NCBI RefSeq assembly: GCF_014191305.1
Contig: NZ_JACHWJ010000002.1
Span: 434,001 to 498,000, forward strand
Length of the DNA: 64,000 nt
Source: Pseudoclavibacter helvolus
GTDB lineage: Bacteria > Actinomycetota > Actinomycetes > Actinomycetales > Microbacteriaceae
Direction of reading: 5' to 3'
Numbering within the stretch: position 1 is the stretch's first letter; each line of letters opens with the position of its first letter. Shown piece after piece: positions 1 through 64,000 of this stretch. The notes under the pieces are model-generated. The model saw only the letters and a program-made list of their open reading frames with translations, searched no databases and was not told the origin of the DNA. The position numbers and the translations under genes are program-made.

Positions 1-52
1 CGAGAAGCAGGACCGATGTTGCCCCTGCGGCGAGGGCTGTGCGGAGTCGCAT
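1..52 (-). CDS. Exported protein, N-terminal fragment (cut by window edge)
   Basis: Only the first 17 codons are present, reading MRLRTALAAGATSVLLL on the minus strand. Two arginines followed by an Ala/Val/Leu stretch is the start of a Sec signal peptide. An AGGAGA Shine-Dalgarno lies 5-10 nt upstream of the ATG, which makes the start credible. The gene is divergent from the GntR regulator, so it may be a solute-binding protein or another extracytoplasmic protein linked to the same catabolism. That is inference, because no mature sequence is visible. Confidence 0.6.
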   Translation of the reverse strand, partial: MRLRTALAAGATSVLLL

Positions 53-237
53 GAGTTCTCCTGAAGGTCTGGGGGTTCGGTGATGTTAAGCCGACAGTTC
101 GCTGAAGATCAAGAGAATTGAGGGATACGGGACCCGTTGTTTCGCCTCGTGACCTCACCGGTGTGACGGGTGTGGTTCGTGTGAATGAACGCCACTCCGA
201 AGGCGCCCCTCGTCGTCCACGCGGGGACAGGTACTCT

Positions 238-247
238 TGTCACGTCA
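238..247 (-). promoter_or_regulatory. Possible IolR autoregulatory site
   Basis: On the minus strand this reads TGACGTGACA, which differs at one position from the C. glutamicum IolR consensus KGWCHTRACA (quoted from memory). It lies 24 bp before the TTG start chosen for the GntR gene, where a repressor would block its own promoter. It is weaker than the four boxes elsewhere in the window and lacks their AAT/AAA flanks. Confidence 0.35.
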
Positions 248-271
248 TCAAGCCGTTTGAGGAGTGCGCCA

Positions 272-1048
272 TTGAGCAATGAAGCTGCAGCAACAGGCGA
301 GGCCCGACTCCCGCTCGGGCTCTTCGTCGGCATCGATCGTTCGAGCCCGGTACCCCTCTACCACCAGGTCTCGGAGCGCATCGAGAAGGCCATCCGCGAC
401 GACACGCTGCCGGCGGGTTCAAAGCTCGAGAACGAGATCTCGCTGGGCCACAGGCTTGGGCTCTCGCGCCCGACCGTTCGCCGGGCAATCCAGGAGCTGG
501 TCGACAAGGGCCTTCTCGTGCGTCGTCGCGGTGTCGGCACGCAGGTGGTGCACGGCCCCGTCACCCGCAACGTCGAGCTGACGAGCCTCTTCGAGGACCT
601 CGAGCGCTCCGCGCAGAAGCCGACCACGACGCTGCTCTCCCGTCGCGTGGAGGCGGCCACGCCTGAGCTCGCCGAGACCCTCGGTATCGAGGTGGGAAGT
701 CCGACGCTGCACATCTCGCGCTTGCGGAGTGCCGACGGTGTTCCACTCGCGATCCTCGACAATGTGCTGCCCGAGCCATTCGTTGAGCTCACCGAGGACG
801 AACTTGTGGAGCACGGTCTCTACCAGCTGCTGCGCGCCAGGGGTGTGACCATGCGCGTCGCCAAGCAGCGCATTGGCGCGAGGGCTGCGTCCCGCGAAGA
901 GGAGCGACTGCTCGACCTCTCCGGTGGGGCCGCGGTGCTCACGATGTCGCGCGTTGCATTTGATGCTGCGGGGCGCGCCGTGGAGTACGGACGCCACTGC
1001 TATCGCCCAGACCTCTACACGTTCGAGATCACGCTCGTCGAGCGCTGA
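272..1048 (+). CDS. iolR: GntR/HutC-family transcriptional regulator, probable inositol regulator IolR
   Basis: This is a 258-residue regulator with an N-terminal winged helix (core 'LSRPTVRRAIQELVDKGLL', about residues 60-80) and a C-terminal UTRA ligand domain (about 100-255). The start chosen is TTG at 272, with GGAG at 261-264. The frame stays open to 185, but upstream codons have no ribosome-binding site and read as low-quality protein. C. glutamicum IolR is a GntR regulator of an iol cluster with the same gene order as the one in this window, and the boxes found here match its motif. The function is therefore inferred from family, neighbourhood and operators together. The ligand is unknown. 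The regulator would repress iolC, iolT, the oxidoreductase pair and possibly the tautomerase. Confidence 0.72.
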   Translation: MSNEAAATGEARLPLGLFVGIDRSSPVPLYHQVSERIEKAIRDDTLPAGSKLENEISLGHRLGLSRPTVRRAIQELVDKGLLVRRRGVGTQVVHGPVTRNVELTSLFEDLERSAQKPTTTLLSRRVEAATPELAETLGIEVGSPTLHISRLRSADGVPLAILDNVLPEPFVELTEDELVEHGLYQLLRARGVTMRVAKQRIGARAASREEERLLDLSGGAAVLTMSRVAFDAAGRAVEYGRHCYRPDLYTFEITLVER

Positions 1049-1084
1049 TCTCTGGCTCCGCACCGCTGATCTCTGTCTCCGCAC
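1043..1084. repeat. Two-copy 21-bp tandem duplication over the iolR stop codon
   Basis: Positions 1043-1063 and 1064-1084 are identical except for one base (G versus T at the thirteenth position). The first copy contains the TGA stop of iolR. The pattern suggests a recent slippage duplication and has no coding consequence beyond the stop. Confidence 0.85.
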
Positions 1085-1121
1085 ACAGGAACGCCCACGG
1101 CTCTGCCGTGGGCGTTCCTGT
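1085..1121. terminator. Strong bidirectional terminator hairpin
   Basis: A perfect 17-bp stem (ACAGGAACGCCCACGGC and its complement) with a 3-nt TCT loop lies between the convergent iolR and tautomerase genes. The T-run is short, as is usual in high-GC actinobacteria. Confidence 0.85.
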
Positions 1122-1136
1122 CTTGTACGGCGGGTA

Positions 1137-1544
1137 CTACGCGCGGTTCGGCACCGCGAGCTCGCCGGTCAGGTACTGCGCGCGACCGAAGCCGAAGGTC
1201 CAGTCCTCTGGCCCGTTCTCGACGTAGCCGATGAAGACGTCGTTGCCCTCCACGCCCTGGGTGCCGAGCGCCTCGGCGATGCGCGCGTAGAGTGCCTGCT
1301 TGGCTTCCGTGGTGCGCCCGCGCTGCGTGAAGATCTGAATCATGACGACGCCGGACGAGCGGTCGAAGCCGAGACCAGCATCCTGAGCGATGATCTGGCC
1401 GCCCTGGTGCTCGGTGATGATCTGGAAGCGGTCGCGTGCCGGGATGCCGTACTCCGCGACGATGGCGTCGTGGATAGCGTCGGCGATGGCGGAGATCTGC
1501 TCAGGCGTGCGGCCGGCATTGACGTCGATGCGTACGAGAGGCAT
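1137..1544 (-). CDS. Tautomerase-superfamily protein
   Basis: This 135-residue protein begins MPLVRIDV, so removing Met leaves the N-terminal proline that is the catalytic base of the 4-oxalocrotonate tautomerase superfamily. At roughly twice the 62-residue canonical subunit it fits the fused or long tautomerase class. The segment 'VVMIQIFTQRGRTTEAKQ' is the typical beta strand and turn. AAGGAC lies about 10 nt upstream of the ATG. An IolR-like box 72 bp upstream suggests it is induced with inositol catabolism. A role on an inosose or diketo intermediate is conceivable but not shown. Confidence 0.75.
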   Translation of the reverse strand: MPLVRIDVNAGRTPEQISAIADAIHDAIVAEYGIPARDRFQIITEHQGGQIIAQDAGLGFDRSSGVVMIQIFTQRGRTTEAKQALYARIAEALGTQGVEGNDVFIGYVENGPEDWTFGFGRAQYLTGELAVPNRA

Positions 1545-1615
1545 GGTGCGGTGTCCTTGTGGTCGAGGTGTGACGTGCGTTGTCTGTGCTGTCAGCCTAG
1601 CGTTAAAAGTCCTAA

Positions 1616-1625
1616 TGTCCTAACA
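1616..1625. promoter_or_regulatory. IolR-type operator upstream of the tautomerase gene
   Basis: TGTCCTAACA fits KGWCHTRACA at every position and sits inside AATGTCCTAACAAA, the flanking context shared with three other sites. It lies 72 bp upstream of the tautomerase start (1544, minus strand) and downstream of the gene ending at 1730. Confidence 0.7.
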
Positions 1626-1729
1626 AATGATGTAGGTGGACGGGAACCACAAAGGGCCGCGTCCAAAGGGATGCGGCCCTGGTGGTCGGGCGCGGGGCTC
1701 TCGCAGAAGAGTCGCGCCCAAATCTGGGG

Positions 1730-2734
1730 TCAGAGCGACGCTTTGAGCGCGGCGTCGGCGTCGGCGAGGACTTTCGCCGCCACCTCGAGGCCTTCGATAC
1801 GTCTAAGCGAAGTGTCCTCGTGTTCGATGTTGACCCACATCTCCGGGTCGACCTCGTGGAGCGCGCGCAGGAACTCCGTCCAGAACTCCGTGTCGTGGCC
1901 GCGTCCGAGGGCGACGAAGTCCCACGCGGAGTTCTTCGGCCACTCGTTGGCCCACTCGTCGCCACCGAGGTTGGTGCGCGGCTCGTCGGCCGAGAGCTTG
2001 CGGAACTGGTTGTCGAGCACACCGTAGATCGCGGCGGCGGGGTTGACTCGAACGTCCTTGGCGGCCGCGTGGAAGACCCACTTGCCGAGGTCGCGGACCA
2101 CGGCGACCGGGTCCATCTGCTGCCAGAAGAGGTGCGAGGCGTCGAGCTCGACACCGATGTTGGTCGTACCGGCCCGCTCAATGAGCTCGCGGAAGTTCGC
2201 CGGGTTGAAGGCCACGTTCTGCGGGTGAAGTTCGAGTGCCACCTTCACGCCGTGCTCGCGGGCGAGTTCGTCGATCTCGGCCCAGAACTTCGCCGCAACG
2301 TCCAGTTGGTAGTCGATGACGTCGAGTGCAGCCGAGTTCCAGGCGTTGACCACCCAGTTCACGGTCGAAGCTCCTGGCTCGCCCCCGGGGAGGCCCGACA
2401 TTGTGACGACGCGGTCCTGGCCGAGTCGAGCCGCGAGGCGGATCGAGCGGCGGATGTCCTCCGCGTGCTTCTCGCCGATCGCCCGGTCTGGGTGCAGCGG
2501 GTTGCCGTTGCAGTTGAGCCCGGCGATCGAGACGCCCGTGCCCTCGAACTGGGCGAGGAACGCATCCCGCGCCTCGTCGCTCTCGAGGATCTCGTCGAAG
2601 TTCGGGATGTGGGTTGCAGGGAGGAAGCCGCCCGAGTTGAGCTCGATTCCCGTGAGCCCGAGGTCGGCGATGACCTTGATCGCCTCAGGCAGCGACCGGT
2701 CGTGGAGGATCGCGTTGTAGACGCCGAGACGCAT
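1730..2734 (-). CDS. Sugar phosphate isomerase/epimerase (TIM barrel, AP endonuclease 2 fold)
   Basis: This is a 334-residue Xylose-isomerase-like TIM-barrel protein. Typical elements are 'LTGIELNSGGFLPA' near residue 30, the metal-site region 'VKVALELHPQNVAFNP' near 165-180, 'NIGVELDASHLFWQ' near 197-210 and a late 'WVNIEHEDTS' strand. The family includes inosose dehydratase, inosose isomerase and hydroxypyruvate isomerase, and the exact substrate cannot be read from the sequence. Its ATG overlaps the TGA of the upstream oxidoreductase (TGATG), so the two are translationally coupled and probably act on the same cyclitol or sugar acid. Confidence 0.75.
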   Translation of the reverse strand: MRLGVYNAILHDRSLPEAIKVIADLGLTGIELNSGGFLPATHIPNFDEILESDEARDAFLAQFEGTGVSIAGLNCNGNPLHPDRAIGEKHAEDIRRSIRLAARLGQDRVVTMSGLPGGEPGASTVNWVVNAWNSAALDVIDYQLDVAAKFWAEIDELAREHGVKVALELHPQNVAFNPANFRELIERAGTTNIGVELDASHLFWQQMDPVAVVRDLGKWVFHAAAKDVRVNPAAAIYGVLDNQFRKLSADEPRTNLGGDEWANEWPKNSAWDFVALGRGHDTEFWTEFLRALHEVDPEMWVNIEHEDTSLRRIEGLEVAAKVLADADAALKASL

Positions 2735-3948
2735 CAGGAACCTGCCTTCGCGGAGATCGTGGTCGAGGAGTCGATCGTGACCGTCGCGCCGCCGGCCGCA
2801 GCCGACTCGGCAACTGCGCCGAGCAGTTCCATGTTGTGGATGCCCTCTGCGAACGTGGCGCAGCGGGGGAGTGCCTCGGCTTCCGGTACGCCGGCAACCT
2901 CTTCGAGGAACGAGCGCGCCTGATAGGCAAAAGCATCGTTCTGGCCGAAACCCACGCTCGGCGCATCCATGGCGAGGCCGCCGCCGATGTAGGGGTGCTC
3001 CGGGCCGAGGATGACCTGGCGGTAGCCGTTCTGGGTGCCTTCACCGGTCTTGAGGAAGAGCTCGATCTCGGCGGGGCGGCGCTGGTCGAAGCGCGCGGCA
3101 CCGTTCTCGCAGAAGACCTCGAAGATGAGACTGTTGGCGTGGCCCGGGGCGACGCGGGAGACCTCGAAGCCGCCGACGCCGTGCTCGAACTTCGCCGAGA
3201 AGGCTGCGTAGTCATCGTTTTCGACGGGTTCGAAGGTGTCGCTGACGGCGGCGTGATCGTGGCCGAGCACTGCGCCGAGCGGCAGGGGGCGCTCGGTGAT
3301 GACAGTGCTGAGTCGGCCGCCGCTGATCTCCTGGATGTCGCCGCACAGGAACTCCGCGACGTAGGCCAGGTGGCTGCCGACGTCGGCAAGTGCACCAGTG
3401 CCGGCACCACCCTTGAAGCGCCAGCTCATGGGTGCTGTGGGGCTGGAGGCGTAGTCGGTCCAGTAGCGGCCGCTGAAGTGGAGCACTTCGCCGAGCGTTC
3501 CGTCCTGGATGAGCTGGCGGATGTATGCGATGCCCGGCGTGCGGCGGAACGTGAAGCCGACGCGAGCGATGGATTCGGCGCGCTCGGCGGCCTCTGCCAT
3601 GGCGTAGGCGTCCTCGATGGAGTCGCTGAGCGGCTTCTCGCAGAGCACGTGCTTGCCGGCCGCGAGGAGTCCCTCGACGACCTCGCGGTGCAGCGAGTTC
3701 GCGATGACGACGCTCACGACGTCGATGTCGTCGGCGGCCGCGATGGCCTGCCAGGACGAGTCGGTGCGCTCGTAGCCGAAGCGCTTGGCGGCGAGGGCGC
3801 CGAACTCCGGGTTGACGTCGCCGATGGAGACGAGGCGGATCTCAGGCAGCGTGGGGCTGTAGAGGGTGGATGCAACGCGGTAGGCCGCGGCGTGTGCGCG
3901 CCCGGCCATGCCTGCGCCGATGACGGCGACGCCCAGTGACTTGGACAT
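2734..3948 (-). CDS. Gfo/Idh/MocA-family oxidoreductase, probable cyclitol dehydrogenase
   Basis: The product has 404 residues. Its N-terminal Rossmann motif is 'VAVIGAGMAGRAHAAAYR' (residues 7-24) and the catalytic EKP motif appears in 'GKHVLCEKPLSDSIEDAY'. The C-terminal GFO_IDH_MocA barrel contains 'ALADVGSHLAYVAEF'. The start at 3948 is supported by ACAGGAGAA 5-13 nt upstream; an open frame extends to 4059 but runs through the operator region. NAD(P)-dependent inositol (myo- or scyllo-) dehydrogenation is the likely role given the IolR box upstream, but other polyols remain possible. It is distinct from the IolG homologue at 12815-13837. Confidence 0.75.
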   Translation of the reverse strand: MSKSLGVAVIGAGMAGRAHAAAYRVASTLYSPTLPEIRLVSIGDVNPEFGALAAKRFGYERTDSSWQAIAAADDIDVVSVVIANSLHREVVEGLLAAGKHVLCEKPLSDSIEDAYAMAEAAERAESIARVGFTFRRTPGIAYIRQLIQDGTLGEVLHFSGRYWTDYASSPTAPMSWRFKGGAGTGALADVGSHLAYVAEFLCGDIQEISGGRLSTVITERPLPLGAVLGHDHAAVSDTFEPVENDDYAAFSAKFEHGVGGFEVSRVAPGHANSLIFEVFCENGAARFDQRRPAEIELFLKTGEGTQNGYRQVILGPEHPYIGGGLAMDAPSVGFGQNDAFAYQARSFLEEVAGVPEAEALPRCATFAEGIHNMELLGAVAESAAAGGATVTIDSSTTISAKAGS

Positions 3949-4044
3949 TGGTTCTCCTGTAGTTCTGCGAGAGCTGTGGTGGGTGAGCGCAGGCGACCGA
4001 CGACGGTGTTGGAGCGCTACACTGGAAGGTAGGTCATGAAAGAA

Positions 4045-4054
4045 TGTCCTGTCA
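4045..4054. promoter_or_regulatory. IolR-type operator between oxidoreductase and lacI-type genes
   Basis: TGTCCTGTCA in the context AATGTCCTGTCAAA matches the consensus with one mismatch; read on the other strand (TGACAGGACA) it also has one mismatch. It is 97 bp upstream of the minus-strand oxidoreductase start and 25 bp upstream of the plus-strand LacI start, so one bound dimer could affect both. Confidence 0.6.
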
Positions 4055-4078
4055 AACACAAGTTCTCCGGAGTGTCGA

Positions 4079-5146
4079 ATGCCTGCATCCCCTCGCCAGA
4101 AGCGACCGACGATCTACGACGTCGCCGAGAGGGCCGGGGTTTCCAAATCGCTCGTCTCACTTGTGCTGCAGAACTCGACCCGGGTGAGCGACGAGAAGCG
4201 CGCAGCCGTTCGCGCCGCCATCCAGGAGCTTGGCTATCTGCCGAGCCGGGCGGCGACGGCACTCGCAGGGAATCGGACGCGCGCGATCGGCGTCATGATC
4301 GACGACTTCAGGAACCCGTGGTTCGTCGACCTCCTCGAGGGGATGCAGGAGGTCCTCAACGGGCCCGGCTTCCACGTGACTGTCGCAGATGCGAACCTGA
4401 ACGCACACCTCGAGCAGTCCCCGATCAGCGGCTTCCTGGCGGCCGGAGTCGAAGGTCTTGTCATCGGCGGCGACGTCGACGCGGTGCCGGTGGAGGGCTT
4501 CCCGGTGCCGACCGTCGTCGCGGGGAACCGGGCGACGGTTCCGGTCGGGGCGGACCTCGTGGCCAACGATGACGAGGCGGGGGGCCGCCTGGCTGTCGAG
4601 CACCTGCGAGCGCTCGGACACACCAAGATCGGCCACGTCACGGGAAGCGGTCGCGCGGCTGAGCTACGGCGCAGCGCCTATGAGGCGGCGATGGTGGAGG
4701 CGGGGCTTGAGCCGCGAATCGTCGGGGGGTCCGGCGTGACCGACCAGGATGAAGGTCGTCGGGCATCGCGTGAGCTGTTCGAACGCTGGCCAGAGACGAC
4801 CGCGATCTTCGCGGCGAACGACGTCATGGCGCTCGGCGTGCTCGGGACGCTCGACGAGCTCGGGATGCGCGTGCCTGCCGACGTGTCGATCGTCGGCTAC
4901 GACGACTCTCACCTCGCGGGTGCCGACCACCTGTCGCTCACGTCCGTCGACGACCGGAGCGCCGACGTCGGACGGGTCGCGGCGGAACTCCTCCTGGCTC
5001 GTATCGAGCGGCGGCTGCCGAGTTCGGGCGAGGCGACCGTTACGGGCGAGGCGACCGCCACGGGTGAGCTTGGGGGAGTCCGCAGGCTCATCCAGCCGAC
5101 GCTCACCGTTCGCGGGTCGACGGCGTTCGCGAAGCGCTCAGCCTGA
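4079..5146 (+). CDS. LacI-family transcriptional regulator
   Basis: This 355-residue protein has a LacI helix-turn-helix at residues 9-30 ('TIYDVAERAGVSKSLVSLVL') with the hinge region at about 50-60. A periplasmic-binding-protein-like ligand domain follows, containing 'AIFAANDVMALGVLGTLDELG' and the diagnostic 'VSIVGYDDSHLAGADHLSLT'. CCGGAG lies 6 nt before the ATG. Near the C-terminus an 18-bp tandem repeat inserts an acidic Gly-Glu-Ala-Thr stretch that most LacI proteins lack. It is divergent from the oxidoreductase/isomerase pair and convergent with the galactokinase-like gene. Either could be its target; the effector is unknown. Confidence 0.85.
   Translation: MPASPRQKRPTIYDVAERAGVSKSLVSLVLQNSTRVSDEKRAAVRAAIQELGYLPSRAATALAGNRTRAIGVMIDDFRNPWFVDLLEGMQEVLNGPGFHVTVADANLNAHLEQSPISGFLAAGVEGLVIGGDVDAVPVEGFPVPTVVAGNRATVPVGADLVANDDEAGGRLAVEHLRALGHTKIGHVTGSGRAAELRRSAYEAAMVEAGLEPRIVGGSGVTDQDEGRRASRELFERWPETTAIFAANDVMALGVLGTLDELGMRVPADVSIVGYDDSHLAGADHLSLTSVDDRSADVGRVAAELLLARIERRLPSSGEATVTGEATATGELGGVRRLIQPTLTVRGSTAFAKRSA
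5025..5068. repeat. 18-bp in-frame tandem repeat in the lacI-type gene
   Basis: Two 18-bp units (5025-5042 and 5043-5060, three differences clustered at the 3' end) are followed by an 8-bp partial third copy. They encode repeated GEAT(V/A)T between the ligand core and the final beta strand. Confidence 0.8.
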
Positions 5147-5154
5147 GCGCCGCG

Positions 5155-5172
5155 GGTCGTGATGTCACGACC
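5155..5172. terminator. Short palindrome between convergent genes
   Basis: GGTCGTGATGTCACGACC is a perfect 8-bp inverted repeat with a 2-nt centre, located between the convergent stop codons of the LacI and galactokinase-like genes. No T-run follows, so termination is only a guess. Confidence 0.4.
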
Positions 5173-5186
5173 GTGAGGGATGCGCC

Positions 5187-6413
5187 TCAGCGGTCTCGTC
5201 TGGCGCCGGCTTCGGGCTCGAAGGAGAGCACAAGTGGCGCCTCCCAACCTTGCTCGGCGTAGGCGCTCAAGACGCTCTCGCGTAGCTCTTCGACTTTGTC
5301 GACGGGGTGCATGACAAACACCGAGCCTCCGAGGCCCGTGCCGGTCATACGCGCACTCGCCGCGCCGAGGTAGGTCGCCAGCTCGACCGTGAAGTCGATT
5401 CGGGCCGTGGAGACCTCGAAGTCCTCGCGCAGCGAGGTCTGTGACGCCGCGAGCAGGTGATTCCGTTCCTCGGGGGACTCGCCGGTTCGCATCAGCTTCG
5501 TGAATTCGAGCGTGCGCGCGATCTCGGAGACGACGTGCCTCGCGCGACGGAACACAACCTCGTCGAGCTTGTCTGCAGCGGCGTCGAGCTCGGCGGGCCG
5601 AACTTCTCGAAGTGTCTGAAAGCCGAGAACCTCCGCGGCCCTCGCGCAGTCGCCGGCCCGTGTCGCGAACTCGGCCGACCAGTTTCGGTGCGACTCCTTG
5701 GTGTCGATGAGCACGCGGGCGAGGCCCGATTCCGCCGAACTCGTCGCGGCGAGGATCGAGACGTCGGAGCCACGCGCGTCGAAGAAGACGTCCTCGTCAC
5801 TTCGCGCCGCGTGCACGGTGATGTGGTCGGTCAAGCCGCCTGGCGCGCCGACGATGTCGGCCTCCGTTTGGCGTCCGACCTCAGCGAGTTCCTCGACGTT
5901 CATGCCGAGGCCCCAGAAATCGTTGAGTGCAGTGCTGATCGTCGCGCAGATGGATGCCGAAGAGGCGAGTCCTGCCCCGATCGGGATATCCGTCGTGAGG
6001 AAGATCTCGAGGCCCGTTCCGAGGAAGAAGGGAACCCCAGGGTCGGTCTCGTCACCGTCGCCTCGCGTGCCCTCTGGCGGGTTCTCGCGTGCGAAGCGGA
6101 GCATGCTGGCCACGGCTCCGAGGGGGTAAGCGCGCCAGTCCTGAGTTGGGATCTCGGAGGAGATGGACCGCAAGTCGGTCACGGCCTCGTCCGTCGAGAG
6201 GTCCGTGACGATGCGGATGCGCCCGTCCTCGCGCGGAGCGATCGCGGCGCTCGAGCGGAGGGGGATCGCGCAGGCGTAGCCGACCCCGTCCTGCAGATCG
6301 GTGTGGTCGCCCATGATGCTGACCCGGCCCGGCGCCGACCAGACTCCGAGGGGCTCGCGATCGAACGCGGCTCGGAAGCCGTCGCAGACGATCGTCGTCA
6401 GGTCTCTGCTCAT
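5187..6413 (-). CDS. galK: Galactokinase-like GHMP kinase
   Basis: This is a 408-residue GHMP-superfamily kinase. The N-terminal galactokinase signature is present as 'GRVSIMGDHTDLQDGVGYA' (compare GRVNLIGEHTDY). The ATP loop reads 'PIGAGLASSASICATI' in place of the usual GLSSSAS, an Asp base candidate lies in 'GGLTDH', and the C-terminal motif is 'ARMTGTGLGGSVFV' rather than the usual RMTGGGFGG. These deviations leave the sugar specificity open. The start at 6413 (MSRDLTT) is chosen by alignment to galactokinases; its ribosome-binding site is weak. A possible TAGAAT -10 box is at 6472-6477 on the minus strand. No other Leloir gene is nearby. Confidence 0.65.
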   Translation of the reverse strand: MSRDLTTIVCDGFRAAFDREPLGVWSAPGRVSIMGDHTDLQDGVGYACAIPLRSSAAIAPREDGRIRIVTDLSTDEAVTDLRSISSEIPTQDWRAYPLGAVASMLRFARENPPEGTRGDGDETDPGVPFFLGTGLEIFLTTDIPIGAGLASSASICATISTALNDFWGLGMNVEELAEVGRQTEADIVGAPGGLTDHITVHAARSDEDVFFDARGSDVSILAATSSAESGLARVLIDTKESHRNWSAEFATRAGDCARAAEVLGFQTLREVRPAELDAAADKLDEVVFRRARHVVSEIARTLEFTKLMRTGESPEERNHLLAASQTSLREDFEVSTARIDFTVELATYLGAASARMTGTGLGGSVFVMHPVDKVEELRESVLSAYAEQGWEAPLVLSFEPEAGARRDR

Positions 6414-6743
6414 CTCGTCACCGTTTCTCAGGCATGGGCGATAGGTGGCCGCCCTGTGCATGCGCAGGGTGATTCTAATAAATGCGTCCTGAATGACCGC
6501 CGAAACCCTCATCCGCAGGCCTGCCATCTGGTTGGGATCGAAGCGACGTGCTAGGGTCGACAGCTTGTGGGTCCTATTTCCCACAATCGTCGTACCGTTT
6601 GTTGTTCGAGGGCACCTTTTCTGCCTCGGCACGATTTCACGAGTTGCGGCGAACGGGCACATTCGCCCGCATCATCGCCGCAAGAGCGCAGCACACGAGT
6701 GTTGTGCGTTCTCTGCGTGCCGATTGAAAGGCAACACCTCCAT
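6414..6743. promoter_or_regulatory. 330-bp divergent promoter region with a long structured leader for the DEAD-box helicase
   Basis: No gene is visible here. On the minus strand, TAGAAT (6472-6477) could be the -10 box for the galactokinase-like gene. On the plus strand, TAGGGT (6552-6557) follows TGGTTG by 17 bp and would give a leader of about 180 nt for the helicase. GTGGG (6567-6571) faces CCCAC (6580-6584). GTGTTG (6699-6704) can pair with CAACAC (6732-6737), covering GAAAGG and ending just before the ATG. This could allow temperature- or RNA-structure-dependent translation of the helicase, which is an inference. Confidence 0.45.
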
Positions 6744-8282
6744 ATGACGGAAACAACCTCAACTTTCGCCGAACTCGGCGTCCCCAAGTCGCTCGTGAGC
6801 GTGCTCGATGCAGCAGGCAAGCACGAAGCATTCCCCATCCAGCAGTCGACGCTCCCCAGCACCCTCGCTGGGCGCGACGTGCTCGGCCGCGGCAAGACCG
6901 GCTCGGGCAAGACCCTCGCCTTCGCCATCCCGCTCGTCGCACGCCTTGCTGGCGCGGTTTCCGGTGGCAAGCGCCGCCCGGGCCGCCCGCTCGGCCTCGT
7001 GCTGCTCCCGACGCGCGAACTCGCGACTCAGGTCGCCGCGGTCATCGAGCCCCTCGCCAAGGCTGCCGGCCTCACCGTGACGACCGTCTTCGGCGGCGTC
7101 TCACAGCGCCCGCAGGAGACCGCGTTCCGCAACGGCGTCGACATCGTCGTGGCCTGCCCTGGCCGCCTCGACGACCTCATGAAGCAGCGCATCGTGAACC
7201 TCGACGCCATCGAGGTCACCGTCCTCGACGAGGCCGACCACATGGCCGACCTCGGCTTCCTGCCCGTCGTCACGCGCATCATGAACGCCACCCCGCAGAG
7301 CGGGCAGCGCCTCCTCTTCTCCGCCACGCTCGACAACGGCGTGGACAAGCTCGTCAAGAAGTTCCTCAACGACCCGATCCTGCACTCGGTCGACGAGTCC
7401 AACTCGCACGTCGCCGCCATGACGCACCACGTCTACGAGGCGGAGACGCCTGAGGCGAAGACCGCGCTTGTGCACGCTCTCGCGAGCGGCAAGGGTCGTC
7501 GCATCATGTTCATGCGCACCAAGCACCAGGCGAAGAAGCTCGCGAAGCAGCTCACGGCGTCAGGCATCCCGGCAGTCGACCTGCACGGCAACCTCTCGCA
7601 GAATGCCCGCGACCGCAACCTCGCAGCCTTCTCCGGCGGTGAAGTCAACGTGCTCGTCGCGACCGACGTCGCCGCCCGCGGCGTCCACGTCGACGCGATC
7701 GAGCTGGTCGTGCACGTCGACCCGCCCGCCGAGCACAAGGCGTACCTCCACCGCTCCGGCCGCACGGCACGCGCCGGCTCCGAGGGTGACGTCGTCACGC
7801 TCATGCTCCCGAGCCAGCGCAAGGACACGGAGATGCTCCTCCGTCGCGCGAAGATCGGTGTCACGCCGCAGCGCGCGAACGTCAACTCGCCCTTCGTGGC
7901 CGAGCTCGTCGGCGAGGTCGCCCCGACCGTGCGCCCCGTTCCGGGCGGACCGGGATCCGGCAACGTCGAGGTCAATCAGGGCCGTGGCACGTCGCAGGGC
8001 GCCAACGCGCGCCGCAAGCGTGACGCTGCCCCTGCACGTGGCGGTTCTGCGCGTGGTGGCTCCGGCAACGGCGGCGGCGGTGGCCGCGGTCGTGCAGCCT
8101 CGTCTTCCTCGCAGGGCTCGTCTGCGTCGCGTCCAGCGCGCGGACAGGCTGGCGAGGGGGCGGCTCAGGGTCAGCGCCGCGGTGAGGGTCGCCCGCGTCG
8201 TGCAGGCACCTCCTCGCCCGCATCGCCGTCACGCGGCGGCGAGCGCGGCTCGCGTCGCGCCAGCTGGTCGTCCGGCCAGTAG
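6744..8282 (+). CDS. DEAD-box ATP-dependent RNA helicase
   Basis: This 512-residue helicase has the full motif set: Q-motif region 'EAFPIQQSTLPSTLAGRD', motif I 'GKTGSGKT', Ia 'PTRELATQ', motif II DEAD, motif III SAT, and motif VI 'HRSGRTARAGSEG'. A Gly/Arg/Ser-rich tail of about 110 residues is typical of actinobacterial RhlE/CsdA-like enzymes and probably binds RNA. The ATG at 6744 is chosen because helicase homology begins just after it and GAAAGG lies 12 nt upstream; the open frame upstream is leader sequence. The expected role is ATP-driven unwinding in ribosome assembly or mRNA turnover, likely important at low temperature. Confidence 0.92.
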   Translation: MTETTSTFAELGVPKSLVSVLDAAGKHEAFPIQQSTLPSTLAGRDVLGRGKTGSGKTLAFAIPLVARLAGAVSGGKRRPGRPLGLVLLPTRELATQVAAVIEPLAKAAGLTVTTVFGGVSQRPQETAFRNGVDIVVACPGRLDDLMKQRIVNLDAIEVTVLDEADHMADLGFLPVVTRIMNATPQSGQRLLFSATLDNGVDKLVKKFLNDPILHSVDESNSHVAAMTHHVYEAETPEAKTALVHALASGKGRRIMFMRTKHQAKKLAKQLTASGIPAVDLHGNLSQNARDRNLAAFSGGEVNVLVATDVAARGVHVDAIELVVHVDPPAEHKAYLHRSGRTARAGSEGDVVTLMLPSQRKDTEMLLRRAKIGVTPQRANVNSPFVAELVGEVAPTVRPVPGGPGSGNVEVNQGRGTSQGANARRKRDAAPARGGSARGGSGNGGGGGRGRAASSSSQGSSASRPARGQAGEGAAQGQRRGEGRPRRAGTSSPASPSRGGERGSRRASWSSGQ

Positions 8283-8306
8283 TCAGCGGCAGACACGCAG
8301 TATCCC

Positions 8307-8342
8307 CGAACGGGCGGTCCGAGCAATCGGCCCGCCCGTTCG
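8307..8342 (+). terminator. Terminator after the DEAD-box helicase
   Basis: The arms CGAACGGGCGG and CCGCCCGTTCG are separated by a segment that can itself form CCGA/TCGG, giving a nested hairpin 24 bp after the helicase stop. Confidence 0.75.
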
Positions 8343-8450
8343 GCGTCTGCGCTGCGCCTGCTCCCGCTGTCGCTGTCGCTTGGTGCGCAACAGTGAGCCA
8401 AAACCACCCTGGCGAGAAAATCAGCGTGTATCTGGCTGACTTCTCAGTAA

Positions 8451-8492
8451 GGCGCTAGGCGCTAGGCACTAGGCGTCGGGCGCTAGGCGCTA
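8451..8492. repeat. Heptanucleotide tandem array (GGCGCTA)6
   Basis: Six consecutive 7-bp units cover 8451-8492: GGCGCTA, GGCGCTA, GGCACTA, GGCGTCG, GGCGCTA, GGCGCTA. Four are perfect. The final unit supplies the TAG stop codon of the minus-strand GntR gene (8490-8492), so on that strand the array reads as repeated TAGCGCC. Confidence 0.9.
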
Positions 8493-9173
8493 GTTCGCTG
8501 GGTGCGGCAGGTTGGGCGACAGCAAGTGCGCCGTGAGGGCATCGAGGTGGGCGCGGACGGCGGCTGGGCCCTCGCGCTCGAGCAGACGCAGGTAGTCCTC
8601 GTGATCATCGGCGAGGCCCGCAGCGCCGTAATGCTCGTGCGCCCCCGCGAGCAGCAGGCGCACTTCGCTTTCCAGTGAGCGGGCGGCCTCGCTGATCCTC
8701 GGGCTCGCGGCCGCATCGATGATTGCCTGGTGCACCGACGCATGGGCGGTCTCGAGCAGACGCCAGGACTCCTGGTCTCGTGCTTCGAGCGCTCGGAGCC
8801 GTTCGATCTCTGCGAGCACGGGCGCCCGCACCTTTTCCGGCCATCCCTGCGGGTGTCTCGTGTTCAGGATGCGCACGGCCTCGGACTCGAGGGCGCACCT
8901 GAGATCCTGCATGGCGCGGATCTCGGCGTCGTCGAGCTTCGTGACCTCGACCCCCTTGTACGGCGCAGAGTGGACAAGGCGTTCCGCGGCGAGCGCGGCC
9001 AGTGCAGTGCGCACCGTGTGCCGTGAGAGTCCAAACTCGGCGGCGAGATGCTCTTCGCGGAGGGACTGGCCGCGGGCGTAGCGCCCCTCGAGAATTCGTT
9101 CGCGGAGGGTTGTGGCCAGGTTCGCGGCTGCGGTCGGCCGTGGTGGTGAGCCCGGCGTCTCTGCGGCGGTCAT
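8490..9173 (-). CDS. GntR-family regulator, FadR/FCD subfamily
   Basis: The 227-residue protein has an N-terminal winged helix ('EEHLAAEFGLSRHTVRTALA', about residues 40-60) and an all-helical FCD effector domain (about 80-220) with candidate metal-binding histidines in 'TAHASVHQAI' and 'AHEHYG'. Its start overlaps the stop of the upstream EamA transporter gene by 4 nt (ATGA), so the two form an operon. A perfect FadR-class palindrome at the operon promoter (10203-10219) suggests that it autoregulates and that its effector is linked to the exported or imported metabolite. Confidence 0.85.
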   Translation of the reverse strand: MTAAETPGSPPRPTAAANLATTLRERILEGRYARGQSLREEHLAAEFGLSRHTVRTALAALAAERLVHSAPYKGVEVTKLDDAEIRAMQDLRCALESEAVRILNTRHPQGWPEKVRAPVLAEIERLRALEARDQESWRLLETAHASVHQAIIDAAASPRISEAARSLESEVRLLLAGAHEHYGAAGLADDHEDYLRLLEREGPAAVRAHLDALTAHLLSPNLPHPAN

Positions 9174-10195
9174 CGCTGCCCCCGATCCGTCGAGTCAGGA
9201 CTGGCGCTGGCGCTCGCGCTTGCACTGACACTCGCGCTGCCACCGGCACTGGCCGGAGCCGCTGCCTTGGTGCCGCGACGCGTGAGGGCGCCGGTTGAGC
9301 CGAGCACCAGCACGACGATGCCTGCCGCGAGTACGGCGAGTCCCAGGGCCTCGAGCGTCGCTAGCTGCTCGCGCAGCACGAGGAGGCCCAGGATGCTCGC
9401 GGTCAGCGGTTCGGCGAGCGTGAGCGTCGAGACGGTCGCGGCCTGCAGCTTCGCGAGCCCCGCCCCGAAGCAGAGGTAGGCGATGGTAGTCGTGACGATA
9501 CCGAGCCACGCGGCGGTCGCGAGCCCGGTCGGGGTGAGCATCCACTCTGCGCCGCTCAGGAGGAGTAGGGGGATGCTCACGAGGCCTGCGACTCCGAAGA
9601 CCACGCCCATGGTTCCGTCGGCGCTCCAGCCTCGGTTCATGAGGGCCTTGGCTGAGAGCGTGTAAATGCTGTAGCTCGCGCCCGCGCCGATTGAGGCCGC
9701 GATGCCGCCGAGGTTTGCGCCGCCCGCATCCCCCGCTCCGGCAGCTGCGATGAGCGTCACGCCGAGGATGGCGATCGCGGTTGCGACTCCCCAGCTCAGG
9801 CCGGGGAAGCGGCGCGCAAGCGCCCACTGAAGCAGGCCGGTGAGAACCGGTGCCGAACCGAGCGCAAGCACAGTGCCGACGGCGACTCCGCTGCCGGCCG
9901 TGCCCGCGAAGAAGAGCGGCTGGTAGAGGAGCACTCCGAGCGCACCCACGAGGACGAGGACGAGGTGGGTGCGGGTGGGGCGGCGGAGCGCGGTCGCCTG
10001 CAACCTGATCCCGGCATCTTCACGAGAGCGGCGGCGTTGGGCGGCAATCAGAGCCCAAAGGCCAAGCAATGTCCCGCCGAATGCGAGTCGAGCGGAGCCC
10101 AGCGAGAGGGCGCTCACCTCTGGGGCGCCTAGCGCCTGCGCGGTGCCGGTTGTGCCGAAGCAGACCGCGGCGAAGAGGACGAGGAGGAGGGCCAT
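9170..10195 (-). CDS. EamA/DMT-family transporter
   Basis: This 341-residue inner-membrane protein has about ten hydrophobic segments in two EamA repeats. The first starts at 'LLLVLFAAVCFGTTGTAQAL' and the second carries 'SYSIYTLSAKALM' and the signature 'LAEPLTASILGLLVLREQL'. Family members export amino acids, purines or other metabolites. The C-terminus ends in a Ser/Ala-rich tail. The start chosen is ATG 10195 (GTG 10198 is also possible): a TAACAAT -10 lies 8-14 nt upstream, no ribosome-binding site is visible, and the transcript is probably leaderless. The open frame to 10216 would place coding sequence inside the operator. Confidence 0.82.
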   Translation of the reverse strand: MALLLVLFAAVCFGTTGTAQALGAPEVSALSLGSARLAFGGTLLGLWALIAAQRRRSREDAGIRLQATALRRPTRTHLVLVLVGALGVLLYQPLFFAGTAGSGVAVGTVLALGSAPVLTGLLQWALARRFPGLSWGVATAIAILGVTLIAAAGAGDAGGANLGGIAASIGAGASYSIYTLSAKALMNRGWSADGTMGVVFGVAGLVSIPLLLLSGAEWMLTPTGLATAAWLGIVTTTIAYLCFGAGLAKLQAATVSTLTLAEPLTASILGLLVLREQLATLEALGLAVLAAGIVVLVLGSTGALTRRGTKAAAPASAGGSASVSASASASASPDSTDRGQR

Positions 10196-10202
10196 CACGG
10201 CT

Positions 10203-10219
10203 AGATTGTTACACAATCT
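10203..10219. promoter_or_regulatory. FadR-type operator overlapping the -10 of the EamA-gntR operon
   Basis: AGATTGTTACACAATCT is a perfect inverted repeat (6-bp arms, 5-nt centre), and its core TTGTTACACAA fits the FadR-subfamily consensus TNGTNNNACNA exactly. It covers the likely -10 (TAACAAT on the minus strand) of a leaderless transcript, an ideal repression site for the co-transcribed FCD regulator. Confidence 0.75.
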
Positions 10220-10242
10220 GCGAGCTTGCGCTGAGCAAGACC

Positions 10243-10289
10243 CAACGAGCGCTGGGCTCGGCCGAAGTGGCCAAGCCCAGCGCTCGTTG
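10243..10289 (-). terminator. Terminator after the IolT-like transporter
   Basis: A perfect 16-bp pairing (CAACGAGCGCTGGGCT with its complement) has an additional inner GGCC/GGCC stem. It sits 18 bp after the transporter stop and 24 bp before the FadR-type operator of the next operon. Confidence 0.85.
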
Positions 10290-10306
10290 TTGGAAGGTCC
10301 GAACTC

Positions 10307-11755
10307 CTACTTCGCAGTCGGGAGGAAGATCGCTCCGGTCGTGACGTCCTCATCCAGCGACTCGAGCGTGCGGCCGCGAGTCTCGGGGATCTGCGTCGCC
10401 ACGAAGATGAGTGCGATCACGTTCAGCGCGCCGAACAGGAAGAAGGTTCCAGTGATGCCCATCCCGTCGACGAGCGAGGGGAAGTACAACGACAGGAAGC
10501 CGTTCGCGACCCAGAGGAAGAAGATCGAGACGCCCATGCCAATGCCGCGCATGTGCAGCGGGAACACTTCGGACAGGTAGACCCAGACGGCCACGTTCAG
10601 GAACGTCTGCATCGACCCGACGAACGCGACGACGAGGAACAGGATGACCCAAGGGCGCAGCGGGTTGCCGACCTCGAGCAGCATCGAGGACAGGCCGATG
10701 AGCAGGTGGCAGATCGTTGTCAGTGTGAAGCCGATGATGAACGTCTTGCGGCGGTCGAACTTGTCCATGTAGGAGAGTGCGATGAACGCACCGACCACGG
10801 CGATGATGCCGGGGGCGATGTTGGCGATGAGCGCGGCGCTCGAGTCGAAGCCAGACTCGATGAGCACGATCTGGCCGTAGTACATGATCGAGTTGATGCC
10901 CGTGAGCTGCTGGGCGACACCGAGTCCGATGCCGACGAGGAGGATGCGGAGGAGCCACTTGTTCTTGAGGATGGCTGCGAAGCCGACCTGCTTCTCGTTC
11001 CCCTCCTCGATCGCGACCTTCTCGACCTGGGCGAGCTCTGCTTCTGCGCGCTCGGGGGATCGGACCGTCTTGAGGACCTCGAGCGCCTCGGCGTCGCGGC
11101 CCTTCTCGACGAGCCAGCGGGGCGACTCTGGCATGCGCAGCATGCCGAAGAACAGGCAGATGGCCGGGATGGCGCAGACGGCGAACATGATGCGCCAGAC
11201 GCCGTCGAGGTGGCCGAGTGTGTTGCCGAGGATGGCGTTGATGATGAAGGCCGAGAGCTGGCCGATGACGATGGCGGCTTCGTTGCGGCCCGAGATGGAC
11301 CCGCGGATCTCGTAAGGCGCCAGCTCGGCCAAGAAGACCGGGACGACGGTTGACGCGCCGCCGACGGCGAGACCCAGGAGGATGCGGCCGACGACCAGAA
11401 CTTCGAAGTTCGGCGTGAAGACGACGACGAGCGTGCCGAGGAAGAACAGCACGGCGAGCATGATGATCGTCTTGCGGCGGCCCCAGCTGTCGGAGAGGCG
11501 GCCGCAGAAGATGGCGCCGATGGCCGCTGCGAAGACGAGGGAGCTCGTGACGACACCCTCGGTGAAGGGTGTGAGTCCGAGCTCTTCGGTCATCGGGTTC
11601 AGGGCCCCGTTGATGACACCGGTGTCATAGCCGAAGAGGAGACCGCCGAAGCACGCGACGATTGAGATCAGCCCGAGCCGCGAGCGGTGCGGTCCGGCTG
11701 TGAGGGGCGGAAGTGATTTCTCGGCGGTGTTGCCCGCCGGATGCGATGAGGCCAT
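10307..11755 (-). CDS. iolT: MFS sugar porter, probable myo-inositol transporter
   Basis: The 482-residue protein has 12 predicted membrane helices with the sugar-porter signatures: 'FGGLLFGYDTGVINGAL' in TM1, 'GRLSDSWGRRKTII' in loop 2-3, 'PESPRWLVEKGRDAEAL' after TM6 and 'PETRGRTLESLDE' after TM12. The GYDTGVINGA form of TM1 is common in IolT-type inositol/proton symporters. An IolR-type operator lies about 100 bp upstream, and the gene stands next to the iol operon in the same orientation. Uptake of myo-inositol is inferred from family plus context; other hexitols are possible. Confidence 0.8.
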   Translation of the reverse strand: MASSHPAGNTAEKSLPPLTAGPHRSRLGLISIVACFGGLLFGYDTGVINGALNPMTEELGLTPFTEGVVTSSLVFAAAIGAIFCGRLSDSWGRRKTIIMLAVLFFLGTLVVVFTPNFEVLVVGRILLGLAVGGASTVVPVFLAELAPYEIRGSISGRNEAAIVIGQLSAFIINAILGNTLGHLDGVWRIMFAVCAIPAICLFFGMLRMPESPRWLVEKGRDAEALEVLKTVRSPERAEAELAQVEKVAIEEGNEKQVGFAAILKNKWLLRILLVGIGLGVAQQLTGINSIMYYGQIVLIESGFDSSAALIANIAPGIIAVVGAFIALSYMDKFDRRKTFIIGFTLTTICHLLIGLSSMLLEVGNPLRPWVILFLVVAFVGSMQTFLNVAVWVYLSEVFPLHMRGIGMGVSIFFLWVANGFLSLYFPSLVDGMGITGTFFLFGALNVIALIFVATQIPETRGRTLESLDEDVTTGAIFLPTAK

Positions 11756-11847
11756 TTTGGACGTCCTTGTCGTGGATGCTGCGAGGTTGTGCGAGGTGCT
11801 GCCAGACGCGTCTTCTGCGAACGCGTGTCATGATGGTAACCGAAGAA

Positions 11848-11873
11848 TGACAGGATGTTAATATGTCCTGACA
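11848..11873. promoter_or_regulatory. IolR-type operator of iolT, extended palindrome
   Basis: TGTCCTGACA at 11864-11873 fits KGWCHTRACA exactly. An opposing half TGACAGGATGT at 11848-11858 matches the complement at 8 of 11 positions, giving a 26-bp imperfect palindrome. It is 93 bp upstream of the iolT start. Only here does a clear second arm accompany the box. Confidence 0.75.
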
Positions 11874-11885
11874 ATTTCTTCGAAG

Positions 11886-11928
11886 CCGAGTGTGGCCCCG
11901 CAGCTCAGAGCTGCGGGGCCACACTCGG
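11886..11928 (-). terminator. Terminator of the iol operon (after iolH)
   Basis: Arms of about 20 bp (CCGAGTGTGGCCCCGCAGCT and its complement) close on a minimal loop, directly after the iolH stop and before the iolT operator. This separates iolT transcription from the iolC-to-iolH operon. Confidence 0.85.
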
Positions 11929-11929
11929 G

Positions 11930-12802
11930 TCAGGAGGAGGCGACAAGCTCCCTGATCTTCTCGAGCTGAAACTTCGAGACCTCGTCGGCCCGCTCGTCTT
12001 CCGCGAAGACGTTCGAGACGATGAGCGCGTCCGGGCGGTCGAGGTAGCCGATCTCCTTGAGCGTCGTGAAGAGCTCCGTGAAGTCGACGTCGCCGTCCCC
12101 GATGCGGAGGTGCTGGTGGATGCGGGCCTCGTTCCCTGGAGGGTTCGAGATGTAGCGCAGCCCGTGCGAACGGTGGTGGTCGAACGTGTCGGCCGTGTAA
12201 ACCGCGCCGAGGCGCTCGCCAAGCTCGGGCAAGAGGGTGGTCGCCCGGTCGCCGTAGTGGAACGTGTGCGAGGCGACGTACACGAAGCCGACGTTCTTGC
12301 TGTTGAGGCCGCGGATGACGCGCCATCCCTCGAGGCCGTCCTCGACGAAGTCGTTGGGGTGCGGGTCGATGTTCAGCTGGATGCCCTCGCGCTCGAGGAT
12401 CGGCAGGAGCGTCTCCATGGAACGGTGGAAAGCATCCTCCGACTCGTTGAACTGCGAGGGTTCGCCGCTGAACTCGGTGTTGATGACCGGGATCTCAAGC
12501 AGGGAGGCGAGCTCGATGACCCGTGTGAAGTTGCGCACGGCCGCGAGGCGGCCCGCCTCTTCTGGGCCCGAGATGCGCTGGACCGGCAGGATGGCGGGGA
12601 TCGTGACCCCAGCATCCGCTGCGCGCTTCTTGAACTTCAGTGCGTAGGCGTCATCCGCCGACGGGTGGCGGAAGAACCACGAGAAGTCGGGGTGCGGAGT
12701 GATCTGCAGGTATTCGTAGCCCAGGCGGGCTGCGATATCCGGGAAGTCGAGGAAGCCGGCGTCGTGGTGGAACGGCGTCGGGTCCAGCGCGATGCGAACC
12801 AT
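11930..12802 (-). CDS. iolH: Sugar phosphate isomerase/epimerase, IolH-type
   Basis: The protein is a 290-residue TIM barrel. It starts 'MVRIALDPTPFHHDAG' and contains 'LGYEYLQITPHPDFSWFF', 'EREGIQLNIDPHPNDFVE' (probable metal ligands) and 'GDGDVDFTELFTTLKEIGY'. Length and N-terminus resemble IolH of Bacillus and Corynebacterium iol operons, and it occupies the iolH position as last gene of the operon. The biochemical step is not settled in the family. GGAAAG lies 7 nt before the ATG. iolG ends 12 bp upstream, so the genes are co-transcribed. Confidence 0.75.
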   Translation of the reverse strand: MVRIALDPTPFHHDAGFLDFPDIAARLGYEYLQITPHPDFSWFFRHPSADDAYALKFKKRAADAGVTIPAILPVQRISGPEEAGRLAAVRNFTRVIELASLLEIPVINTEFSGEPSQFNESEDAFHRSMETLLPILEREGIQLNIDPHPNDFVEDGLEGWRVIRGLNSKNVGFVYVASHTFHYGDRATTLLPELGERLGAVYTADTFDHHRSHGLRYISNPPGNEARIHQHLRIGDGDVDFTELFTTLKEIGYLDRPDALIVSNVFAEDERADEVSKFQLEKIRELVASS

Positions 12803-12814
12803 TGGAGTCTTTCC

Positions 12815-13837
12815 TTATGCCTTGTCGTAGAACGCGGGGCGCTCGACCTGCTGCACCTCGACGATGCCGCCGTCGAACGCCTTGACGCCGGCCTCGCAGG
12901 CGAGGGCCACGCGGTAGCCGTGGAAGGCGTCCGGGCCGTCGATCGTGCCGCGGGCAACCGCGTCCACCCAGCGCTGGATCTGAACGTCGTAGGCCGCCGC
13001 GAAGCGGGTCACGAACGACCGGTGCTCTTCCTTCGCGAACGCGCCGTCCGACCAGGTCTGCAGGCCGTTGGCCTGGCCGATGCGGGCGAGCCCGTTCGAG
13101 AACACGGCCTCGGTGGCGACCTGGTAGCCGAACTTGATGCTGACGTTCATCTCGACGTCGACGAGGATGCCGTTCTCGAGCTCGAGGAGCACGAGGATCG
13201 GCTCGCGGAGGCGCTCCGGAGAGTTCGGGTTGCGACGCATGTACTTGATCTCGATGCTGCGGATCTCGCTGCCGGCAAGCCACGGGATGACGTCGAGCTC
13301 GTGCACGACCGAGTCGTTAATGAGCATGTCCTGCGTGTACGTCTCCGGCACGTCGGGGTTGCGGTGCACGGCGCGCAGCGCGAGCAGCTCCCCGGCCTCG
13401 CCGGACGCGATGATCTCGCGCAGACGGGCGTACTCGGCGTCGAAGCGACGCATGAAGCCCAGCTGGATGAGGGGACGGTCAGACGCGGCCATCTCGGCCT
13501 CGACGACCCGCAGCGACGACGCGGAGTCGGCCGTCAGCGGCTTCTCGCACAGGATGGGCAGCTTCGCCGCGAGTGCAGGGAGCAGCACTGGCTCGTGGAA
13601 CTTGCCAGGGGTCGCGATGACAACCGCGTCGACGGCGTTCGCCGCGATGGCGTCCTCGATGCTCGTGAACCACTGCGCGCCAGGGGCGTTCTGCAGGGCC
13701 GCGGTGCCGCGCCCCTCGTCTGGCTCGATGACGGCCGAGACGACAGCGCCGCTGATGCGCTTCGTGATGCGGGCGATGTGGTCGGCGCCCATGAGGCCGG
13801 CGCCGACGACGCCGACGCGGAGGTCAGTTGAAGTCAT
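12815..13837 (-). CDS. iolG: Inositol 2-dehydrogenase IolG
   Basis: This 340-residue Gfo/Idh/MocA enzyme has the NAD-binding motif 'VGVVGAGLMGADHI' (8-21), catalytic Lys in 'LPILCEKPLTADS', and 'QLGFMRRFDAEYARL', a form typical of myo-inositol dehydrogenases. 'INDSVVHELDVIPWLAG' supplies the conserved Asp/His (HExD) of the active site. It oxidises myo-inositol to 2-keto-myo-inositol, the first catabolic step. AGGAACC lies about 7 nt upstream of the ATG. Flanked by iolE and iolH in the order known from the C. glutamicum iol cluster. Confidence 0.9.
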   Translation of the reverse strand: MTSTDLRVGVVGAGLMGADHIARITKRISGAVVSAVIEPDEGRGTAALQNAPGAQWFTSIEDAIAANAVDAVVIATPGKFHEPVLLPALAAKLPILCEKPLTADSASSLRVVEAEMAASDRPLIQLGFMRRFDAEYARLREIIASGEAGELLALRAVHRNPDVPETYTQDMLINDSVVHELDVIPWLAGSEIRSIEIKYMRRNPNSPERLREPILVLLELENGILVDVEMNVSIKFGYQVATEAVFSNGLARIGQANGLQTWSDGAFAKEEHRSFVTRFAAAYDVQIQRWVDAVARGTIDGPDAFHGYRVALACEAGVKAFDGGIVEVQQVERPAFYDKA

Positions 13838-13864
13838 GTCGATGGTTCCTGTTCTTCTCGGGCG

Positions 13865-14776
13865 TTACTTGGCGCGGGCGGCTGGTGTGGAGCCGCAGAT
13901 GTGCTTGAGGGTGCGCTCGGCGATCGGGTACGGGCGGTCGGCGGAGCAGCCGAACATGTCCTGCTCGACGATGCCGAAGATGTTCGGGTCGATCTCGGCG
14001 GCGCGGGCCACGATGGGGCCGAGCTCCGGGATGCCGTTCGGCGGCTCGACCATGATCATGTCGGCGGCGGCTTCGGCCCACGGAACGTCGTTCTTGAGGA
14101 CGTCGAACAGGCGGTCAGGATCGACCTGCTTGAGGTGCAGGTAGCCGATGCGCTCGGGGTAGGCGTTCATGAGGCGCAGGCTGTCGCCGCCGTAGTAGGA
14201 GAAATGACCCGTGTCGAGGCAGAGATTCGTGTACTGAGCGTCGGTCTCGTTGAGGAGACGCTCGACCTCGCGGTACGTGCCGACGTGGCTGTCGGCGTGC
14301 GAATGGAACTGCTGCTTGACGCCGTACTCCTCGAGGAGCGCCTTGCCGAGCCGGTCGTGGCCAGCGGCGAGGCGCGTCCACTGCTCGGCGTCGAGCGTTC
14401 GTGGTTCCTTGGCCTGACCCGTGATGTCGTCGCGCCACATGTCGGGGATCGTCACGAGGTGCTCGGCGCCGAGCTTCGAGGCGAGGCCCGCGACGGCGAT
14501 GGCCTGGTCCCAGGCGCGCTGCCACTGGCTCTCGTCCTCATTGTGGAAGCCCGTGAACACCGTGCCGGCGGAGAGCTTGAGGCCACGCGACTCGAGCTCG
14601 TCAGAGAGCTGGTTGGGGTCGGTGGGGAGGTAGCCGTACGGGCCGAGCTCGATCCACGTGTAGCCGGCCTTCACAACCTCGTCGAGGAAGGTCTGCCAGG
14701 GGATCTGGCCGGGGTGGTCGGGGAGCCAGATGCCCCAGGAGTCAGGGGCGGTTCCGATTCGGATGCTCTGCGACAT
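13865..14776 (-). CDS. iolE: Inosose dehydratase IolE-type TIM-barrel protein
   Basis: The 303-residue protein begins 'IRIGTAPDSWGIWLPDHPG', an IolE-like N-terminus, followed by 'GYTWIELGPYGYLPTDP', 'QQFHSHADSHVGTY' and 'NLCLDTGHFSYYGGD', which carry the Glu/His/Asp metal ligands of the AP-endonuclease-2 fold. IolE removes water from 2-keto-myo-inositol to give the trihydroxycyclohexane dione that IolD hydrolyses. Its position between iolD and iolG supports the call. Sugar isomerase activity on a related cyclitol cannot be excluded from sequence alone. Confidence 0.8.
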   Translation of the reverse strand: MSQSIRIGTAPDSWGIWLPDHPGQIPWQTFLDEVVKAGYTWIELGPYGYLPTDPNQLSDELESRGLKLSAGTVFTGFHNEDESQWQRAWDQAIAVAGLASKLGAEHLVTIPDMWRDDITGQAKEPRTLDAEQWTRLAAGHDRLGKALLEEYGVKQQFHSHADSHVGTYREVERLLNETDAQYTNLCLDTGHFSYYGGDSLRLMNAYPERIGYLHLKQVDPDRLFDVLKNDVPWAEAAADMIMVEPPNGIPELGPIVARAAEIDPNIFGIVEQDMFGCSADRPYPIAERTLKHICGSTPAARAK

Positions 14777-14843
14777 CGTCGTCTGCTTTCTGTTGGTGTT
14801 CGTAGTGAAGTTCGTGTGCGTGTTCGTGCGTGTCCTGCGGTGA

Positions 14844-14875
14844 GGGGCCGGCGGCGGGAGATCCGATCCGGCCCC
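14844..14875 (-). other. Intra-operon hairpin between iolD and iolE
   Basis: GGGGCCGG and CCGGCCCC, 16 nt apart, form an 8-bp GC stem just after the iolD stop, inside the 105-nt iolD-iolE spacer. There is no T-run. It could stabilise the upstream mRNA, attenuate transcription, or have no role. Confidence 0.5.
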
Positions 14876-14881
14876 GACCGG

Positions 14882-16780
14882 TCAGCCGAGCAGGGGCCGC
14901 TGAGCGGCCTTCTGCTGCTTGTAGTCCTCGAGCGCGCTCTTTGTGGAGTCGAGCGTGGAGGTCTCGGCGACCGGCACATCCCACCATCCTTCGCCGTCAG
15001 GCGCGTAGATGAGGGGGTTGCTGTTGATGTGGATGAGCGTCGAGGTGTCGGAGGCCTTCGCCTTGGCCATGGCCTCGCGCAGGTCGCCGATCGCGTCGGC
15101 GCTCGGCTCGATCTCGATGGTGTCGATGCCGTAGCTGCGGGCGTTGGCGGCGAGGTCGACGGGCAGGATCTGGTCGCCCTGGAAGTTCGAGCCTGCCTCG
15201 TCGAACGCGCGGTACCAGGTGCCGAAGCGCTCGGAACCGACGGTCTCGGAGAGGTGTCCGATGGAGGCGTAGCCGTGGTTCTGGATGAGCACGACGATGA
15301 TCTTGATGCCCTCGGCCACTGCCGTCACGAGCTCCGTGTGGAGCATGAGGTAGGAGCCGTCGCCGACCATGACGATGACGTCACGGTCCGGTGCGCCACG
15401 GCGAACGCCCATGCCACCGGCGATCTCGTAGCCCATGCAGGAGAAGGCGTACTCGACGTGGTAGCCGAGTGGGTCGCGGACCCGCCACAGCTTGTGGAGG
15501 TCGCCGGGCAGCGAGCCGGCAGCCTGGACGATGACGTCGCGCGGGTCGCTCGACTCCTGGACAGCGCCGATGATCTCCGGCTGGCCCGGCAGGTCGAGGC
15601 CGCTCGGCTCGAAGGCGACATCGACGGCCGCGTCCCACTCGCTCTTCTCGGCCGCGATCTGCCGCGAGTAATCGTCGCTCACGCGGAACCCGGAGAGGGC
15701 ACCGATGAGCTTCACGAGCGTCTCACGAGCGTCCGCTACGACGGGCAGCTGCGAGCCGTGCTTGTAGGCGTCGAAGGCGGCGACGTTGATGTTCACGAAG
15801 CGCGCGCCGTCGTTCTGGAACACAGTGCGGCTGGCCGTCGTGAAGTCGCTGTAGCGCGTGCCGATGCCGATGACGACGTCTGCCTGCGCTGCGAGGCGGT
15901 TGGCCGCTGTTGTGCCGGTCGCGCCGATGCCGCCGAGGTACTGCGGGTGGTCCCAGTCGAGGGATCCTCCGCCTGCCTGGCTTGTACCGACGGGAATGCC
16001 CGTGGCCTCCACGAAGGCGCGCAGCTCGTTCTCGGCACCCGAGTAGATGACGCCGCCGCCGGCGACGATGATCGGGTTCTTGGCGTTCTTGATCGCCTCG
16101 ACGGCGCGCGCGAGCGGGCCCGCTTCGGGGAGGGGGCGGCGGATGTGCCACTCGCGCTCCTCAAGGAAGGCGAGGGGTACGTCGATGAGCTCTGCCTGGA
16201 CGTCCTCGGGCAGCGCGATCGTCACGGCACCGGTCTCAGCCGGGTCGGTGAGGACCCGCATGGCGGCAAGCGCGATCGAGTACAACTGCTCGGGGCGCTG
16301 CACGCGGTCGAAGAAGCGGGAGAGGGGACGGAACGCATCCGTCACCTGGATGCCCGTGTCGTGCGGGAACTCGAGCTGCTGCAGCACGGGGTCGGCGACG
16401 CGCGTCGCGAAGGTATCGCTCGGCAGGAGCAGCGCTGGCAGGCGGTTCGCCGTGGCGAGGGCCGCACCCGTGAGCATGTTGGCTGCGCCCGGTCCGACGG
16501 ACGCGGCGCTCGCGTAGGTCGCGCGGCGGCGGTGCATGCGCGCGTAGCCCACCGACTGGTGCACCATCGCCTGCTCGTTGCGCGCCTGGAAGTACGGCAT
16601 GAGCGTCGGGTCCTCGACGTTGGCCTGCTTGAGCGCCTGGCCGATGCCGGCGACATTGCCGTGGCCGAAGATTCCGAACATGCCGGGGATCGTGCGCTCG
16701 CGCACGTCGCCATCGACGGTGTACTGCTTGCCGAGGAACTCGACGAGGGCCTGGCCGACGGTCATTCGCTTGGTTGACAT
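14882..16780 (-). CDS. iolD: 3D-(3,5/4)-trihydroxycyclohexane-1,2-dione hydrolase IolD
   Basis: This 632-residue ThDP-dependent enzyme carries the acetolactate-synthase fold. The N-terminal Pyr domain has 'GIFGHGNVAGIGQAL' and 'MVHQSVGYARMHRRR' (catalytic Glu side in 'QARNEQAMVH'); a central domain contains 'RFVNINVAAFDAYKHG'. The PP domain has the metal motif 'IVMVGDGSYLMLHTEL' with a following Asn in 'IQNHGYASIG'. It opens the dione ring to 5-deoxy-glucuronate. The start at 16780 (MSTKRMTV) is preferred because AGAAAG lies 9 nt upstream; the ATG at 16789 would abut that sequence. Confidence 0.9.
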   Translation of the reverse strand: MSTKRMTVGQALVEFLGKQYTVDGDVRERTIPGMFGIFGHGNVAGIGQALKQANVEDPTLMPYFQARNEQAMVHQSVGYARMHRRRATYASAASVGPGAANMLTGAALATANRLPALLLPSDTFATRVADPVLQQLEFPHDTGIQVTDAFRPLSRFFDRVQRPEQLYSIALAAMRVLTDPAETGAVTIALPEDVQAELIDVPLAFLEEREWHIRRPLPEAGPLARAVEAIKNAKNPIIVAGGGVIYSGAENELRAFVEATGIPVGTSQAGGGSLDWDHPQYLGGIGATGTTAANRLAAQADVVIGIGTRYSDFTTASRTVFQNDGARFVNINVAAFDAYKHGSQLPVVADARETLVKLIGALSGFRVSDDYSRQIAAEKSEWDAAVDVAFEPSGLDLPGQPEIIGAVQESSDPRDVIVQAAGSLPGDLHKLWRVRDPLGYHVEYAFSCMGYEIAGGMGVRRGAPDRDVIVMVGDGSYLMLHTELVTAVAEGIKIIVVLIQNHGYASIGHLSETVGSERFGTWYRAFDEAGSNFQGDQILPVDLAANARSYGIDTIEIEPSADAIGDLREAMAKAKASDTSTLIHINSNPLIYAPDGEGWWDVPVAETSTLDSTKSALEDYKQQKAAQRPLLG

Positions 16781-16837
16781 CTGCGTCATCTTTCTGCGTT
16801 GGTACTGAGCTGTTGCTGGTGCGCTGGAGGCGCGGCG

Positions 16838-17770
16838 TTACTGCTTGGGGCCGTACGGGAGGCGGGAGTCGAACTCCTGAGAGGTCCACTGCTCGCGCAC
16901 CCAGCCGTGGGCCGGGTCGTCGCTGATGAGCCACTCGCGCGCCTCGTCCGGACCCGCCATGACGTTCAGGTAGTACAGGTCGTAGCCGGGGGCCGCGACG
17001 GCGGGGCCGTGGTAGCCGAACGGGACCAGCGCGATGTCTCCGGTGCGGACGATCTCGTTGATCGAGATCTCGCCGGCAGGCGACGTGTAGGTCGCGAACA
17101 TGCCGAAGGCGTCAGCGCCCTCTGGGACCGTCGCGTTCTTGGTTGGCTCGCTCTCGAAGTAGTAGATCTCCTCGAGGCGGCTCTCGTGGCCCGGGTGGTG
17201 CTCGTCGTGCTTGTGGGGAGGGTACGACGACCAGTTCTCGGCCGGCGTGATGACCTCGCACACGATGAGCTTGGCGGCCTGCAGCGAACCGGGGATGCCG
17301 AAGTTCTGCACCTGACGGCTCGAGCGGCCCGCACCCCGGAGCTCGACCGGCACGTCGCCCTTGCGCAGCACCTGGAAGGGGAAGACCTGCGTCGTCGGTG
17401 CCTCTGCAACGGCGACCCTGCCGCTGCCGGTCACCGTGGCGCTGGTCCCGACGGGCAGGTAGGCCACGTCAGCTGGCCCGTCGAAGACTGAGGGACGGCC
17501 CTCGAGCTCGACGGATGCGGGCGCATCCGCCCCGTCGAGCTCGAGGCGCGCGTTTCCGCGGAGGGGGATGACCATTCGCTCAATGTCGCCTGCTGGCAGC
17601 TCGAGGCGCAGACCATCGGAGAGGTTCGCGACTCGGATGCCGGTGTGTTCCCAGCCGGGGAGCGTCGCATCGACAACGCTCTCCCAGCCGTCTCGCGAGA
17701 GGGCTCCGCGGGCCCTGAACCAGGTGTTCTCTGCTGTGTCCCTGTGGGGAGATGCTGCGTGTGAGGACAT
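16838..17770 (-). CDS. iolB: 5-deoxy-glucuronate isomerase IolB
   Basis: The 310-residue bicupin contains the metal-binding motif 'YPPHKHDEHHPGHESRLEE' (His and Glu ligands) and a second conserved stretch 'ALVPFGYHGPAVAAPGYDL'. It isomerises 5-deoxy-glucuronate to 2-deoxy-5-keto-gluconate. The length is slightly above the family norm of about 270-300, through an N-terminal extension. It lies between iolA and iolD in the same orientation, with a 65-nt spacer to iolA and 57 nt to iolD. Confidence 0.92.
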   Translation of the reverse strand: MSSHAASPHRDTAENTWFRARGALSRDGWESVVDATLPGWEHTGIRVANLSDGLRLELPAGDIERMVIPLRGNARLELDGADAPASVELEGRPSVFDGPADVAYLPVGTSATVTGSGRVAVAEAPTTQVFPFQVLRKGDVPVELRGAGRSSRQVQNFGIPGSLQAAKLIVCEVITPAENWSSYPPHKHDEHHPGHESRLEEIYYFESEPTKNATVPEGADAFGMFATYTSPAGEISINEIVRTGDIALVPFGYHGPAVAAPGYDLYYLNVMAGPDEAREWLISDDPAHGWVREQWTSQEFDSRLPYGPKQ

Positions 17771-17835
17771 TGCTCGTGAGTCTTTCTAGGTGCGAATGGT
17801 CTGGCTAGCCGTGTGGGCTAGTCGTGCTGGGCTGG

Positions 17836-19359
17836 TTATTCGTTTTCGGGGAAGCCGAGGTTGATGCCGCCGTGCTTGGCGGGGTCGAGCCAGCGGCTGG
17901 TGACGGCTTTCTCGCGGGTGTAGAAGTGGAAGCCTTGGAGGCCGTAGGCCTTGCTGTCGCCGAAGGCGGAGTCTTTCCATCCGCCGAAGGAGTAGTAGGC
18001 GACGGGGACGGGGATGGGCACGTTGATGCCGATCATGCCGACCTGGATCTCGTTCTGGAAGCGGCGGGCGGCGCCGCCGTCGTTGGTGAAGATCGCGGTG
18101 CCGTTGCCGAACTGGCCGGTGTTGATGAGCTCAACGCCTTCCTCGAAGCTCTTGACGCGGACGATGCCGAGGACGGGGCCGAAGATCTCTTCCGTGTAGG
18201 CGCGGCTGGTGGTGGGGAGGTTGTCGATGAGGGTCGGTCCGAGCCAGAACCCGCCGTCCGCGCCTTCGGCCTGGATGGTGCGGCCGTCGACGAGGACGTC
18301 GGCGCCGTCGTCTTTCGCGATCTGGATGTAGGAGGCGATCTTGTCGCGGTGTACTTCCGACACGATGGGGCCCATGTCGGGTTCCTTGTGGGTGTCGGTG
18401 GGGGTGCCGTCACCGATGCGGAGCTTCGCGATGCGCTCGGTGACTTTCTCGATGAGCTTGTCGGCGACGGGTTCGATCGCGAGGACCACGCTGATGGCCA
18501 TGCATCGCTCGCCCGCGGACCCGTAGCCGGCGTTGATGGCCTGGTCGGCGACGAGGTCGAGGTCCGCGTCTGGGAGCACGAGCATGTGGTTCTTCGCGCC
18601 GCCGAGCGCCTGGACGCGTTTGCCGTTCTTGGACGCGGTTTCGTAGATGTACTGCGCGATCGGGGTCGAGCCGACGAACGAGATCGCGGCGACGTCGTCG
18701 TGGTTCAGGAGGCCATCGACGGCTTGCTTATCGCCGTGGAGGACGTTGAAGACACCGTCGGGAAGGCCCGCTTCTTTCCAGAGTTCGGCGAGCCAGACCG
18801 CGGCGGACGGGTCCTTCTCGGAGGGCTTGAGGACGACGGTGTTGCCGACGGCGATCGCGATGGGGAAGAACCACATGGGGACCATGGCGGGGAAGTTGAA
18901 GGGGCTGATGATGCCGACCACGCCGAGGGCTTGCTTGATGGAGAACACGTCGACGCCGGTGGAGGCGTTCTCGGTGAAGTCGCCCTTCATGATGTGGGGG
19001 AAGCCGGTCGCGAGTTCCACGACCTCGAGGCCGCGCTGGATCTCGCCAGCGGCGTCGGAGACGACCTTCCCGTGCTCGGACGTGATGATGCGGGCGAGCT
19101 CGAACTTCCGCTCGTTCAGCAACTCACGGAACTTGAAGATGATGTTCTGGCGCTTCGCGATCGACGTGTTCGACCAGCCGGGGAAGGCGGCCTTGGCGGC
19201 GGCAATCGCGGCGTTGATTTCAGCATCGTCGGCGAGAGCGACGTTGCTCGTCGCGGTGCCGAGAGCCGGGTTGAAGACCGGCGAGGTGCGCGCTGGCGTC
19301 GCGGTCGAGAAGGCGCCGTTGATCCAGTGCTGGATCGTGGGCAGGGCGGTGTCAGTCAT
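17836..19359 (-). CDS. iolA: CoA-acylating methylmalonate/malonate-semialdehyde dehydrogenase IolA
   Basis: This 507-residue aldehyde dehydrogenase has 'VVGIISPFNFPAMVPMWFFP' in the cofactor domain, 'ISFVGSTPIAQYI' (NAD binding) and the catalytic cysteine in 'GYGSAGERCMAISV'. 'SFGGWKDSAFGD' near the C-terminus is characteristic of MmsA/IolA. It converts malonate semialdehyde to acetyl-CoA and CO2 at the end of the inositol pathway. AAGGAAC lies 8 nt before the ATG. Confidence 0.92.
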   Translation of the reverse strand: MTDTALPTIQHWINGAFSTATPARTSPVFNPALGTATSNVALADDAEINAAIAAAKAAFPGWSNTSIAKRQNIIFKFRELLNERKFELARIITSEHGKVVSDAAGEIQRGLEVVELATGFPHIMKGDFTENASTGVDVFSIKQALGVVGIISPFNFPAMVPMWFFPIAIAVGNTVVLKPSEKDPSAAVWLAELWKEAGLPDGVFNVLHGDKQAVDGLLNHDDVAAISFVGSTPIAQYIYETASKNGKRVQALGGAKNHMLVLPDADLDLVADQAINAGYGSAGERCMAISVVLAIEPVADKLIEKVTERIAKLRIGDGTPTDTHKEPDMGPIVSEVHRDKIASYIQIAKDDGADVLVDGRTIQAEGADGGFWLGPTLIDNLPTTSRAYTEEIFGPVLGIVRVKSFEEGVELINTGQFGNGTAIFTNDGGAARRFQNEIQVGMIGINVPIPVPVAYYSFGGWKDSAFGDSKAYGLQGFHFYTREKAVTSRWLDPAKHGGINLGFPENE

Positions 19360-19446
19360 GGGTGTTCCTTCGCTGTGTTGCGCCGGTCTGGAGCGGCGCT
19401 GGTGGATGCGGCAGCTGCCGCGACGAGGGGTGTTGGTGGTCCGAGC

Positions 19447-20355
19447 TCAGCTCGTGGTGTGGACGAGGCTTGCGGCCGTGTCCACGGCCGCGGCGACGTC
19501 GCCATCGGCGGGGTAGAGGAGGGTGCGCCCCACGACGAGCCCACGAACGCCCGGGAGGGCGAGGGCGTCAGCCCACTTGGCGTACACCGCCTCTTGGTCG
19601 CCGTTCGGCTCGCCGCCGAGCAGGAGCGTCGGCAGGGTCGTCGCCGCCATGACGCGCTCCATCTCAGGCACGACGGGCAGCTTCATCCAGGTGGATCCGG
19701 AGCTGTTGCCGAGGCCGGAGGTGATCGCGATCGAGTTGATGACGGCGTCGGGCGACAGGTCGTTGACGATCCGTCCCTCCCTCCACTCGCTCATGAACGG
19801 CTCGAGCATGATGGGGAGGGATGCTGCTGCCGCGTCGTCGACCGCACGGGCGTTGGCCTCGAGCGTCGAGACCGTGCCGGCATCCGCAAGGTTCACTCGC
19901 ACGAGCGTCTTGGCGAAGTCGATGCCGTCGCGCACCATCGAGTCGACGTCGTAGCCCGTGAAGCGGTCGTCCATCTCGAAGCTCGCGCCCCTGAGGCCAC
20001 CGCGGTTCATGGAACCGACGATGAGCTTGTCGTCGAGCACGCCCAGCAGGGCGAGGTCGTCGATGATGTCCGGCGTTCCGAGCACACCGTCGACGCCGGG
20101 CCGCGAGAGGGCAAGCGCGAGACGGTCGAGCAGGTCGTAGCGGTCGGCCATCGCCATGGCGTCGTCGCGGACGCCGAGGGCGCCACGCGCAGGGTGGTCG
20201 GCGGCCACGAAGAACAGCCTGCGGTCTTCAGGGAGGAGCGACGCACGGCGCTTGCGGTTCGCGAGCGCTTCCCGCAGTGCCGCGGGGCCATCAGCCCTGG
20301 CGTCACGGAGCTTCTCGAACGCCGCTTCGTCGAGGATCCGGTACTTCTCAGGCAA
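19447..20355 (-). CDS. Cgl0159-family (beta/alpha)8 aldolase, probable IolJ-equivalent
   Basis: This 302-residue protein belongs to the DeoC/LacD/FbaB-type aldolase barrel group as represented by C. glutamicum Cgl0159. Recognisable parts are 'RLFFVAADHPARGALG', 'DKLIVGSMNRGGLRGA', 'ITSGLGNSSGSTWMKLP' (Schiff-base lysine candidate) and 'LPTLLLGGEPNGDQEAVYAK'. No classical iolJ is present, so it is the best candidate to cleave 2-deoxy-5-keto-gluconate-6-phosphate to dihydroxyacetone phosphate and malonate semialdehyde. The start is TTG at 20355 with GGAGAA 7 nt upstream, overlapping the iolC stop by 8 nt. Confidence 0.8.
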   Translation of the reverse strand: MPEKYRILDEAAFEKLRDARADGPAALREALANRKRRASLLPEDRRLFFVAADHPARGALGVRDDAMAMADRYDLLDRLALALSRPGVDGVLGTPDIIDDLALLGVLDDKLIVGSMNRGGLRGASFEMDDRFTGYDVDSMVRDGIDFAKTLVRVNLADAGTVSTLEANARAVDDAAAASLPIMLEPFMSEWREGRIVNDLSPDAVINSIAITSGLGNSSGSTWMKLPVVPEMERVMAATTLPTLLLGGEPNGDQEAVYAKWADALALPGVRGLVVGRTLLYPADGDVAAAVDTAASLVHTTS

Positions 20356-21316
20356 GAGAGTTCTCCTTCAGGATCTCGTCGACCTCCGCCGTCGATGGCA
20401 TTGCGGTCGAGCACTCGAGTCGCGAGGCCACGATGGCGCCGGCGATGTTCGCGAAGCGCAGGATGTGCTCGAGGTCCCACCCTGCGATGAGGCCCTTGCA
20501 GAAGGCTCCGCCGAAGCTATCGCCGGCTCCGAGGCCATTGATGACGTCGACGAAGTGCGTCGGCACTTCGATTGAGCCCTCGCGGGTCTTCGCGAGGACG
20601 CCCCTCGGACCCTGCTTGACAACCGCGATGTCGACGCCTCGCTCGAGGAGCGCATCCGCCGCCCGCTGGGGCTCGGTCTCGCCGACGGCGACCTCGCACT
20701 CCTCCTTGTTGCCGATCGCGATCGTCGACTGCGCGAGGATCGGCTCGATCACGGCCGTCGCGGTGGCGGCGTCGGGCCAGAACATGGCGCGGTAGTCGAG
20801 GTCGAGGATCGTGTGGTCGCGGCGAGCACGCGCAGCGAACGCGGCGTGGTGCGCGGCGCGGCTCGGCTCCTCGGAGAGGCCCGTGACGGTCGCCCAGAAG
20901 ATCTTGGCGTTGCGGATCGCGTCGAGGTCGAGCGTCTCGGCCTCGATGTTGAGGTCCGGAGCCTTCGGCTGTCGGTAGAAGTAGAGGGGGAAGTCATCCG
21001 GCGGGAAGATCTCGCAGAACGTGACCGGGGTTGCGAGCGAGTCGTCGCGCGTCACGAAGTCGCTCTTGACGCCGAGGCGCTCGAGCTCCCGCACGATGTA
21101 GCGGCCGAAGGGGTCGTCGCCGGTGCGGGTGATGACCGCCGAGCTCAGGCCGTGCTTCGCACCGGCGACGGCGACATTCGTCGCGCTGCCGCCGAGGAAC
21201 TTCCCGAAGGTCGAGACGTCCTCGAGCCCGACTCCGGTCTGGAGGGGGTAGATGTCGACACCCACACGGCCAAGCGTGATGAGGTCAAACGCGGAGGTTT
21301 GTGTTGCAGTGGTCAT
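20348..21316 (-). CDS. iolC: 5-dehydro-2-deoxygluconokinase IolC
   Basis: This 322-residue PfkB-family kinase has the N-terminal 'TFGKFLGGSATNVAVAGAK' substrate region (residues 37-55) and the C-terminal PfkB signature 'VINGLGAGDSFGGAFCKGL' with the catalytic Asp. It phosphorylates 2-deoxy-5-keto-gluconate. It is the first gene of the iolC-to-iolH operon; the IolR-type box lies 61 bp upstream of its ATG. The ribosome-binding site (AGAG) is weak. Confidence 0.92.
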   Translation of the reverse strand: MTTATQTSAFDLITLGRVGVDIYPLQTGVGLEDVSTFGKFLGGSATNVAVAGAKHGLSSAVITRTGDDPFGRYIVRELERLGVKSDFVTRDDSLATPVTFCEIFPPDDFPLYFYRQPKAPDLNIEAETLDLDAIRNAKIFWATVTGLSEEPSRAAHHAAFAARARRDHTILDLDYRAMFWPDAATATAVIEPILAQSTIAIGNKEECEVAVGETEPQRAADALLERGVDIAVVKQGPRGVLAKTREGSIEVPTHFVDVINGLGAGDSFGGAFCKGLIAGWDLEHILRFANIAGAIVASRLECSTAMPSTAEVDEILKENSLA

Positions 21317-21376
21317 ACGGCTCTGTACAACTTTCAGTCCGATGGTGAACGAGGACGAGAGTCAGCATACACCTAA

Positions 21377-21386
21377 TGTCCTGACA
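21377..21386. promoter_or_regulatory. IolR-type operator of the main iol operon
   Basis: TGTCCTGACA, an exact fit to KGWCHTRACA, in the context AATGTCCTGACAAA, 61 bp upstream of iolC. It is the only recognisable regulatory site in the 120-bp gap to the next gene. Confidence 0.75.
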
Positions 21387-21436
21387 AAGTAACAAAGTCT
21401 GGAAGGCGAATTCGAGGCCCCAGCAGTAGGGGAGTG

Positions 21437-22540
21437 TCAGGCCTTGAGTTCGGCGATGAGCGAGTCCACGACCGGCACGAGTGCGCCGTCGTGTTGCTCG
21501 GCCACGCGCCGCTGGCGGTCGCTCGATGAGCCGCTCTCGATGATCTCCGCGATCGCGCCGAGCTCCTCCGTGCATCCGAGGTCCTCGGCCACCTGCAGGT
21601 AGTCGCCCTCGATGCGCTCGGCGAGTACCTCAGTGACGGGGCGCTCGTTGCCGGCTGCGTCCTCGATGATGATCGCGTCGAGGCCGTAGCGCGCTGCTCG
21701 CCATTTGTTCTCCCGCACGAACCACGATGGCAGGCGGTCCGTGTCTCGGCCTGCGTCGAGCTGGCGAGAGGCGTGCTCGACGATGACGTGATTGAGCGCG
21801 ACCATGGCGCCGAGCTCGCGCAGGTTCGTCGCGCCGTCCGAGACGCGGATCTCAACCGTGCCCCAGTGCGCGGAAGGGCGCACGTCCCAGCGAAGCTCCT
21901 GGACCTCGTCGACGATGCCCGTGTGCAGGACGTCGTGCGCGACGCGCTCGTAGTCCTCCCAGGTCTCCATCTCTGGGGGCAAGCCGCCCGTCGGGAGCTG
22001 CTGGAAGATCATCGTGCGATGCGAGCTGAAAGTCGTGTCCTCGCCCTGCCAATACGGGCTGGACGTCGAGAGGGCCAGCATGAGCGGGTAATTCGCGAGG
22101 GCCGCCCGCATGATCGCCGGCACCTTGCGGCAGTCCTCTACGCCGATGTGCGTGTGCACGCCCCAGATGGCGAGCTGCCCTCCCCAGCGACCTGAGCGCT
22201 CAGTGACCAGGCGGTAGCGCTCACCGGGCGAGCGCTGCTGCTCCCGCCACTTGGAGAAGGGATGCGTGCCGGAGCCGATCACGCCAGCGCCCGCCGCATC
22301 CGCCGCGGTCAGCAGGGAGTCCCTCAGGCCGCGCAGTTCGTCAACGGCCGACCCAGCCGATCGATGCACGCCCGTCACGAGTTCGACGGTGTTCGTGAGG
22401 AACTCCTTCGTGAACCGCTCGTCGCCGAGGCGCGAGATCAGTTCAGGGCCGATGCCGGTCAGCTCGCGCGACTCAGCGTCGACGATACCGAGCTCCCATT
22501 CGACACCAAGTGTCGAACGCTCTGATGAGGCGAAACGCAT
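21437..22540 (-). CDS. GCS2-type carboxylate-amine ligase (YbdK-like)
   Basis: This 367-residue ATP-grasp-like glutamate-cysteine ligase type 2 family protein starts 'TLGVEWELGIVDAESREL', the conserved Glu-rich substrate/Mg motif. It also has 'GSGTHPFSKW', 'WGVHTHIGVED' and 'LSTSSPYWQGEDTTFSSHR', all family hallmarks. In actinobacteria such proteins have weak or undefined gamma-glutamyl ligase activity (YbdK, EgtA relatives). The start at 22540 is chosen because TACGCT lies 6 nt upstream without a ribosome-binding site, as in a leaderless transcript; the frame upstream is open but dissimilar to the family. Confidence 0.85.
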   Translation of the reverse strand: MRFASSERSTLGVEWELGIVDAESRELTGIGPELISRLGDERFTKEFLTNTVELVTGVHRSAGSAVDELRGLRDSLLTAADAAGAGVIGSGTHPFSKWREQQRSPGERYRLVTERSGRWGGQLAIWGVHTHIGVEDCRKVPAIMRAALANYPLMLALSTSSPYWQGEDTTFSSHRTMIFQQLPTGGLPPEMETWEDYERVAHDVLHTGIVDEVQELRWDVRPSAHWGTVEIRVSDGATNLRELGAMVALNHVIVEHASRQLDAGRDTDRLPSWFVRENKWRAARYGLDAIIIEDAAGNERPVTEVLAERIEGDYLQVAEDLGCTEELGAIAEIIESGSSSDRQRRVAEQHDGALVPVVDSLIAELKA

Positions 22541-22663
22541 GGTGAAAGCGTAGACGTACCAAGGGTCGCGGCGTGTCTGCATTGCGGGCCAATCGGCATC
22601 CGCCGCAATATAGAGAAAGGACTAGGGCGACGGCACGCGCCGCCCCCAGAAGCGGAGGCCCCC

Positions 22664-22861
22664 ATGCGCTACTCGGATTCCCTTGCGGAACTTGCGACGG
22701 CCGGAGCGCAGGACTTCGTTCCGTACGTGATCGGGGCCGTTCTGCTTGTCCTGATCGGCGGCATCGTGCTCTTCTTCGTCCAGCGTCGGCAGCGCGCCGC
22801 GGAGCGAGCAGCGGACCTCGGCGAGCGTTCGGGGTCCGGCCACGATTCTGCGGTTGGCTAA
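22664..22861 (+). CDS. Small single-pass membrane protein
   Basis: A 65-residue protein has one hydrophobic helix (about residues 20-40, 'YVIGAVLLVLIGGIVLFFVQ') followed by a basic cytoplasmic tail 'RRQRAAERAADLGERSG'. GGAGG sits 9 nt before the ATG, and a TATAGA box lies 50 bp upstream. No family was recognised. The good initiation signals argue it is real. Confidence 0.6.
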   Translation: MRYSDSLAELATAGAQDFVPYVIGAVLLVLIGGIVLFFVQRRQRAAERAADLGERSGSGHDSAVG

Positions 22862-23005
22862 CTGGCCAAGTATCTGCCAAACTAGGCAGTTGAGTCTCGC
22901 GGGCTCGACCCTCTAATCCGGCCCGCGGTTCACCATTGAGCTCTGCCGAGTGTGCCCCACGCCCTCCGGCTGTCGTTCGCCGATACACACACCATCAGGA
23001 GACAC

Positions 23006-23422
23006 GTGGCTGTCAAAATTCGTCTGAAGCGCCTTGGAAAGATCCGGGCACCCTACTACCGCATCGTCGTCGCCGACTCGCGCACCAAGCGCGACGGTCG
23101 CGTCATCGAGGAGATCGGCAAGTACCACCCCACCGAGAACCCCTCGTTCATCGAGGTCAACTCGGAGCGTGCACAGTACTGGCTGAGCGTCGGCGCACAG
23201 GCCTCCGAGGCTGTCGTCGTCCTGCTCAAGCTCACGGGCGACTGGGGCAAGTTCAAGGGCGAGGGCTCGACCGAGAACCAGGTCAAGGCACCTGAGGCCA
23301 AGGTCCCCTTCGTCGCAGAGGCTGGCAAGAAGCCCGTCCTGCGCCCCAAGGCTGAGCCGAAGGCAGCTCCGGCCGCCGCAGAGGTCACCGAAGAAGCGGC
23401 GACTGAAGAGGTCGAGGCCTAG
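23006..23422 (+). CDS. rpsP: 30S ribosomal protein S16
   Basis: The 138-residue protein starts '[19 protein letters not shown]' and contains '[19 protein letters not shown]', unmistakable S16. The start is GTG 23006 with AGGAGA 4 nt upstream, although the frame is open further. After about residue 95 it has an Ala/Glu/Lys-rich tail that is common in actinobacterial S16. First gene of rpsP-khpA-rimM. Confidence 0.96.
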
Positions 23423-23424
23423 TC

Positions 23425-23655
23425 ATGCTCGCTTCCGCGCTGGAACATCTCGTCAAGGGAATCGTCGATCACCCCGACGATGTCCGCGTGGACCGCAGCA
23501 CTGCTGCACGCGGCGAGGTCCTCGAAGTGCGTGTGCACTCCGAGGACCTCGGCCGTGTCATCGGTCGCTCCGGCCGCACTGCCAAGGCTCTGCGCACCGT
23601 AGTGACCGCACTTGCCGATGGCCGCCGAGTTCGCGTCGACGTAGTTGACGACTGA
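23425..23655 (+). CDS. khpA: KH-domain RNA-binding protein KhpA
   Basis: This 76-residue single KH domain has the GxxG loop in 'LGRVIGRSGRTAKALRTVV'. It starts 2 nt after rpsP. KhpA works with a KhpB (Jag) partner in binding mRNAs and controlling cell elongation and division in Gram-positive bacteria. Its invariable position between rpsP and rimM supports the assignment. Confidence 0.93.
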   Translation: MLASALEHLVKGIVDHPDDVRVDRSTAARGEVLEVRVHSEDLGRVIGRSGRTAKALRTVVTALADGRRVRVDVVDD

Positions 23656-23656
23656 G

Positions 23657-24256
23657 GTGGCAGGCAAGAAGAAGGGCATCACCCAGCTCCGTGTCGGGCG
23701 CCTCACCAAGGCCCACGGCCTCAAGGGCGCTATCAAGCTCGAGCTCTTCACCGACGAGCCAGACCGGCGCTTCGTGCCAGGCGCGAGCTTCAGCCTCCAG
23801 GTGCCGCCCGACCACGAGTGGCACGGCAAGAGCCTGGAGCTGCATGAGCTCCGCTGGTACAACGGGCACCCCGTCGGATTCTTCGTCGGCGTTTCTGACC
23901 GCACCGCCGCCGAGAGCCTCGCCAAGGCGATCCTCTGGGTCGACTCCAACGACGCCGAGGAGCTCGAGGACGACGCCTGGTACGACCACCAGCTCGTTGG
24001 CCTCGATGTGCAGCGCGATGGCGTTTCCGTCGGCAGTGTCATCCGGGTCGAGCACTTCCCGGCCCAGGACCTGTTGGTCGTCAAGACCGCGGACGCCGAG
24101 GTGCTTGTTCCACTCGTGAAGGCGATCGTCTCCGAAGTCGACCTCGAGGCCGGAGTGGTCAGCGTTACCCCTCCCAACGGTCTCTTCGAGGAGATCGAAG
24201 AGACGCCGTCAGAGTCGAAGGCCCCGGCCGTCGAGCCCAAGGCCGACGCCGAGTAG
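23657..24256 (+). CDS. rimM: 16S rRNA processing protein RimM
   Basis: The 199-residue protein has the RimM N-domain ('[20 protein letters not shown]') and the PRC-barrel C-domain ('[18 protein letters not shown]', '[17 protein letters not shown]'). It assists 30S head maturation and binds S19. The start is ambiguous: GTG 23657, 1 nt after the khpA stop, or TTG 23645, which overlaps khpA. GTG is preferred. The C-terminal 20 residues are low-complexity and acidic. Confidence 0.92.
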
Positions 24257-24281
24257 TCTCGCCTCTCCATCTGCGTAGTCC

Positions 24282-24311
24282 TGCGCGCCCGCGATCAGTC
24301 GCGGGCGCGCA
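24282..24311 (+). terminator. Terminator between rimM and trmD
   Basis: A perfect 13-bp stem (TGCGCGCCCGCGA and complement) with a TCAG loop lies 25 bp after rimM. A -10-like TAAGCT follows 6 bp later, so trmD probably has its own promoter. Confidence 0.75.
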
Positions 24312-24317
24312 TCCGCT

Positions 24318-24323
24318 TAAGCT
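24318..24323 (+). promoter_or_regulatory. -10 box for leaderless trmD transcript
   Basis: TAAGCT ends 7 nt before the trmD ATG and no Shine-Dalgarno is present, the arrangement expected for leaderless initiation. Confidence 0.5.
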
Positions 24324-24330
24324 GGACCCC

Positions 24331-25071
24331 ATGCGCGTCGACATCGTCACCATCTTTCCCGAGTTCTTCCAGGTGCTCGACGTCTCACTCCTCGGCAAGG
24401 CGCGGCAGGACGGCATCATCGACGTCCGCGTGCACGACCTGCGCGACGCGACGACCGACCGGCACCGCACCGTCGACGACACGCCATACGGCGGCGGCGC
24501 CGGCATGGTCATGAAGCCAGAGCCGTGGGGGCAGACGATCGACGCCATCCTCGATGACGCCGCCGGCCAGCCGGCCGTGCCAGCGGAAGGCTCGGGCTCG
24601 GGGGACGCGCGCCCCCTCGTCGTGTTCCCGTCGCCAGCAGGGACGGTCTTCACGCAGGCAACCGCCAGGCGGTATGCGCTCGAGCCGCACATCGTCTTCG
24701 GCTGCGGCCGTTACGAAGGGATCGACCAGCGGGTCTTCGATGACACTGCTGAGCGCGCCAGGGTTGAGCTCGTGAGTCTCGGCGACTATGTGCTCAACGG
24801 GGGAGAGGTCGCCGTCACCGCCATGATCGAGGCGTTCGGACGGCTTGTGCCGGGCGTCGTCGGCAACCCCGAGTCGCTCGTTGAGGAGTCGCATGAAGAC
24901 GGGCTGCTCGAATACCCGAGCTACACGAAGCCGGCTCTGTGGCGCGGGCGAGAGGTTCCTGACGTGCTGCTGAGCGGCCACCACGCGAAGATCGCCGCCT
25001 GGCGCCACGAGCAGCAGATCGAGCGCACGCGCCGCGTCCGCCCAGAGCTGCTGCCGCCAGAGCTCCGGTAG
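24331..25071 (+). CDS. trmD: tRNA (guanine-N1)-methyltransferase TrmD
   Basis: This 246-residue SPOUT methyltransferase has '[17 protein letters not shown]' at the start, '[17 protein letters not shown]', and the knot motifs '[16 protein letters not shown]' and '[19 protein letters not shown]'. It methylates G37 of tRNAs with G36 and prevents +1 frameshifting. It follows rimM after a terminator. The stop codon is within a small inverted repeat shared with the convergent map gene. Confidence 0.96.
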
Positions 25072-25093
25072 CGCTGGCCCCGCTTCAGCGCTA
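25069..25093. terminator. Inverted repeat spanning both convergent stop codons
   Basis: TAGCGCT (25069-25075) and AGCGCTA (25087-25093) form a 7-bp stem. The left arm contains the trmD TAG stop; the right arm, read on the minus strand, contains the map TAG stop. It probably serves as a compact bidirectional terminator. Confidence 0.55.
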
Positions 25094-25858
25094 GCTGCGC
25101 GCGGTGAGGATGATGGGGTCGCCGTCGGTGATGACAACCGTGTGCTCGCTGTGCGCCCCGCGCGAGCCGTCAGCGCTGCGGAGCGTCCAGCCGTCCGCAT
25201 CCTGCACGAGCTTGTCCGTCGTCTCGAGGAACCATGGCTCGATCGCGAGGACGAGGCCCGGCTTGAGCGGCATGCCGCGGTTCGCGCGACCGCGGTTCGG
25301 GACGCTCGGCTCCTGATGCATGGTGCGCCCGACGCCGTGGCCGCCGAACTCGACGTTGACGGGGTAGCCGGCGTTCTTCGCAACCTGCCCGATGGCGTGC
25401 GAGATGTCGCCGAGCTTGTTGCCGGGGCGGGCCGCTTCAATGGCAGCCTCGAGCGCCACTTCGGTCGTGTCGATGAGGCGCAGGTCGGCCTCGCGTGGCG
25501 TGCCGACGACCACCGTTATGGCGGAGTCGCTGACCCAGCCGTCGACTGCCACGGCGAAATCGAGCGTCAGAACGTCACCGTCCTTGAGCGCGTAGTCGTG
25601 CGGAAGGCCGTGCAGGACGGCATCGTTGACCGACGTGCAGATGACCTTGCCGAACGGCGAGTTGCCGAATGAGGGGTGGTAGTCGATGTAGCAGCTCTTC
25701 GCGCCGCGCTTCGTAATGAGCTCGTGAGCTCTGGCGTCGAGCTCGAGGAGGTTCGTGCCGACAGCGGCGCTCTGCGAGAGCTCACTGAGGACCTCGGCGA
25801 CGAAGCGCCCCGCGGGTCGCATCTCTTCGATTTCGTTCTGGGTGCGCAGCTCGATCAT
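25091..25858 (-). CDS. map: Type I methionine aminopeptidase
   Basis: The 255-residue M24A peptidase has the metal ligands placed in 'VLTLDFAVAVDGWVSDSAIT' (Asp pair), 'EFGGHGVGRTMHQEP' (His), 'LAIEPWFLET' (Glu) and 'AHSEHTVVITD' (Glu). It removes initiator Met co-translationally. The start at 25858 (MIELRTQNE) fits the family; TACGAT lies 6 nt upstream, indicating a leaderless transcript. Confidence 0.95.
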   Translation of the reverse strand: MIELRTQNEIEEMRPAGRFVAEVLSELSQSAAVGTNLLELDARAHELITKRGAKSCYIDYHPSFGNSPFGKVICTSVNDAVLHGLPHDYALKDGDVLTLDFAVAVDGWVSDSAITVVVGTPREADLRLIDTTEVALEAAIEAARPGNKLGDISHAIGQVAKNAGYPVNVEFGGHGVGRTMHQEPSVPNRGRANRGMPLKPGLVLAIEPWFLETTDKLVQDADGWTLRSADGSRGAHSEHTVVITDGDPIILTARS

Positions 25859-25864
25859 CCGGCA

Positions 25865-25870
25865 ATCGTA
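25865..25870 (-). promoter_or_regulatory. -10 box of map
   Basis: Minus-strand TACGAT ends 6 nt before the map ATG, with no ribosome-binding site between. Confidence 0.5.
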
Positions 25871-25934
25871 CCGGCGCTCGTGCCGTGAGCGAACGCTCAA
25901 GCCTCTGCTCGGGAACCTCCCGTAGCGTTGCGTC

Positions 25935-26501
25935 ATGGGCATTGGCCGTCTCGTCTACCGCGCACTTCTCCCTGCTGCGCTTTTCCTCGCCGCCTGGCAG
26001 TTCGTGGGCTGGCTTGTCCTGGGCGCTCCCGTGGCACGCCTCTTCGTCTTCGGTTTCGCAGGGCTTGCCGCCGTCGCAGGGCTCCTCATCCTGTCCGCGA
26101 ACTTCTGGCTGCGGCCGGACATCCGCGAGACGAAGGCTCTGCAGTTGCGCGACCTGCCCCTCATCGTCGTGCCCTGGCTGCTCTGGGCGGCAGGGGCTGT
26201 TGTGCCGGATGCTCCCGGGCTCTGGGTGCTCGCCGCCGCGTTCCTGTCCATGGTCGTTGCCGGCTCGATAGCGCGACGCAGACTCACGGCGGTCGTGCAG
26301 GAGCGACTCGCCTCCGCTCAGGCCGCGGGACCCCAGGCCAACCCTTTCGGCATGTTCGGTGGGATGCCAGGCATGGCTGCTCCTGGGATGCCAGGCTCAC
26401 CGGGCAACAGGACGCCGCCTGCCGGGCCGGGAGGCGCATCCGGACCCGACGCCGGCAAGGTGATCACGCTCGATCCTGAACCGGACGACGACCGTCGCTG
26501 A
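25935..26501 (+). CDS. Uncharacterised membrane protein with Met/Gly/Pro-rich tail
   Basis: The 188-residue protein has four hydrophobic segments (about residues 8-30, 33-55, 75-92 and 95-112), then a cytoplasmic tail with 'NPFGMFGGMPGMAAPGMPG' and an acidic end. The repeated Met-Pro-Gly tail is unusual. No family was recognised. TAGCGT lies 6 nt before the ATG with no Shine-Dalgarno, so translation is probably leaderless. It is divergent from map. Confidence 0.7.
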   Translation: MGIGRLVYRALLPAALFLAAWQFVGWLVLGAPVARLFVFGFAGLAAVAGLLILSANFWLRPDIRETKALQLRDLPLIVVPWLLWAAGAVVPDAPGLWVLAAAFLSMVVAGSIARRRLTAVVQERLASAQAAGPQANPFGMFGGMPGMAAPGMPGSPGNRTPPAGPGGASGPDAGKVITLDPEPDDDRR

Positions 26502-26687
26502 CCAGGACAGTCGACGCCGAGCTCGAGCGGGCCGGTCTTCGCATTGCGGGCGTCAAGCTGGCATGGTTTACTAGACCCTTGTGCCGCGGCTCGACTCTGC
26601 CACAGGGGATGAGAGCACCTCGCGATGCACGCCAACCTCTTCACTGACCTTCGCAGCCGACCTGTGGCGACTGCAGAGAGCGAAATC

Positions 26688-27038
26688 ATGACCAACGTTA
26701 TTGACGTCATCGACGCAGCATCGCTGCGCAGCGATGTCCCAGACTTCCGCCCCGGCGACACCGTCAAGGTGCACGTGAACATCGTTGAAGGCACGCGCTC
26801 GCGCGTTCAGGTCTTCCAGGGTGTTGTCATCGCACGTCAGGGTGCCGGCGTCCGCGAGACCTTCACGGTCCGCAAGGTCAGCTTCCAGGTGGGCGTCGAG
26901 CGTACGTTCCCCGTGCACACCCCGGTCATCGAGAAGATCGAGATCGTGTCCCGCGGTGCTGTGCGTCGCGCGAAGCTCTACTACCTCCGTGGTCGTCGTG
27001 GCAAGGCTGCGAAGATCCGAGAGAAGCGCGACAACTAA
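26688..27038 (+). CDS. rplS: 50S ribosomal protein L19
   Basis: The 116-residue protein shows '[19 protein letters not shown]', '[20 protein letters not shown]' and '[19 protein letters not shown]', diagnostic of L19. The ATG at 26688 (MTNVIDVID) gives the family length; the longer open frame from 26625 is leader. A strong terminator follows at 27053. Confidence 0.96.
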
Positions 27039-27052
27039 GCGCCAGCAGTAGG

Positions 27053-27082
27053 CGAATGGCTCCCCAACGCGGGAGCCATTCG
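27053..27082 (+). terminator. Terminator after rplS
   Basis: A 12-bp perfect stem (CGAATGGCTCCC and complement) with a CAACGC loop. It overlaps the first base of the GTG at 27082, which argues against that codon as the lepB start. Confidence 0.85.
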
Positions 27083-27141
27083 TGTCGATCCACACGTTGA
27101 CTGAGGGTTCCGCCGCGGCGGACCGACCGCGAGGGGGAGCC

Positions 27142-28020
27142 ATGGGCGACGCGAGTGCGCGCGACCGCCGCGCTCCATCGCACGGCAGGGCACCGCACGA
27201 CGGCAGGCACCGGCTGAGTCAGACTGATCGCCCCGCGGGTCTTGGCTCTTCCGACATCGCGAGCGCGCCCATCCACGCCGTCGGTCTCATCGCGGAGAAC
27301 GAGCCGGCTCCGGCGCCCAGCCGCGGACTCGGCAAGGCGATGCTGTCGTTTGCTCGCGACCTTGTCATCGTCGCCGTGCTTGCGATCGTCATGTCGATGC
27401 TCATCAAGACCTTCCTGCTTCGGCCCTTCTACATCCCCTCCGCGTCGATGAACGACACCCTGGTCGTCGAAGACCGCGTGCTCGTGAACCTGCTGGTCCC
27501 CGACCTCGTTGGGATCGAGCGCGGCGACATCGTCGTGTTCGAGGACCCGGGCGGATGGTTGCCCGTCGCGGCTCCCGCCGAGAAGTCCCCGTCGCAGGCC
27601 GCGGTCGACGGTGCACTCGAGTTCGTCGGCCTCAAGCCCGAGGAGACGAGCAACCACCTCATCAAGCGCGTCATCGGGCTGCCAGGCGACGTCGTCTCCT
27701 GCTGCAACGAGTACGGGCAGGTGCTCATCAACGGACTGCCGATCGGCGAGCCCTACCTGCTGCTCGAAGACGGGCAGGCCGCATCCGGGATGCCGTTCGA
27801 GGTGACAGTGCCGGAAGGTCACCTCTGGGTGATGGGTGACAACCGCTACAACTCGGAGGACTCCCGGTACCACCAGGACGAGCCTGGCGGCGGGTTCGTG
27901 CCCGTCGACGACGTGGTTGGCAAGGCGTTCCTGCTCAACTGGCCCCTCGACAGGTTCACCTTCCTCGGCAACTACCCAGAGGTATTCGACCGCGTGCCAG
28001 AACGAACGGACCAAGAGTGA
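27142..28020 (+). CDS. lepB: Signal peptidase I
   Basis: This 292-residue S26 peptidase has a long basic N-terminal region, one membrane helix ('DLVIVAVLAIVMSMLIKTFL'), the catalytic Ser in 'FYIPSASMNDTL', the catalytic Lys in 'HLIKRVIGLPGD' and box E 'MGDNRYNSEDSRYH'. It cleaves Sec and Tat signal peptides at the outer membrane face. The start at ATG 27142 is chosen over GTG 27082 because GAGGGGGAG precedes it and the rplS terminator occupies the earlier site. Its stop overlaps rnhB by 4 nt. Confidence 0.94.
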   Translation: MGDASARDRRAPSHGRAPHDGRHRLSQTDRPAGLGSSDIASAPIHAVGLIAENEPAPAPSRGLGKAMLSFARDLVIVAVLAIVMSMLIKTFLLRPFYIPSASMNDTLVVEDRVLVNLLVPDLVGIERGDIVVFEDPGGWLPVAAPAEKSPSQAAVDGALEFVGLKPEETSNHLIKRVIGLPGDVVSCCNEYGQVLINGLPIGEPYLLLEDGQAASGMPFEVTVPEGHLWVMGDNRYNSEDSRYHQDEPGGGFVPVDDVVGKAFLLNWPLDRFTFLGNYPEVFDRVPERTDQE

Positions 28021-28670
28021 CCCCGCCCGTGGACCCGACGCTCGACGTCGAACGCGAGCTGCTGCTCACCGCGCCCGTCGTGATCGGCGTCGACGAGGTG
28101 GGCCGCGGCGCGATTGCGGGCCCCGTCGCAGTCGGCGCCTGTGCGATCGACGCTCGCAGGGTTGAGCTTGGTGCCCCCTCCGGCGTGCGCGACTCCAAGC
28201 TGCTGAGCGCGAAGCGTCGCCTCGAGGCTCGAGAGGGTATCGAGTCGTGGGCCATGGGAGTCGGTGTCGGCTACGCCAGCGCGAGCGAGATCGACGAGCG
28301 CGGCATCACCGCATGCCTCGGAGCGGCTGCCAAGCGTGCGCTCGCAGAGTTGCACGCGAGTGGAGTGCCGGTCGCGGATGCGGTGGTGCTGCTCGACGGA
28401 TCGCACGACTGGCTCTCCCCGTGCCTCTCGACGCCGCTCCGTGTCGTGGTGCGTCCCAAGGCAGACCGCGACTGCACGTCGGTGGCTGCGGCGTCGGTGG
28501 TCGCGAAGCTCGAGCGCGACGCGCTCATGATCTCGGCGGCAGAAGCCCATCCCGAATACCTGTGGGAGTCGAACAAGGGATACGGCAGCGCGGCCCACCT
28601 CGCTGCCATCGCTGCGACGGGCCCGAGCGAGCTCCACAGGCACACGTGGCTCCGCGCCGCGACCCCGTAG
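28017..28670 (+). CDS. rnhB: Ribonuclease HII
   Basis: The 217-residue protein carries the catalytic acids in 'IGVDEVGRGAIAGPVAVGA' (Asp-Glu), 'LLDGSHDWL' (Asp) and 'PKADRDCTSVAAASVVAKLERD' region. It cuts RNA in RNA-DNA hybrids, including single misincorporated ribonucleotides. GTG start within lepB (GTGA overlap), so translation is coupled. Its TAG stop forms part of a TAGACT box for the next gene. Confidence 0.94.
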   Translation: MTPPVDPTLDVERELLLTAPVVIGVDEVGRGAIAGPVAVGACAIDARRVELGAPSGVRDSKLLSAKRRLEAREGIESWAMGVGVGYASASEIDERGITACLGAAAKRALAELHASGVPVADAVVLLDGSHDWLSPCLSTPLRVVVRPKADRDCTSVAAASVVAKLERDALMISAAEAHPEYLWESNKGYGSAAHLAAIAATGPSELHRHTWLRAATP

Positions 28671-28682
28671 ACTGGGCGGATC

Positions 28683-29006
28683 ATGGACGACGAGAATTTC
28701 GACGATTACGAGCGCGAGCAGGAGCTTTCCCTGTTTCGCGAGTACCGCGACGTCGCGGGGCAGTTCAAATACGTGATCGAGACCGAGCGCCGTTTCTACC
28801 TGGCGAACAGCGTAGATCTGGTCAGGCGCGACACCGAGCACGACTTCTACTTCGAACTCACGATGAAGGACGTCTGGGTGTGGGACATCTACCGCTCTGA
28901 CCGCTTCGTGAAGCAGGTCCGTGTGCTGACGTTCAAGGACGTCAACGTCGAGGAGACCGGCTCGAAGGAATTCGAGCTCCCCAAGGAGCTCGCGCTCGAC
29001 GAGTAG
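28683..29006 (+). CDS. DUF2469 family protein
   Basis: A 107-residue acidic protein ('DYEREQELSLFREYRDVAG', 'FKYVIETERRFYLAN', 'DVWVWDIYRSDRFVKQVRV') matching the actinobacteria-specific DUF2469 family found next to rnhB. Function unknown. TAGACT (28668-28673) lies 9 nt upstream and overlaps the rnhB stop codon, so it may have its own near-leaderless promoter. Confidence 0.9.
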   Translation: MDDENFDDYEREQELSLFREYRDVAGQFKYVIETERRFYLANSVDLVRRDTEHDFYFELTMKDVWVWDIYRSDRFVKQVRVLTFKDVNVEETGSKEFELPKELALDE

Positions 29007-29094
29007 CCGCCCGGCGTCGGAACGGGAGCGCGCTCTCGCGCTCGCGACGCGCCGCCTGGACGCCGATGTCGGTGGTTCGTGGGAGCCTCGTGGA

Positions 29095-31194
29095 GTGACA
29101 GAGACGATGATTCCCGCCGCCACCGCATCCGCCGCCACACAGATCCTCCGGGCGCTGGTCGGGAGAGACGACGCGGTCTTCCACGACGGTCAGCTCGAGG
29201 CGATCTCGGCGATCGTGGACGAGCGACGGCGAGTCCTCGTCGTGCAGCGCACGGGCTGGGGCAAGTCGGCGGTGTACTTCATCGCGAGCCTCATGCTGCG
29301 CGCGCGTGGCGCGGGGCCGACCATCCTCATCTCGCCGCTGCTTGCCCTCATGCGCGACCAGGTCGAGGCCGCGAGCAGGGCGGGCGTCAGGGCCGTCTCC
29401 ATGTCGTCCGCAAACGCGCACGAGTGGGCGAGCATCCGCGAGCAGCTCGCGGCCGACGAGATCGACGTGCTGCTGGTGTCGCCGGAGCGTCTCAACAACC
29501 CGGAGTTCCGCGACACGCAGCTTCCCGAGCTCCTTCGCCGCACCGGCCTGGTCGTGGTCGACGAGGCGCACTGCATCTCCGACTGGGGGCACGACTTCCG
29601 CCCCGACTACCGCCGCATCGCGTCGCTCATCTCCGGTCTCGGCACGGACATCCCTGTGCTCGCGACGACGGCGACCGCCAACGAGCGAGTTGTGCACGAT
29701 ATCGAGGAGCAGCTCGGCCGCAGCAGCATCCTGACCATTCGCGGCCCACTCGCTCGCGCCAGCCTGCGGCTCGGGGTACTCAGGCTCGGCAACGCGCGCG
29801 AGCGTCTCGCCTGGCTGCTGCAGCACCTCGACGAGCTGCCGGGGTCGGGCATCATCTACACCCTCACGGTCGCGGGGGCCGAGGACACCTCGGCTGCCCT
29901 GCGCGAGGCGGGCATCCACGCGCCCGCGTACACGGGCAAGACCGACCCGGACGAGCGCGAGCGTCTCGAGGGCGCGCTCAAGCGCAACGAGGTCAAGGCG
30001 CTCGTCGCCACGAGTGCGCTTGGCATGGGCTTCGACAAACCCGACCTTGGGTTTGTGGTGCACCTCGGCGCTCCTTCTTCTCCTGTCGCCTACTACCAGC
30101 AGGTGGGGCGCGCTGGCCGCTCGAGTGCGTCCGCTGACGTGCTGCTGCTGCCCGGTGAGGAAGACCGGGCGATATGGGAGTACTTCGCCACGGTCTCCAT
30201 GCCAGACGAAGAGCGCGCGCAGGCGGTGCTCGGAGCCCTGGGAGCATCGCCCAGGTCGACCGTCGCCCTCGAGTCAGCGGTCGACCTCCGCCGCTCGCGC
30301 CTCGAGCTGCTCCTCAAGGTGCTCGACGTCGACGGCGCCGTTCGGCGCGAGCAGGGCGGATGGGTCTCGACGGGGCAGCCGTGGAGCTACGACGGCGACC
30401 GGTACTCGCGCATCGCCTCGGCTCGGTCTGCCGAGGCGCAGGCGATGATCGACTACGAGCGCACCGACGGCTGCCGCATGGAGTTCCTACAGCGGCAGCT
30501 TGATGACGCGACGGCGGCGCCGTGCGGGCGCTGCGACAACTGCGCGGGCGTCTGGTTCGACGCGACGACTGACGCGGCCGTGCAGGCGCGGGCTGGCGCA
30601 GCTCTCGATCGCGTCGGCGCGGACATCGCGCCGCGGCGCCAGTGGCCGAGCGGCATGGCGAGCCTCGGCGTCGACCTGAAGGGGCGCATCCCCAAGGAGC
30701 AGCAGGCTTCCGAGGGGCGCGTGCTCGCGCGCCTCAGCGACCTCGGCTGGGGCGGGCCGCTGCGTGAGCTCTTCGCCTCCGCGGGGCCCGACACGGTCGT
30801 GACTGGCCCACTCCTGCAGGCGTGCATCCGCATCCTCTCCGAGTGGAAGTGGGATGCCCGCCCGCAGGCCGTCGCCCTTGTGCCGTCGCGGTCGAGGCCG
30901 TTGCTCAGCGAGTCGCTGGCTGAGGGCATCGCGGGCGCGGGGCGCCTGCCCCTCCTCGGCTCCTTGGACCTGGTCCACGGTGGACCTGCCGGGCAGCCGG
31001 GCGGGAACAGCGCGTTCCGGCTCTCCAACGTCGAGGGCCGGTTCTCGGCGGCCTCGCTCGAGATCCCGGCGGGGCCAGTGCTGCTCATCGACGACTTCGT
31101 CGACAGCGGTTGGACCATGACCGTCTGCGCGCGCGAGCTCCGTCTTGCCGGGGCGAGCGCCGTGCTGCCGTTGGCTCTCGCGCAGAAGGGCTGA
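29095..31194 (+). CDS. RecQ-family DNA helicase with C-terminal phosphoribosyltransferase-like segment
   Basis: The 699-residue protein has the SF2 motifs: 'QRTGWGKSAVYFIASLM' (Walker A with Trp in the loop), 'DEAHCISDWGHDFRPDYRR' (motif II plus RecQ aromatic loop), 'LATTATAN', and 'QQVGRAGRS' (motif VI). A zinc-binding region follows ('CRMEFLQRQLDD..CGRCDNCAG'). Instead of an HRDC domain, the last 200 residues end in 'GPVLLIDDFVDSGWTMTVCA', the PRPP-loop motif of type I phosphoribosyltransferases as in ComF. This arrangement recurs in actinobacterial RecQ-like proteins. GTG start. Confidence 0.9.
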   Translation: MTETMIPAATASAATQILRALVGRDDAVFHDGQLEAISAIVDERRRVLVVQRTGWGKSAVYFIASLMLRARGAGPTILISPLLALMRDQVEAASRAGVRAVSMSSANAHEWASIREQLAADEIDVLLVSPERLNNPEFRDTQLPELLRRTGLVVVDEAHCISDWGHDFRPDYRRIASLISGLGTDIPVLATTATANERVVHDIEEQLGRSSILTIRGPLARASLRLGVLRLGNARERLAWLLQHLDELPGSGIIYTLTVAGAEDTSAALREAGIHAPAYTGKTDPDERERLEGALKRNEVKALVATSALGMGFDKPDLGFVVHLGAPSSPVAYYQQVGRAGRSSASADVLLLPGEEDRAIWEYFATVSMPDEERAQAVLGALGASPRSTVALESAVDLRRSRLELLLKVLDVDGAVRREQGGWVSTGQPWSYDGDRYSRIASARSAEAQAMIDYERTDGCRMEFLQRQLDDATAAPCGRCDNCAGVWFDATTDAAVQARAGAALDRVGADIAPRRQWPSGMASLGVDLKGRIPKEQQASEGRVLARLSDLGWGGPLRELFASAGPDTVVTGPLLQACIRILSEWKWDARPQAVALVPSRSRPLLSESLAEGIAGAGRLPLLGSLDLVHGGPAGQPGGNSAFRLSNVEGRFSAASLEIPAGPVLLIDDFVDSGWTMTVCARELRLAGASAVLPLALAQKG

Positions 31195-31245
31195 CACGCA
31201 GAGCGGGCGGGCCCGCCATTTCACGCCGGTGTCTCGCCATAGGGA

Positions 31246-31276
31246 GGGGCACCTGCGGCGCCGCGGAAGGTGCCCC
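31246..31276 (+). terminator. Terminator after the RecQ-family gene
   Basis: GGGGCACCT and AGGTGCCCC pair around a GC-rich centre (GCGGCGCCGC), 51 bp after the recQ stop. A second shorter palindrome (GGCGGGCCCGCC) lies at about 31206-31217. Confidence 0.7.
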
Positions 31277-31342
31277 GCTACTGGGCGACCACCTTGCTGA
31301 GGTGACCGTACTGCTGAGGCGACCACTCTGCTGACGTCGTGA

Positions 31343-31366
31343 CTGTGGACAAGTGGTTGTCCACAG
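31343..31366. promoter_or_regulatory. Perfect inverted pair of DnaA-box sequences before yraN-comM-dprA
   Basis: CTGTGGACAA and TTGTCCACAG are exact inverted repeats 4 nt apart. Each arm contains TTGTCCACA, the DnaA box form preferred in high-GC actinobacteria. The pair is 67 bp upstream of the yraN ATG, where a bound protein would cover the promoter. It could alternatively act as an RNA hairpin. Confidence 0.6.
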
Positions 31367-31432
31367 CGTCCCTCTTCGTTGTGGGTCGGTCGCTCGTGGC
31401 AGGCCAGACTCCCGGCAAGGGAGGTGGTGCGG

Positions 31433-31792
31433 ATGCGTGCCAAGGATCAGCTGGGGCGGCTCGGCGAGAATCTCGCGACCGCGTACCTCGAGGAGCGCGG
31501 CCACGACGTGGTGGAGCGGAACTGGCGCTGTCGGGAGGGTGAGATCGATGTCGTCTCGAAGCAGGGCGGGTACATCGTCTTCACGGAGGTGAAGGCGAGG
31601 CGGTCGACTGCCGCCGGGCACCCGCTCGAGGCGATCACGCCCACGAAGCTCGCGCGGATGCGGCGCCTCGCGGGGCTCTGGATGCTCGCCCACCCCGACG
31701 AGCGGGGCGCGATGCGGCTCGACGTGATCGCTGTCATCGCGCCGAACGACCGCACGCCCGTCGTGGAGCACGTGGCGGGAGTGGGCGCGTGA
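31433..31792 (+). CDS. YraN/UPF0102 family endonuclease-fold protein
   Basis: This 119-residue protein has the restriction-endonuclease-like fold: 'DQLGRLGENLATAYLEERG', then 'GEIDVVSKQGGYIVFTEVK' providing the Glu-Asp...Glu-Val-Lys catalytic signature. It is usually found with comM and dprA and may process Holliday-junction or transformation DNA; this is unproven. ATG 31433 has GGGAGGTG 6-13 nt upstream. Its stop overlaps the comM GTG by 4 nt. Confidence 0.9.
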   Translation: MRAKDQLGRLGENLATAYLEERGHDVVERNWRCREGEIDVVSKQGGYIVFTEVKARRSTAAGHPLEAITPTKLARMRRLAGLWMLAHPDERGAMRLDVIAVIAPNDRTPVVEHVAGVGA

Positions 31793-33414
31793 CGCAGGGC
31801 ACGGTCGGTCACTCGGTGGCGATTGCGCTCGAGGGCCTCGGGGGCGAACTCGTGGAGGTGGAGACGCAGATCAGCCCCGGCCTACCGTTCTTCAAGCTCG
31901 TTGGCCTGCCGGACACGTCGCTCGGGGAGGCGCGCGAGCGGGTGCGGGCTGCCCTGCAGAGCTCGGGATGCCCGCTGCCGGCAAGCCGAGTCATCACGAA
32001 CATGTACCCGGCCTCGCTGCGCAAGCACGGCGCCGGGTTCGACCTCGCGATCGCTGTTTCGTTCCTCGCGGCTGCCGGCATCATCGCGGCCGAGTCGCCG
32101 ACGAAGGCCGTCCACATCGGGGAGCTCTCGCTGACGGGGCAGGTGCGGGCGGTCGTCGGCGTGCTGCCCGCCGTCGCGGCGGCTCGAGCCGCGGGCTTCG
32201 ACACCGTAGTTGTGCCAGCGGACTCGAAGGCCGAGGCAGAGCTCGTTGAAGACATTCGTGTTGTCGCCGTCGCGTCACTCCGCGCGGTCGCGCTGCACTA
32301 TGGCGCGGACGCCGATGACCTCACAGAGGAGCTGGGGTACCCCTCGGGTTCACCCTCCCGGGGCATCACGACAGGGGAGCGCGGCGGAGCCGGCGCAACC
32401 GCAGGAGCGTATGAGCTTGGCTCGGCGCTCGACCTGTCTGACGTCGTTGGCAACGAAGCGGCGGTGCGTACGCTCGTCATCGCCGCCGCCGGCGGCCACC
32501 ACCTGCTCATGCTCGGCCCGCCAGGCGCGGGCAAGACGATGCTCGCGGAGCGCCTGCCAGGCATCCTCCCCGACCTCGAGCCCGACGCGGCCGTGACGTT
32601 GGCCGCGGTCCGATCGCTCCGCGGCATCCCGTTGTCCTCCCGCCTCGACCGCCGGCCGCCCTTCGAGGCGCCGCACCACACGGCGTCGGCGGTGGCGCTG
32701 CTCGGCGGCGGCAGCGGCATGATCCGACCGGGTGCCGTCTCGCTCGCGACGGGCGGGGTCTTGTTCCTCGACGAGGCCCCGGAGTTCGCGCGGCACACAC
32801 TCGACTCGATGCGACAACCGCTCGAAAACGGCGTCATCGAGATCCACCGTGCCCAGGGGAAGGCTGCCTACCCGGCGGAGATGCAGCTCGTGCTGGCCGC
32901 GAACCCGTGCCCGTGCGGCAACCACGGCGACCCGGACGGGCAGTGCCGGTGCGATGCCTCCGCGCCACGACGCTACCTCGCCCGACTCTCCGGTCCACTG
33001 CTGGACCGAATCGACCTGCAGCTGCGCGTGGAGCGCGTCTCGGCCGCCCGCGCTCGGCTCGTCGATCACGAGGCGCAGCTCGAAGGAACCGCGGCGGTTC
33101 ACGCGGCAACCAGCACGGCTGCCGCCCGCGAGCTGGTCCAACAGGCGCGCTCTCGGGCCAGGCATCGGCTGGCATCGACTCCGTGGAGCATCAACGCTCG
33201 CGTCGTCTCGCGCTGGCTTCGCGCCCCGGACAACCGTCCCAGGAGGGAGGCCTACGCGCCCCTTGCCCTCGCACTCGAGCGAGGGCAGGTCACGATGCGC
33301 GGGCACGACCGGGTGCTGCGCGTCGCTTGGACCATCGCCGACCTCGCCGGGGCGCCTCGCCCCGAACTCGAGCACATCCACGAGGCCCTCTCGTACCGGA
33401 TCAGGTTGGGGTAG
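31789..33414 (+). CDS. comM: ComM/YifB-type Mg-chelatase-like AAA+ ATPase
   Basis: The 541-residue protein has an N-terminal Lon-protease-like domain ('GLPFFKLVGLPDTSLGEARE'), Walker A 'LMLGPPGAGKTMLAERLPG', Walker B 'GGVLFLDEAPEFAR', a zinc-binding motif 'NPCPCGNHGDPDGQCRC' and the C-terminal Mg_chelatase_C helices. ComM is a hexameric branch-migration helicase that promotes integration of transforming DNA. GTG start overlapping yraN. Confidence 0.94.
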   Translation: MTQGTVGHSVAIALEGLGGELVEVETQISPGLPFFKLVGLPDTSLGEARERVRAALQSSGCPLPASRVITNMYPASLRKHGAGFDLAIAVSFLAAAGIIAAESPTKAVHIGELSLTGQVRAVVGVLPAVAAARAAGFDTVVVPADSKAEAELVEDIRVVAVASLRAVALHYGADADDLTEELGYPSGSPSRGITTGERGGAGATAGAYELGSALDLSDVVGNEAAVRTLVIAAAGGHHLLMLGPPGAGKTMLAERLPGILPDLEPDAAVTLAAVRSLRGIPLSSRLDRRPPFEAPHHTASAVALLGGGSGMIRPGAVSLATGGVLFLDEAPEFARHTLDSMRQPLENGVIEIHRAQGKAAYPAEMQLVLAANPCPCGNHGDPDGQCRCDASAPRRYLARLSGPLLDRIDLQLRVERVSAARARLVDHEAQLEGTAAVHAATSTAAARELVQQARSRARHRLASTPWSINARVVSRWLRAPDNRPRREAYAPLALALERGQVTMRGHDRVLRVAWTIADLAGAPRPELEHIHEALSYRIRLG

Positions 33415-33420
33415 GCGGCG

Positions 33421-34752
33421 ATGACAGCACAGTTCGGCCAAGGTGACGGGTACGCCGGGCCACGAAGAAGCGCAGCCCAGGAGCCCGGGCGGGAGCCGGG
33501 CCTCGATGATCTGCGCGCGGCCCTCGCGGGAGTGAGTGGCCCGAGCACCGAGGCGATGACCGACGACGAGGTACGCGCCCGTATCGCTCAGCTCGCTTGG
33601 TCGTGCACCGTCGAACCCGGCGACGCGACGGCTGGGCTCCTGCTCGGTGCACTTGGGCCCGTCGCGGCCCTGGAAGCCGTCACCTCAGGCTCACTCTTGC
33701 GTCGGGCTCGGCAGCGCGGGGCTGGAGCCGGCATCCCGCTCGCTGACCTCGCGTCGGCACTCGAGAGATGGCACGACCGTCTCGACATCGCCCGCACCGC
33801 AGCCATCCTGCGCAGCTCGGCGAGACTCGGAGTTCGGGTCGTGCTGCCGGGGGACACCGAATGGCCCAGGCAACTCGAGGACCTCGGACCGCATGCGCCG
33901 TGCGCGCTGTGGGTGCGCGGGTCCGTGGAGACGCTTCTGGAGTTGGCTCCGTCGGTTGCGCTTGTCGGCGCTCGTGCCTCCACAACGTACGGTGAAGAAG
34001 TCACGGTGCGGCTCGCGAGTGGGCTGGCCAATCGGGGCTTTGCCATCGTCTCAGGCGGGGCCTACGGAATCGACGCTGTCGCGCACCGCGTTGCGCTCGC
34101 CGAAGGAGCCCCGACCGTCGCCGTGCTTGCAGGTGGGCCCGACCGTCTCTATCCGCAGGGCAATCGATCCCTCCTCGAGCGCATCATCGCGGAAGGCGCG
34201 CTCGTCTCGGAGCTGCCGGTCGGACAGGCGCCCACTCGTTGGCGTTTTCTCCAGCGCAACAGGATCATCAGCGCCCTCGCCTCGGCCACGGTGGTCGTGG
34301 AGGCTGGCCGCCGCTCGGGGGCGGCGAACACGGCTGCCCACACGTTGACCCTCGGGCGGCCACTCGGCGCGGTGCCCGGCCCGGTGACCAGTGCAGCGTC
34401 TGTGGGATGCCATCGGCTGCTGCGGGAGTCGGACGCGACGCTCATCACCTCGGTTGACGACATCGTTGCGATGCTCGGCCAGGGTCAGGGCAGCGAGCTT
34501 GCGCTTCCCGACGGGGAAGCCTGGCCGGGGCACAGGGGCTCGCTCCAAGGCGCGGGGGATCGGCTCAGTTCGAACGCGGTGCGGGCGAGGGATGCGCTCC
34601 GCGTCGGCAGGCCGCAGCGCCTCGACGCGATCTCCTCTGCGGCGGGCCTCACGACTGCCGAGACTGCCGCGGGCCTCTCCGAGCTGGAACTGAATCGCCT
34701 CGCTCGCGAGACGCCGAGCGGTTGGGTCAAGGTGTCGGAAGTCAAGCGTTGA
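33421..34752 (+). CDS. dprA: DNA processing protein DprA
   Basis: The 443-residue protein has a Rossmann-like DprA core with 'VALVGARASTTYGEEVTVRLA', 'GFAIVSGGAYGIDAVAHRVAL', 'VAVLAGGPDRLYPQGNRSL' and 'QRNRIISALASATVVVEAG'. A C-terminal winged-helix-like segment ends the protein. DprA loads RecA on incoming single-stranded DNA. It follows comM by 6 nt. About 110 extra N-terminal residues precede the core. No comE genes are present in the window. Confidence 0.94.
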   Translation: MTAQFGQGDGYAGPRRSAAQEPGREPGLDDLRAALAGVSGPSTEAMTDDEVRARIAQLAWSCTVEPGDATAGLLLGALGPVAALEAVTSGSLLRRARQRGAGAGIPLADLASALERWHDRLDIARTAAILRSSARLGVRVVLPGDTEWPRQLEDLGPHAPCALWVRGSVETLLELAPSVALVGARASTTYGEEVTVRLASGLANRGFAIVSGGAYGIDAVAHRVALAEGAPTVAVLAGGPDRLYPQGNRSLLERIIAEGALVSELPVGQAPTRWRFLQRNRIISALASATVVVEAGRRSGAANTAAHTLTLGRPLGAVPGPVTSAASVGCHRLLRESDATLITSVDDIVAMLGQGQGSELALPDGEAWPGHRGSLQGAGDRLSSNAVRARDALRVGRPQRLDAISSAAGLTTAETAAGLSELELNRLARETPSGWVKVSEVKR

Positions 34753-34813
34753 CAAACGGATGCCACGCCCAGCACGGACACGCGCGTAGTCAGCGGCGTG
34801 CAGGTGGTCTCGG

Positions 34814-35287
34814 CTACCTCGCTGAGGGATCCAGGTGCTCTCGGTAGCTCGCGACGACGCCTTCCAGGTACCGCACGATGACCTCGCGCTCTGCCTCGTC
34901 GAAGTCCTGGGCCACCGAGTCGATATCCATGATCATGGGTGCGAGGAGACCCCGAGCCTTTGCGGTCGAGTCCTCGTCGGGAACTACCAGTACGCCGCGA
35001 CGATCGTTCGGGTTCGGCTCACGTCGCACGTGACCGGCCTTCACGAGGCGATCAACCACCACGGTCACCGCGGCGGTCGTGATCCCGAGCCGTCGCGCGA
35101 TGTCGGAGGGCGTGAGGTGGCCCGACGAGATCAGGTGCTGCATCGCGACGAGGTCCGTGTGGTTCACCTCGAGTTCCTTCGCGACCACAACCTCGTACTC
35201 GTCGGAAATCGTGAGGATCTCGCGCAGCAGTGCGGTCGACTCATGGACGCGCGGAAACGCGCGACCCCGCTCATCCCCGGATTGCAT
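34814..35287 (-). CDS. MarR-family transcriptional regulator
   Basis: A 157-residue winged-helix protein: recognition region 'LTPSDIARRLGITTAAVTVV' and wing 'AGHVRREPNPNDRRGVLVV', which has the conserved Asp-Arg-Arg of MarR. The start chosen is ATG 35287 (MQSGDERG), 7 nt after a minus-strand TAGGAT, probably leaderless. It is divergent from the MMPL transporter, which it probably represses through the AT-rich palindromic region between them. Confidence 0.88.
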   Translation of the reverse strand: MQSGDERGRAFPRVHESTALLREILTISDEYEVVVAKELEVNHTDLVAMQHLISSGHLTPSDIARRLGITTAAVTVVVDRLVKAGHVRREPNPNDRRGVLVVPDEDSTAKARGLLAPMIMDIDSVAQDFDEAEREVIVRYLEGVVASYREHLDPSAR

Positions 35288-35297
35288 GACACCCATC

Positions 35298-35334
35298 CTA
35301 GCGCTAGTTTAGCTAAGCAAATTGATTACTAGTG
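35298..35334. promoter_or_regulatory. AT-rich divergent operator region between marR and MMPL genes
   Basis: This 37-bp stretch is strikingly AT-rich for the window. TTAGCTAA (35309-35316) is a perfect palindrome and CTAG repeats flank the segment on both sides. The marR -10 (TAGGAT, minus strand) overlaps its left edge. This is the expected location of the MarR dimer site. Confidence 0.55.
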
Positions 35335-35352
35335 AAATTAGGCGGTTCGTTC

Positions 35353-37476
35353 ATGGGCGGGATCATTCGATTCATCACGGGCAAGGCGAGCGGCGCGATC
35401 GTCATCGCCGTCTTCGTTGCCCTCAGCGGCCTCGCGTTTTTCTGGGGCTCGGGGGAGAGCGGCGACGTCGCGCCGGCCGGAGACCTTCCCGCGTCTGCAG
35501 AGTCCGCGAAGGTCGAGGAGGCCCTCGCGGCCTTCGAGACCGAGGACCGCTCGGCGGCCCTCTTCGTATTCCACCGTGACGGTGAGACGCTCACCCCGGA
35601 CGATCTTGCCGCCGTCGCGGCGGCGAGCCCAGCGATCGCCGAAGCTGCAGGAGCCGACGCGCTCCCACCCGCGTTCCCCGCGGAAGACGGTGAGGCCATG
35701 ATCCTGACCGTGCCGCTCGACGCAACCACAGACGTCGACGCGCAGTCCACTCGCGCGGAAGCCATGCGCACCGCGGCAGCCGACGGCCTCCCCGAAGGTC
35801 TCGTTCCCGTCATGACCGGCCCAGAGGGCTTCGCCGTCGATATCGCGGCGGTCTTCGAAGGCGCAAACTTCACGCTCCTCACGGTCACGGTGCTGGTGGT
35901 CGCCTTCTTGCTCATCGTCACCTACCGGAGCCCAGTCCTCTGGCTCATCCCGCTTTCCGTGGTCGGCCTCGCCGACGGCGTCGCAGGCATCGTGGCGACG
36001 CGCATCGTCGGCGCGTTCGGACTAACGATGGATGCATCGATCAAGGGCATCCTGTCGGTGCTCGTCTTCGGCGCGGGCACCAACTACGCGCTGCTCCTCA
36101 TTGCCAGGTACCGCGACGAGCTACGTGTCTCCGCAGACCGTCGCGAGGCGATGGCAACCGCGCTCCGGGGCGCGGGACCGGCGATCATCGCGAGCGGTGG
36201 CACGGTCGCGCTGAGCCTCGCGACGCTCCTCTTCGCCTCGCTCGGAGGCAACGTGGTGCTTGGTCTCGCGTGCGCCATCGGCGTTGTCGTTGCGATGGCG
36301 TTCGCGCTTGCGCTGCTGCCCGCGACCCTGGTGCTCTTCCCTCGAGGCATCTTCTGGCCCGTCGTTCCCCGCGTCGGTGACGACCAGCACGGCAAGGGCT
36401 TCTGGTTCAAGCTCGGTACCGGAGTCTCGAAGCGCCCGGCCATCGTGGCGGGGGCCGGCATCGTCGTGCTCATCGCGCTGGCCGCCATCGCCCCGAGCAT
36501 CAAGGTGGGCCTCGCGCAGACGGAGCGATTCACGTCGACGCCAGAGGCGGTTGTCGGCCAGGAGCTGCTCAACGACCACTTCCCTGACCTGGCCGGAGCT
36601 CCAGCCATCGTCGTCGCGCAGTCGAGCGAAGCCGAGGCGGTTGCGCAGCGCGCTTCCCAGATCGAAGGCGTCGCTTCGGCGGCGGTTGGCGATTCGAACG
36701 GGACGGTGACGCGCATCGACGTGGGCCTCTCGTCGCCAGCGGAGACCGAGGAGGCGCTCGCGACGGTCGAGCGACTGCGCGCCGAGCTCTCCCAGATCGA
36801 CGGGGCGGACGCCATCGTCGGCGGCCTCGACGCCCAGGCGCTTGACGAGCAGGCAGCCCAGGACCGCGACCAGCTGCTCCTGTTCCCGCTCATCCTCGCC
36901 GTGGTCTTCGTTGTGCTCCTGCTGCTCCTGCGCTCGCTCGTCGCGCCGATCCTGCTCTTGCTCACCGTTGTCGGCTCGTTCTTCGCCTCGGTCGGAGCGA
37001 GCTGGCTGCTGTTCACGAACGTCTTCGGCTTCCCAGCCCTGGACACCTCGGTGCTGCTGTTCAGCTTCCTGTTCCTCGTCGCCCTTGGCGTCGACTACAA
37101 CATCTTCCTCGTGACGCGGGCACGCGAGGAGGCCGTGAAACACGGCACGAGGGATGGCATGATCCGCTCGTTGTCCGCGACCGGAGGGGTGATCACGAGC
37201 GCTGGAATCCTGTTGGCCGCGGTGTTCGCTGCCCTGGGAGTGCTGCCGCTCATCACGCTCACGCAGATCGGCATCATCGTGTGTGTCGGCGTGCTCCTCG
37301 ACACTCTGCTGGTGCGAACGGTCATCGTGCCAGCGCTTGCCTTCCTGACCGGCGACCGCTTCTGGTGGCCGAGCAAGGCTGTGCTCGGAGAACGGAAGCC
37401 AGCGCACGCGAAGCCTGCGCACGCAGCGCCGACGGACCTGGAGAGCTCGAAGTCCAAGCCGGCCCACGCCAAGTAG
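35353..37476 (+). CDS. MMPL/RND-family transporter
   Basis: The 707-residue protein has about 12 membrane helices in two RND halves, each with a large extracytoplasmic loop (about residues 35-175 and 385-510). TM4 carries 'FGAGTNYALLLIARYRDEL', where many MmpL proteins have Asp before Tyr; TM10 retains 'VALGVDYNIFLVTRAREE'. The C-terminal tail contains repeated KPAHA. It probably exports lipids or drugs using the proton gradient. The start at ATG 35353 has TTAGGCGG upstream; GTG 35332 lies in the operator. Divergent from marR. Confidence 0.9.
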   Translation: MGGIIRFITGKASGAIVIAVFVALSGLAFFWGSGESGDVAPAGDLPASAESAKVEEALAAFETEDRSAALFVFHRDGETLTPDDLAAVAAASPAIAEAAGADALPPAFPAEDGEAMILTVPLDATTDVDAQSTRAEAMRTAAADGLPEGLVPVMTGPEGFAVDIAAVFEGANFTLLTVTVLVVAFLLIVTYRSPVLWLIPLSVVGLADGVAGIVATRIVGAFGLTMDASIKGILSVLVFGAGTNYALLLIARYRDELRVSADRREAMATALRGAGPAIIASGGTVALSLATLLFASLGGNVVLGLACAIGVVVAMAFALALLPATLVLFPRGIFWPVVPRVGDDQHGKGFWFKLGTGVSKRPAIVAGAGIVVLIALAAIAPSIKVGLAQTERFTSTPEAVVGQELLNDHFPDLAGAPAIVVAQSSEAEAVAQRASQIEGVASAAVGDSNGTVTRIDVGLSSPAETEEALATVERLRAELSQIDGADAIVGGLDAQALDEQAAQDRDQLLLFPLILAVVFVVLLLLLRSLVAPILLLLTVVGSFFASVGASWLLFTNVFGFPALDTSVLLFSFLFLVALGVDYNIFLVTRAREEAVKHGTRDGMIRSLSATGGVITSAGILLAAVFAALGVLPLITLTQIGIIVCVGVLLDTLLVRTVIVPALAFLTGDRFWWPSKAVLGERKPAHAKPAHAAPTDLESSKSKPAHAK

Positions 37477-37518
37477 GCCCCTCGGTCGAGTCGCCGCCCG
37501 GCCTTCCGGGCGGAGACC

Positions 37519-37524
37519 TACGAT
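37519..37524 (+). promoter_or_regulatory. -10 box of the xerC-like gene
   Basis: TACGAT is followed by 7 nt and ATG 37532. It overlaps the alternative ATG at 37523, favouring the downstream start and a leaderless transcript. Confidence 0.5.
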
Positions 37525-37531
37525 GGGCACC

Positions 37532-38437
37532 ATGCAGGAGCTTTCCGTGGCCGTCGACGCGTACTTGCGTTCGCTGCGCTCCGAACGCGGGCTGTCTCCC
37601 CGCACGACCCAGGCATACGCGAGCGACCTAAGCCTCCTCCTCGATTTCTGCGAACGCGCCGGAGTTGCAGACCCGAAAGCGCTGACCCTCGAGGTGTTCC
37701 GCGACTTGCTCTGGCAGCAGACCCAGGGCGGCAAGGCTGCCTCGAGCATCGCCCGAATGGCGGCCTCGTTTCGAGGGTTCACGTCGTGGCTCGACGAGAC
37801 GGGGCGGGGCCCTGATTCGGCTCGCCGCCTCAAGAGCCCGAAGGCTGGGTCGACGCTGCCTCGAGTTGTTTCTGCCGACGGGATGCGGGGCATCCTGGAC
37901 TCGCTCGCGGACCGGGCGGCGACCGGGGATCCCGTCGAACAGCGCAACCTCGCGATCATCGAGCTGCTGTACGCGTCTGGGATCCGCGTCTCGGAGTGCT
38001 GCTCGCTTGATGTTGGTGCCGTCGATCTCGGTCGGCGGGTAGTGAGGGTCGTCGGTAAGGGCGACAAGGAACGTGTTGTGCCATTCGGTGCCCACGCGGC
38101 GAGAGCCATTGATCGCTGGCTGGAGTCTGGTCGCCCCACGCTCGAGCAACCTCGATCGGGTCGCGCGCTCTTTCTCGGCGCTCGCGGTGGACGACTGGAC
38201 GTCCGTACGGTGTACGCGTTGTCCCGCGAAGTGCTCGGGGCTGCGCCAGGCGGTGGCCCTTCTGGGCCGCACACGTTCCGACACACTGCTGCGACGCATC
38301 TGCTTGATGGGGGAGCAGACCTGCGGGCCGTGCAGGAGATCCTGGGCCACTCGGATCTCGGCACGACACAGATCTACACGCACGTCTCGGCCGAACGTCT
38401 CCGAGCCTCGTACCTGCAGGCGCATCCGCGAGCCTAG
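37532..38437 (+). CDS. xerC: Tyrosine recombinase XerC
   Basis: This 301-residue integrase has an N-terminal SAM-like core-binding domain ('LSPRTTQAYASDLSLLLDF') and the C-terminal catalytic domain with Arg in 'LLYASGIRVSECCSL', Lys in 'VVGKGDKERVVPFG', 'HTFRHTAATHLLDGGADL' (His-x-x-Arg), 'EILGHSDLGTTQIYTH' with the second His and the Tyr nucleophile. It probably resolves chromosome dimers at dif. Its position downstream of dprA near rpsB is a common actinobacterial arrangement, which separates it from phage integrases. Confidence 0.92.
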   Translation: MQELSVAVDAYLRSLRSERGLSPRTTQAYASDLSLLLDFCERAGVADPKALTLEVFRDLLWQQTQGGKAASSIARMAASFRGFTSWLDETGRGPDSARRLKSPKAGSTLPRVVSADGMRGILDSLADRAATGDPVEQRNLAIIELLYASGIRVSECCSLDVGAVDLGRRVVRVVGKGDKERVVPFGAHAARAIDRWLESGRPTLEQPRSGRALFLGARGGRLDVRTVYALSREVLGAAPGGGPSGPHTFRHTAATHLLDGGADLRAVQEILGHSDLGTTQIYTHVSAERLRASYLQAHPRA

Positions 38438-38520
38438 GGAGTAGGCGGCGAGGCGCTGGCTTCCAGGGGCGTTCTTGGCATCGAGGCCTGGGGATTGGGA
38501 GTCGAGCAGCCCACACGCGT

Positions 38521-38552
38521 CGCCGCGACGGGTGGGTCTGTCCGTCGCGGCG
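38521..38552. terminator. Hairpin between convergent xerC and the LAxTG gene
   Basis: CGCCGCGACGG and CCGTCGCGGCG form an 11-bp stem with a 10-nt loop in the 249-bp gap. No other feature was found in this gap. Confidence 0.6.
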
Positions 38553-38686
38553 CGCATGCGTGAGCGTGATTCTCCTTCTGGGTGCGGCACCTCCTCTCTT
38601 CGGGCGAGCCCGTGGTCTGTCCTTCTGGCGAGTGGGTTTCCTGCCGGCTCTGAGTCGACCCGGCACTTCGAGCGTGTCGGGGTCGG

Positions 38687-40288
38687 TCAGGCCTCCCGTC
38701 GACGACTCAGGAATCCCCAGACCAGAGCGCCGGCGCCGATGACGAGTGCTCCTACGCCGAGCAGCAGCGGCCAGCTCATGGCCGAGGCTCCGGTCTGGGC
38801 AAGCGTCTCCGGCTGGGGGCTCGTCGGCACTGCCCCCGTCGTCGCAGCCGCCGTGTGTGCTGGCGTTGCGGTGGGCGGAACCGGAAGCGGCGTTGCACTG
38901 GCGGCCGGTGTCGCTGGTGAGCTTGGTGGAACCTGCGTTGGTGGGGCCTGCGTGCTCGTGGCCGTCGGGGGTGCGGTCGTGGGTGCAGGGGGCAGTGCGG
39001 TCGCCACGGGCGGCTTGGCCGTTTGCGTAGGCGGCGGAGTGACGGGTGCAATCGGCGGTGTCACGGTCGGGCTGCTCGGAGGCGCGGTTTGCGTCGGGGT
39101 GACGCTTGGTGTTGGTGTTGGTGTTGGTGTTGGCGCGGCGGTCGGCGTCGGCGTTGGGGTGGGCGCGGCTGATGCCGTTTGGGTCGGCTTCGGGCTCGGG
39201 ATACGCGGGGGAGCGGCTGTCCGCGTCGGCGTTGGCACCGCAGTCGGAGTCGGAGTCGGCACGGCTGTTGGCCCCGCGGGCTCCGTCGGCTTCGCGGTCG
39301 GCGTCGGGGTTGTGGCCGGGACCCGCGGTACGCGGTCCTGCCCGACGGCCGAGAACTCCCCAGGGATCGTGCCTCCACTGCTCCCGAGCAGCTGCGCGTC
39401 CGGCGTGTGCAAGAGCAGGATCTTCGCAGCCCACGATTCCGACGGCGAGGTGACCTTCGCCGTGCCGCTCACCGTGACAGGGCCACGATCAAACGCACTC
39501 GACGCCACCACGATCGACGCAGGCTCGCCGACCGCGAGCGTCGCGGTGTTGCTTCCCGTCGACGCGAACGTGGCGCCATTCAGCACTACCGTGCCCGTGG
39601 CTCCGGCGAGGTTCGTCGCCAGAGAGACGGTGCCCTTCTTCTCGTCCGCACCATCGGTGGTGAACTGCAGGCTGCCCGAGTGGTTCGCGGGTGCTCGAGC
39701 CCCGACTTTTGCGGCACCCTCCCGGATGCTGGCGAGCGTGCTGCTGACCTCGGCCCTCCGGGGCTCTGGGACCCGGCCCAGGAAGTACTCGTCGCCACTT
39801 GTGCCGTGGCTCGCGTAGCTTTCTGGGGCCGCGAGCGACCAGACGAACATTGCGACTGCGCTCGTCACGGCCGGGTCAGCTGACTGCCCGTGCGTGGAGA
39901 TCGCCCAGTTCACTCGCGCGGTGCTGTCGTCGCTCATCCGGAACTGCTGCCCGTCGACGACATCCCCCTTGGTCGTTTCGTCGAGCGGTCGCGGGAGCCA
40001 GGGCTGCAGGCAGTACACGTTGCGCCCCTCGAAGCTGTAGGCGCCGATTCGTCCTTGGCCGCCATTCTGCGCGTCATCGAACCCCGGGCCGTAGCCTGCC
40101 GCGCTCGCAGTCTGTGCTCCCGAGAAGAGCAGGAACGTCGCCGCCATCGTGAGCATCAGGATTCCCGCGCCAGCTCGAGCCACGAGAGTCATGTAGCGGC
40201 GAGCAGGGCGCTCGCGCAGACGTGATCGGTCGTCGGCGGTTCGAGTTCTGTGGTGGGCTCGGGGCCTCTGACGGTTGAGAGGAGACAT
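38687..40288 (-). CDS. LAxTG-anchored surface protein with Pro/Thr stalk and thioester-domain-like head
   Basis: The 533-residue protein has a basic N-terminus and signal peptide (about residues 35-65, ending ASA). A head domain of about 270 residues follows, then a Pro/Thr-rich stalk (about 330-490), then LAQTG, a hydrophobic helix ('SWPLLLGVGALVIGAGALVW') and SRRREA. LAxTG is the class E sortase signal. The head resembles thioester domains: a Cys in 'GRNVYCLQPWLP' and 'AVAMFVWSLAAPESYASHG', but the Gln usually four residues before the Trp is Ala. AGAAAGG precedes the ATG. No sortase gene is nearby. Confidence 0.75.
   Translation of the reverse strand: MSPLNRQRPRAHHRTRTADDRSRLRERPARRYMTLVARAGAGILMLTMAATFLLFSGAQTASAAGYGPGFDDAQNGGQGRIGAYSFEGRNVYCLQPWLPRPLDETTKGDVVDGQQFRMSDDSTARVNWAISTHGQSADPAVTSAVAMFVWSLAAPESYASHGTSGDEYFLGRVPEPRRAEVSSTLASIREGAAKVGARAPANHSGSLQFTTDGADEKKGTVSLATNLAGATGTVVLNGATFASTGSNTATLAVGEPASIVVASSAFDRGPVTVSGTAKVTSPSESWAAKILLLHTPDAQLLGSSGGTIPGEFSAVGQDRVPRVPATTPTPTAKPTEPAGPTAVPTPTPTAVPTPTRTAAPPRIPSPKPTQTASAAPTPTPTPTAAPTPTPTPTPSVTPTQTAPPSSPTVTPPIAPVTPPPTQTAKPPVATALPPAPTTAPPTATSTQAPPTQVPPSSPATPAASATPLPVPPTATPAHTAAATTGAVPTSPQPETLAQTGASAMSWPLLLGVGALVIGAGALVWGFLSRRREA
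39106..39133. repeat. Hexanucleotide repeat in the stalk-coding region
   Basis: TTGGTG is repeated four times perfectly with a partial fifth, encoding Thr-Pro dipeptides on the minus strand. Stalk length could vary by slippage in 6-bp steps without changing the frame. Confidence 0.85.
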
Positions 40289-40342
40289 GTGGTGCCTTTC
40301 TGGTGTGGTCTGGGTGCTGGTGGTGCTCGGCGAGTCGGCTTG

Positions 40343-40894
40343 TCATCGGTAAAGCGGGAGAAGCACCGCCGCAGGTGGGTGAAGCGCGCCGAATCGGGGT
40401 GCAGGATCGCGGTAGGCGCCGTCCTGCCGCAGGCCGATGTGGAGCGAGCCTTCCGGTGAATGCCTGTGCCCCGTGCTTAGGACGCCGATGCGCTGCCCGG
40501 CCAGGACGGCGGCGCCTGGCTCGAGTTCGGAGACGACAGGCTCATAGCTCGTCAGCGCCCCGTCGGCATGCTGGATCGAGAGCACTGGCCTGTCGACGAC
40601 GAAGCCGGAGAACCTGACGGTTCCCGCCGCGGGGGCGAGAATGACGGCTCCGGGAGCTGCAACGATGTCGATGCCGCGGTGGCCAGCCCCATACGGCGAG
40701 GCGAGTTCGAACGCCCGCGAGACCGCTGGCGTTGACTCCACCGGCCATTGCCAACCGACCGACGAGGCCGTCGCGGCCGAGGCGTGAGGCGCGGAGAGCT
40801 GACTGAGCCCGCACAGGAGCGCGACAGCGAGCAGCATCGCGAGGGTGCGAGCTCCTCGGGCGATGGTCGATGCAAGTGGCGGCGGGTGGCGCAT
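40343..40894 (-). CDS. Secreted M23-family peptidase
   Basis: A 183-residue protein with an N-terminal signal peptide ('LAMLLAVALLCGLSQLSAPHASA', cleavage after about residue 40). A LytM/M23 fold follows: 'PYGAGHRGIDIVAAPGA' gives the His-x3-Asp zinc ligands and 'PEGSLHIGLRQDG' supplies the later His, where family members usually have HxH (here HIG). The incomplete second motif may reduce activity. It probably acts on peptidoglycan cross-bridges. Transcribed divergently from rpsB, a frequent actinobacterial pairing. Confidence 0.82.
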   Translation of the reverse strand: MRHPPPLASTIARGARTLAMLLAVALLCGLSQLSAPHASAATASSVGWQWPVESTPAVSRAFELASPYGAGHRGIDIVAAPGAVILAPAAGTVRFSGFVVDRPVLSIQHADGALTSYEPVVSELEPGAAVLAGQRIGVLSTGHRHSPEGSLHIGLRQDGAYRDPAPRFGALHPPAAVLLPLYR

Positions 40895-40945
40895 GCAGTC
40901 ATCGTGCTTCGGCGCGAGGTGGTTTTCCGAGTGAGATGAGCTGGC

Positions 40946-40966
40946 TGTGGATTACTGTTTTCCACA
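40946..40966. promoter_or_regulatory. Inverted pair of near-consensus DnaA boxes upstream of rpsB
   Basis: TGTGGATTA (40946-40954) and TTTTCCACA (40958-40966) each differ from a TTATCCACA-type DnaA box at one position and face each other with a 3-nt gap; the extended arms CTGTGG/CCACAG can also form a hairpin. It lies in the divergent M23/rpsB region. Confidence 0.4.
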
Positions 40967-41019
40967 GGGTCTGCGACAACAGAGTCGCCGCCCCTGTTCC
41001 CTGCGCCACCGCGCGTGTG

Positions 41020-41198
41020 TAGACTGTCGCCAGCAGCCCGCAATGCGGGCTGACTTCGCGTGCCCATCGAGGTGTGCATCCATCGGTCTCCAGCACTGCT
41101 GTGCGAGAGCGGATGTGCATCGGGCACCAGGCTGTGCGGCCGCCGGTCGCAGAGAAAAACCGCGCGCAGAGATGCGCATTCGAAAAGGGAGAACGACC
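41020..41198 (+). promoter_or_regulatory. rpsB promoter and long 5' leader
   Basis: The divergent gap (40895-41198, 304 bp) holds the DnaA-like pair and this leader. TAGACT (41020-41025) is a good -10 box, giving a leader of about 165 nt. It begins with an 8-bp hairpin AGCCCGC-AAT-GCGGGCT (41035-41051). Long leaders before rpsB are often sites of S2 autoregulation; I see no known S2-binding motif that I could name with certainty. Confidence 0.5.
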
Positions 41199-42092
41199 AT
41201 GGCTGTCGTTACCATCCGCCAGCTGCTTGACAGCGGCGTGCACTTCGGGCACCAGACCCGCCGCTGGAACCCGAAGATGAAGCGCTTCATCTTCACCGAG
41301 CGCAGTGGCATCTACATCATCGACCTCCAGCAGTCGCTTGGATACATCGATGCTGCATTCGACTTCGTCAAGGAGACGGTTGCCCACGGCGGCACCATCC
41401 TCTTCGTCGGCACGAAGAAGCAGGCACAGGAGTCGATCTCCGAGCAGGCAACTCGCGTGGGCCAGCCCTACGTGAACCAGCGCTGGCTCGGTGGCCTTCT
41501 CACGAACTTCGGCACCGTCCAGAAGCGCCTCAACCGTCTCAAGGAGCTCGACCTCGTCGACTTCGACGACACGACGCGCGGCTTCACCAAGAAGGAACTC
41601 CTCATCCAGCGTCGCGAGCGTGACAAGCTCGAGAAGTCGCTCGGTGGTATCCGCAACCTCTCGAAGACGCCTTCGGCGCTCTGGGTTGTCGACACCAAGA
41701 AGGAGCACCTCGCGATCGACGAGGCCAAGAAGCTTGGCATCCCTGTCATCGCGATCCTCGACACGAACTGCGACCCTGACGACGTCAACTACCCGATCCC
41801 GGGTAACGATGACGCCATCCGCTCCGTTGCACTGCTCACGCGCATCATCGCCGACGCAGCAGCAGAGGGCCTCATCCAGCGCCACCAGAAGCCGACCGAA
41901 GGTCAGGCAGAAGTTGAGCCGCTCGCTGAGTGGGAGAGCGACCTGCTGCAGGGCGACGCTCCTGCCGCCGAGGCCGTCGTCGAGGCACCTGCCGAGGAGA
42001 CCGTTGTCGTCGAGGCAGCAGCTGAGCCCGCAGAGGCAACCGAGGCCGCTGAAGCGGTCGAGGAAGTCGAAGCCGTCGAAGAGTCCAAGTAA
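41199..42092 (+). CDS. rpsB: 30S ribosomal protein S2
   Basis: The 297-residue protein starts '[20 protein letters not shown]' and has '[20 protein letters not shown]' and '[20 protein letters not shown]'. The start at ATG 41199 is set by family alignment and AAGGGAGAA 6 nt upstream. After residue 245 comes an Ala/Glu-rich acidic tail of about 50 residues, longer than in E. coli and typical of actinobacteria. Followed by tsf. Confidence 0.96.
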
Positions 42093-42119
42093 CTTCAAGC
42101 ACTAGGGAGAACCCCACAC

Positions 42120-42950
42120 ATGGCTAACTTCACCCTCGCTGATGTCAAGGAGCTGCGCGAGCAGCTCGGTACTGGCATGGTCGACACGAAGAAGGCGCTC
42201 GAAGAGGCCGACGGCGACAAGGAAAAGGCCGTCGAGATCCTCCGCCTCAAGGGTGCGAAGGGCAACGCGAAGCGCGCTGACCGTTCCACCAGCGAAGGCC
42301 TCGTCGCCGCAAAGGACAACGGAAACGGCACCGCGACGCTCATCGAGCTCGCAACCGAGACCGACTTCGTAGCGAAGGGCGACAAGTTCATCGCCCTCTC
42401 CGAGAAGGTGCTCGATGCTGTGGCCGCCGCTGGCGCGTCGACCCTCGACGAGGCTCTCGCAGCCCCCGTCGACGGAACGACCGTCAAGGAGACCATCGAC
42501 GGCGTCGCTGCGATCCTCGGCGAGAAGATGGAGCTCCGCAAGGTGACTCTCCTCAAGGGAGCCAACTTCGAGATCTACCTGCACCGCACCTCGCAGGACC
42601 TGCCGCCGCAGGTTGGCGTCGTCGTGGCGTACGAGGGCGACGACGCGGCTACGGCTCGCGGCATCGCTCAGCACATCGCGATGTTCGACCCGCAGTACCT
42701 CACGCGTGAGGACGTTCCTGCCGAGGCAATCGACAAGGAGCGGGTCATCGTCGAGGAGATCTCGCGGAGCGAGGGCAAGCCCGAGGCTGCCCTTCCGAAG
42801 ATCATCGAAGGCCGCCTGACCGGCTTCTTCAAGCAGATCGTGCTCCTCGAACAGGACTACGCTCGCGACAACAAGCAGACCGTCAAGAAGATCGCTGACG
42901 CCGCAAACGTCAACGTCGTCGACTTCGGCCGCATTCGCGTCGGCGCGTAG
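42120..42950 (+). CDS. tsf: Elongation factor Ts
   Basis: The 276-residue protein has the signature 'LREQLGTGMVDTKKALEEA' and 'LIELATETDFVAKGDKFIAL', the EF-Tu-contacting TDFV motif. It recycles EF-Tu-GDP. AGGGAGAA precedes the ATG, and rpsB ends 27 nt upstream. A strong terminator follows. Confidence 0.97.
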   Translation: MANFTLADVKELREQLGTGMVDTKKALEEADGDKEKAVEILRLKGAKGNAKRADRSTSEGLVAAKDNGNGTATLIELATETDFVAKGDKFIALSEKVLDAVAAAGASTLDEALAAPVDGTTVKETIDGVAAILGEKMELRKVTLLKGANFEIYLHRTSQDLPPQVGVVVAYEGDDAATARGIAQHIAMFDPQYLTREDVPAEAIDKERVIVEEISRSEGKPEAALPKIIEGRLTGFFKQIVLLEQDYARDNKQTVKKIADAANVNVVDFGRIRVGA

Positions 42951-42969
42951 CACCACACGTTCACGAACT

Positions 42970-42999
42970 CGGGGCCGGATGCACATGCATCCGGCCCCG
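42970..42999 (+). terminator. Terminator after tsf
   Basis: CGGGGCCGGATGC pairs with GCATCCGGCCCCG around an ACAT loop, 13-bp perfect stem, followed by TTTCG. Confidence 0.9.
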
Positions 43000-43100
43000 T
43001 TTCGTGTCTCTGGGGGTGCCTGGGCGAGCCGCTCCGAGACATGCCGATGCTCCGCACAAGGTAGGCTCGTGGACGATCAGCGACCCCACAAGGAGCACAA

Positions 43101-43826
43101 ATGTCACCACAGGCCCCGCGCAGACGCGTTCTCCTCAAACTCTCTGGCGAAGCGTTCGGTGCAGGCAAGATGGGTGTCGATCCCGAGGTGCTCACGAGCA
43201 TCTCCAAGGAGATCGCCGCTGCTGCACGCGACGTGGAAGTCGCCATCGTCGTCGGCGGAGGAAACTTCTTCCGCGGCGCTCAGCTCGCGAACGCCGGTAT
43301 GGACCGGGCGCGCGCCGACTACATGGGCATGCTCGGCACGGTCATGAACGCACTCGCGCTCCAGGACTTCATCGAGCAGGCGGGCACCCCTGCCCGTGTG
43401 CAGTCCGCTATCGAGATGCGCCAGGTTGCCGAGCCCTACATCCCGCTCCGCTCGAAGCGCCACATGGAGAAGGGCCGCGTTGTCATCTTCGGCGCCGGCG
43501 CCGGACTCCCGTACTTCTCGACCGACACCGTCGCAGCTCAGCGCGCGCTGGAAGTCGGCGCAGACGTGGTGCTCGTCGCCAAGAATGGCGTCGACGGCGT
43601 CTACACAGCCGACCCACGGCGCGACCCGAGCGCGGAGCTGCTCCACTCGGTCACCTACCAGGACGCGCTTCAGCGCGGCCTCAAGGTCGTCGACTCGACC
43701 GCGTTCAGCCTCTGCATGGACAACGGCATGGATATGCGTGTGTTCGGAATGAGCCCAGAGGGCAACATCGCGCGTGCGATCCTCGGCGAGGACATCGGAA
43801 CGCTCGTCACGTCGAGCCTCGACTAG
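43101..43826 (+). CDS. pyrH: Uridylate kinase
   Basis: This 241-residue amino-acid-kinase-fold protein has '[20 protein letters not shown]', '[20 protein letters not shown]', '[13 protein letters not shown]'-like '[20 protein letters not shown]' and '[16 protein letters not shown]'. It phosphorylates UMP to UDP. AAGGAG lies 6 nt before ATG and TAGGCT (43062-43067) is a likely -10 box, so it has its own promoter after the tsf terminator. Confidence 0.96.
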
Positions 43827-43950
43827 CCGACTGCCCCGGCAGGAAGCGTCACCCCGCGACTATTTCGTCAGCGCGCCGCGCCTTTGAGCGTGGCGTGCCC
43901 ATCCCACCACCTCGGTAGGATGATGCAGAACGCCCTGGAAAGGACACCCC

Positions 43951-44505
43951 GTGATCAACGACGTGCTCACCGAGACCAAAGACAAGATGGCGAAGGCCGT
44001 CGACCACGCGAAGGAAGACTTCGCAACGGTGCGAACGGGGCGGGCGAACCCTCAGCTCTTCACGAAAATCCCCGTTGACTACTACGGCACGGCGACCCCG
44101 CTCGAGCAGCTTGCTTCGATCGCGGTGCCCGAGGCCCGCGTGCTGGTCATCACGCCCTACGACAAGTCGGCGCTCAAGGAGATCGAGAAGGCCATCGTGT
44201 CTCGCCCGAACCTGGGCGTGACGCCGAGCAACGACGGCAACCTCATCCGCGTTGTCATGCCGGAGCTCACGGCTGACCGCCGCAAGGAGTACGTCAAGCT
44301 GGTGCAGACGAAGGCGGAAGAGGCTCGCGTCGCCGTCCGCAACATTCGTCGCAAGGCGAAGACCGACCTCGAGGCCCTGAAAGACGAGGTCGGCGAGGAC
44401 GACATCACTCGCGGAGAGAAGGAACTCGAGACCGCCACGAAGGCGCACATCGACCGCATCGACGAGGCTTCCAAGCACAAGGAAGCCGAGCTCCTCGAGG
44501 TCTAA
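43951..44505 (+). CDS. frr: Ribosome recycling factor
   Basis: The 184-residue protein has '[20 protein letters not shown]', '[20 protein letters not shown]' and '[16 protein letters not shown]', standard RRF. It splits post-termination 70S ribosomes with EF-G. GTG start with AAAGGAC upstream; TAGGAT at 43916-43921 is a candidate -10. cdsA follows 6 nt later. Confidence 0.96.
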
Positions 44506-44511
44506 TCACTC

Positions 44512-45702
44512 GTGTCCACGACTGGGAGTGACGGGGCTGACCCCGGCGAGCACCCGGACCAAGTGGTCCGGGAGTCGGCAGCGGAGTCCGAAGCGCACGG
44601 CACGGCGAGCGCTTTCGGGTCGGCTGCTGCTGAGGATGAGGGCGAGACCGCACCGGTAACCGGCGACCCGTCGGCCGCCGGTGAGCTCCCAGTCATGGCA
44701 AACGGTGAGGCTGCCCCGCCGCTGACCCCGCTGCGTGCTCAGTCACGCCTTGGCGACACTGGGGCGAACATCCTGCACGATCTCGAGTCGCGCGCGCAGC
44801 ATGCGCGCACGCAGGTTCGTGAGCAGCGCGACAAGCTGCGCGCACGCAACGACGCGATCAACGCCCGCAGCGGACGCAACCTGGCCTTCGCCGTGCTCTT
44901 CGGTGTCGTGCTCGGGGCGATGCTCATCTCGAGCCTCATCTTCATCAAGGAACTCTTCATCCCGTTCGCGATCGCCATGGTCGTCTTCGCGACGATCGAG
45001 CTCGCGAGCGCCATGCGTGGTGCAGGGCGTGACGTGCCGAGGATCCCGCTGGTCGCCGCGGCCGTCGCGATCATCCCTGCCGCCTACTACTTCGAAGTCG
45101 TGGGCCAGTGGATCGCTTTACTCGTCGGTGTCTTCGTCGTCACGGTGTGGCGACTCGTCGAGGCCTCGGTCTCCAGCAACAGGCCGCCGAGGAAGGCGGT
45201 CTGGGCCGACTTCCTGGCCGCGGCGCTCATCCTCATCTACGTTTCCTACCTCGGCTCGTTCACGGTGCTCCTCACCGCCCAGGAGGACGGGCAGTGGTGG
45301 GTGCTCGGCTTCCTCATCATCGTCGTGGCCGTGGACGTCGGGGCGTACGTCTTCGGGCTCAACTTCGGCAAGCACAAGCTCGCCCCGAAGATCAGCCCAG
45401 GGAAGACCTGGGAGGGATTCGCGGGCGCCGCGCTGACCTCTGTAGTCGTCGGCATCCTCGTCAGCATCTTCCTCCTCGACCAGGCGTGGTGGTTCGGCCT
45501 GGTCATTGGGCCCCTTCTCCTCATCACCGCCACAGCGGGCGACCTCACCGAGTCGATGATCAAGCGGGACCTGAAGATCAAGGACATGAGCTCCTGGCTT
45601 CCCGGTCACGGCGGCTTCTTCGACCGAATCGACTCGATCCTTCCGTCCGGGGCGATGGCCTTCGCGTTGTACTTCTGGAGCGCCGATACCACCCTCTGGT
45701 GA
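44512..45702 (+). CDS. cdsA: Phosphatidate cytidylyltransferase
   Basis: The 396-residue protein has a long hydrophilic N-terminal region (about 120 residues, acidic then Arg-rich), then about eight membrane helices and the CDP-diglyceride synthetase signature 'ESMIKRDLKIKDMSSWLPG' followed by HGGFFDRIDS. It makes CDP-diacylglycerol for phospholipid synthesis. Start GTG 44512. The N-terminal extension is longer than in most CdsA and has no visible motif. Confidence 0.93.
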   Translation: MSTTGSDGADPGEHPDQVVRESAAESEAHGTASAFGSAAAEDEGETAPVTGDPSAAGELPVMANGEAAPPLTPLRAQSRLGDTGANILHDLESRAQHARTQVREQRDKLRARNDAINARSGRNLAFAVLFGVVLGAMLISSLIFIKELFIPFAIAMVVFATIELASAMRGAGRDVPRIPLVAAAVAIIPAAYYFEVVGQWIALLVGVFVVTVWRLVEASVSSNRPPRKAVWADFLAAALILIYVSYLGSFTVLLTAQEDGQWWVLGFLIIVVAVDVGAYVFGLNFGKHKLAPKISPGKTWEGFAGAALTSVVVGILVSIFLLDQAWWFGLVIGPLLLITATAGDLTESMIKRDLKIKDMSSWLPGHGGFFDRIDSILPSGAMAFALYFWSADTTLW

Positions 45703-45757
45703 TGCCCCACCGGGGAGCCTGCGCCATCTTCGCCCGCAATGCGGCAGAATGGTCCGC

Positions 45758-46318
45758 GTGAGCAGCACTTCATTCCCTCTGGCATCTCGTGGCACCCTCG
45801 GCTACGACGCCGAAGAGGTCGACCGTGCATTCCGCGTCGCCCGGCAGCGTTACGACAACTTCGACAACGGCACGCAGGGCAAGCGCCTGTCCACGAGCAG
45901 CATCCGCCACACGGCGTTCACGATGCGCAAGGGCGGATACTCCGCCCCGCACGTGGATGCGGCCCTCGAGCGGCTCGAGGACGCGGTCGCGATCCGCGAG
46001 CGTGACGAGCACATCGACCGCGTCGGCCGCGACGTCTTCCTGCGTGAGACCAAGACCACGGCCCGCGCCGTGCTGGCACGGCTCCGTCGTGAAGACGGCG
46101 AGCGCTTCGATCGAGTCTCTGTCCTGCAACGTGGCTACGACGTCAAGGAGGTTGACGAGTTCTCGAGTCGCCTCGCAGACTTCCTCCGCGGGGGCACGGC
46201 GATGTCGCTGCGTGAGGTCCGAGGCGTGGCGTTCACGCCAAAGCGCCACGGCTACAAGGAGACGCAGGTCGACCTGCTCATCGACGCCGTCATCGACGTC
46301 ATGCTGGCCATTCGTTAG
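45758..46318 (+). CDS. DivIVA-domain protein
   Basis: The 186-residue protein has three similar motifs: 'SRGTLGYDAEEVDRAFRVAR', 'FTMRKGGYSAPHVDAALERL' and 'VLQRGYDVKEVDEFSSRLAD', each a GY-x3-VD DivIVA-type repeat, plus 'RHGYKETQVDLLIDAVID'. Such triple DivI1A motifs are found in actinobacterial proteins of unknown role in polar growth or septation. The GTG at 45758 is preferred: CAGAAT lies 7 nt upstream, as for a leaderless start; ATG 45749 is the alternative. Confidence 0.8.
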   Translation: MSSTSFPLASRGTLGYDAEEVDRAFRVARQRYDNFDNGTQGKRLSTSSIRHTAFTMRKGGYSAPHVDAALERLEDAVAIRERDEHIDRVGRDVFLRETKTTARAVLARLRREDGERFDRVSVLQRGYDVKEVDEFSSRLADFLRGGTAMSLREVRGVAFTPKRHGYKETQVDLLIDAVIDVMLAIR

Positions 46319-46349
46319 GAACACCTTTCACCTGCGCTTGGCCTGAGCG

Positions 46350-46378
46350 TTGTCAAATCGTGACCTTCCCGTTACGAT
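46350..46378 (+). promoter_or_regulatory. Sigma-A promoter with embedded GTNAC direct repeat (MtrA-like)
   Basis: -35 TTGTCA (46350-46355), 17-bp spacer, -10 TACGAT (46373-46378). The spacer contains GTGAC (46360-46364), CTTCCC, GTTAC (46371-46375), an 11-bp-spaced direct repeat like those described for the response regulator MtrA upstream of cell-wall hydrolase genes. Confidence 0.65.
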
Positions 46379-46412
46379 TGCCGGGTCCCCTCGACCCGTC
46401 GGATGGAGCTCC

Positions 46413-47021
46413 ATGCCGGAAACCACTGCAACGCGCGGAGAGCGTGCGCGCCAGCGCCGCAAGCAGCGCGCGAAGCGCCGTGCCGCGATCTTCGGATCAA
46501 CGGCCCTCGGCGTCGTCGCAGCTGGAGCAATCGCGGTGACGACGCTCACGGGTGCAGGCGCGACCGCCTCGGCAGACGCATCGCTCTCGCCGAGCGTGCA
46601 GGAGATCTCGCAGGAACAGGCGCAGGCCTACGCGGTACTCGCCGTTTCGGGCGAGAGTTCCCAGGGCGCCGCCATCGACGACCGCGGCTCGAGCGTCAGC
46701 ATCGACGTCGTGCCGACCGACCCCGCCTCGCTCAAGAAGATCACCGAGGAGATGGTCAAGTCCCAGTACGGCTGGGGCGCAGACCAGATGTCCTGCCTCG
46801 ACAAGCTCTGGATGAAGGAATCCGGCTGGAACTATCTGGCCGAGAACGCCGAGTCCGGGGCGTACGGCATCCCGCAGTCCTGGCCCGCTGAAAAGCTCGC
46901 CACGATGGGTGCCGACTGGAAGACGAACCCGATCACGCAGATCAAGTGGGGGATCGACTACATCGACCGAGCGTGGGGCACCCCCTGCGCCGCCTGGAAC
47001 CAGCACAACGGCTCCTACTGA
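46413..47021 (+). CDS. Secreted lytic transglycosylase-like muralytic protein 1
   Basis: The 202-residue protein has an Arg-rich N-terminus and signal anchor ('AAIFGSTALGVVAAGAIAV', about 25-45). A spacer with 'QEISQEQAQAYAVLAVSGE' leads to a C-terminal domain containing 'MSCLDKLWMKESGWNYLAEN' (catalytic Glu), 'SGAYGIPQSWPAEKLATMG' and 'GTPCAAWNQHNGSY'. This is the SLT-like domain of actinobacterial aggregation-promoting-factor proteins. GGAG lies upstream of ATG 46413. First of three tandem paralogues. Confidence 0.82.
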   Translation: MPETTATRGERARQRRKQRAKRRAAIFGSTALGVVAAGAIAVTTLTGAGATASADASLSPSVQEISQEQAQAYAVLAVSGESSQGAAIDDRGSSVSIDVVPTDPASLKKITEEMVKSQYGWGADQMSCLDKLWMKESGWNYLAENAESGAYGIPQSWPAEKLATMGADWKTNPITQIKWGIDYIDRAWGTPCAAWNQHNGSY

Positions 47022-47102
47022 GTCGGCAGCGGCGCGCGGCACCACCGCAGCGTCCCGTCCGGCTGAAGACCTCGCACTCGCGATCCACCTGGGAGTACCC
47101 GC

Positions 47103-47750
47103 ATGACCACGACAACCATCCGCACCGGCTCGACTCGGGCCTCACGCCCAGTGGGCCTCCGCAAGCGCGTCAGCGCACGGGCCGTCGTCCCGACGCTCGC
47201 CGGCATCGCGATCGCCGCCCTGGCAGTCACCGCGACGGTGCAGCTCGGAGCGCCGAATGACGGCGAGAGCGGCGTGCTTGCGGTTGCCTCCGTCGACGAG
47301 CTCACCGCCGCAGGGGCGCAGGGCTACGCCGTGAGCCTCGTCTCCGCCGTCGACGACACGCAGGCCTCGGATGCCCGCACGAGCGACATCGCGAGCATCG
47401 TCGTGACCACGCCGACGCCAACCCCCACGCCGGAGCCCGAGCCCGCACCGGCCCCCAAGGCGCCATCTCCGGAGAGCAGCTCCTCCGGTGGCAGCTCCTA
47501 CGAAGAAGCGAACGTGTCCTCCGACCCGAGCATCGATGCGACGCTCGCGCGCATCGCGCAGTGTGAGTCCGGCGGTAACCCGGCTGCGGTGAACCCGGCC
47601 GGCTACTACGGCCTCTACCAGTTCTCGATCCCGACCTGGCAGTCCGTCGGCGGTACGGGCCTCCCCTCGGAGGCATCAGTCGCCGAGCAGACGATGCGCG
47701 CCAAGATGCTCCAGGCGAAGGCCGGCTGGGGCCAGTGGAGCTGCTACTGA
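47103..47750 (+). CDS. Secreted muralytic protein 2 with Rpf-like transglycosylase domain
   Basis: The 215-residue protein has a signal anchor ('AGIAIAALAVTATVQLGAP'), a conserved 'SVDELTAAGAQGYAVSLVSA' module shared with the third paralogue, a Pro/Thr/Glu linker and an Rpf-type domain: 'LARIAQCESGGNPAAVNPAG' (catalytic Glu), 'YYGLYQFSIPTWQSVGG' and the final 'GWGQWSCY' with the second Cys. The Trp normally preceding the motif is absent. It probably cleaves peptidoglycan during growth or resuscitation. GGGAG precedes ATG; no clear promoter, so probably co-transcribed with protein 1. Confidence 0.8.
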   Translation: MTTTTIRTGSTRASRPVGLRKRVSARAVVPTLAGIAIAALAVTATVQLGAPNDGESGVLAVASVDELTAAGAQGYAVSLVSAVDDTQASDARTSDIASIVVTTPTPTPTPEPEPAPAPKAPSPESSSSGGSSYEEANVSSDPSIDATLARIAQCESGGNPAAVNPAGYYGLYQFSIPTWQSVGGTGLPSEASVAEQTMRAKMLQAKAGWGQWSCY

Positions 47751-47816
47751 GCCCCATTTCACGAGGGCTCAGGACTGTTTTTTGCGGGGATACCCGGGGG
47801 GCTGACACCGGTTTCG

Positions 47817-47845
47817 TTGCCATTCCGTAACCATTCCGTTATTCT
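47817..47845 (+). promoter_or_regulatory. Sigma-A promoter with embedded GTNAC-type repeat before muralytic protein 3
   Basis: -35 TTGCCA (47817-47822), 17-bp spacer, -10 TATTCT (47840-47845). Inside are GTAAC (47827-47831), CATTCC, GTTAT (47838-47842): the same spacing as the box before protein 1, with one mismatch. Confidence 0.6.
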
Positions 47846-47878
47846 CGATGGGTACCTAGTTCCAACCCCGGGAGATCA

Positions 47879-48640
47879 ATGACCACGTTGCAGCGAACCG
47901 GCTCGACGCGAGCAGCGCGTCCGACAGCCGCACGACGCTCACGGGCGAAGATCATCGTCCCCATTGTCGCGAGCACGGCCGTCGGAGCCCTTGCGCTCAC
48001 CGCCGTCCTGCAGGCGGGCGTCGCGGGTGGCGCATCCCCGGCCCTTGCCATCGCCCCGAGCGTCGCCGATCTCACGGCAGCTGGCGCGCAGGCCTACGAG
48101 GTCAGCCTCGTCTCCGCCGTCGATGCCCAGGATGACGGTGTCGTCGCGGACAACGGAGGAGACGAGGACGCAGCAGTTCCGACGGCAACTCCCCGCAGCA
48201 ACGACCTCGCGGGAATCGTCGTGACGACGCCGACACCCACACCAACTCCGACGCCGACCGAGGAAGAGTCCAGCTCCTCGTCCTCGTCTTCTTCGAGCTC
48301 CTCGTCGTATAGCAGCCCCGACTATGTCGCGCCAGACCCGGGCACTTCGAAGGCCGTCGCGGCCGACGTCGTCGCGTCCATGGGCTGGGGCACCGGCGAA
48401 TTCGCCTGCCTCGAGAAGCTCTGGCAGCGCGAGTCCGGCTGGAACGCCGCAGCTGAGAACCCATCCTCCGGTGCCTACGGCATCCCGCAGTCGCTTCCTG
48501 GCAGCAAGATGGCCACTCACGGCTCCGATTGGCGCACGAACCCCGAGACGCAGATTCGCTGGGGCATCGACTACATCAAGGGCCGTTACGGCACTCCCTG
48601 CGGCGCATGGGCGCACTCGGAAGCCAACAACTGGTACTGA
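47879..48640 (+). CDS. Secreted lytic transglycosylase-like muralytic protein 3
   Basis: This 253-residue protein starts 'MTTLQRTGSTRAARPTAARR', similar to protein 2, followed by a signal anchor and the shared 'SVADLTAAGAQAYEVSLVSA' module. A linker with (TP)n and a run of about 13 serines leads to the SLT-like domain of protein 1 ('FACLEKLWQRESGWNAAAEN', 'SSGAYGIPQSLPGSKMATHG'). It therefore combines the N-terminal half of protein 2 with the catalytic half of protein 1. GGGAG lies 5 nt before the ATG. Confidence 0.82.
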   Translation: MTTLQRTGSTRAARPTAARRSRAKIIVPIVASTAVGALALTAVLQAGVAGGASPALAIAPSVADLTAAGAQAYEVSLVSAVDAQDDGVVADNGGDEDAAVPTATPRSNDLAGIVVTTPTPTPTPTPTEEESSSSSSSSSSSSSYSSPDYVAPDPGTSKAVAADVVASMGWGTGEFACLEKLWQRESGWNAAAENPSSGAYGIPQSLPGSKMATHGSDWRTNPETQIRWGIDYIKGRYGTPCGAWAHSEANNWY

Positions 48641-48667
48641 TTCGCTGGTCGTGACTCTGCAGTCATC

Positions 48668-48703
48668 ACAACGCCGCGTGACCTCAGCGTCACGCGGCGT
48701 TGT
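48668..48703 (+). terminator. Terminator of the muralytic gene cluster
   Basis: ACAACGCCGCGTGAC and its complement form a 15-bp perfect stem around CTCAGC, followed by CTGTT. Confidence 0.88.
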
Positions 48704-48743
48704 CTGTTAGCTGCCGTGTGACTGGCTTCCTAGAATGGTTCTC

Positions 48744-49100
48744 ATGCCCCGCTCGAACAGATCCCGCCGCCAAGGTGGCGAGACCTCTCCAAGGGCGAGG
48801 GGCGGACGAGCGGCGAAGCGGCAGCAGGCCGCTGTCGACCGCGAGTCCGGCGCTGCGGATGAGCTCGAGCACCTGCGCGACGGCTGGCGGCGCACCGAGG
48901 TGCGCCGAGGCGTCTCCTACACGGTGCAGCCCATCTCGGCGGCTCGCGCACTCAAGGACTACGTCTGCCCGGGATGCCCGAACGCTGTCGAGGCCGGGGT
49001 TGCCCACGTCGTCGTGTGGCGCGCGGAGGGCATCCTGGGCGACGAGCATGCACTGGCGGCTCGCCGCCACTGGCACAACCACTGTTGGAGGATGGCGTGA
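48744..49100 (+). CDS. Hypothetical Cys/His-rich protein
   Basis: The 118-residue protein has a basic Arg-rich N-terminus and a C-terminal half with 'DYVCPGCPNAVEAGVAHVVV' and 'AARRHWHNHCWRMA'. The CxxC and HxHxxC elements suggest a zinc site. Similar small proteins occur in Microbacteriaceae beside alpha/beta hydrolases, but no function is known to me. TAGAAT (48731-48736) lies 7 nt before ATG 48744, suggesting a leaderless transcript. Its stop overlaps the hydrolase GTG by 4 nt. Confidence 0.72.
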   Translation: MPRSNRSRRQGGETSPRARGGRAAKRQQAAVDRESGAADELEHLRDGWRRTEVRRGVSYTVQPISAARALKDYVCPGCPNAVEAGVAHVVVWRAEGILGDEHALAARRHWHNHCWRMA

Positions 49101-49855
49101 CAGAAGCACAGAAGAGCCCGAACGCAACCGCCCCCGTTGAGATCAAGAGCGGCACGGAACTGCCCGCGCGGCGCGAGGAGATCGAGCTCCGCACCAGCGA
49201 TGGCCTCACACTCGTCGGCGAGCTCGCCATGCCCCTCGAGCGGGAGCCCGTCGCGACGCTGGTGACGCTGCATCCGCTGCCCACCGCTGGCGGGTTCATG
49301 GACTCGCACGTGCTGCGCAAGGCCTCGCTGCGGCTCCCGGCTCAGGCCGACCTCGCGGTGCTCCGCTTCAACACGCGCGGCACGACGTCTCCCCGTGGGA
49401 CCAGCGATGGGGAGTTCGGTGACGGTGAGACCGAGCGCGCCGACGTCGAGGCCGCCATGGCGTTCGTTCGCGAGCGCGGCCTGCCGAACCCGTGGCTCGT
49501 GGGCTGGTCGTTCGGCACGGAGCTGGCACTCAAGCACGGTCACGAGCACGGCGACGTGCAGGGCCTCATCCTGCTCTCGCCGCCGCTGCGTCGCACGAGC
49601 CAGACCGAGCTCGACCAATGGGCGGATGCGAGCATCCCAGTCGTGCTCGTCGTGCCGGAGCACGACGACTTCCTGAAGCCCGACGAGGCGGCAGCGCGCA
49701 TCGCGCACCTCCCGAACCTCGAGCTTGTTCCCGTCGACGAGGGGCGCCACCTCTGGGTGGGGGAGAAGCAGACCAGGCGCGTGCTGACCGAGATCGTGCA
49801 GCGCACGAACCCAGCCGCGCTGCCCCTCAGCTCGTCGTGGCCGACCGGCGAGTGA
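49097..49855 (+). CDS. Alpha/beta hydrolase
   Basis: The 252-residue protein has the strand-loop 'VTLHPLPTAGGFMDSHVLRK', 'VLRFNTRGTTSPRGTSDGEF', nucleophile elbow 'LVGWSFGTELAL' (GxSxG), 'VLVVPEHDDFLKP' (acid Asp) and 'VDEGRHLWVGE' (catalytic His). It resembles dienelactone-hydrolase/YtfA-like hydrolases; substrate unknown. GTG start with GGAGGA upstream, coupled to the Cys/His-rich protein. Its 3' end overlaps the convergent pseudogene by 29 bp. Confidence 0.88.
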   Translation: MTEAQKSPNATAPVEIKSGTELPARREEIELRTSDGLTLVGELAMPLEREPVATLVTLHPLPTAGGFMDSHVLRKASLRLPAQADLAVLRFNTRGTTSPRGTSDGEFGDGETERADVEAAMAFVRERGLPNPWLVGWSFGTELALKHGHEHGDVQGLILLSPPLRRTSQTELDQWADASIPVVLVVPEHDDFLKPDEAAARIAHLPNLELVPVDEGRHLWVGEKQTRRVLTEIVQRTNPAALPLSSSWPTGE

Positions 49856-50623
49856 TCCGCGTCAGGATGCGGTGCATGAACCCGAGCTTGACCTCGGTTG
49901 GCGCGTTCAGCACAAACGGATAGAGATCGTTCTGCCCCATCGCCCGACTGAATCTGTTGAGCAGCAGCGACACCTCGTGCCAGTCCGCGAGCACGCGCTC
50001 GATCGGCTCGTCGGTGTAGTCGATGAGCGGGGTCGTCGAGGGCTGCAGGTGCACGTTGGAGGCGGCGGCCGTCCAGAGCGAGCCGAGGATGTGCAGGTAG
50101 TGGGCGAAGGTCTCGGCGAAGTCCTCCCACGGGTGCATCGTCGCGTACTCGGAGATGTATGACGCTGACCAGCCCTCTGGGGCCCCAAACCGGTAGTGGT
50201 GGTCGAGTGCGTCCCGGTAGCTGGCCCGCTCGTCGCCGAAGAGCTCCCGGCACTCGGCGAGCAACGCCTCGTCGTCGAGCAGGATCGACTGGTAGTAGTG
50301 GCCGATCTCGTGCCGGAAGTGCCCGAGCAGCGTGCGGTACGGCTCACCGAGGCGCACGCGGAGCGCCTCGCGGGGCGCTTGCGGACGAGCCGGCAGGACA
50401 GGCACGAGGACGTGGCGATGCCGTCCTCCACGAGCCAATTGCACTGCCAGCCACGGTTGCCGCAGGCTCACCAGAGGCGGCCATCGACGAGCACGGCGCC
50501 GCCGCTCACGTCGACGAAGGTCTGCGTCTCGTCGTGGAATGCGATCGGCGTCGCGCACGCATCGCACGACAGCGATTCGAGCATGACGAGGGAGGCGCAA
50601 CGGGGGCACTTGATGCTCTGCAC
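49827..50623 (-). pseudogene. Decayed zinc-ribbon metallopeptidase gene (nonsense codon and frame-changing deletion)
   Basis: Three pieces of one protein family occur in order. (1) From GTG 50623: a zinc ribbon 'IKCPRCASLVMLESLSCDAC' running to a TGA at 50468-50470. (2) The same frame resumes directly after the TGA as 'ACGNRGWQCNWLVEDGIATS' then 'CLSCRLVRKRP', the second zinc ribbon. (3) Near 50370-50380 homology switches frame to 'REALRVRLGEPYRTLLGHF' and RHEIGHYYQ (HExxH), continuing to the stop at 49827. About 80 residues normally between (2) and (3) are missing. The intact family is a putative zinc-binding metallopeptidase of about 350-380 residues. A sequencing error cannot explain the deletion. 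Confidence 0.75.
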
Positions 50624-50688
50624 GCCTCGAATCAGATGGGCAGGAACGTGCCTCCGTGCGCACGCCGGGGTGCGGCTCAGTGGGAGCT

Positions 50689-51735
50689 CTAGCGTTCGTT
50701 CTGCGAGGGGATCCAGACCTGCTTGACGATGAGGAGGATCGCCGCCGCGATTGGGATGGCAACGAGGGCGCCGAGCAGACCGAGCAGCGTGCCGCCCGTG
50801 AGGGCAGCGATGACGACGATCGCGCCGGGAACCTGTACCGCCGAGCTCATGATGCGCGGGCTGATGACGTACGCCTCGACCTGCATGTAGATGACGTAGT
50901 AGAGAGCAGCCATCCACCAGACGCTGCTGTCGACCGGCATGAGCGCCAGCTGCAGCAAGACGATGATGACCGAGGCGGAGAGCGTGCCGACGAGCGGGAT
51001 GAGCGAGCCGAGGAACGCGATAAGCGCGAACGCCGCGGGCATCGATGCCCCGATGATCGAGAGGAACGTGAACGACAGGATGCCGTTCGCGAGACCAAGC
51101 GCCACCTGACCCAGGACGAACTTGCCAACGGAAGCGGTGATCTGTTCGGTCAGCTCCGCGGTCCGGGCCCGCTTCGATGCGGGCAGCAGCTGGTAGAAGC
51201 CGCGCTTGATGCTGTTCATGCTCGAGACGAAGTAGAGCATGAGGATGAACACGATGAGCACGCCGAAGAACGCGTTCACGATGCCGAAGCCGACCTCGAG
51301 CACTCCTCCGCCGATGGTCGCGAGATTATTGCGCAACCACTCGAGCGCGTCGGTCACGAATTCCTGAGCCTGAAGGTCAGGGAAGCGCTCGTCGACCCAT
51401 TCGATGACGTTCGAGCCAGCAAGGTCGTTCACGATCGACGAGTAACGAACCGAGAGTTGTTCGACCTGCGTCGCGATGCTCGGGATGAGCGCCCAGACGA
51501 CCAGGCCGAGCGCAATCGCCGCGCCGCCGAGCGAGGAGATGATCGCCGCCCACCTCGGCCAGCGGTGTCGCTCGAGGAACGCGATGATCGGTTCGAAGCC
51601 GAGCGCAAGGAAGAGCGCGGCGCCGATGTAGGTGAGGATCGTGCTCAGGGAGGCGACCATGCCCCCGAGGACAAGCGCCGTGAGCACGCCGATCGTGGCG
51701 ATGAAGCCGAGCCTGAACGGATTCTCGATGCGCAT
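50689..51735 (-). CDS. AI-2E family (PerM-type) membrane transporter
   Basis: The 348-residue protein has about eight membrane helices with the family pattern: early helices ('LSTILTYIGAALFLALGFEP'), a soluble segment (about residues 85-145) and the conserved C-terminal block 'FLGSLIPLVGTLSASVIIV' and 'YYVIYMQVEAYVISPRIM'. Family members export AI-2-like signals or act as ion antiporters; the substrate here is unknown. A terminator hairpin of the coiled-coil gene lies just upstream. Confidence 0.9.
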   Translation of the reverse strand: MRIENPFRLGFIATIGVLTALVLGGMVASLSTILTYIGAALFLALGFEPIIAFLERHRWPRWAAIISSLGGAAIALGLVVWALIPSIATQVEQLSVRYSSIVNDLAGSNVIEWVDERFPDLQAQEFVTDALEWLRNNLATIGGGVLEVGFGIVNAFFGVLIVFILMLYFVSSMNSIKRGFYQLLPASKRARTAELTEQITASVGKFVLGQVALGLANGILSFTFLSIIGASMPAAFALIAFLGSLIPLVGTLSASVIIVLLQLALMPVDSSVWWMAALYYVIYMQVEAYVISPRIMSSAVQVPGAIVVIAALTGGTLLGLLGALVAIPIAAAILLIVKQVWIPSQNER

Positions 51736-51751
51736 GCGGTGTTCCCCCTGA

Positions 51752-51780
51752 TCGGATCCCGACCGAAGGACGGGATCCGA
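51752..51780 (-). terminator. Terminator after the coiled-coil DivIVA gene
   Basis: TCGGATCCCG and CGGGATCCGA, 10-bp perfect stem with a 9-nt loop, 41 bp after the minus-strand stop codon and 17 bp before the AI-2E gene start. Confidence 0.8.
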
Positions 51781-51820
51781 GTCTAGACGCGAGGCGTAGC
51801 TCTAGATCGCGTTGCGCGGG

Positions 51821-53290
51821 TCAGCGCTGACGGGGTGCGCCTGGCTTCTGATTCGGGCTCTGACGGCCGCCGTTGCCCGCTGACTGTGCGGGGGCAACGG
51901 CCTCTGTCGAGGTGTCGCTCTCGGCAGCCTCGGTTGCCTCGTCGTTCTGAGGCTCCTGCTGCGCACCGCCGCTGGAGAGGGCGAACGCGTGGGCTTCGGC
52001 CGATGCGTCGCCGGACTCTTCTGTCTCAGCTTCGGACGCCGACGGGCGCTTGCTGATCTGCTCGTCCGCCTCCGGGAGGCTGAAGTCAGTGCGCGAGAAG
52101 GCGCGCTTGAGCTGATCGAGGTAGCTCTGTACCTGATCGCGCTCCTCGCGGAGCTCCGAGAGGCGCTGCTCGGCGTTGTCGAGGAGGCTCTGCGTGTGCT
52201 GCTCCACCTCTGTGTTGCGCTCGCGAGCTTGCTTGTTGCTCGTCTCGAGGAGGTCGGCTGCCTTGCGCTCCGCCTGGTCCTGCGTCTCCTGTGCGCGACG
52301 GCGTGCATCCGCCATGATCTTGCCTGCCTCGCGGCGAACCTGCTCGCTGCGCTGGTTGAGGTCCGCCAGCTGTTCGGTCGCGTCGTCGATGAGCTTCTTG
52401 GCGGCGGCTTCGGCCTTGCGTCCCGCTGCCACGAGCTGCTGCTCGAAAGCGTTGCGGCGCTTGGAGAGCTCGACGTCCAGCTCGGTGCGCTTGGCGTTCA
52501 GCTCACGCACGGAGGCCTCGCGGAGCGCGTCGATCTCGCCCTTCGCCAGCTGGCGCTCGGCTTCCTGCTCGTGTTCCATCTGGGTGCGGCGCGCTGCGGC
52601 CTCGCGCTCGAAGTCGGCACGTGCCCTTTCCATCTCACGCTGACGCTCCGCAAGGCGTGCCGAGGACTCGGCGATCTCGTTCTCAACGGCTTGGCGCTTG
52701 GTCGCGAGGTCCTCGTCAACGGATGCGCGCAGCGCGTTGACTTCTAGGTCGGTCGAATGGCGCTGCTCGCGAAGCTCCGTCGTGACCTGGTCCTTGACCG
52801 TCTCGATCTCGCGCTCCTGATTGGTGCGCGTGAGCTCGGCCTCCTGCTTCGCGTTCTCGAGCAAGCTGTCCGCCTCGGAACGAGAGTCGCTCAAGACGCG
52901 CGAGGCGCGAACGTCCGCCTCTCGTGTCACGCGCTCCGCGTAGTCGTTCGCTTCCTGGTGGATGCGGGCCGCGTTGCGGTGAGCCTCGCTGAGGATCTTG
53001 TCGGCTTCGCGCTGTGCCTCGGCAGTGAGCTTCTGGGCTTGCTGCTCCGCGGTCGCAAGCGTGCCCGCGAGCTTCGTCCCCAGCCCCGAGTACGTCGGGC
53101 TGCCAACCTCGTTGAGCTCGGTTTCGAGTTGCTTGATTCGGGTGCGCATTGCAGCGATCTCGCGGCTGGCACCGGAGTCCTGGTTGCCGGCCTGCGCAAG
53201 CTGGGTCCGCAGCGACCTGATGACCTCGTCGACCTCTTCGCGGTTGTAGCCGCGCATAGCAGTGTTGAAGTTGATGTCGTCGAATGCCAA
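51821..53290 (-). CDS. Long coiled-coil protein with DivIVA N-terminal domain
   Basis: A 489-residue protein. The first 30 residues hold the DivIVA membrane-targeting motif 'FNTAMRGYNREEVDEVIRSL'; then about 350 residues of Ala/Glu/Arg/Gln-rich coiled coil (for example 'AEAQREADKILSEAHRNAAR'), ending in a disordered Ser/Glu/Ala/Pro tail. This matches actinobacterial cytoskeletal or polarity proteins (Wag31, Scy, FilP relatives). The start is TTG 53290 with GGAGG 5 nt upstream; the upstream open frame lacks DivIVA similarity. It likely organises polar growth or septum sites. Confidence 0.85.
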   Translation of the reverse strand: MAFDDINFNTAMRGYNREEVDEVIRSLRTQLAQAGNQDSGASREIAAMRTRIKQLETELNEVGSPTYSGLGTKLAGTLATAEQQAQKLTAEAQREADKILSEAHRNAARIHQEANDYAERVTREADVRASRVLSDSRSEADSLLENAKQEAELTRTNQEREIETVKDQVTTELREQRHSTDLEVNALRASVDEDLATKRQAVENEIAESSARLAERQREMERARADFEREAAARRTQMEHEQEAERQLAKGEIDALREASVRELNAKRTELDVELSKRRNAFEQQLVAAGRKAEAAAKKLIDDATEQLADLNQRSEQVRREAGKIMADARRRAQETQDQAERKAADLLETSNKQARERNTEVEQHTQSLLDNAEQRLSELREERDQVQSYLDQLKRAFSRTDFSLPEADEQISKRPSASEAETEESGDASAEAHAFALSSGGAQQEPQNDEATEAAESDTSTEAVAPAQSAGNGGRQSPNQKPGAPRQR

Positions 53291-53621
53291 GGACGCCTCC
53301 GCGTGAGTCAGGTTGCACGTGCGCGCCGACCGCGTGCGCACGCTGTGAAGTCTAGACGGCAGGCACGTGGAGCATCCTGACGGCCCTGAAAGAGAGGGAG
53401 ATATTGCTCAAAGGAGGGGCGTCTCGCCGCGCGAGGACCCGCACTTTGGCCGTTTTCAGGGCTGACACCGGCGTATTCCAGGGGAAGTGCGGGCAACGTG
53501 CGTTAGATTGAGGGGTCGAGAGTCTTCATGAACCTCATGTAAGACGACGGCACCCTCGCGAGAGGAGCACGTCGAGCGCACAAACGATGCACGGCGCAAT
53601 CACTCGAGAAGGAGTCACTCA
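53291..53621. other. 331-bp divergent intergenic region
   Basis: This lies between the coiled-coil gene (minus) and the 804-residue membrane protein gene (plus). It must hold both promoters. TAGATT (53504-53509) is a possible plus-strand -10, without a good -35. GAAGGAG precedes the GTG at 53622. I see no RNA gene, repeat or conserved small open frame here. Confidence 0.5.
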
Positions 53622-56036
53622 GTGAGATTCATCCTAGCCGCGATCGCATTCCTCGGAAGTGCGGCGCTGCTTGTCGTCGGCTGGCTGCAGGTCACAGAAG
53701 CTCGTGCCGCAGACTCGGTCGTCGCGACGGGCACGCTGTCCCAAGAGTCGCCGTTGCTTGTCATCCCAAGCGACACGCTCATCGAGCACGCGGGCACGCA
53801 GTCCATCACGATCAGCGGGGACGGCCCCATCCGCGTCGCAATCGGCCGCCAGGCCGACATCGCGGGCTGGGTCGGCACGACGCAGCACGAGATCGTCACG
53901 CTCGATGACGCGAGCGGAGCGCTCGTGTTCACCCCCGGCGAGGCGTCGGCGGAAGAGACGACGGCGCCGAACATCCTCGGAAATGACCTGTGGTTCGAGG
54001 AATACGAGGGCGACGGAGAGCTCGAACTTCAGCAGACGCTCCCGGTCGGCTTCGCGCTTCTCGTGCAGTCCGACGGTGAGGCACCTGCGCCGAGCGAAGT
54101 CTCGATCTCCTGGCCGCTCGACGGCCGGGCACCGATGGCAGGTCCGCTCCTGCTCGGCGGCGGAGTCCTGCTGCTCGTTTCTCTTGGCCTTCTCCTCTGG
54201 GCGCTGCTCAGCATGCGACGCCGTTCGAAGCCTCAGCGCCAAGCTCGCGAGGAACTCGAGTCCGAGATTCCCGTAGCTCTTCCCGCTTCCGAGGCAAGCG
54301 CCGCCACAACTCCGGCCTTCTCGTTCGAACGCGCAGCACCGGGTGCCGATGATGGCCTCGATGCAACTGATCTCGACGCGGTTGAGCAGTCGCAGAGCGT
54401 CGTCGCGGCATCGGTCAGGCTCGTCGAGGGCGACTCTCCCTCTGAAGAACCGTCACGTGATGCCGAACGCCTCGAGCCGCAAGCGGAACCCGTCCATGCC
54501 TGGGCAGCGCCGACGCCAAGCGAGCAGCCGGCTCTTCAGCCCGAAGCACCCGCGTTCCCCTCGTTCAGGGCACCGAGCGCAGAGGGCGCCGGCACGCCGT
54601 TCGTGCCAGCCGTTGCCCAAACGCCAGCCGCCGTTGACGACCCGTTCAGCTGGAGCGCCCCGGTTGAAGCGAGTGAGCAGCCCGACGCGAGCGAGCAGCC
54701 CGACGCGAGCGAGCAGCTTGAGTCTGCGTCGCAGCCCGAGTCCGTGGAAGCGAAAGAACTTGATTCGTCTTCGGGCGACGACACGACAAGCGGCGACGAC
54801 ACGACAAGCAAGGACGACTCCTCCAACGGTGGGGAGCCCCCCGCAGGCGGCGCTTCCGGGCCAGGCGAGGCGGCACCTTCAGCGGACGCGCCGGTGGCAG
54901 CACCACAGGAGTGGCGTCGACCGCGCGGCCGCGACCGGTCGCAGGCGCCGAAGCGCCTCTTCCGGCTCATCCCGGTGCTCCTGGTCGGCTCGATAGCGCT
55001 CACTGGATGCTCGGCAGATTTCTGGCCTGAGCAGTTCGGCGGCTCGACAAGCGCCCCGACGACTCCGACGCCGACCTCGTCGATCGACCAGGCGCTCATC
55101 ACCGAGGGCGAGGCCCTGCCCGCCGTCAACGCGCAGAAGCTCACGCAGATCCTCGACGACGCTGCCAAGCTCGCTCAGGAGGCGGACGCCGCCAACAATG
55201 CGGATGGGCTCAAGCCTCGCTTCACGCAGGCCGCCTACCAGGAGCGCGCCGCCGAGTACCAGGCCAAGGCTGCAGACAACGCGCTGCCTGGGCCTGTTGC
55301 CTTCCCGACGGGCGAGGTCGTCTACGCCGTTCCGCAGGCTTCTGAGACCTGGCCGAAGTCGATCTTCGTCGTGCGAGAGGCCGGGGGAGAGACTCCGACG
55401 GCACCGTTCGGAATCATGCTCACCCAGTCGAGCGCCCGCGACACCTATAAGGTCGCATCCATCGTGCAGCTCACGCCTGACGTGACGCTGCCAGAGGCTG
55501 CGCCCGCTGAGATCGGCGCCCCTGGCATCGACGGCCTTGAGCAGCCGCTGCTGATCGCACCGGAAGAGCTGGCAGCCGCCTACGCCGACGTCATCAGCAA
55601 CGGCGACGGCTCGCAGTACGCGGCCCTCTTCTCTCCAGATGGCGACTCGCTGCGGACGCAGATCGCCGACGCTCGTGCGACGGTCTCTGGGGAGATCGAC
55701 GCCAACGCGGCGCGCATCGAGTTCCAGACGCGCGCGTCGGACGACCCGCCCTTCGGCGTGCAGACGCTTGACGGCGGGGCGATCGTCGCCGTCTCCATCG
55801 AAGAGGTCGAGAAGCTGAGTGCGCGTACGCAGCTCGCGACCCTCAGCGTTCAGGGACGCACCGCTGCACTCGCGGGTGCCAGCTCGTCGTCACTCGGGTT
55901 CGAGACGCTCTACACGAACCAGCTCATGTTCTACGTGCCGTCGGAAGCGACAGGCGGCGCCATCCAATTGCTCGGCTTCGCCAACACCATGACAGGCGCA
56001 CGCCAGCTCAACGCCAACGAGGTTACCTATGGCTGA
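53622..56036 (+). CDS. Uncharacterised membrane protein with internal lipobox
   Basis: The 804-residue protein is not a recognised family. Residues 1-28 are a signal/anchor helix, 30-165 an exported acidic beta-rich domain, and 172-198 a second helix ('GPLLLGGGVLLLVSLGLLLW') ending in Arg. An acidic Pro/Ser/Glu linker (200-440) carries 18-bp DNA repeats. Residues 440-463 read 'KRLFRLIPVLLVGSIALTGC', a textbook lipoprotein signal with Cys463. The remaining 340 residues look like an exported lipoprotein domain. It may be two ancestral genes fused. GTG start, GAAGGAG upstream; overlaps the next gene by 8 nt. Confidence 0.7.
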   Translation: MRFILAAIAFLGSAALLVVGWLQVTEARAADSVVATGTLSQESPLLVIPSDTLIEHAGTQSITISGDGPIRVAIGRQADIAGWVGTTQHEIVTLDDASGALVFTPGEASAEETTAPNILGNDLWFEEYEGDGELELQQTLPVGFALLVQSDGEAPAPSEVSISWPLDGRAPMAGPLLLGGGVLLLVSLGLLLWALLSMRRRSKPQRQAREELESEIPVALPASEASAATTPAFSFERAAPGADDGLDATDLDAVEQSQSVVAASVRLVEGDSPSEEPSRDAERLEPQAEPVHAWAAPTPSEQPALQPEAPAFPSFRAPSAEGAGTPFVPAVAQTPAAVDDPFSWSAPVEASEQPDASEQPDASEQLESASQPESVEAKELDSSSGDDTTSGDDTTSKDDSSNGGEPPAGGASGPGEAAPSADAPVAAPQEWRRPRGRDRSQAPKRLFRLIPVLLVGSIALTGCSADFWPEQFGGSTSAPTTPTPTSSIDQALITEGEALPAVNAQKLTQILDDAAKLAQEADAANNADGLKPRFTQAAYQERAAEYQAKAADNALPGPVAFPTGEVVYAVPQASETWPKSIFVVREAGGETPTAPFGIMLTQSSARDTYKVASIVQLTPDVTLPEAAPAEIGAPGIDGLEQPLLIAPEELAAAYADVISNGDGSQYAALFSPDGDSLRTQIADARATVSGEIDANAARIEFQTRASDDPPFGVQTLDGGAIVAVSIEEVEKLSARTQLATLSVQGRTAALAGASSSSLGFETLYTNQLMFYVPSEATGGAIQLLGFANTMTGARQLNANEVTYG
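54669..54716. repeat. 18-bp tandem repeat in linker (2.7 copies)
   Basis: Units at 54669-54686 and 54687-54704 differ at one base; a 12-bp partial copy follows. They encode repeated ASEQPD in the acidic linker of the 804-residue protein. Confidence 0.85.
54774..54809. repeat. Perfect 18-bp tandem duplication in linker
   Basis: Two identical units (54774-54791, 54792-54809) encode GDDTTS twice. Perfect identity suggests a recent duplication. Confidence 0.88.
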
Positions 56037-57018
56037 AACCCCTCCACTCAACCCAGCAAGTCTCTACGGAGCAGTTGATCTCTCCTCGCTCGTGCAGCGC
56101 GCGAACGCGCCCGCGGGCCAGGCTCCGGGTGCATCCGCAGCCCCGACGCCAGGGCAGCCCGCCGAGGCCGGCCAGCCGGCCGCGGGGGAGCCCGTCGCGA
56201 CGCTGCCTGACGTCGTCATCGACGCGGACGAGCAGACGCTCGAGCAGTTCATGCAGCTCTCGCAGTTCCTGCCCGTCATCGTCGAGATGCACGCGAAGTG
56301 GTCAAGCGATGCGCAGGCGCTCTCGCCCGTCCTCGCCAAGATCGTCCGCAGCGCGGAAGGTCGGATCGTGCTCGTGCGCGTCGACCTGGATGCACATCCG
56401 CAGCTCGGCCAGCAGCCGCAGGTCATCGCCATCATCGGCGGTCGGCCGCTTCAGCTCTTCTCGGGTAACCCGCCGGAGGAGCAGATCACGCAGATCGTCG
56501 GCGAGATCCTGCAGGTCGCAGCCCAGCAGGGTCTGACCGGCCACGTCGCGGTCGACGGGGCGCCTCAGGGTGAGGCCGAAGAGCAGGAGCCAGTGGCCCC
56601 GCCGCTGCCGCCGCTGCACGCCGAGGCCTTCGAGGCGCTCGAGCGCGGCGACTACGCTGCGGCGATCGACGCCTACGAGCGCGCGCTCGCCGAACGCCCG
56701 GCAGATGACGAGGCTCGTGCCGGCCTCGCACAGGTCCAGCTCCTCGTGCGTCTTCAGGGCAAGACCCTCGAAGAGATCCGCCAGCGTGCTGCCGCGGGCC
56801 CGGACGACCTTGATGCTCAGCTCGACGTCGCCGACCTCGACCTGTCGGGTGGCCACATCGACGATGCGTTCGACCGCTTGCTGACCCTCTTCCCGAAGCT
56901 CGACGCCGAGGGCAAGACGGCCGTGCGCGAGCGCCTTCTTGACCTGTTCCTCGTCGTCGGGGTCACCGACCCTCGCGTGGGTTCGGCACGGGCGAGGCTC
57001 ACGAACCTCCTGTTCTGA
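56029..57018 (+). CDS. Thioredoxin-like/TPR co-chaperone (YbbN/CnoX-like)
   Basis: The 329-residue protein has a Pro/Ala-rich N-terminal 60 residues. A thioredoxin fold follows (about 60-165) in which the usual WCxxC is 'AKWSSDAQALSPVL', with no cysteines. The C-terminal TPR region has 'FEALERGDYAAAIDAYERAL' and 'LARAGLAQ'-type helices. The architecture is that of YbbN/CnoX holdases, which deliver clients to chaperonins. Overlap with the preceding membrane protein suggests co-expression. A bidirectional terminator follows. Confidence 0.85.
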   Translation: MAETPPLNPASLYGAVDLSSLVQRANAPAGQAPGASAAPTPGQPAEAGQPAAGEPVATLPDVVIDADEQTLEQFMQLSQFLPVIVEMHAKWSSDAQALSPVLAKIVRSAEGRIVLVRVDLDAHPQLGQQPQVIAIIGGRPLQLFSGNPPEEQITQIVGEILQVAAQQGLTGHVAVDGAPQGEAEEQEPVAPPLPPLHAEAFEALERGDYAAAIDAYERALAERPADDEARAGLAQVQLLVRLQGKTLEEIRQRAAAGPDDLDAQLDVADLDLSGGHIDDAFDRLLTLFPKLDAEGKTAVRERLLDLFLVVGVTDPRVGSARARLTNLLF

Positions 57019-57038
57019 CGCCGCCGAGAGCGACGACA

Positions 57039-57075
57039 CGAGGCCCGGATGCGATCAGATCGCATCCGGGCCTCG
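57039..57075. terminator. Bidirectional terminator between the TPR gene and glgB
   Basis: CGAGGCCCGGATGCGATC pairs with its complement around a minimal loop (18-bp arms). It lies between convergent genes ending at 57018 and 57098. Confidence 0.9.
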
Positions 57076-57097
57076 TCGTGTCAGTCGCGGGCGCTGA

Positions 57098-59299
57098 CTA
57101 CCCCTCGTACTTGAACCAGACAGCTGCGAGCGGCGGTACCGTGACGGCGGCAGACTGCGCGAAGCCGTGCGACGCGATGTCCTCGGTGGCCACCGAGCCG
57201 TAGTTGCCCGCCCCGGATCCCGCATACGTCTCGGCGTCGGTGTTGAGCACCTCAGACCAGCGACCGGCGTGCGGCAGGCCCAGCCGGTACCCGCTGATGA
57301 CCTGGTTCGAGAAGTTGAAGATCATCGCGACGTCCGGGGTCCCGTCGAAACCGCGGCGCGCGAACGCCAGCACGCTGTTGGCCGCATCGTCGCCGCTCAG
57401 CCACACCATGCCGGACGGGTCGTCGTCGCGCTGCCAGAGCGCGCCCTCGTTCTTCGCAAGGCGGTTGAGGTCGCCGACCAGCCGCTGCACGCCTGCGTGG
57501 CCCGGGTTGTCGAGCTGCCACCAGTCGAGGCCGCGCGACTCGCTCCACTCGGTCTGCTGCGCGAATTCCTGGCCCATGAAGAGCAGCTGCTTGCCGGGGT
57601 GGCCCCACTGGTAGGCGAGGAAGAGCCGCGTGCCCGCGAGCTTCTGCCACTCGTCACCCGGCATCTTCGAGTAGAGGGACCCCTTGCCGTGGACAACCTC
57701 GTCGTGGCTGATGGGCAGCAGGAAGCGCTCGCTCCACGCGTAGACGAAGGAGAAGGTCAGGTCTCCCTGGTGGTGGGAGCGGTAGATGGGGTCGCGCTCC
57801 ACGTAACGGAGGCTGTCGTTCATCCACCCCATGTTCCACTTGAGGCCGAAGCCCAGCCCGCCCCACTCGGTGGGCTTCGTGACCCCCGCCCAGCTCGTCG
57901 ATTCCTCGGCGATCATGGCGATGCCGGGGTAGAGCTTGTAGGCGGTGGCGTTGACCTCCTGGAGGAAGGCGATGGCCTCGAGGTTCTCGCGGCCACCGTG
58001 GATGTTCGGCACCCACTCCTCGCGGGAGTAGTCGAGGTAGAGGATGGAGGCGACGGCGTCGACGCGGAGCCCGTCGATGTGGAACTCCTCGAGCCAGTAG
58101 AGCGCGTTGGCGACGAGGAAGTTCCGCACCTGGGAGTCGCCGAAGTTGAAGACCTTCGTGCCCCAGTCGAGCTGCTCGCCGAGTCGCGGGTCCGCGTGCT
58201 CGTAGAGCGCCTGGCCGTCGAACTCCGCGAGGCCGAAGCTGTCCTTCGGGAAGTGGCCAGGCACCCAGTCCATGATGACGCCGTAGCCGGCCTGGTGCAG
58301 GCGGTCGATGAGGTAGCGCAGATCGTCGGGCGAGCCGAGCCGCGAGGTGGGCGCGTAGTAGCCGGTGACCTGGTAGCCCCACGAACCGCCGAACGGGTGC
58401 TCCGCGAGAGGCATGAACTCGACGTGCGTGAACTCGAGCCCGTCGAGGTATTCGACGAGCTGGTCCGCGAGCTCGCGGTAGCCGAGGCCCGGGCGCCACG
58501 ACATGGCGTGGAGCTCGTAGGTGGTCATCGGGCCCGTGTGCGGGTCCTTCTGCGCGCGTTCGCCCATCCAGCCGCCGTCACCCCACTCGTAGGTGCTGGG
58601 GGTCGCGACGACGGATGCGGTCTGCGGCGGCTGCTCAGCGTGCAGGGCCATCGGGTCGGCTTTCTCGACCCAGTCGCCGGATGCGGTGCGAATCTGGAAC
58701 TTGTAGGTCTCGTGGGGCGAGACGCCCGGCACGAAGAGTTCCCAGATGCCGAGCGCGTCGAGGCGGCGCATTGCGTGCGCCCTGCCGTCCCAGCCGTTGA
58801 ACGAGCCGATGACGCGGACGGCCTGGGCGTGCGGCGCCCAGACGACAAACGAGGTGCCCCAGACCGGAGCGTGGGTGCCCCAGTGCTCCCGGTGGTGCGC
58901 GCCGAAGACGTGCCAGAGCCGTTCGTGGCGTCCCTCACCGAAGAGGAACTGGTCGACTTCTCCGACGACGGGGAGGAAGCGGTACGGGTCGTCGACCGTG
59001 TGCGGGACTCCGTCCCCGTAGACCGTCTCGATCCTGTAGTCGTCGAGGCCAAGGGTGTGGGCGCCCTGCCAGATGCCGTGGGCGAGGTGCTGCAGCTCGA
59101 CTCGTTCGCCGCTCGTAGCGAGGATCGCCGCGACGCGCTCGGCAAGCGGACGGCGGGCGCGGATGATCGTCGCCCCGTCTGCCTGCAGGTGCTGCCCGAG
59201 GATCGAGTGCGGCCCGGAGTGCGTGCCGTCCGCGATCGCGCGCAGCTCGCCGTCCGGGAAGCTGATAGCGGGAGCCGCTGGCTGGAGTTCGTCGGTCAT
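57098..59299 (-). CDS. glgB: 1,4-alpha-glucan branching enzyme GlgB
   Basis: The 733-residue protein has an N-terminal CBM48 ('[20 protein letters not shown]') and a GH13 barrel with nucleophile region '[20 protein letters not shown]', acid/base '[16 protein letters not shown]' and '[19 protein letters not shown]'. The C-terminal all-beta domain ends at the stop. The start at 59299 (MTDELQPA) is set by alignment; the open frame continues to 59443 into the glgE end. It introduces alpha-1,6 branches in the GlgE glucan pathway. 56-nt spacer to glgE. Confidence 0.95.
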
Positions 59300-59355
59300 G
59301 GTGTTTCCGTTCTCGAGACCGTCCGGCCGCGCCAGAAGCGCGACCGGACGACGGG

Positions 59356-61611
59356 TCAGAGTGCCGAGTGCCTGACGCGCAGGATGTGCGCAGGGAGGAT
59401 GGAGGGGTCGAGGCGCACGTAGTTCGCGCCGCCCCAGATCCACTCCTGCCCGCTGAGGAGATCTTCCACGCCGAACTCCGTGTCGGACGCGAAGCCGAAC
59501 TTGGTCTGGTCGATGTAGACCGTCGCCTCTTCGATGCCGGAGTGGTTGAGGTTGACCGCGACGATCACCGTGTTGGAGACGCCGTCAGGGGAGTACTCGG
59601 CCGGCAGGTGCTTGGAGAAGACAAGGACGTTCTCGTTGTCGCTGAACTGCACCTCGAAGTTGCGGAGCTGCTGCAGGGCGGGGTTCGCGCGACGCAGCTC
59701 GTTGAGCTTCGTGAGGAGCGGCGCAAGCGAGTAGCCGCTGGCCTCCTGGGCGGCCCAGTCCCGCTGCTTGTATTCGTACTTCTCGTTGTCGATGTTTTCC
59801 TCGGAGCCGGGGCGCGCCACGTTCTCGGCGAGCTCGAACCCGGCGTAGACGCCCCAGAGCGGTGAGGAGGTGGCGGCGACGATGGCGCGGATCTTGGCCG
59901 CGTTCCGCCCACCCTGCTGCAGGTACTCCGTGAGGATGTCCGGGGTGTTGACGAAGAAGTTCGGGCGCAGGAAGTCGCTCGATTCCTTCGACACCTCCGT
60001 GAGGTACTCCTCGAGCTCCGTCTTCGTGTTGCGCCACGTGAAGTACGTGTACGACTGCTGGAAGCCGGCCTTGGCGAGTGCGTGCATGACGGCGGGGCGG
60101 GTGAACGCCTCGGCGAGGAAGATGACCTCAGGGTGCTTCGCGTTGACTTCGTGGATCAGCCACTCCCAGAACTGCAGCGGCTTCGTGTGCGGGTTGTCGA
60201 CGCGGAAGATCTTGACGCCGAGTCCGATCCAGTACTCGACCGTGTCGAGCACCTCGGCGTAGAGGCCGTTGCGGTCGCCGTCGAAGTTGATCGGGTAGAT
60301 GTCCTGGTACTTCTTCGGCGGGTTCTCGGCGTAGGCGATGCTGCCGTCTGGCAGCTGCGTGAACCAGTCAGGGTGCTCGGCGACCCATGGGTGGTCCGGA
60401 GTCGCCTGGAGCGCCAGGTCGAGCGCGAGCTCCATGCCGTGGCGCTCGATCTCGCCGACGAAGTAGCGGAAGTCCTCCACGGTGCCGAGGTCCGGGTGGA
60501 TGTCGCGGTGCCCGCCCTCTGCCGCGCCGATCGCCCAGGGCGAGCCCGGGTCGCCTGGCTCGGTCATGAGCGAGTTGTTCGGGCCCTTGCGGTTCGTGTG
60601 GCCGATCGGGTGGATCGGTGGCACGTAGAGCACGTCGAAGTTCATGGCAGCGACTGCAGGGATGCGCTCAGCGGCGGTCCGGAAAGTTCCCGAGGTCCAG
60701 CTGCCGTCTGCCGCCTGCTTGGCGCCCTCCGACCGAGGGAAGAACTCGTACCAGGCCGCGTTTCCTGCGAGCGCGCGCTCCACCAGGACGGTCCGCTTCG
60801 CCGAACGCGTCACGAGCGAGCGCACGGGGTGAGCCTCGATGACCTCGAGTACGTCCTCGGCGAGGAGCGAGGCGAGGCGGAAGGCCGCGGAACGCGACGT
60901 GAAACGCGACGCGGTCGCCGCATCCCGAAGCACGGCGCTCTGGTGATCGGTGAGTTCGGGGTTGGTAGCCGCGCGGTCGACGACCAGCGCCCCGAGCTCG
61001 AGCATCACATCGACGTCGATGCCTGCTGGGATCTTGATCTCCGCGTTGTGCTGCCACGTCGCGAAGTCGTCGTTCCAGGCCTCAACCCACCACTCGTGAG
61101 GTCCGGCGACGGTGACCTGGGCCTCGGCCAGCCAGGAGTCTGTGCCCTTCGGGCCCGGCTGCATGCGGATGCGCTGAGCCTGCGCCCCATGAGCGTTGAT
61201 GACCAGCTCGACGCCGATGATGTCGTGTCCTTCTCGGAAGGAGACGCACGAGAACGGGACGACGTCTCCGACGTACCCCTTCGTCGGGAAGAGGTTGTCG
61301 ACGAGCTGCGGCTGCAGGTCGAGGATCGGGATGCGGCCGATCGCCGGGACGTAGCCCGAGCCAGGGAAGCTGTCTCCGGTCGGCGGCAAGGCGGTGGCCA
61401 CGGCGGCCTCAGCCGCTGGCTTGGCCGTCGCAGCCTTCGGCTTGCGCGCGCGAGCCGCCTTGGCTGGCGCCTCCGCGGGCACGCTTGTGCTCGCCGTCCC
61501 AGCTGCGTCGGGGGCCTGCGCCGCCTTCGGCGAACTGCTCGCGCGCTTCGCGGCTGCCCGACGAGGGCGGCTCGGTGGAATCTGGTCTTCTGACGCTGGT
61601 GTCGTTGCCAC
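59356..61611 (-). CDS. glgE: Alpha-1,4-glucan:maltose-1-phosphate maltosyltransferase GlgE
   Basis: This 751-residue GH13_3 enzyme has an extra Ala/Lys/Pro-rich N-terminal tail (about residues 1-80), then the GlgE N-domain ('[20 protein letters not shown]') and barrel motifs '[20 protein letters not shown]', '[18 protein letters not shown]' (nucleophile Asp) and '[19 protein letters not shown]' (acid/base Glu). It extends linear alpha-glucan from maltose-1-phosphate. The tail is not in most GlgE proteins. treS/pep2 or glgM, which would make the substrate, are not in this window. Confidence 0.95.
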
Positions 61612-61692
61612 AACCGAACGCTACCAAAACCCACCCTCATCGGGGCTGTCCGCGTGTCACGGAATGTGAACGACGTCTCGCACCGGGTCAGA

Positions 61693-63822
61693 TCAGAGGT
61701 GGTGGTGCAACCGCTCCACGTCCACCGCGTAGACCTGCACGGACGGGCCCTCGATGCCGGTCAGCTGACCTGGCACCAGCACGCGGCTCGCCCCGAGCGC
61801 CTCGTCAGGATGCTCGTGCGTCGAATCCCAGAGCAGACGGTAACCGGTGATGTCGTCGACGGCCGGCGTGCGGAGCGCCGCGTCGTCCTCGCTGCCGTGC
61901 ACGACGATCAGGAGCCGGTCGATGAGCATCCGCACGCCGTCGACGAGCTCGGCGCCCGTGAAGTCTGCGTCGGCTTCCGGGATGTAGGCGTCGAGCAGCA
62001 CCTGCAGCGTGCGGCCGCCTGGGCCCTGCCACGACCCGTCGCCCATAGGGTTGCCAAGCGCGTCGAACCAGCGGCGTCTCGTGCCGTGCTCGCTGAGGGC
62101 GTGCCCATGGTTGAAGCTGCTCGGGCGGAGCACCTGGTGTGCGCCGCGCAGTTCGATGAGTCGGCGCGTGTGCGCGAGCTGCGCGAGCTGGATCTCGCTG
62201 AGGTCCCAGGAGAACCACGTGAGCGGCGAATCCTGGTTGTACGGGTTGTTGTTCCCCTTCTGCGACCTCGCAACCTCGTCGCCGGCCGTGAGCATGGGAA
62301 CGCCCGCGCTCAGGAGCACGGTGCTGAGCAGGTTGCGCATGGTGCGCCTGCGCAGGGTCTCGATGCTGCTGCTGTCGCTCGGCCCCTCGACGCCGAAGTT
62401 CCACGAGCGGTTGTCGCCCGTGCCGTCCCGGCCGAGCTCGGCGTTCTGCAAATTGTGCTTGACGTTGTAGGAGACGAGGTCGCGAAGCGTGAAACCGTCG
62501 TGGGCCGTCACGAAGTTGACGGAGGCCAGTGGGCCGCGGTCGTCGCTGAACATGTTGGAGGACCCCGCGAAGGAGGTGCTAAAGGCTCCAGCGCCCTCGG
62601 GGTGCACGCCGTAGCTGCGCGCCTCCGCGATGTCGCGCACCCAGAACGAGCGGGCGTGGTCACGGAAGCTGTCGTTCCACTCCGACCAGTCCTCGGGGAA
62701 ATTGCCCGTCTGCCAGCCGCCCATGCCGACGTCCCACGGCTCGGCGATGAGCTTCGTGTCGGCGAGGCGGTCGTCGTTGACGATGGCCTCGAGGAGGGGG
62801 TGGTGCCGCTCGAAGGCGTGGTGCGCGTTGCGGCCGAGCGTGGCCGCGAGGTCGAAGCGGAATCCGTCGATGCGGAACTCCTCGACCCAGTACCTCAGCG
62901 AGTCGAGGATGAGCTCGCGCACGACCGCCTCTGACGTGTCGAGCGAGTTGCCGCATCCGGTCTCGTCGACCGGGTTGCCGTGCATGTCGTGGCGGTAGTA
63001 GGTGGCGTTGTCGAGCCCACGGAACATGGAGGTCTCGTCACCGCGGCCGCCCTCGGACGTGTGGTTGTAGACGACGTCCAGGTAGACCTCGATGCCCGCC
63101 GCGTGCAGGTGCTTGACCATGCCCTTGAACTCGCGTGCGACGGCGTGTGGACCAGCGGCGCGGGCGGCGGGGGAGGCGTAGTCGGCGTGCGGCGCGAAGA
63201 AGCCGAGTGTGTTGTAGCCCCAGTAGTTCGCCATGCCCTGGCGGCGCAGGAACGACTCGGAGGCGAAGGCGTGCACGGGCAGCAACTCGACCGCCGTGAC
63301 ACCGACGGACTGCAGGTACGCGATCGTGTCCTCGTGGGCGAGGCCCGCGTAGCTGCCCCGCAGCTCCTCAGGCATGTGAGGGGCGAGCTGCGTGAAGCCC
63401 TTCACGTGCGCCTCGTACACGACGACGTCGCGCAGAGGGAGGAGCGGGGCGCGCACCTGGCCCCAGTCGAAGGGCTCGGTCTCGACGACCTGGGCGGTCC
63501 AGATCGGGACCGCGACGGTGCCGACGTTCGCGACCTGCCTGGCGTACGGCTCGACGAGCAGGCGGTGCTTGTCGAACGCGTTCGTGCCGCTCGAAGGGCC
63601 GTCCGCACGCACGGCGTACCGTTGACCATTCACGAGCTCGGCGCACTCCGCCTGCCAGATGCCGCCTGGCATGCTGGCCATCTCGATGGTGCGGGTGACG
63701 GTGCCGTCCGCATCCACGAGGCAGAGGGTCATCGCCGTAGCGTGCGTTGAGAACACGCGCAGGCGCGCGATCCCCTGGTGGTGGGTGACGCCGAGGTCGG
63801 AGCGGGTCTGTGAATCGAGCAT
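61693..63822 (-). CDS. glgX: Glycogen debranching enzyme GlgX
   Basis: The 709-residue GH13_11 protein has a CBM48-like N-terminus, 'VVYEAHVKGFTQLAPHMP', 'YWGYNTLGFFAPHADYAS', 'FRIDGFRFDLAATLGRN' (nucleophile) and 'KLIAEPWDVGMGGWQTGNFP' (acid/base region). It hydrolyses alpha-1,6 branches in glycogen. The start at ATG 63822 (MLDSQTRSD) is chosen because the protein family begins shortly after it; no clear ribosome-binding site is present. The reading frame is open to 63903. Confidence 0.92.
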   Translation of the reverse strand: MLDSQTRSDLGVTHHQGIARLRVFSTHATAMTLCLVDADGTVTRTIEMASMPGGIWQAECAELVNGQRYAVRADGPSSGTNAFDKHRLLVEPYARQVANVGTVAVPIWTAQVVETEPFDWGQVRAPLLPLRDVVVYEAHVKGFTQLAPHMPEELRGSYAGLAHEDTIAYLQSVGVTAVELLPVHAFASESFLRRQGMANYWGYNTLGFFAPHADYASPAARAAGPHAVAREFKGMVKHLHAAGIEVYLDVVYNHTSEGGRGDETSMFRGLDNATYYRHDMHGNPVDETGCGNSLDTSEAVVRELILDSLRYWVEEFRIDGFRFDLAATLGRNAHHAFERHHPLLEAIVNDDRLADTKLIAEPWDVGMGGWQTGNFPEDWSEWNDSFRDHARSFWVRDIAEARSYGVHPEGAGAFSTSFAGSSNMFSDDRGPLASVNFVTAHDGFTLRDLVSYNVKHNLQNAELGRDGTGDNRSWNFGVEGPSDSSSIETLRRRTMRNLLSTVLLSAGVPMLTAGDEVARSQKGNNNPYNQDSPLTWFSWDLSEIQLAQLAHTRRLIELRGAHQVLRPSSFNHGHALSEHGTRRRWFDALGNPMGDGSWQGPGGRTLQVLLDAYIPEADADFTGAELVDGVRMLIDRLLIVVHGSEDDAALRTPAVDDITGYRLLWDSTHEHPDEALGASRVLVPGQLTGIEGPSVQVYAVDVERLHHHL

Positions 63823-63959
63823 GAGGCCTAAACTGTTCGAATTGAGTGGCTGGTGCCGTCGTAGGGCGGCACCGAGCACGTTCGTGCGCCGACTGATGCG
63901 CACAGATCGCGCAATTCTATGTCGAGAGTTAGCAGGTCCCGGGCAGGGCGAGGAGTGAA

Positions 63960-64000
63960 ATGGCCGTTTACCTCGACCACGCGGCGACGACGCCGATGGT
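63960..64000 (+). CDS. Cysteine desulfurase, N-terminal fragment (cut by window edge)
   Basis: Only 13 codons are visible: MAVYLDHAATTPM. YLDHAATTP is the near-invariant N-terminal motif of NifS/IscS-type PLP cysteine desulfurases. GAGGAG lies 5-10 nt before the ATG. Divergent from glgX; the 137-bp gap contains both promoters. In actinobacteria this gene is often followed by mnmA, but that lies outside the window. Confidence 0.88.
   Translation, partial: MAVYLDHAATTPM

Follow-up and report, generated by a model that had tools for sequence, protein, structure and literature searches.

An A/T-flanked operator box that stands at four places in the 64,000-nucleotide stretch of Pseudoclavibacter helvolus DNA analysed here (the window), and at one place on another contig, very probably marks an inositol regulon under the GntR/HutC-type regulator encoded at 272..1048 on the plus strand. 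In the model that we favour, and regard as highly probable as a whole, this protein would be a repressor of the actinobacterial IolR type that binds TGTCCTRWCA boxes in A/T flanks. The boxes would act at or near five promoters: those of a predicted malonate semialdehyde decarboxylase (MSAD) gene, of an oxidoreductase–TIM-barrel unit and/or the adjacent lacI, of iolT, of the operon running from iolC to a TIM-barrel gene, and of an unlinked transaldolase-family gene, here called TalX. Inositol or an early intermediate would bind the UTRA domain and the repressor would release the DNA, so that the genes for uptake, for breakdown and for the last steps, at malonate semialdehyde, would come on together. 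We infer that the protein binds the boxes directly, that it represses and does not activate, what its inducer is and which reactions the enzymes catalyse. What the sequences themselves show is the boxes and their conservation, the MSAD signature, and how closely box, GntR gene and iol genes go together. A widespread actinobacterial inositol regulon would thereby gain a likely regulator and operator, and the operator draws attention to two further enzymes that may serve the pathway.

Operator boxes in the window and genome

The boxes that an earlier note had placed at 1616, 4045, 11864 and 21377 are all present at exactly these positions. Three were said to fit KGWCHTRACA, reportedly the consensus of Corynebacterium glutamicum IolR, and one to carry a single mismatch; the window's only three matches are indeed the three named, and the sequence at 4045 is TGTCCTGTCA. 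Between the 14-bp box and the start codon of the gene named lie 59 to 107 bp, essentially as claimed. Box 1 (AATGTCCTAACAAA, 1614..1627; boxes are given without strand) lies about 70 bp before the tautomerase (MSAD) start codon at 1544, and its CCTAATGTCCTAACAAA is invariant in 5/5 genomes. Box 2 (AATGTCCTGTCAAA, 4043..4056), also invariant in 5/5, is located between the oxidoreductase gene and lacI, 95 bp from the oxidoreductase start codon at 3948 and 22 bp upstream of the lacI start at 4079. Box 3 (TATGTCCTGACAAT, 11862..11875; TATGTCCTGACAA invariant in 5/5) precedes the iolT start codon at 11755 by 107 bp, and box 4 (AATGTCCTGACAAA, 21375..21388) precedes that of iolC at 21316 by 59 bp, with the core TGTCCTGACAAA kept in 5/5 genomes and the base before it differing in two of the five. 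A possible inverted second half-site beside box 3 (TGACAGGATGT, 11848..11858), read by eye, was rejected as weak, being kept in only one of four sister genomes. Scanning for sigma-70-like promoters gave one match, abutting box 3, and none at sites 1, 2 and 4. At box 2, TTGACA is seen by eye 18 bp before TACCTT in the direction of the oxidoreductase, a pairing that the rule of the scan does not accept.

A common operator thus precedes both the iol operon and the transporter gene, all on the minus strand. The operon comprises iolC (20348..21316; TIGR04382 over cut-off), a Cgl0159-like gene for a presumed DKGP aldolase (19447..20355; PF22649, 2.1e-126; PDB 3fok, E 3.9e-131) whose family is also present in C. 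glutamicum, the named control, iolA for the CoA-acylating methylmalonate/malonate semialdehyde dehydrogenase (17836..19359; TIGR01722 over cut-off), iolB (16838..17770; TIGR04378 over cut-off) and iolD (14882..16789; TIGR04377, 825 bits, cut-off 715). These are followed by an iolE-like gene (13865..14776; TIGR04379, 6.1e-33, 115 bits, below the cut-off of 290), a gene for an IolG-like inositol dehydrogenase (12815..13837; NF052679, 2e-81, 274 bits, below the cut-off of 540) and, as last gene, one for a TIM-barrel protein that is IolI/IolH-like by position (11930..12802; Pfam 3.7e-39). The MFS sugar porter (10307..11755; Sugar_tr 7e-100; TIGR00879 over cut-off) is presumed from its context to be the inositol transporter IolT. 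The host is a soil actinobacterium.

Within the window, KGWCHTRACA was found three times against a mean of 0.95 in 100 shuffles, five of which reached three, and is weak evidence alone; TGTCNTRWCA, a pattern picked after the sites were known, finds exactly the four boxes (mean 0.80, largest 3 in 100 shuffles). The earlier note had held that frequent random hits of the motif would speak against a regulon. Such hits are seen with the loose consensus, which fails to discriminate genome-wide (29 hits, counting two palindromic places on both strands, against 30 in the reversed control), but not with the A/T-flanked box WATGTCCTRACAWW, which matches exactly at 4 places, with 0.03 expected. At up to one mismatch WATGTCCTRACAWW is found 6 times against 1.5 expected; the pattern was derived from the sites themselves, and the independent test is other genomes, where the box holds up. 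TGTCCTRACA was not over-represented genome-wide: it was found 5 times, where base composition predicts 5.7 and the reversed control has 3. What carries the case for the regulon is not KGWCHTRACA but the box with its A/T flanks, which recurs in other species.

Three of the exact WATGTCCTRACAWW places are in the window and the other is on contig C6, before TalX; this fifth site is new here and absent from the earlier list. A box at C1:1122792, which sits at a coding gene's 3' end, was dropped. GGTCCTGACA at C5:346777 (one mismatch) is probably a chance match; it is intergenic, and its neighbours were read by eye from their open reading frames as thioesterase-like and lipoprotein-like. Exactly two mismatches gave ten rows, one of them being the TalX site read on the opposite strand, and the reversed control at up to two mismatches gave 9. 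Contig C5 also holds a second iolD-like cluster, with no box and no GntR match within the 20 kb fetched.

Enzymes encoded outside the iol operon

The tautomerase-superfamily protein (1137..1544, minus strand) is best read as an MSAD of the FG41 type; its substrate would then be malonate semialdehyde, made by the inositol pathway itself. A gene annotated only as tautomerase is thereby given a likely job. It matches the coryneform FG41 MSAD (PDB 3mjz) over 132 residues with E 3.4e-49, and the Pseudomonas pavonaceae MSAD (PDB 2aag) with E 1.3e-30. Pro-1 and Asp-37, described as catalytic residues (PMC10606566), are present together with Thr-72, Gln-73, Arg-76, Trp-114, Phe-116, Tyr-123 and Leu-128, while position 74 is Arg where FG41 has Ala. 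Among 13 aligned MSAD sequences, Pro-1, Asp-37, Thr-72, Arg-76, Trp-114 and Phe-116 are kept in all 13, Gln-73 in 10 and Tyr-123 in 7 (the rest having Phe), and Leu-128 in all 10 rows that reach that position. Unlike the FG41 and P. pavonaceae enzymes, the window protein, whose activity is predicted, has its setting in inositol catabolism.

The earlier note had argued that the tautomerase, not being a standard iol regulon member, may have a new role. By its box the gene would join the regulon; the novelty is only partly right, because IolK, an MSAD (PMC10606566), is known from the iol operon of Lactobacillus casei BL23 (PMC2530867). By description the two are alike, as known and predicted MSADs tied to iol genes, but iolK of L. 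casei, a Firmicute, lies in the operon, whereas the window gene lies outside it, under its own box. Among the matches listed in a literature search for MSAD with inositol, no paper was on this subject beyond the iolK literature.

TalX is on contig C6, unlinked to the window, with the box 150 bp before its start. It shares the fold of C. glutamicum Tal (PDB 3r5e; Foldseek E 1.7e-16), and the Schiff-base Lys, Asn and Asp of the transaldolase family (3r5e, E. coli TalB, FSA) are kept, the Lys in 9/9 rows of one alignment and 12/12 of another. The catalytic Glu of classical transaldolases, whose position we take, from PDB titles, to be Glu96 of E. coli TalB, is absent; the position aligned to the Glu of 3r5e is Gln in 5/5 and 12/12 TalX rows (residue counts covering 16 aligned TalX sequences), whereas 4/4 lower-scoring paralogs retain Glu. 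TalX also has Met in the 16 aligned sequences where the four paralogs have Phe and, unlike the classical transaldolases compared, sits with iol genes, within 20 kb of iolD in 29/37 genomes.

We consider it unlikely, yet worth stating, that TalX is a natural aldolase cleaving 2-deoxy-5-keto-D-gluconate (DKG, the unphosphorylated IolB product) to dihydroxyacetone and malonate semialdehyde, which MSAD would decarboxylate to acetaldehyde. Switched on by the same operator, the two would then bypass IolC, the Cgl0159-like aldolase and IolA through a branch without phosphate. The stereochemistry at C4/C3 of DKG matches that at C3/C4 of fructose. In favour of the aldolase reading are also the adjacency of TalX and MSAD in Frondihabitans, with one box before TalX, and the natural Glu-to-Gln difference, the change engineered into TalB according to the titles of PDB 4rz5 and 4rz6. 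Against it, of the FSA water network Gln59-Thr109-Tyr131 (PMC13259622) TalX has the Gln but Met at the position taken as Tyr131, an assignment made without a residue-by-residue FSA alignment, and co-occurrence of MSAD and TalX across the order is not significant (6 genomes with both, p 0.26). A search for transaldolase with inositol terms found no link among the matches listed; a transaldolase-family enzyme that tracks inositol genes in many genomes, its role not described among those matches, is now exposed.

The outlying unit consists of a TIM-barrel gene (1730..2734, minus strand; AP_endonuc_2, Pfam 4.3e-30), distantly IolE-like (IolE model 29 bits, cut-off 290), and a GFO/IDH/MocA oxidoreductase gene (2734..3948, minus strand) with relatives among scyllo-inositol/L-glucose dehydrogenases and, below cut-off, levoglucosan dehydrogenase. 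The neighbouring LacI-family regulator (4079..5146, plus strand) was identified by profile searches, and TTGGAGCGCTACAC (4009..4022), presumably a LacI-type site, is invariant in 5/5 genomes in a mostly invariant intergenic region. The earlier note had suggested a new role in cyclitol use for this non-standard TIM barrel. It and the oxidoreductase do lie inside iol clusters in 9/11 loci of another family (f12, by eye), but the lacI next to them, which has a candidate operator of its own, hints that the unit answers to a second signal. By gene content the unit resembles the C. glutamicum oxiC-cg3390-oxiD-oxiE operon of inositol dehydrogenases and a putative sugar phosphate isomerase (PMC9603128): each is an outlying unit with dehydrogenase(s) and a TIM-barrel/isomerase-type gene, the window unit having one dehydrogenase and a lacI.

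MSAD, TalX and the oxidoreductase–TIM-barrel pair might instead play no part in inositol catabolism: they could serve other, distinct pathways, for example the breakdown of chloroacrylate or sugar acids, and have the operator in common for historical reasons only. MSADs do participate in 1,3-dichloropropene breakdown (PMC10606566), and some carriers have no iolD nearby: for MSAD, 4/32 genomes without a match (G067, G073, G117 and G187) and two with iolD on another contig; for TalX, 6/37 and two, the window's own genome being one of the latter. We judge this quite unlikely, as iolD is within 20 kb of MSAD in 26/32 genomes and of TalX in the 29/37 noted above, MSAD adjoins iolC in 9/10 and 10/11 loci of two families (f6 and f12, by eye), and malonate semialdehyde is the inositol pathway's own product.

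The probable regulator and the box in other genomes

The regulator at 272..1048 is of the GntR/HutC class (Pfam UTRA 1.3e-38, GntR 9.3e-15), the type of IolR, a GntR-type repressor (PMC9603128, PMC8634428, PMC12298647), and TGTCCTGACA fits the GT-N4-AC contained in HutC-type sites (PMC4494728). The window shares with the C. glutamicum IolR regulon a GntR-type regulator, an iol operon, an MFS transporter and a box agreeing with KGWCHTRACA, and adds MSAD, TalX and the oxidoreductase, TIM barrel and LacI; the likeness is one of regulator type, gene content and operator consensus. Of 297 genomes of the order, 113 carry both the GntR ortholog and iolD, 16 GntR only, 3 iolD only and 165 neither, and iolD is within 20 kb in 105/129 GntR genomes; the Fisher values overstate significance because the genomes are related.

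Across 80 GntR-ortholog loci (1.54 Mb, some cut by contig ends) the box occurs 57 times, against 0 in the reversed control: 35 before gntR or iolC, 6 before MSAD, 3 before TalX, 2 before the oxidoreductase gene, 2 before diverged iolE-/iolG-like genes and 9 with no scored gene downstream. Counted within 300 bp upstream of scored starts, it precedes gntR in 32/80, iolC in 23/36, MSAD in 6/20 and TalX in 4/16. Box, regulator and iol genes thus co-occur across species, and the 272..1048 GntR is therefore very probably the regulator acting at the boxes, even with 26/80 loci lacking a box near a scored gene under a wider pattern, 21/80 lacking two core iol genes within 10 kb, and the window's gntR, unlike that of many relatives, having no box before its own start. 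A set of 31 MSAD loci gave 28 boxes against 1 in the control (before iolC 9/19, before MSAD 9/30). Where an MSAD gene has a box, the nearest one ends 17–26 bp before the start in 14/15 cases, so close that repression fits better than activation. The proposal of one operator for an inositol regulon under this GntR is strongly supported by these counts, by the co-occurrence of GntR and iolD and by the retention of all five box cores in four sister genomes; the number of units rises from four to five.

The boxes might be bound by a different regulator, such as the LacI at 4079..5146 or the FCD-type GntR at 8490..9173, with the 272..1048 protein no more than a neighbour. Box 2 is close to the lacI start, and lacI lies beside the oxidoreductase–TIM-barrel pair, MSAD and a box in 4/5 loci of family f15 (by eye). 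This is nevertheless very improbable: the box tracks the UTRA-type GntR over the 80 loci, where just 3 have a scorable lacI start, the lacI intergenic region carries its own, different conserved palindrome, and the box fits the HutC-type pattern. That the four matches are chance hits to a short degenerate motif, as the control-level counts of KGWCHTRACA and TGTCCTRACA might suggest, is contradicted almost beyond doubt by the excess over reversed controls in other species and by box 1 and the TalX box, which are invariant inside otherwise divergent DNA of the sister genomes. At sites 2, 3 and 4 the footprint is less informative because the entire intergenic region is well conserved there.

The core varies elsewhere. 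TGTCATRACA replaces TGTCCTRACA before iolC in a congener (G002) and in genomes G012, G013 and G019, and the TGTCCTGTCA form of box 2 precedes iolC in 8/9 of the family-f6 loci that have iolC (by eye).

Boxes in the window and in the genome

Direct reading of the window sequence (G000:C2:434001-498000) confirmed the four boxes claimed by an earlier note at 1616, 4045, 11864 and 21377, exactly as described. Read the same way as the minus-strand genes, three of the sites carry TTTGTYAGGACATT or a sequence close to it, and the fourth, box 2 (4045), is TTTGACAGGACATT. The boxes lie about 59-107 bp upstream of the genes for a tautomerase (predicted MSAD, 1137-1544), an oxidoreductase (OxRed, 2734-3948), iolT and iolC; lacI (plus strand, 4079-5146) begins 22 bp past box 2. 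The window's own gntR (272-1048) has no box upstream, in contrast to many of its relatives.

The same note had relied on KGWCHTRACA, the loose consensus for the C. glutamicum IolR operator. This pattern failed as a genome-wide discriminator: the 3.84 Mb genome contains it at 29 places, compared with 30 for the reversed control, and it therefore proves nothing alone. TGTCCTRACA occurs at 5 places (5.7 expected from composition), of which three fall in a 20-kb stretch of the window and one lies in a coding gene, at its 3' end. The fifth is a perfect box on contig C6, 150 bp upstream of an unlinked transaldolase-family gene of 370 aa (TalX, G000:C6:69666-70775; loci L005 and L051). With A/T flanks, WATGTCCTRACAWW, a pattern fitted to the sites themselves, was found at four exact sites in the genome versus 0.03 expected, and at six versus 1.5 when up to one mismatch was allowed.

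Conservation of boxes, GntR and iol genes

GntR is 97-99% identical in four congeners (G001, G004, G006 and G007), and 97% identical in Pseudoclavibacter terrae THG-MD12 (L218), the closest of the named relatives represented in the fetched loci. The four sister genomes served as a first independent test: the core of all five boxes was present in each of them, with box 4 of G001 and G004 found on further contigs with one flanking base altered. The intergenic region around box 1 has 90/218 invariant columns, with the box inside an invariant stretch of 17 bases, and the TalX-box intergenic region has 107/236. Footprints at sites 2, 3 and 4 are less telling because the whole intergenic region is well conserved there (110/133, 142/187 and, in three genomes only, 94/125 columns). 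Congeners G003, G005 (83% complete), G008 and G009 contained neither an iolD match nor a close GntR. In congener G002 (GntR 70% identical), as in G012 and G013, TGTCATGACA replaces the usual box before iolC, and G019 has TGTCATAACA; therefore, the box drifts.

A second independent test, in other genera, scored GntR-ortholog loci, the best 80 of 574, for boxes and for five core iol genes (at least 40% identity). At least two core genes lay inside 10 kb in 59/80 loci, and in 54/80 a scored gene had a box of a wider pattern no more than 350 bp upstream. TGTCCTRWCA gave 57 boxes in 1.54 Mb of these loci versus 0 for the reversed control. It was found within 300 bp before the start of gntR (32/80), iolC (23/36), MSAD (6/20), TalX (4/16) and lacI (1/3), and before no iolA, B, D, E, G, T, Cgl0159 or TIM-barrel start passing the identity limit. 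Counted by box, gntR or iolC was downstream of 35/57, MSAD of six, TalX of three, OxRed of two (P. terrae and, at 60% identity, Brevibacterium sp. S22) and diverged iolE-/iolG-like genes of two, while nine had no scored gene. In 31 MSAD-centred loci there were 28 boxes versus 1 for the control; starts with a box before them were those of iolC (9/19), MSAD (9/30), iolD (3/20), iolE (1/11) and gntR (1/10). The box 2 form is not a defect, since TGTCCTGTCA precedes iolC in 8/9 loci of family f6 having iolC (by eye).

GntR and iolD tend to occur as a pair: among 297 genomes of the order, 113 had both, 16 GntR alone, 3 iolD alone and 165 neither. With the own genome counted, iolD lay within 20 kb of MSAD in 26/32 genomes and of TalX in 29/37; because the genomes are related, small Fisher values for such co-occurrence are not independent evidence. 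The regulon may have a different substrate in three genomes of genus g50 (G073, G117, G187), which have MSAD, TalX and a GntR ortholog without an iolD match. A GntR 60-61% identical also occurs in two records labelled as non-actinobacteria, Stenotrophobium rhamnosiphilum and Solimonas terrae (L257, L266), where boxes come in pairs spaced by 18 bp; horizontal transfer may explain this.

Proposed control by GntR

The box agrees with the HutC-type site pattern GT-N4-AC (PMC4494728). In 14/15 cases among relatives, 17-26 bp separate the end of the nearest box from the MSAD start downstream, a distance that suits a repressor. C. glutamicum IolR is described in PMC8634428 as a GntR-type repressor whose effect is lifted by myo-inositol. 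By analogy, GntR is proposed as a repressor that would act at the boxes and be relieved by myo-inositol.

Predicted roles of the boxed genes

The tautomerase matched FG41 malonate semialdehyde decarboxylase (3mjz, E 3.4e-49) and Pseudomonas MSAD (2aag, E 1.3e-30), and has every FG41 signature residue listed in PMC10606566. Pro-1, Asp-37, Thr-72, Arg-76, Trp-114 and Phe-116 are kept in 13/13 aligned relatives, Gln-73 in 10/13 and Tyr-123 in 7/13. Because inositol catabolism itself yields malonate semialdehyde ahead of IolA (PMC9430895, PMC4437456), the enzyme likely decarboxylates a surplus of this compound to acetaldehyde. L. casei IolK, an MSAD from an iol operon, is a precedent.

TalX orthologs adjoin GntR and iol genes in four genomes (G013, G016, G026, G031). 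In one of them, Frondihabitans (G013 = L252), TalX and MSAD are neighbours with a single box before TalX, and a structure model of this ortholog (pLDDT 86.8) has transaldolases as top matches (3r5e, E 1.7e-16). TalX retains the Schiff-base Lys, and Gln replaces the catalytic Glu throughout two alignments (5/5 and 12/12; 16 distinct sequences, Frondihabitans sp. Leaf304 being common to both); Glu is retained in 4/4 aligned lower-scoring paralogs. A second, diverged iol-like cluster (G000:C5:183000-196000, L326; iolD about 50% identical, IolT-like 74%) contains no box.

Relatives of OxRed include a putative dehydrogenase (6a3f, E 1.4e-65) and scyllo-inositol/L-glucose dehydrogenase (5ya8, E 9.8e-55); the top NCBIfam match of OxRed, levoglucosan dehydrogenase, is far under the model's cut-off. 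By eye, the row OxRed, TIM barrel (1730-2734 in the window), MSAD, iolC is present in 9/11 loci of family f12, and OxRed, TIM barrel and lacI adjoin MSAD and a box in 4/5 of family f15; the box in those loci precedes MSAD rather than OxRed. Of the four window sites, box 2 is the one with the least certain target gene. Beside it and lacI, at 4009-4022, is a candidate LacI operator, TTGGAGCGCTACAC, a palindrome unlike the box. Its conservation in 5/5 genomes suggests that LacI may additionally control the OxRed-TIM barrel unit. Also beside lacI is a galactokinase-like GHMP-family kinase gene (5187-6413), under NCBIfam cut-offs and 90-96% identical in the four sisters.
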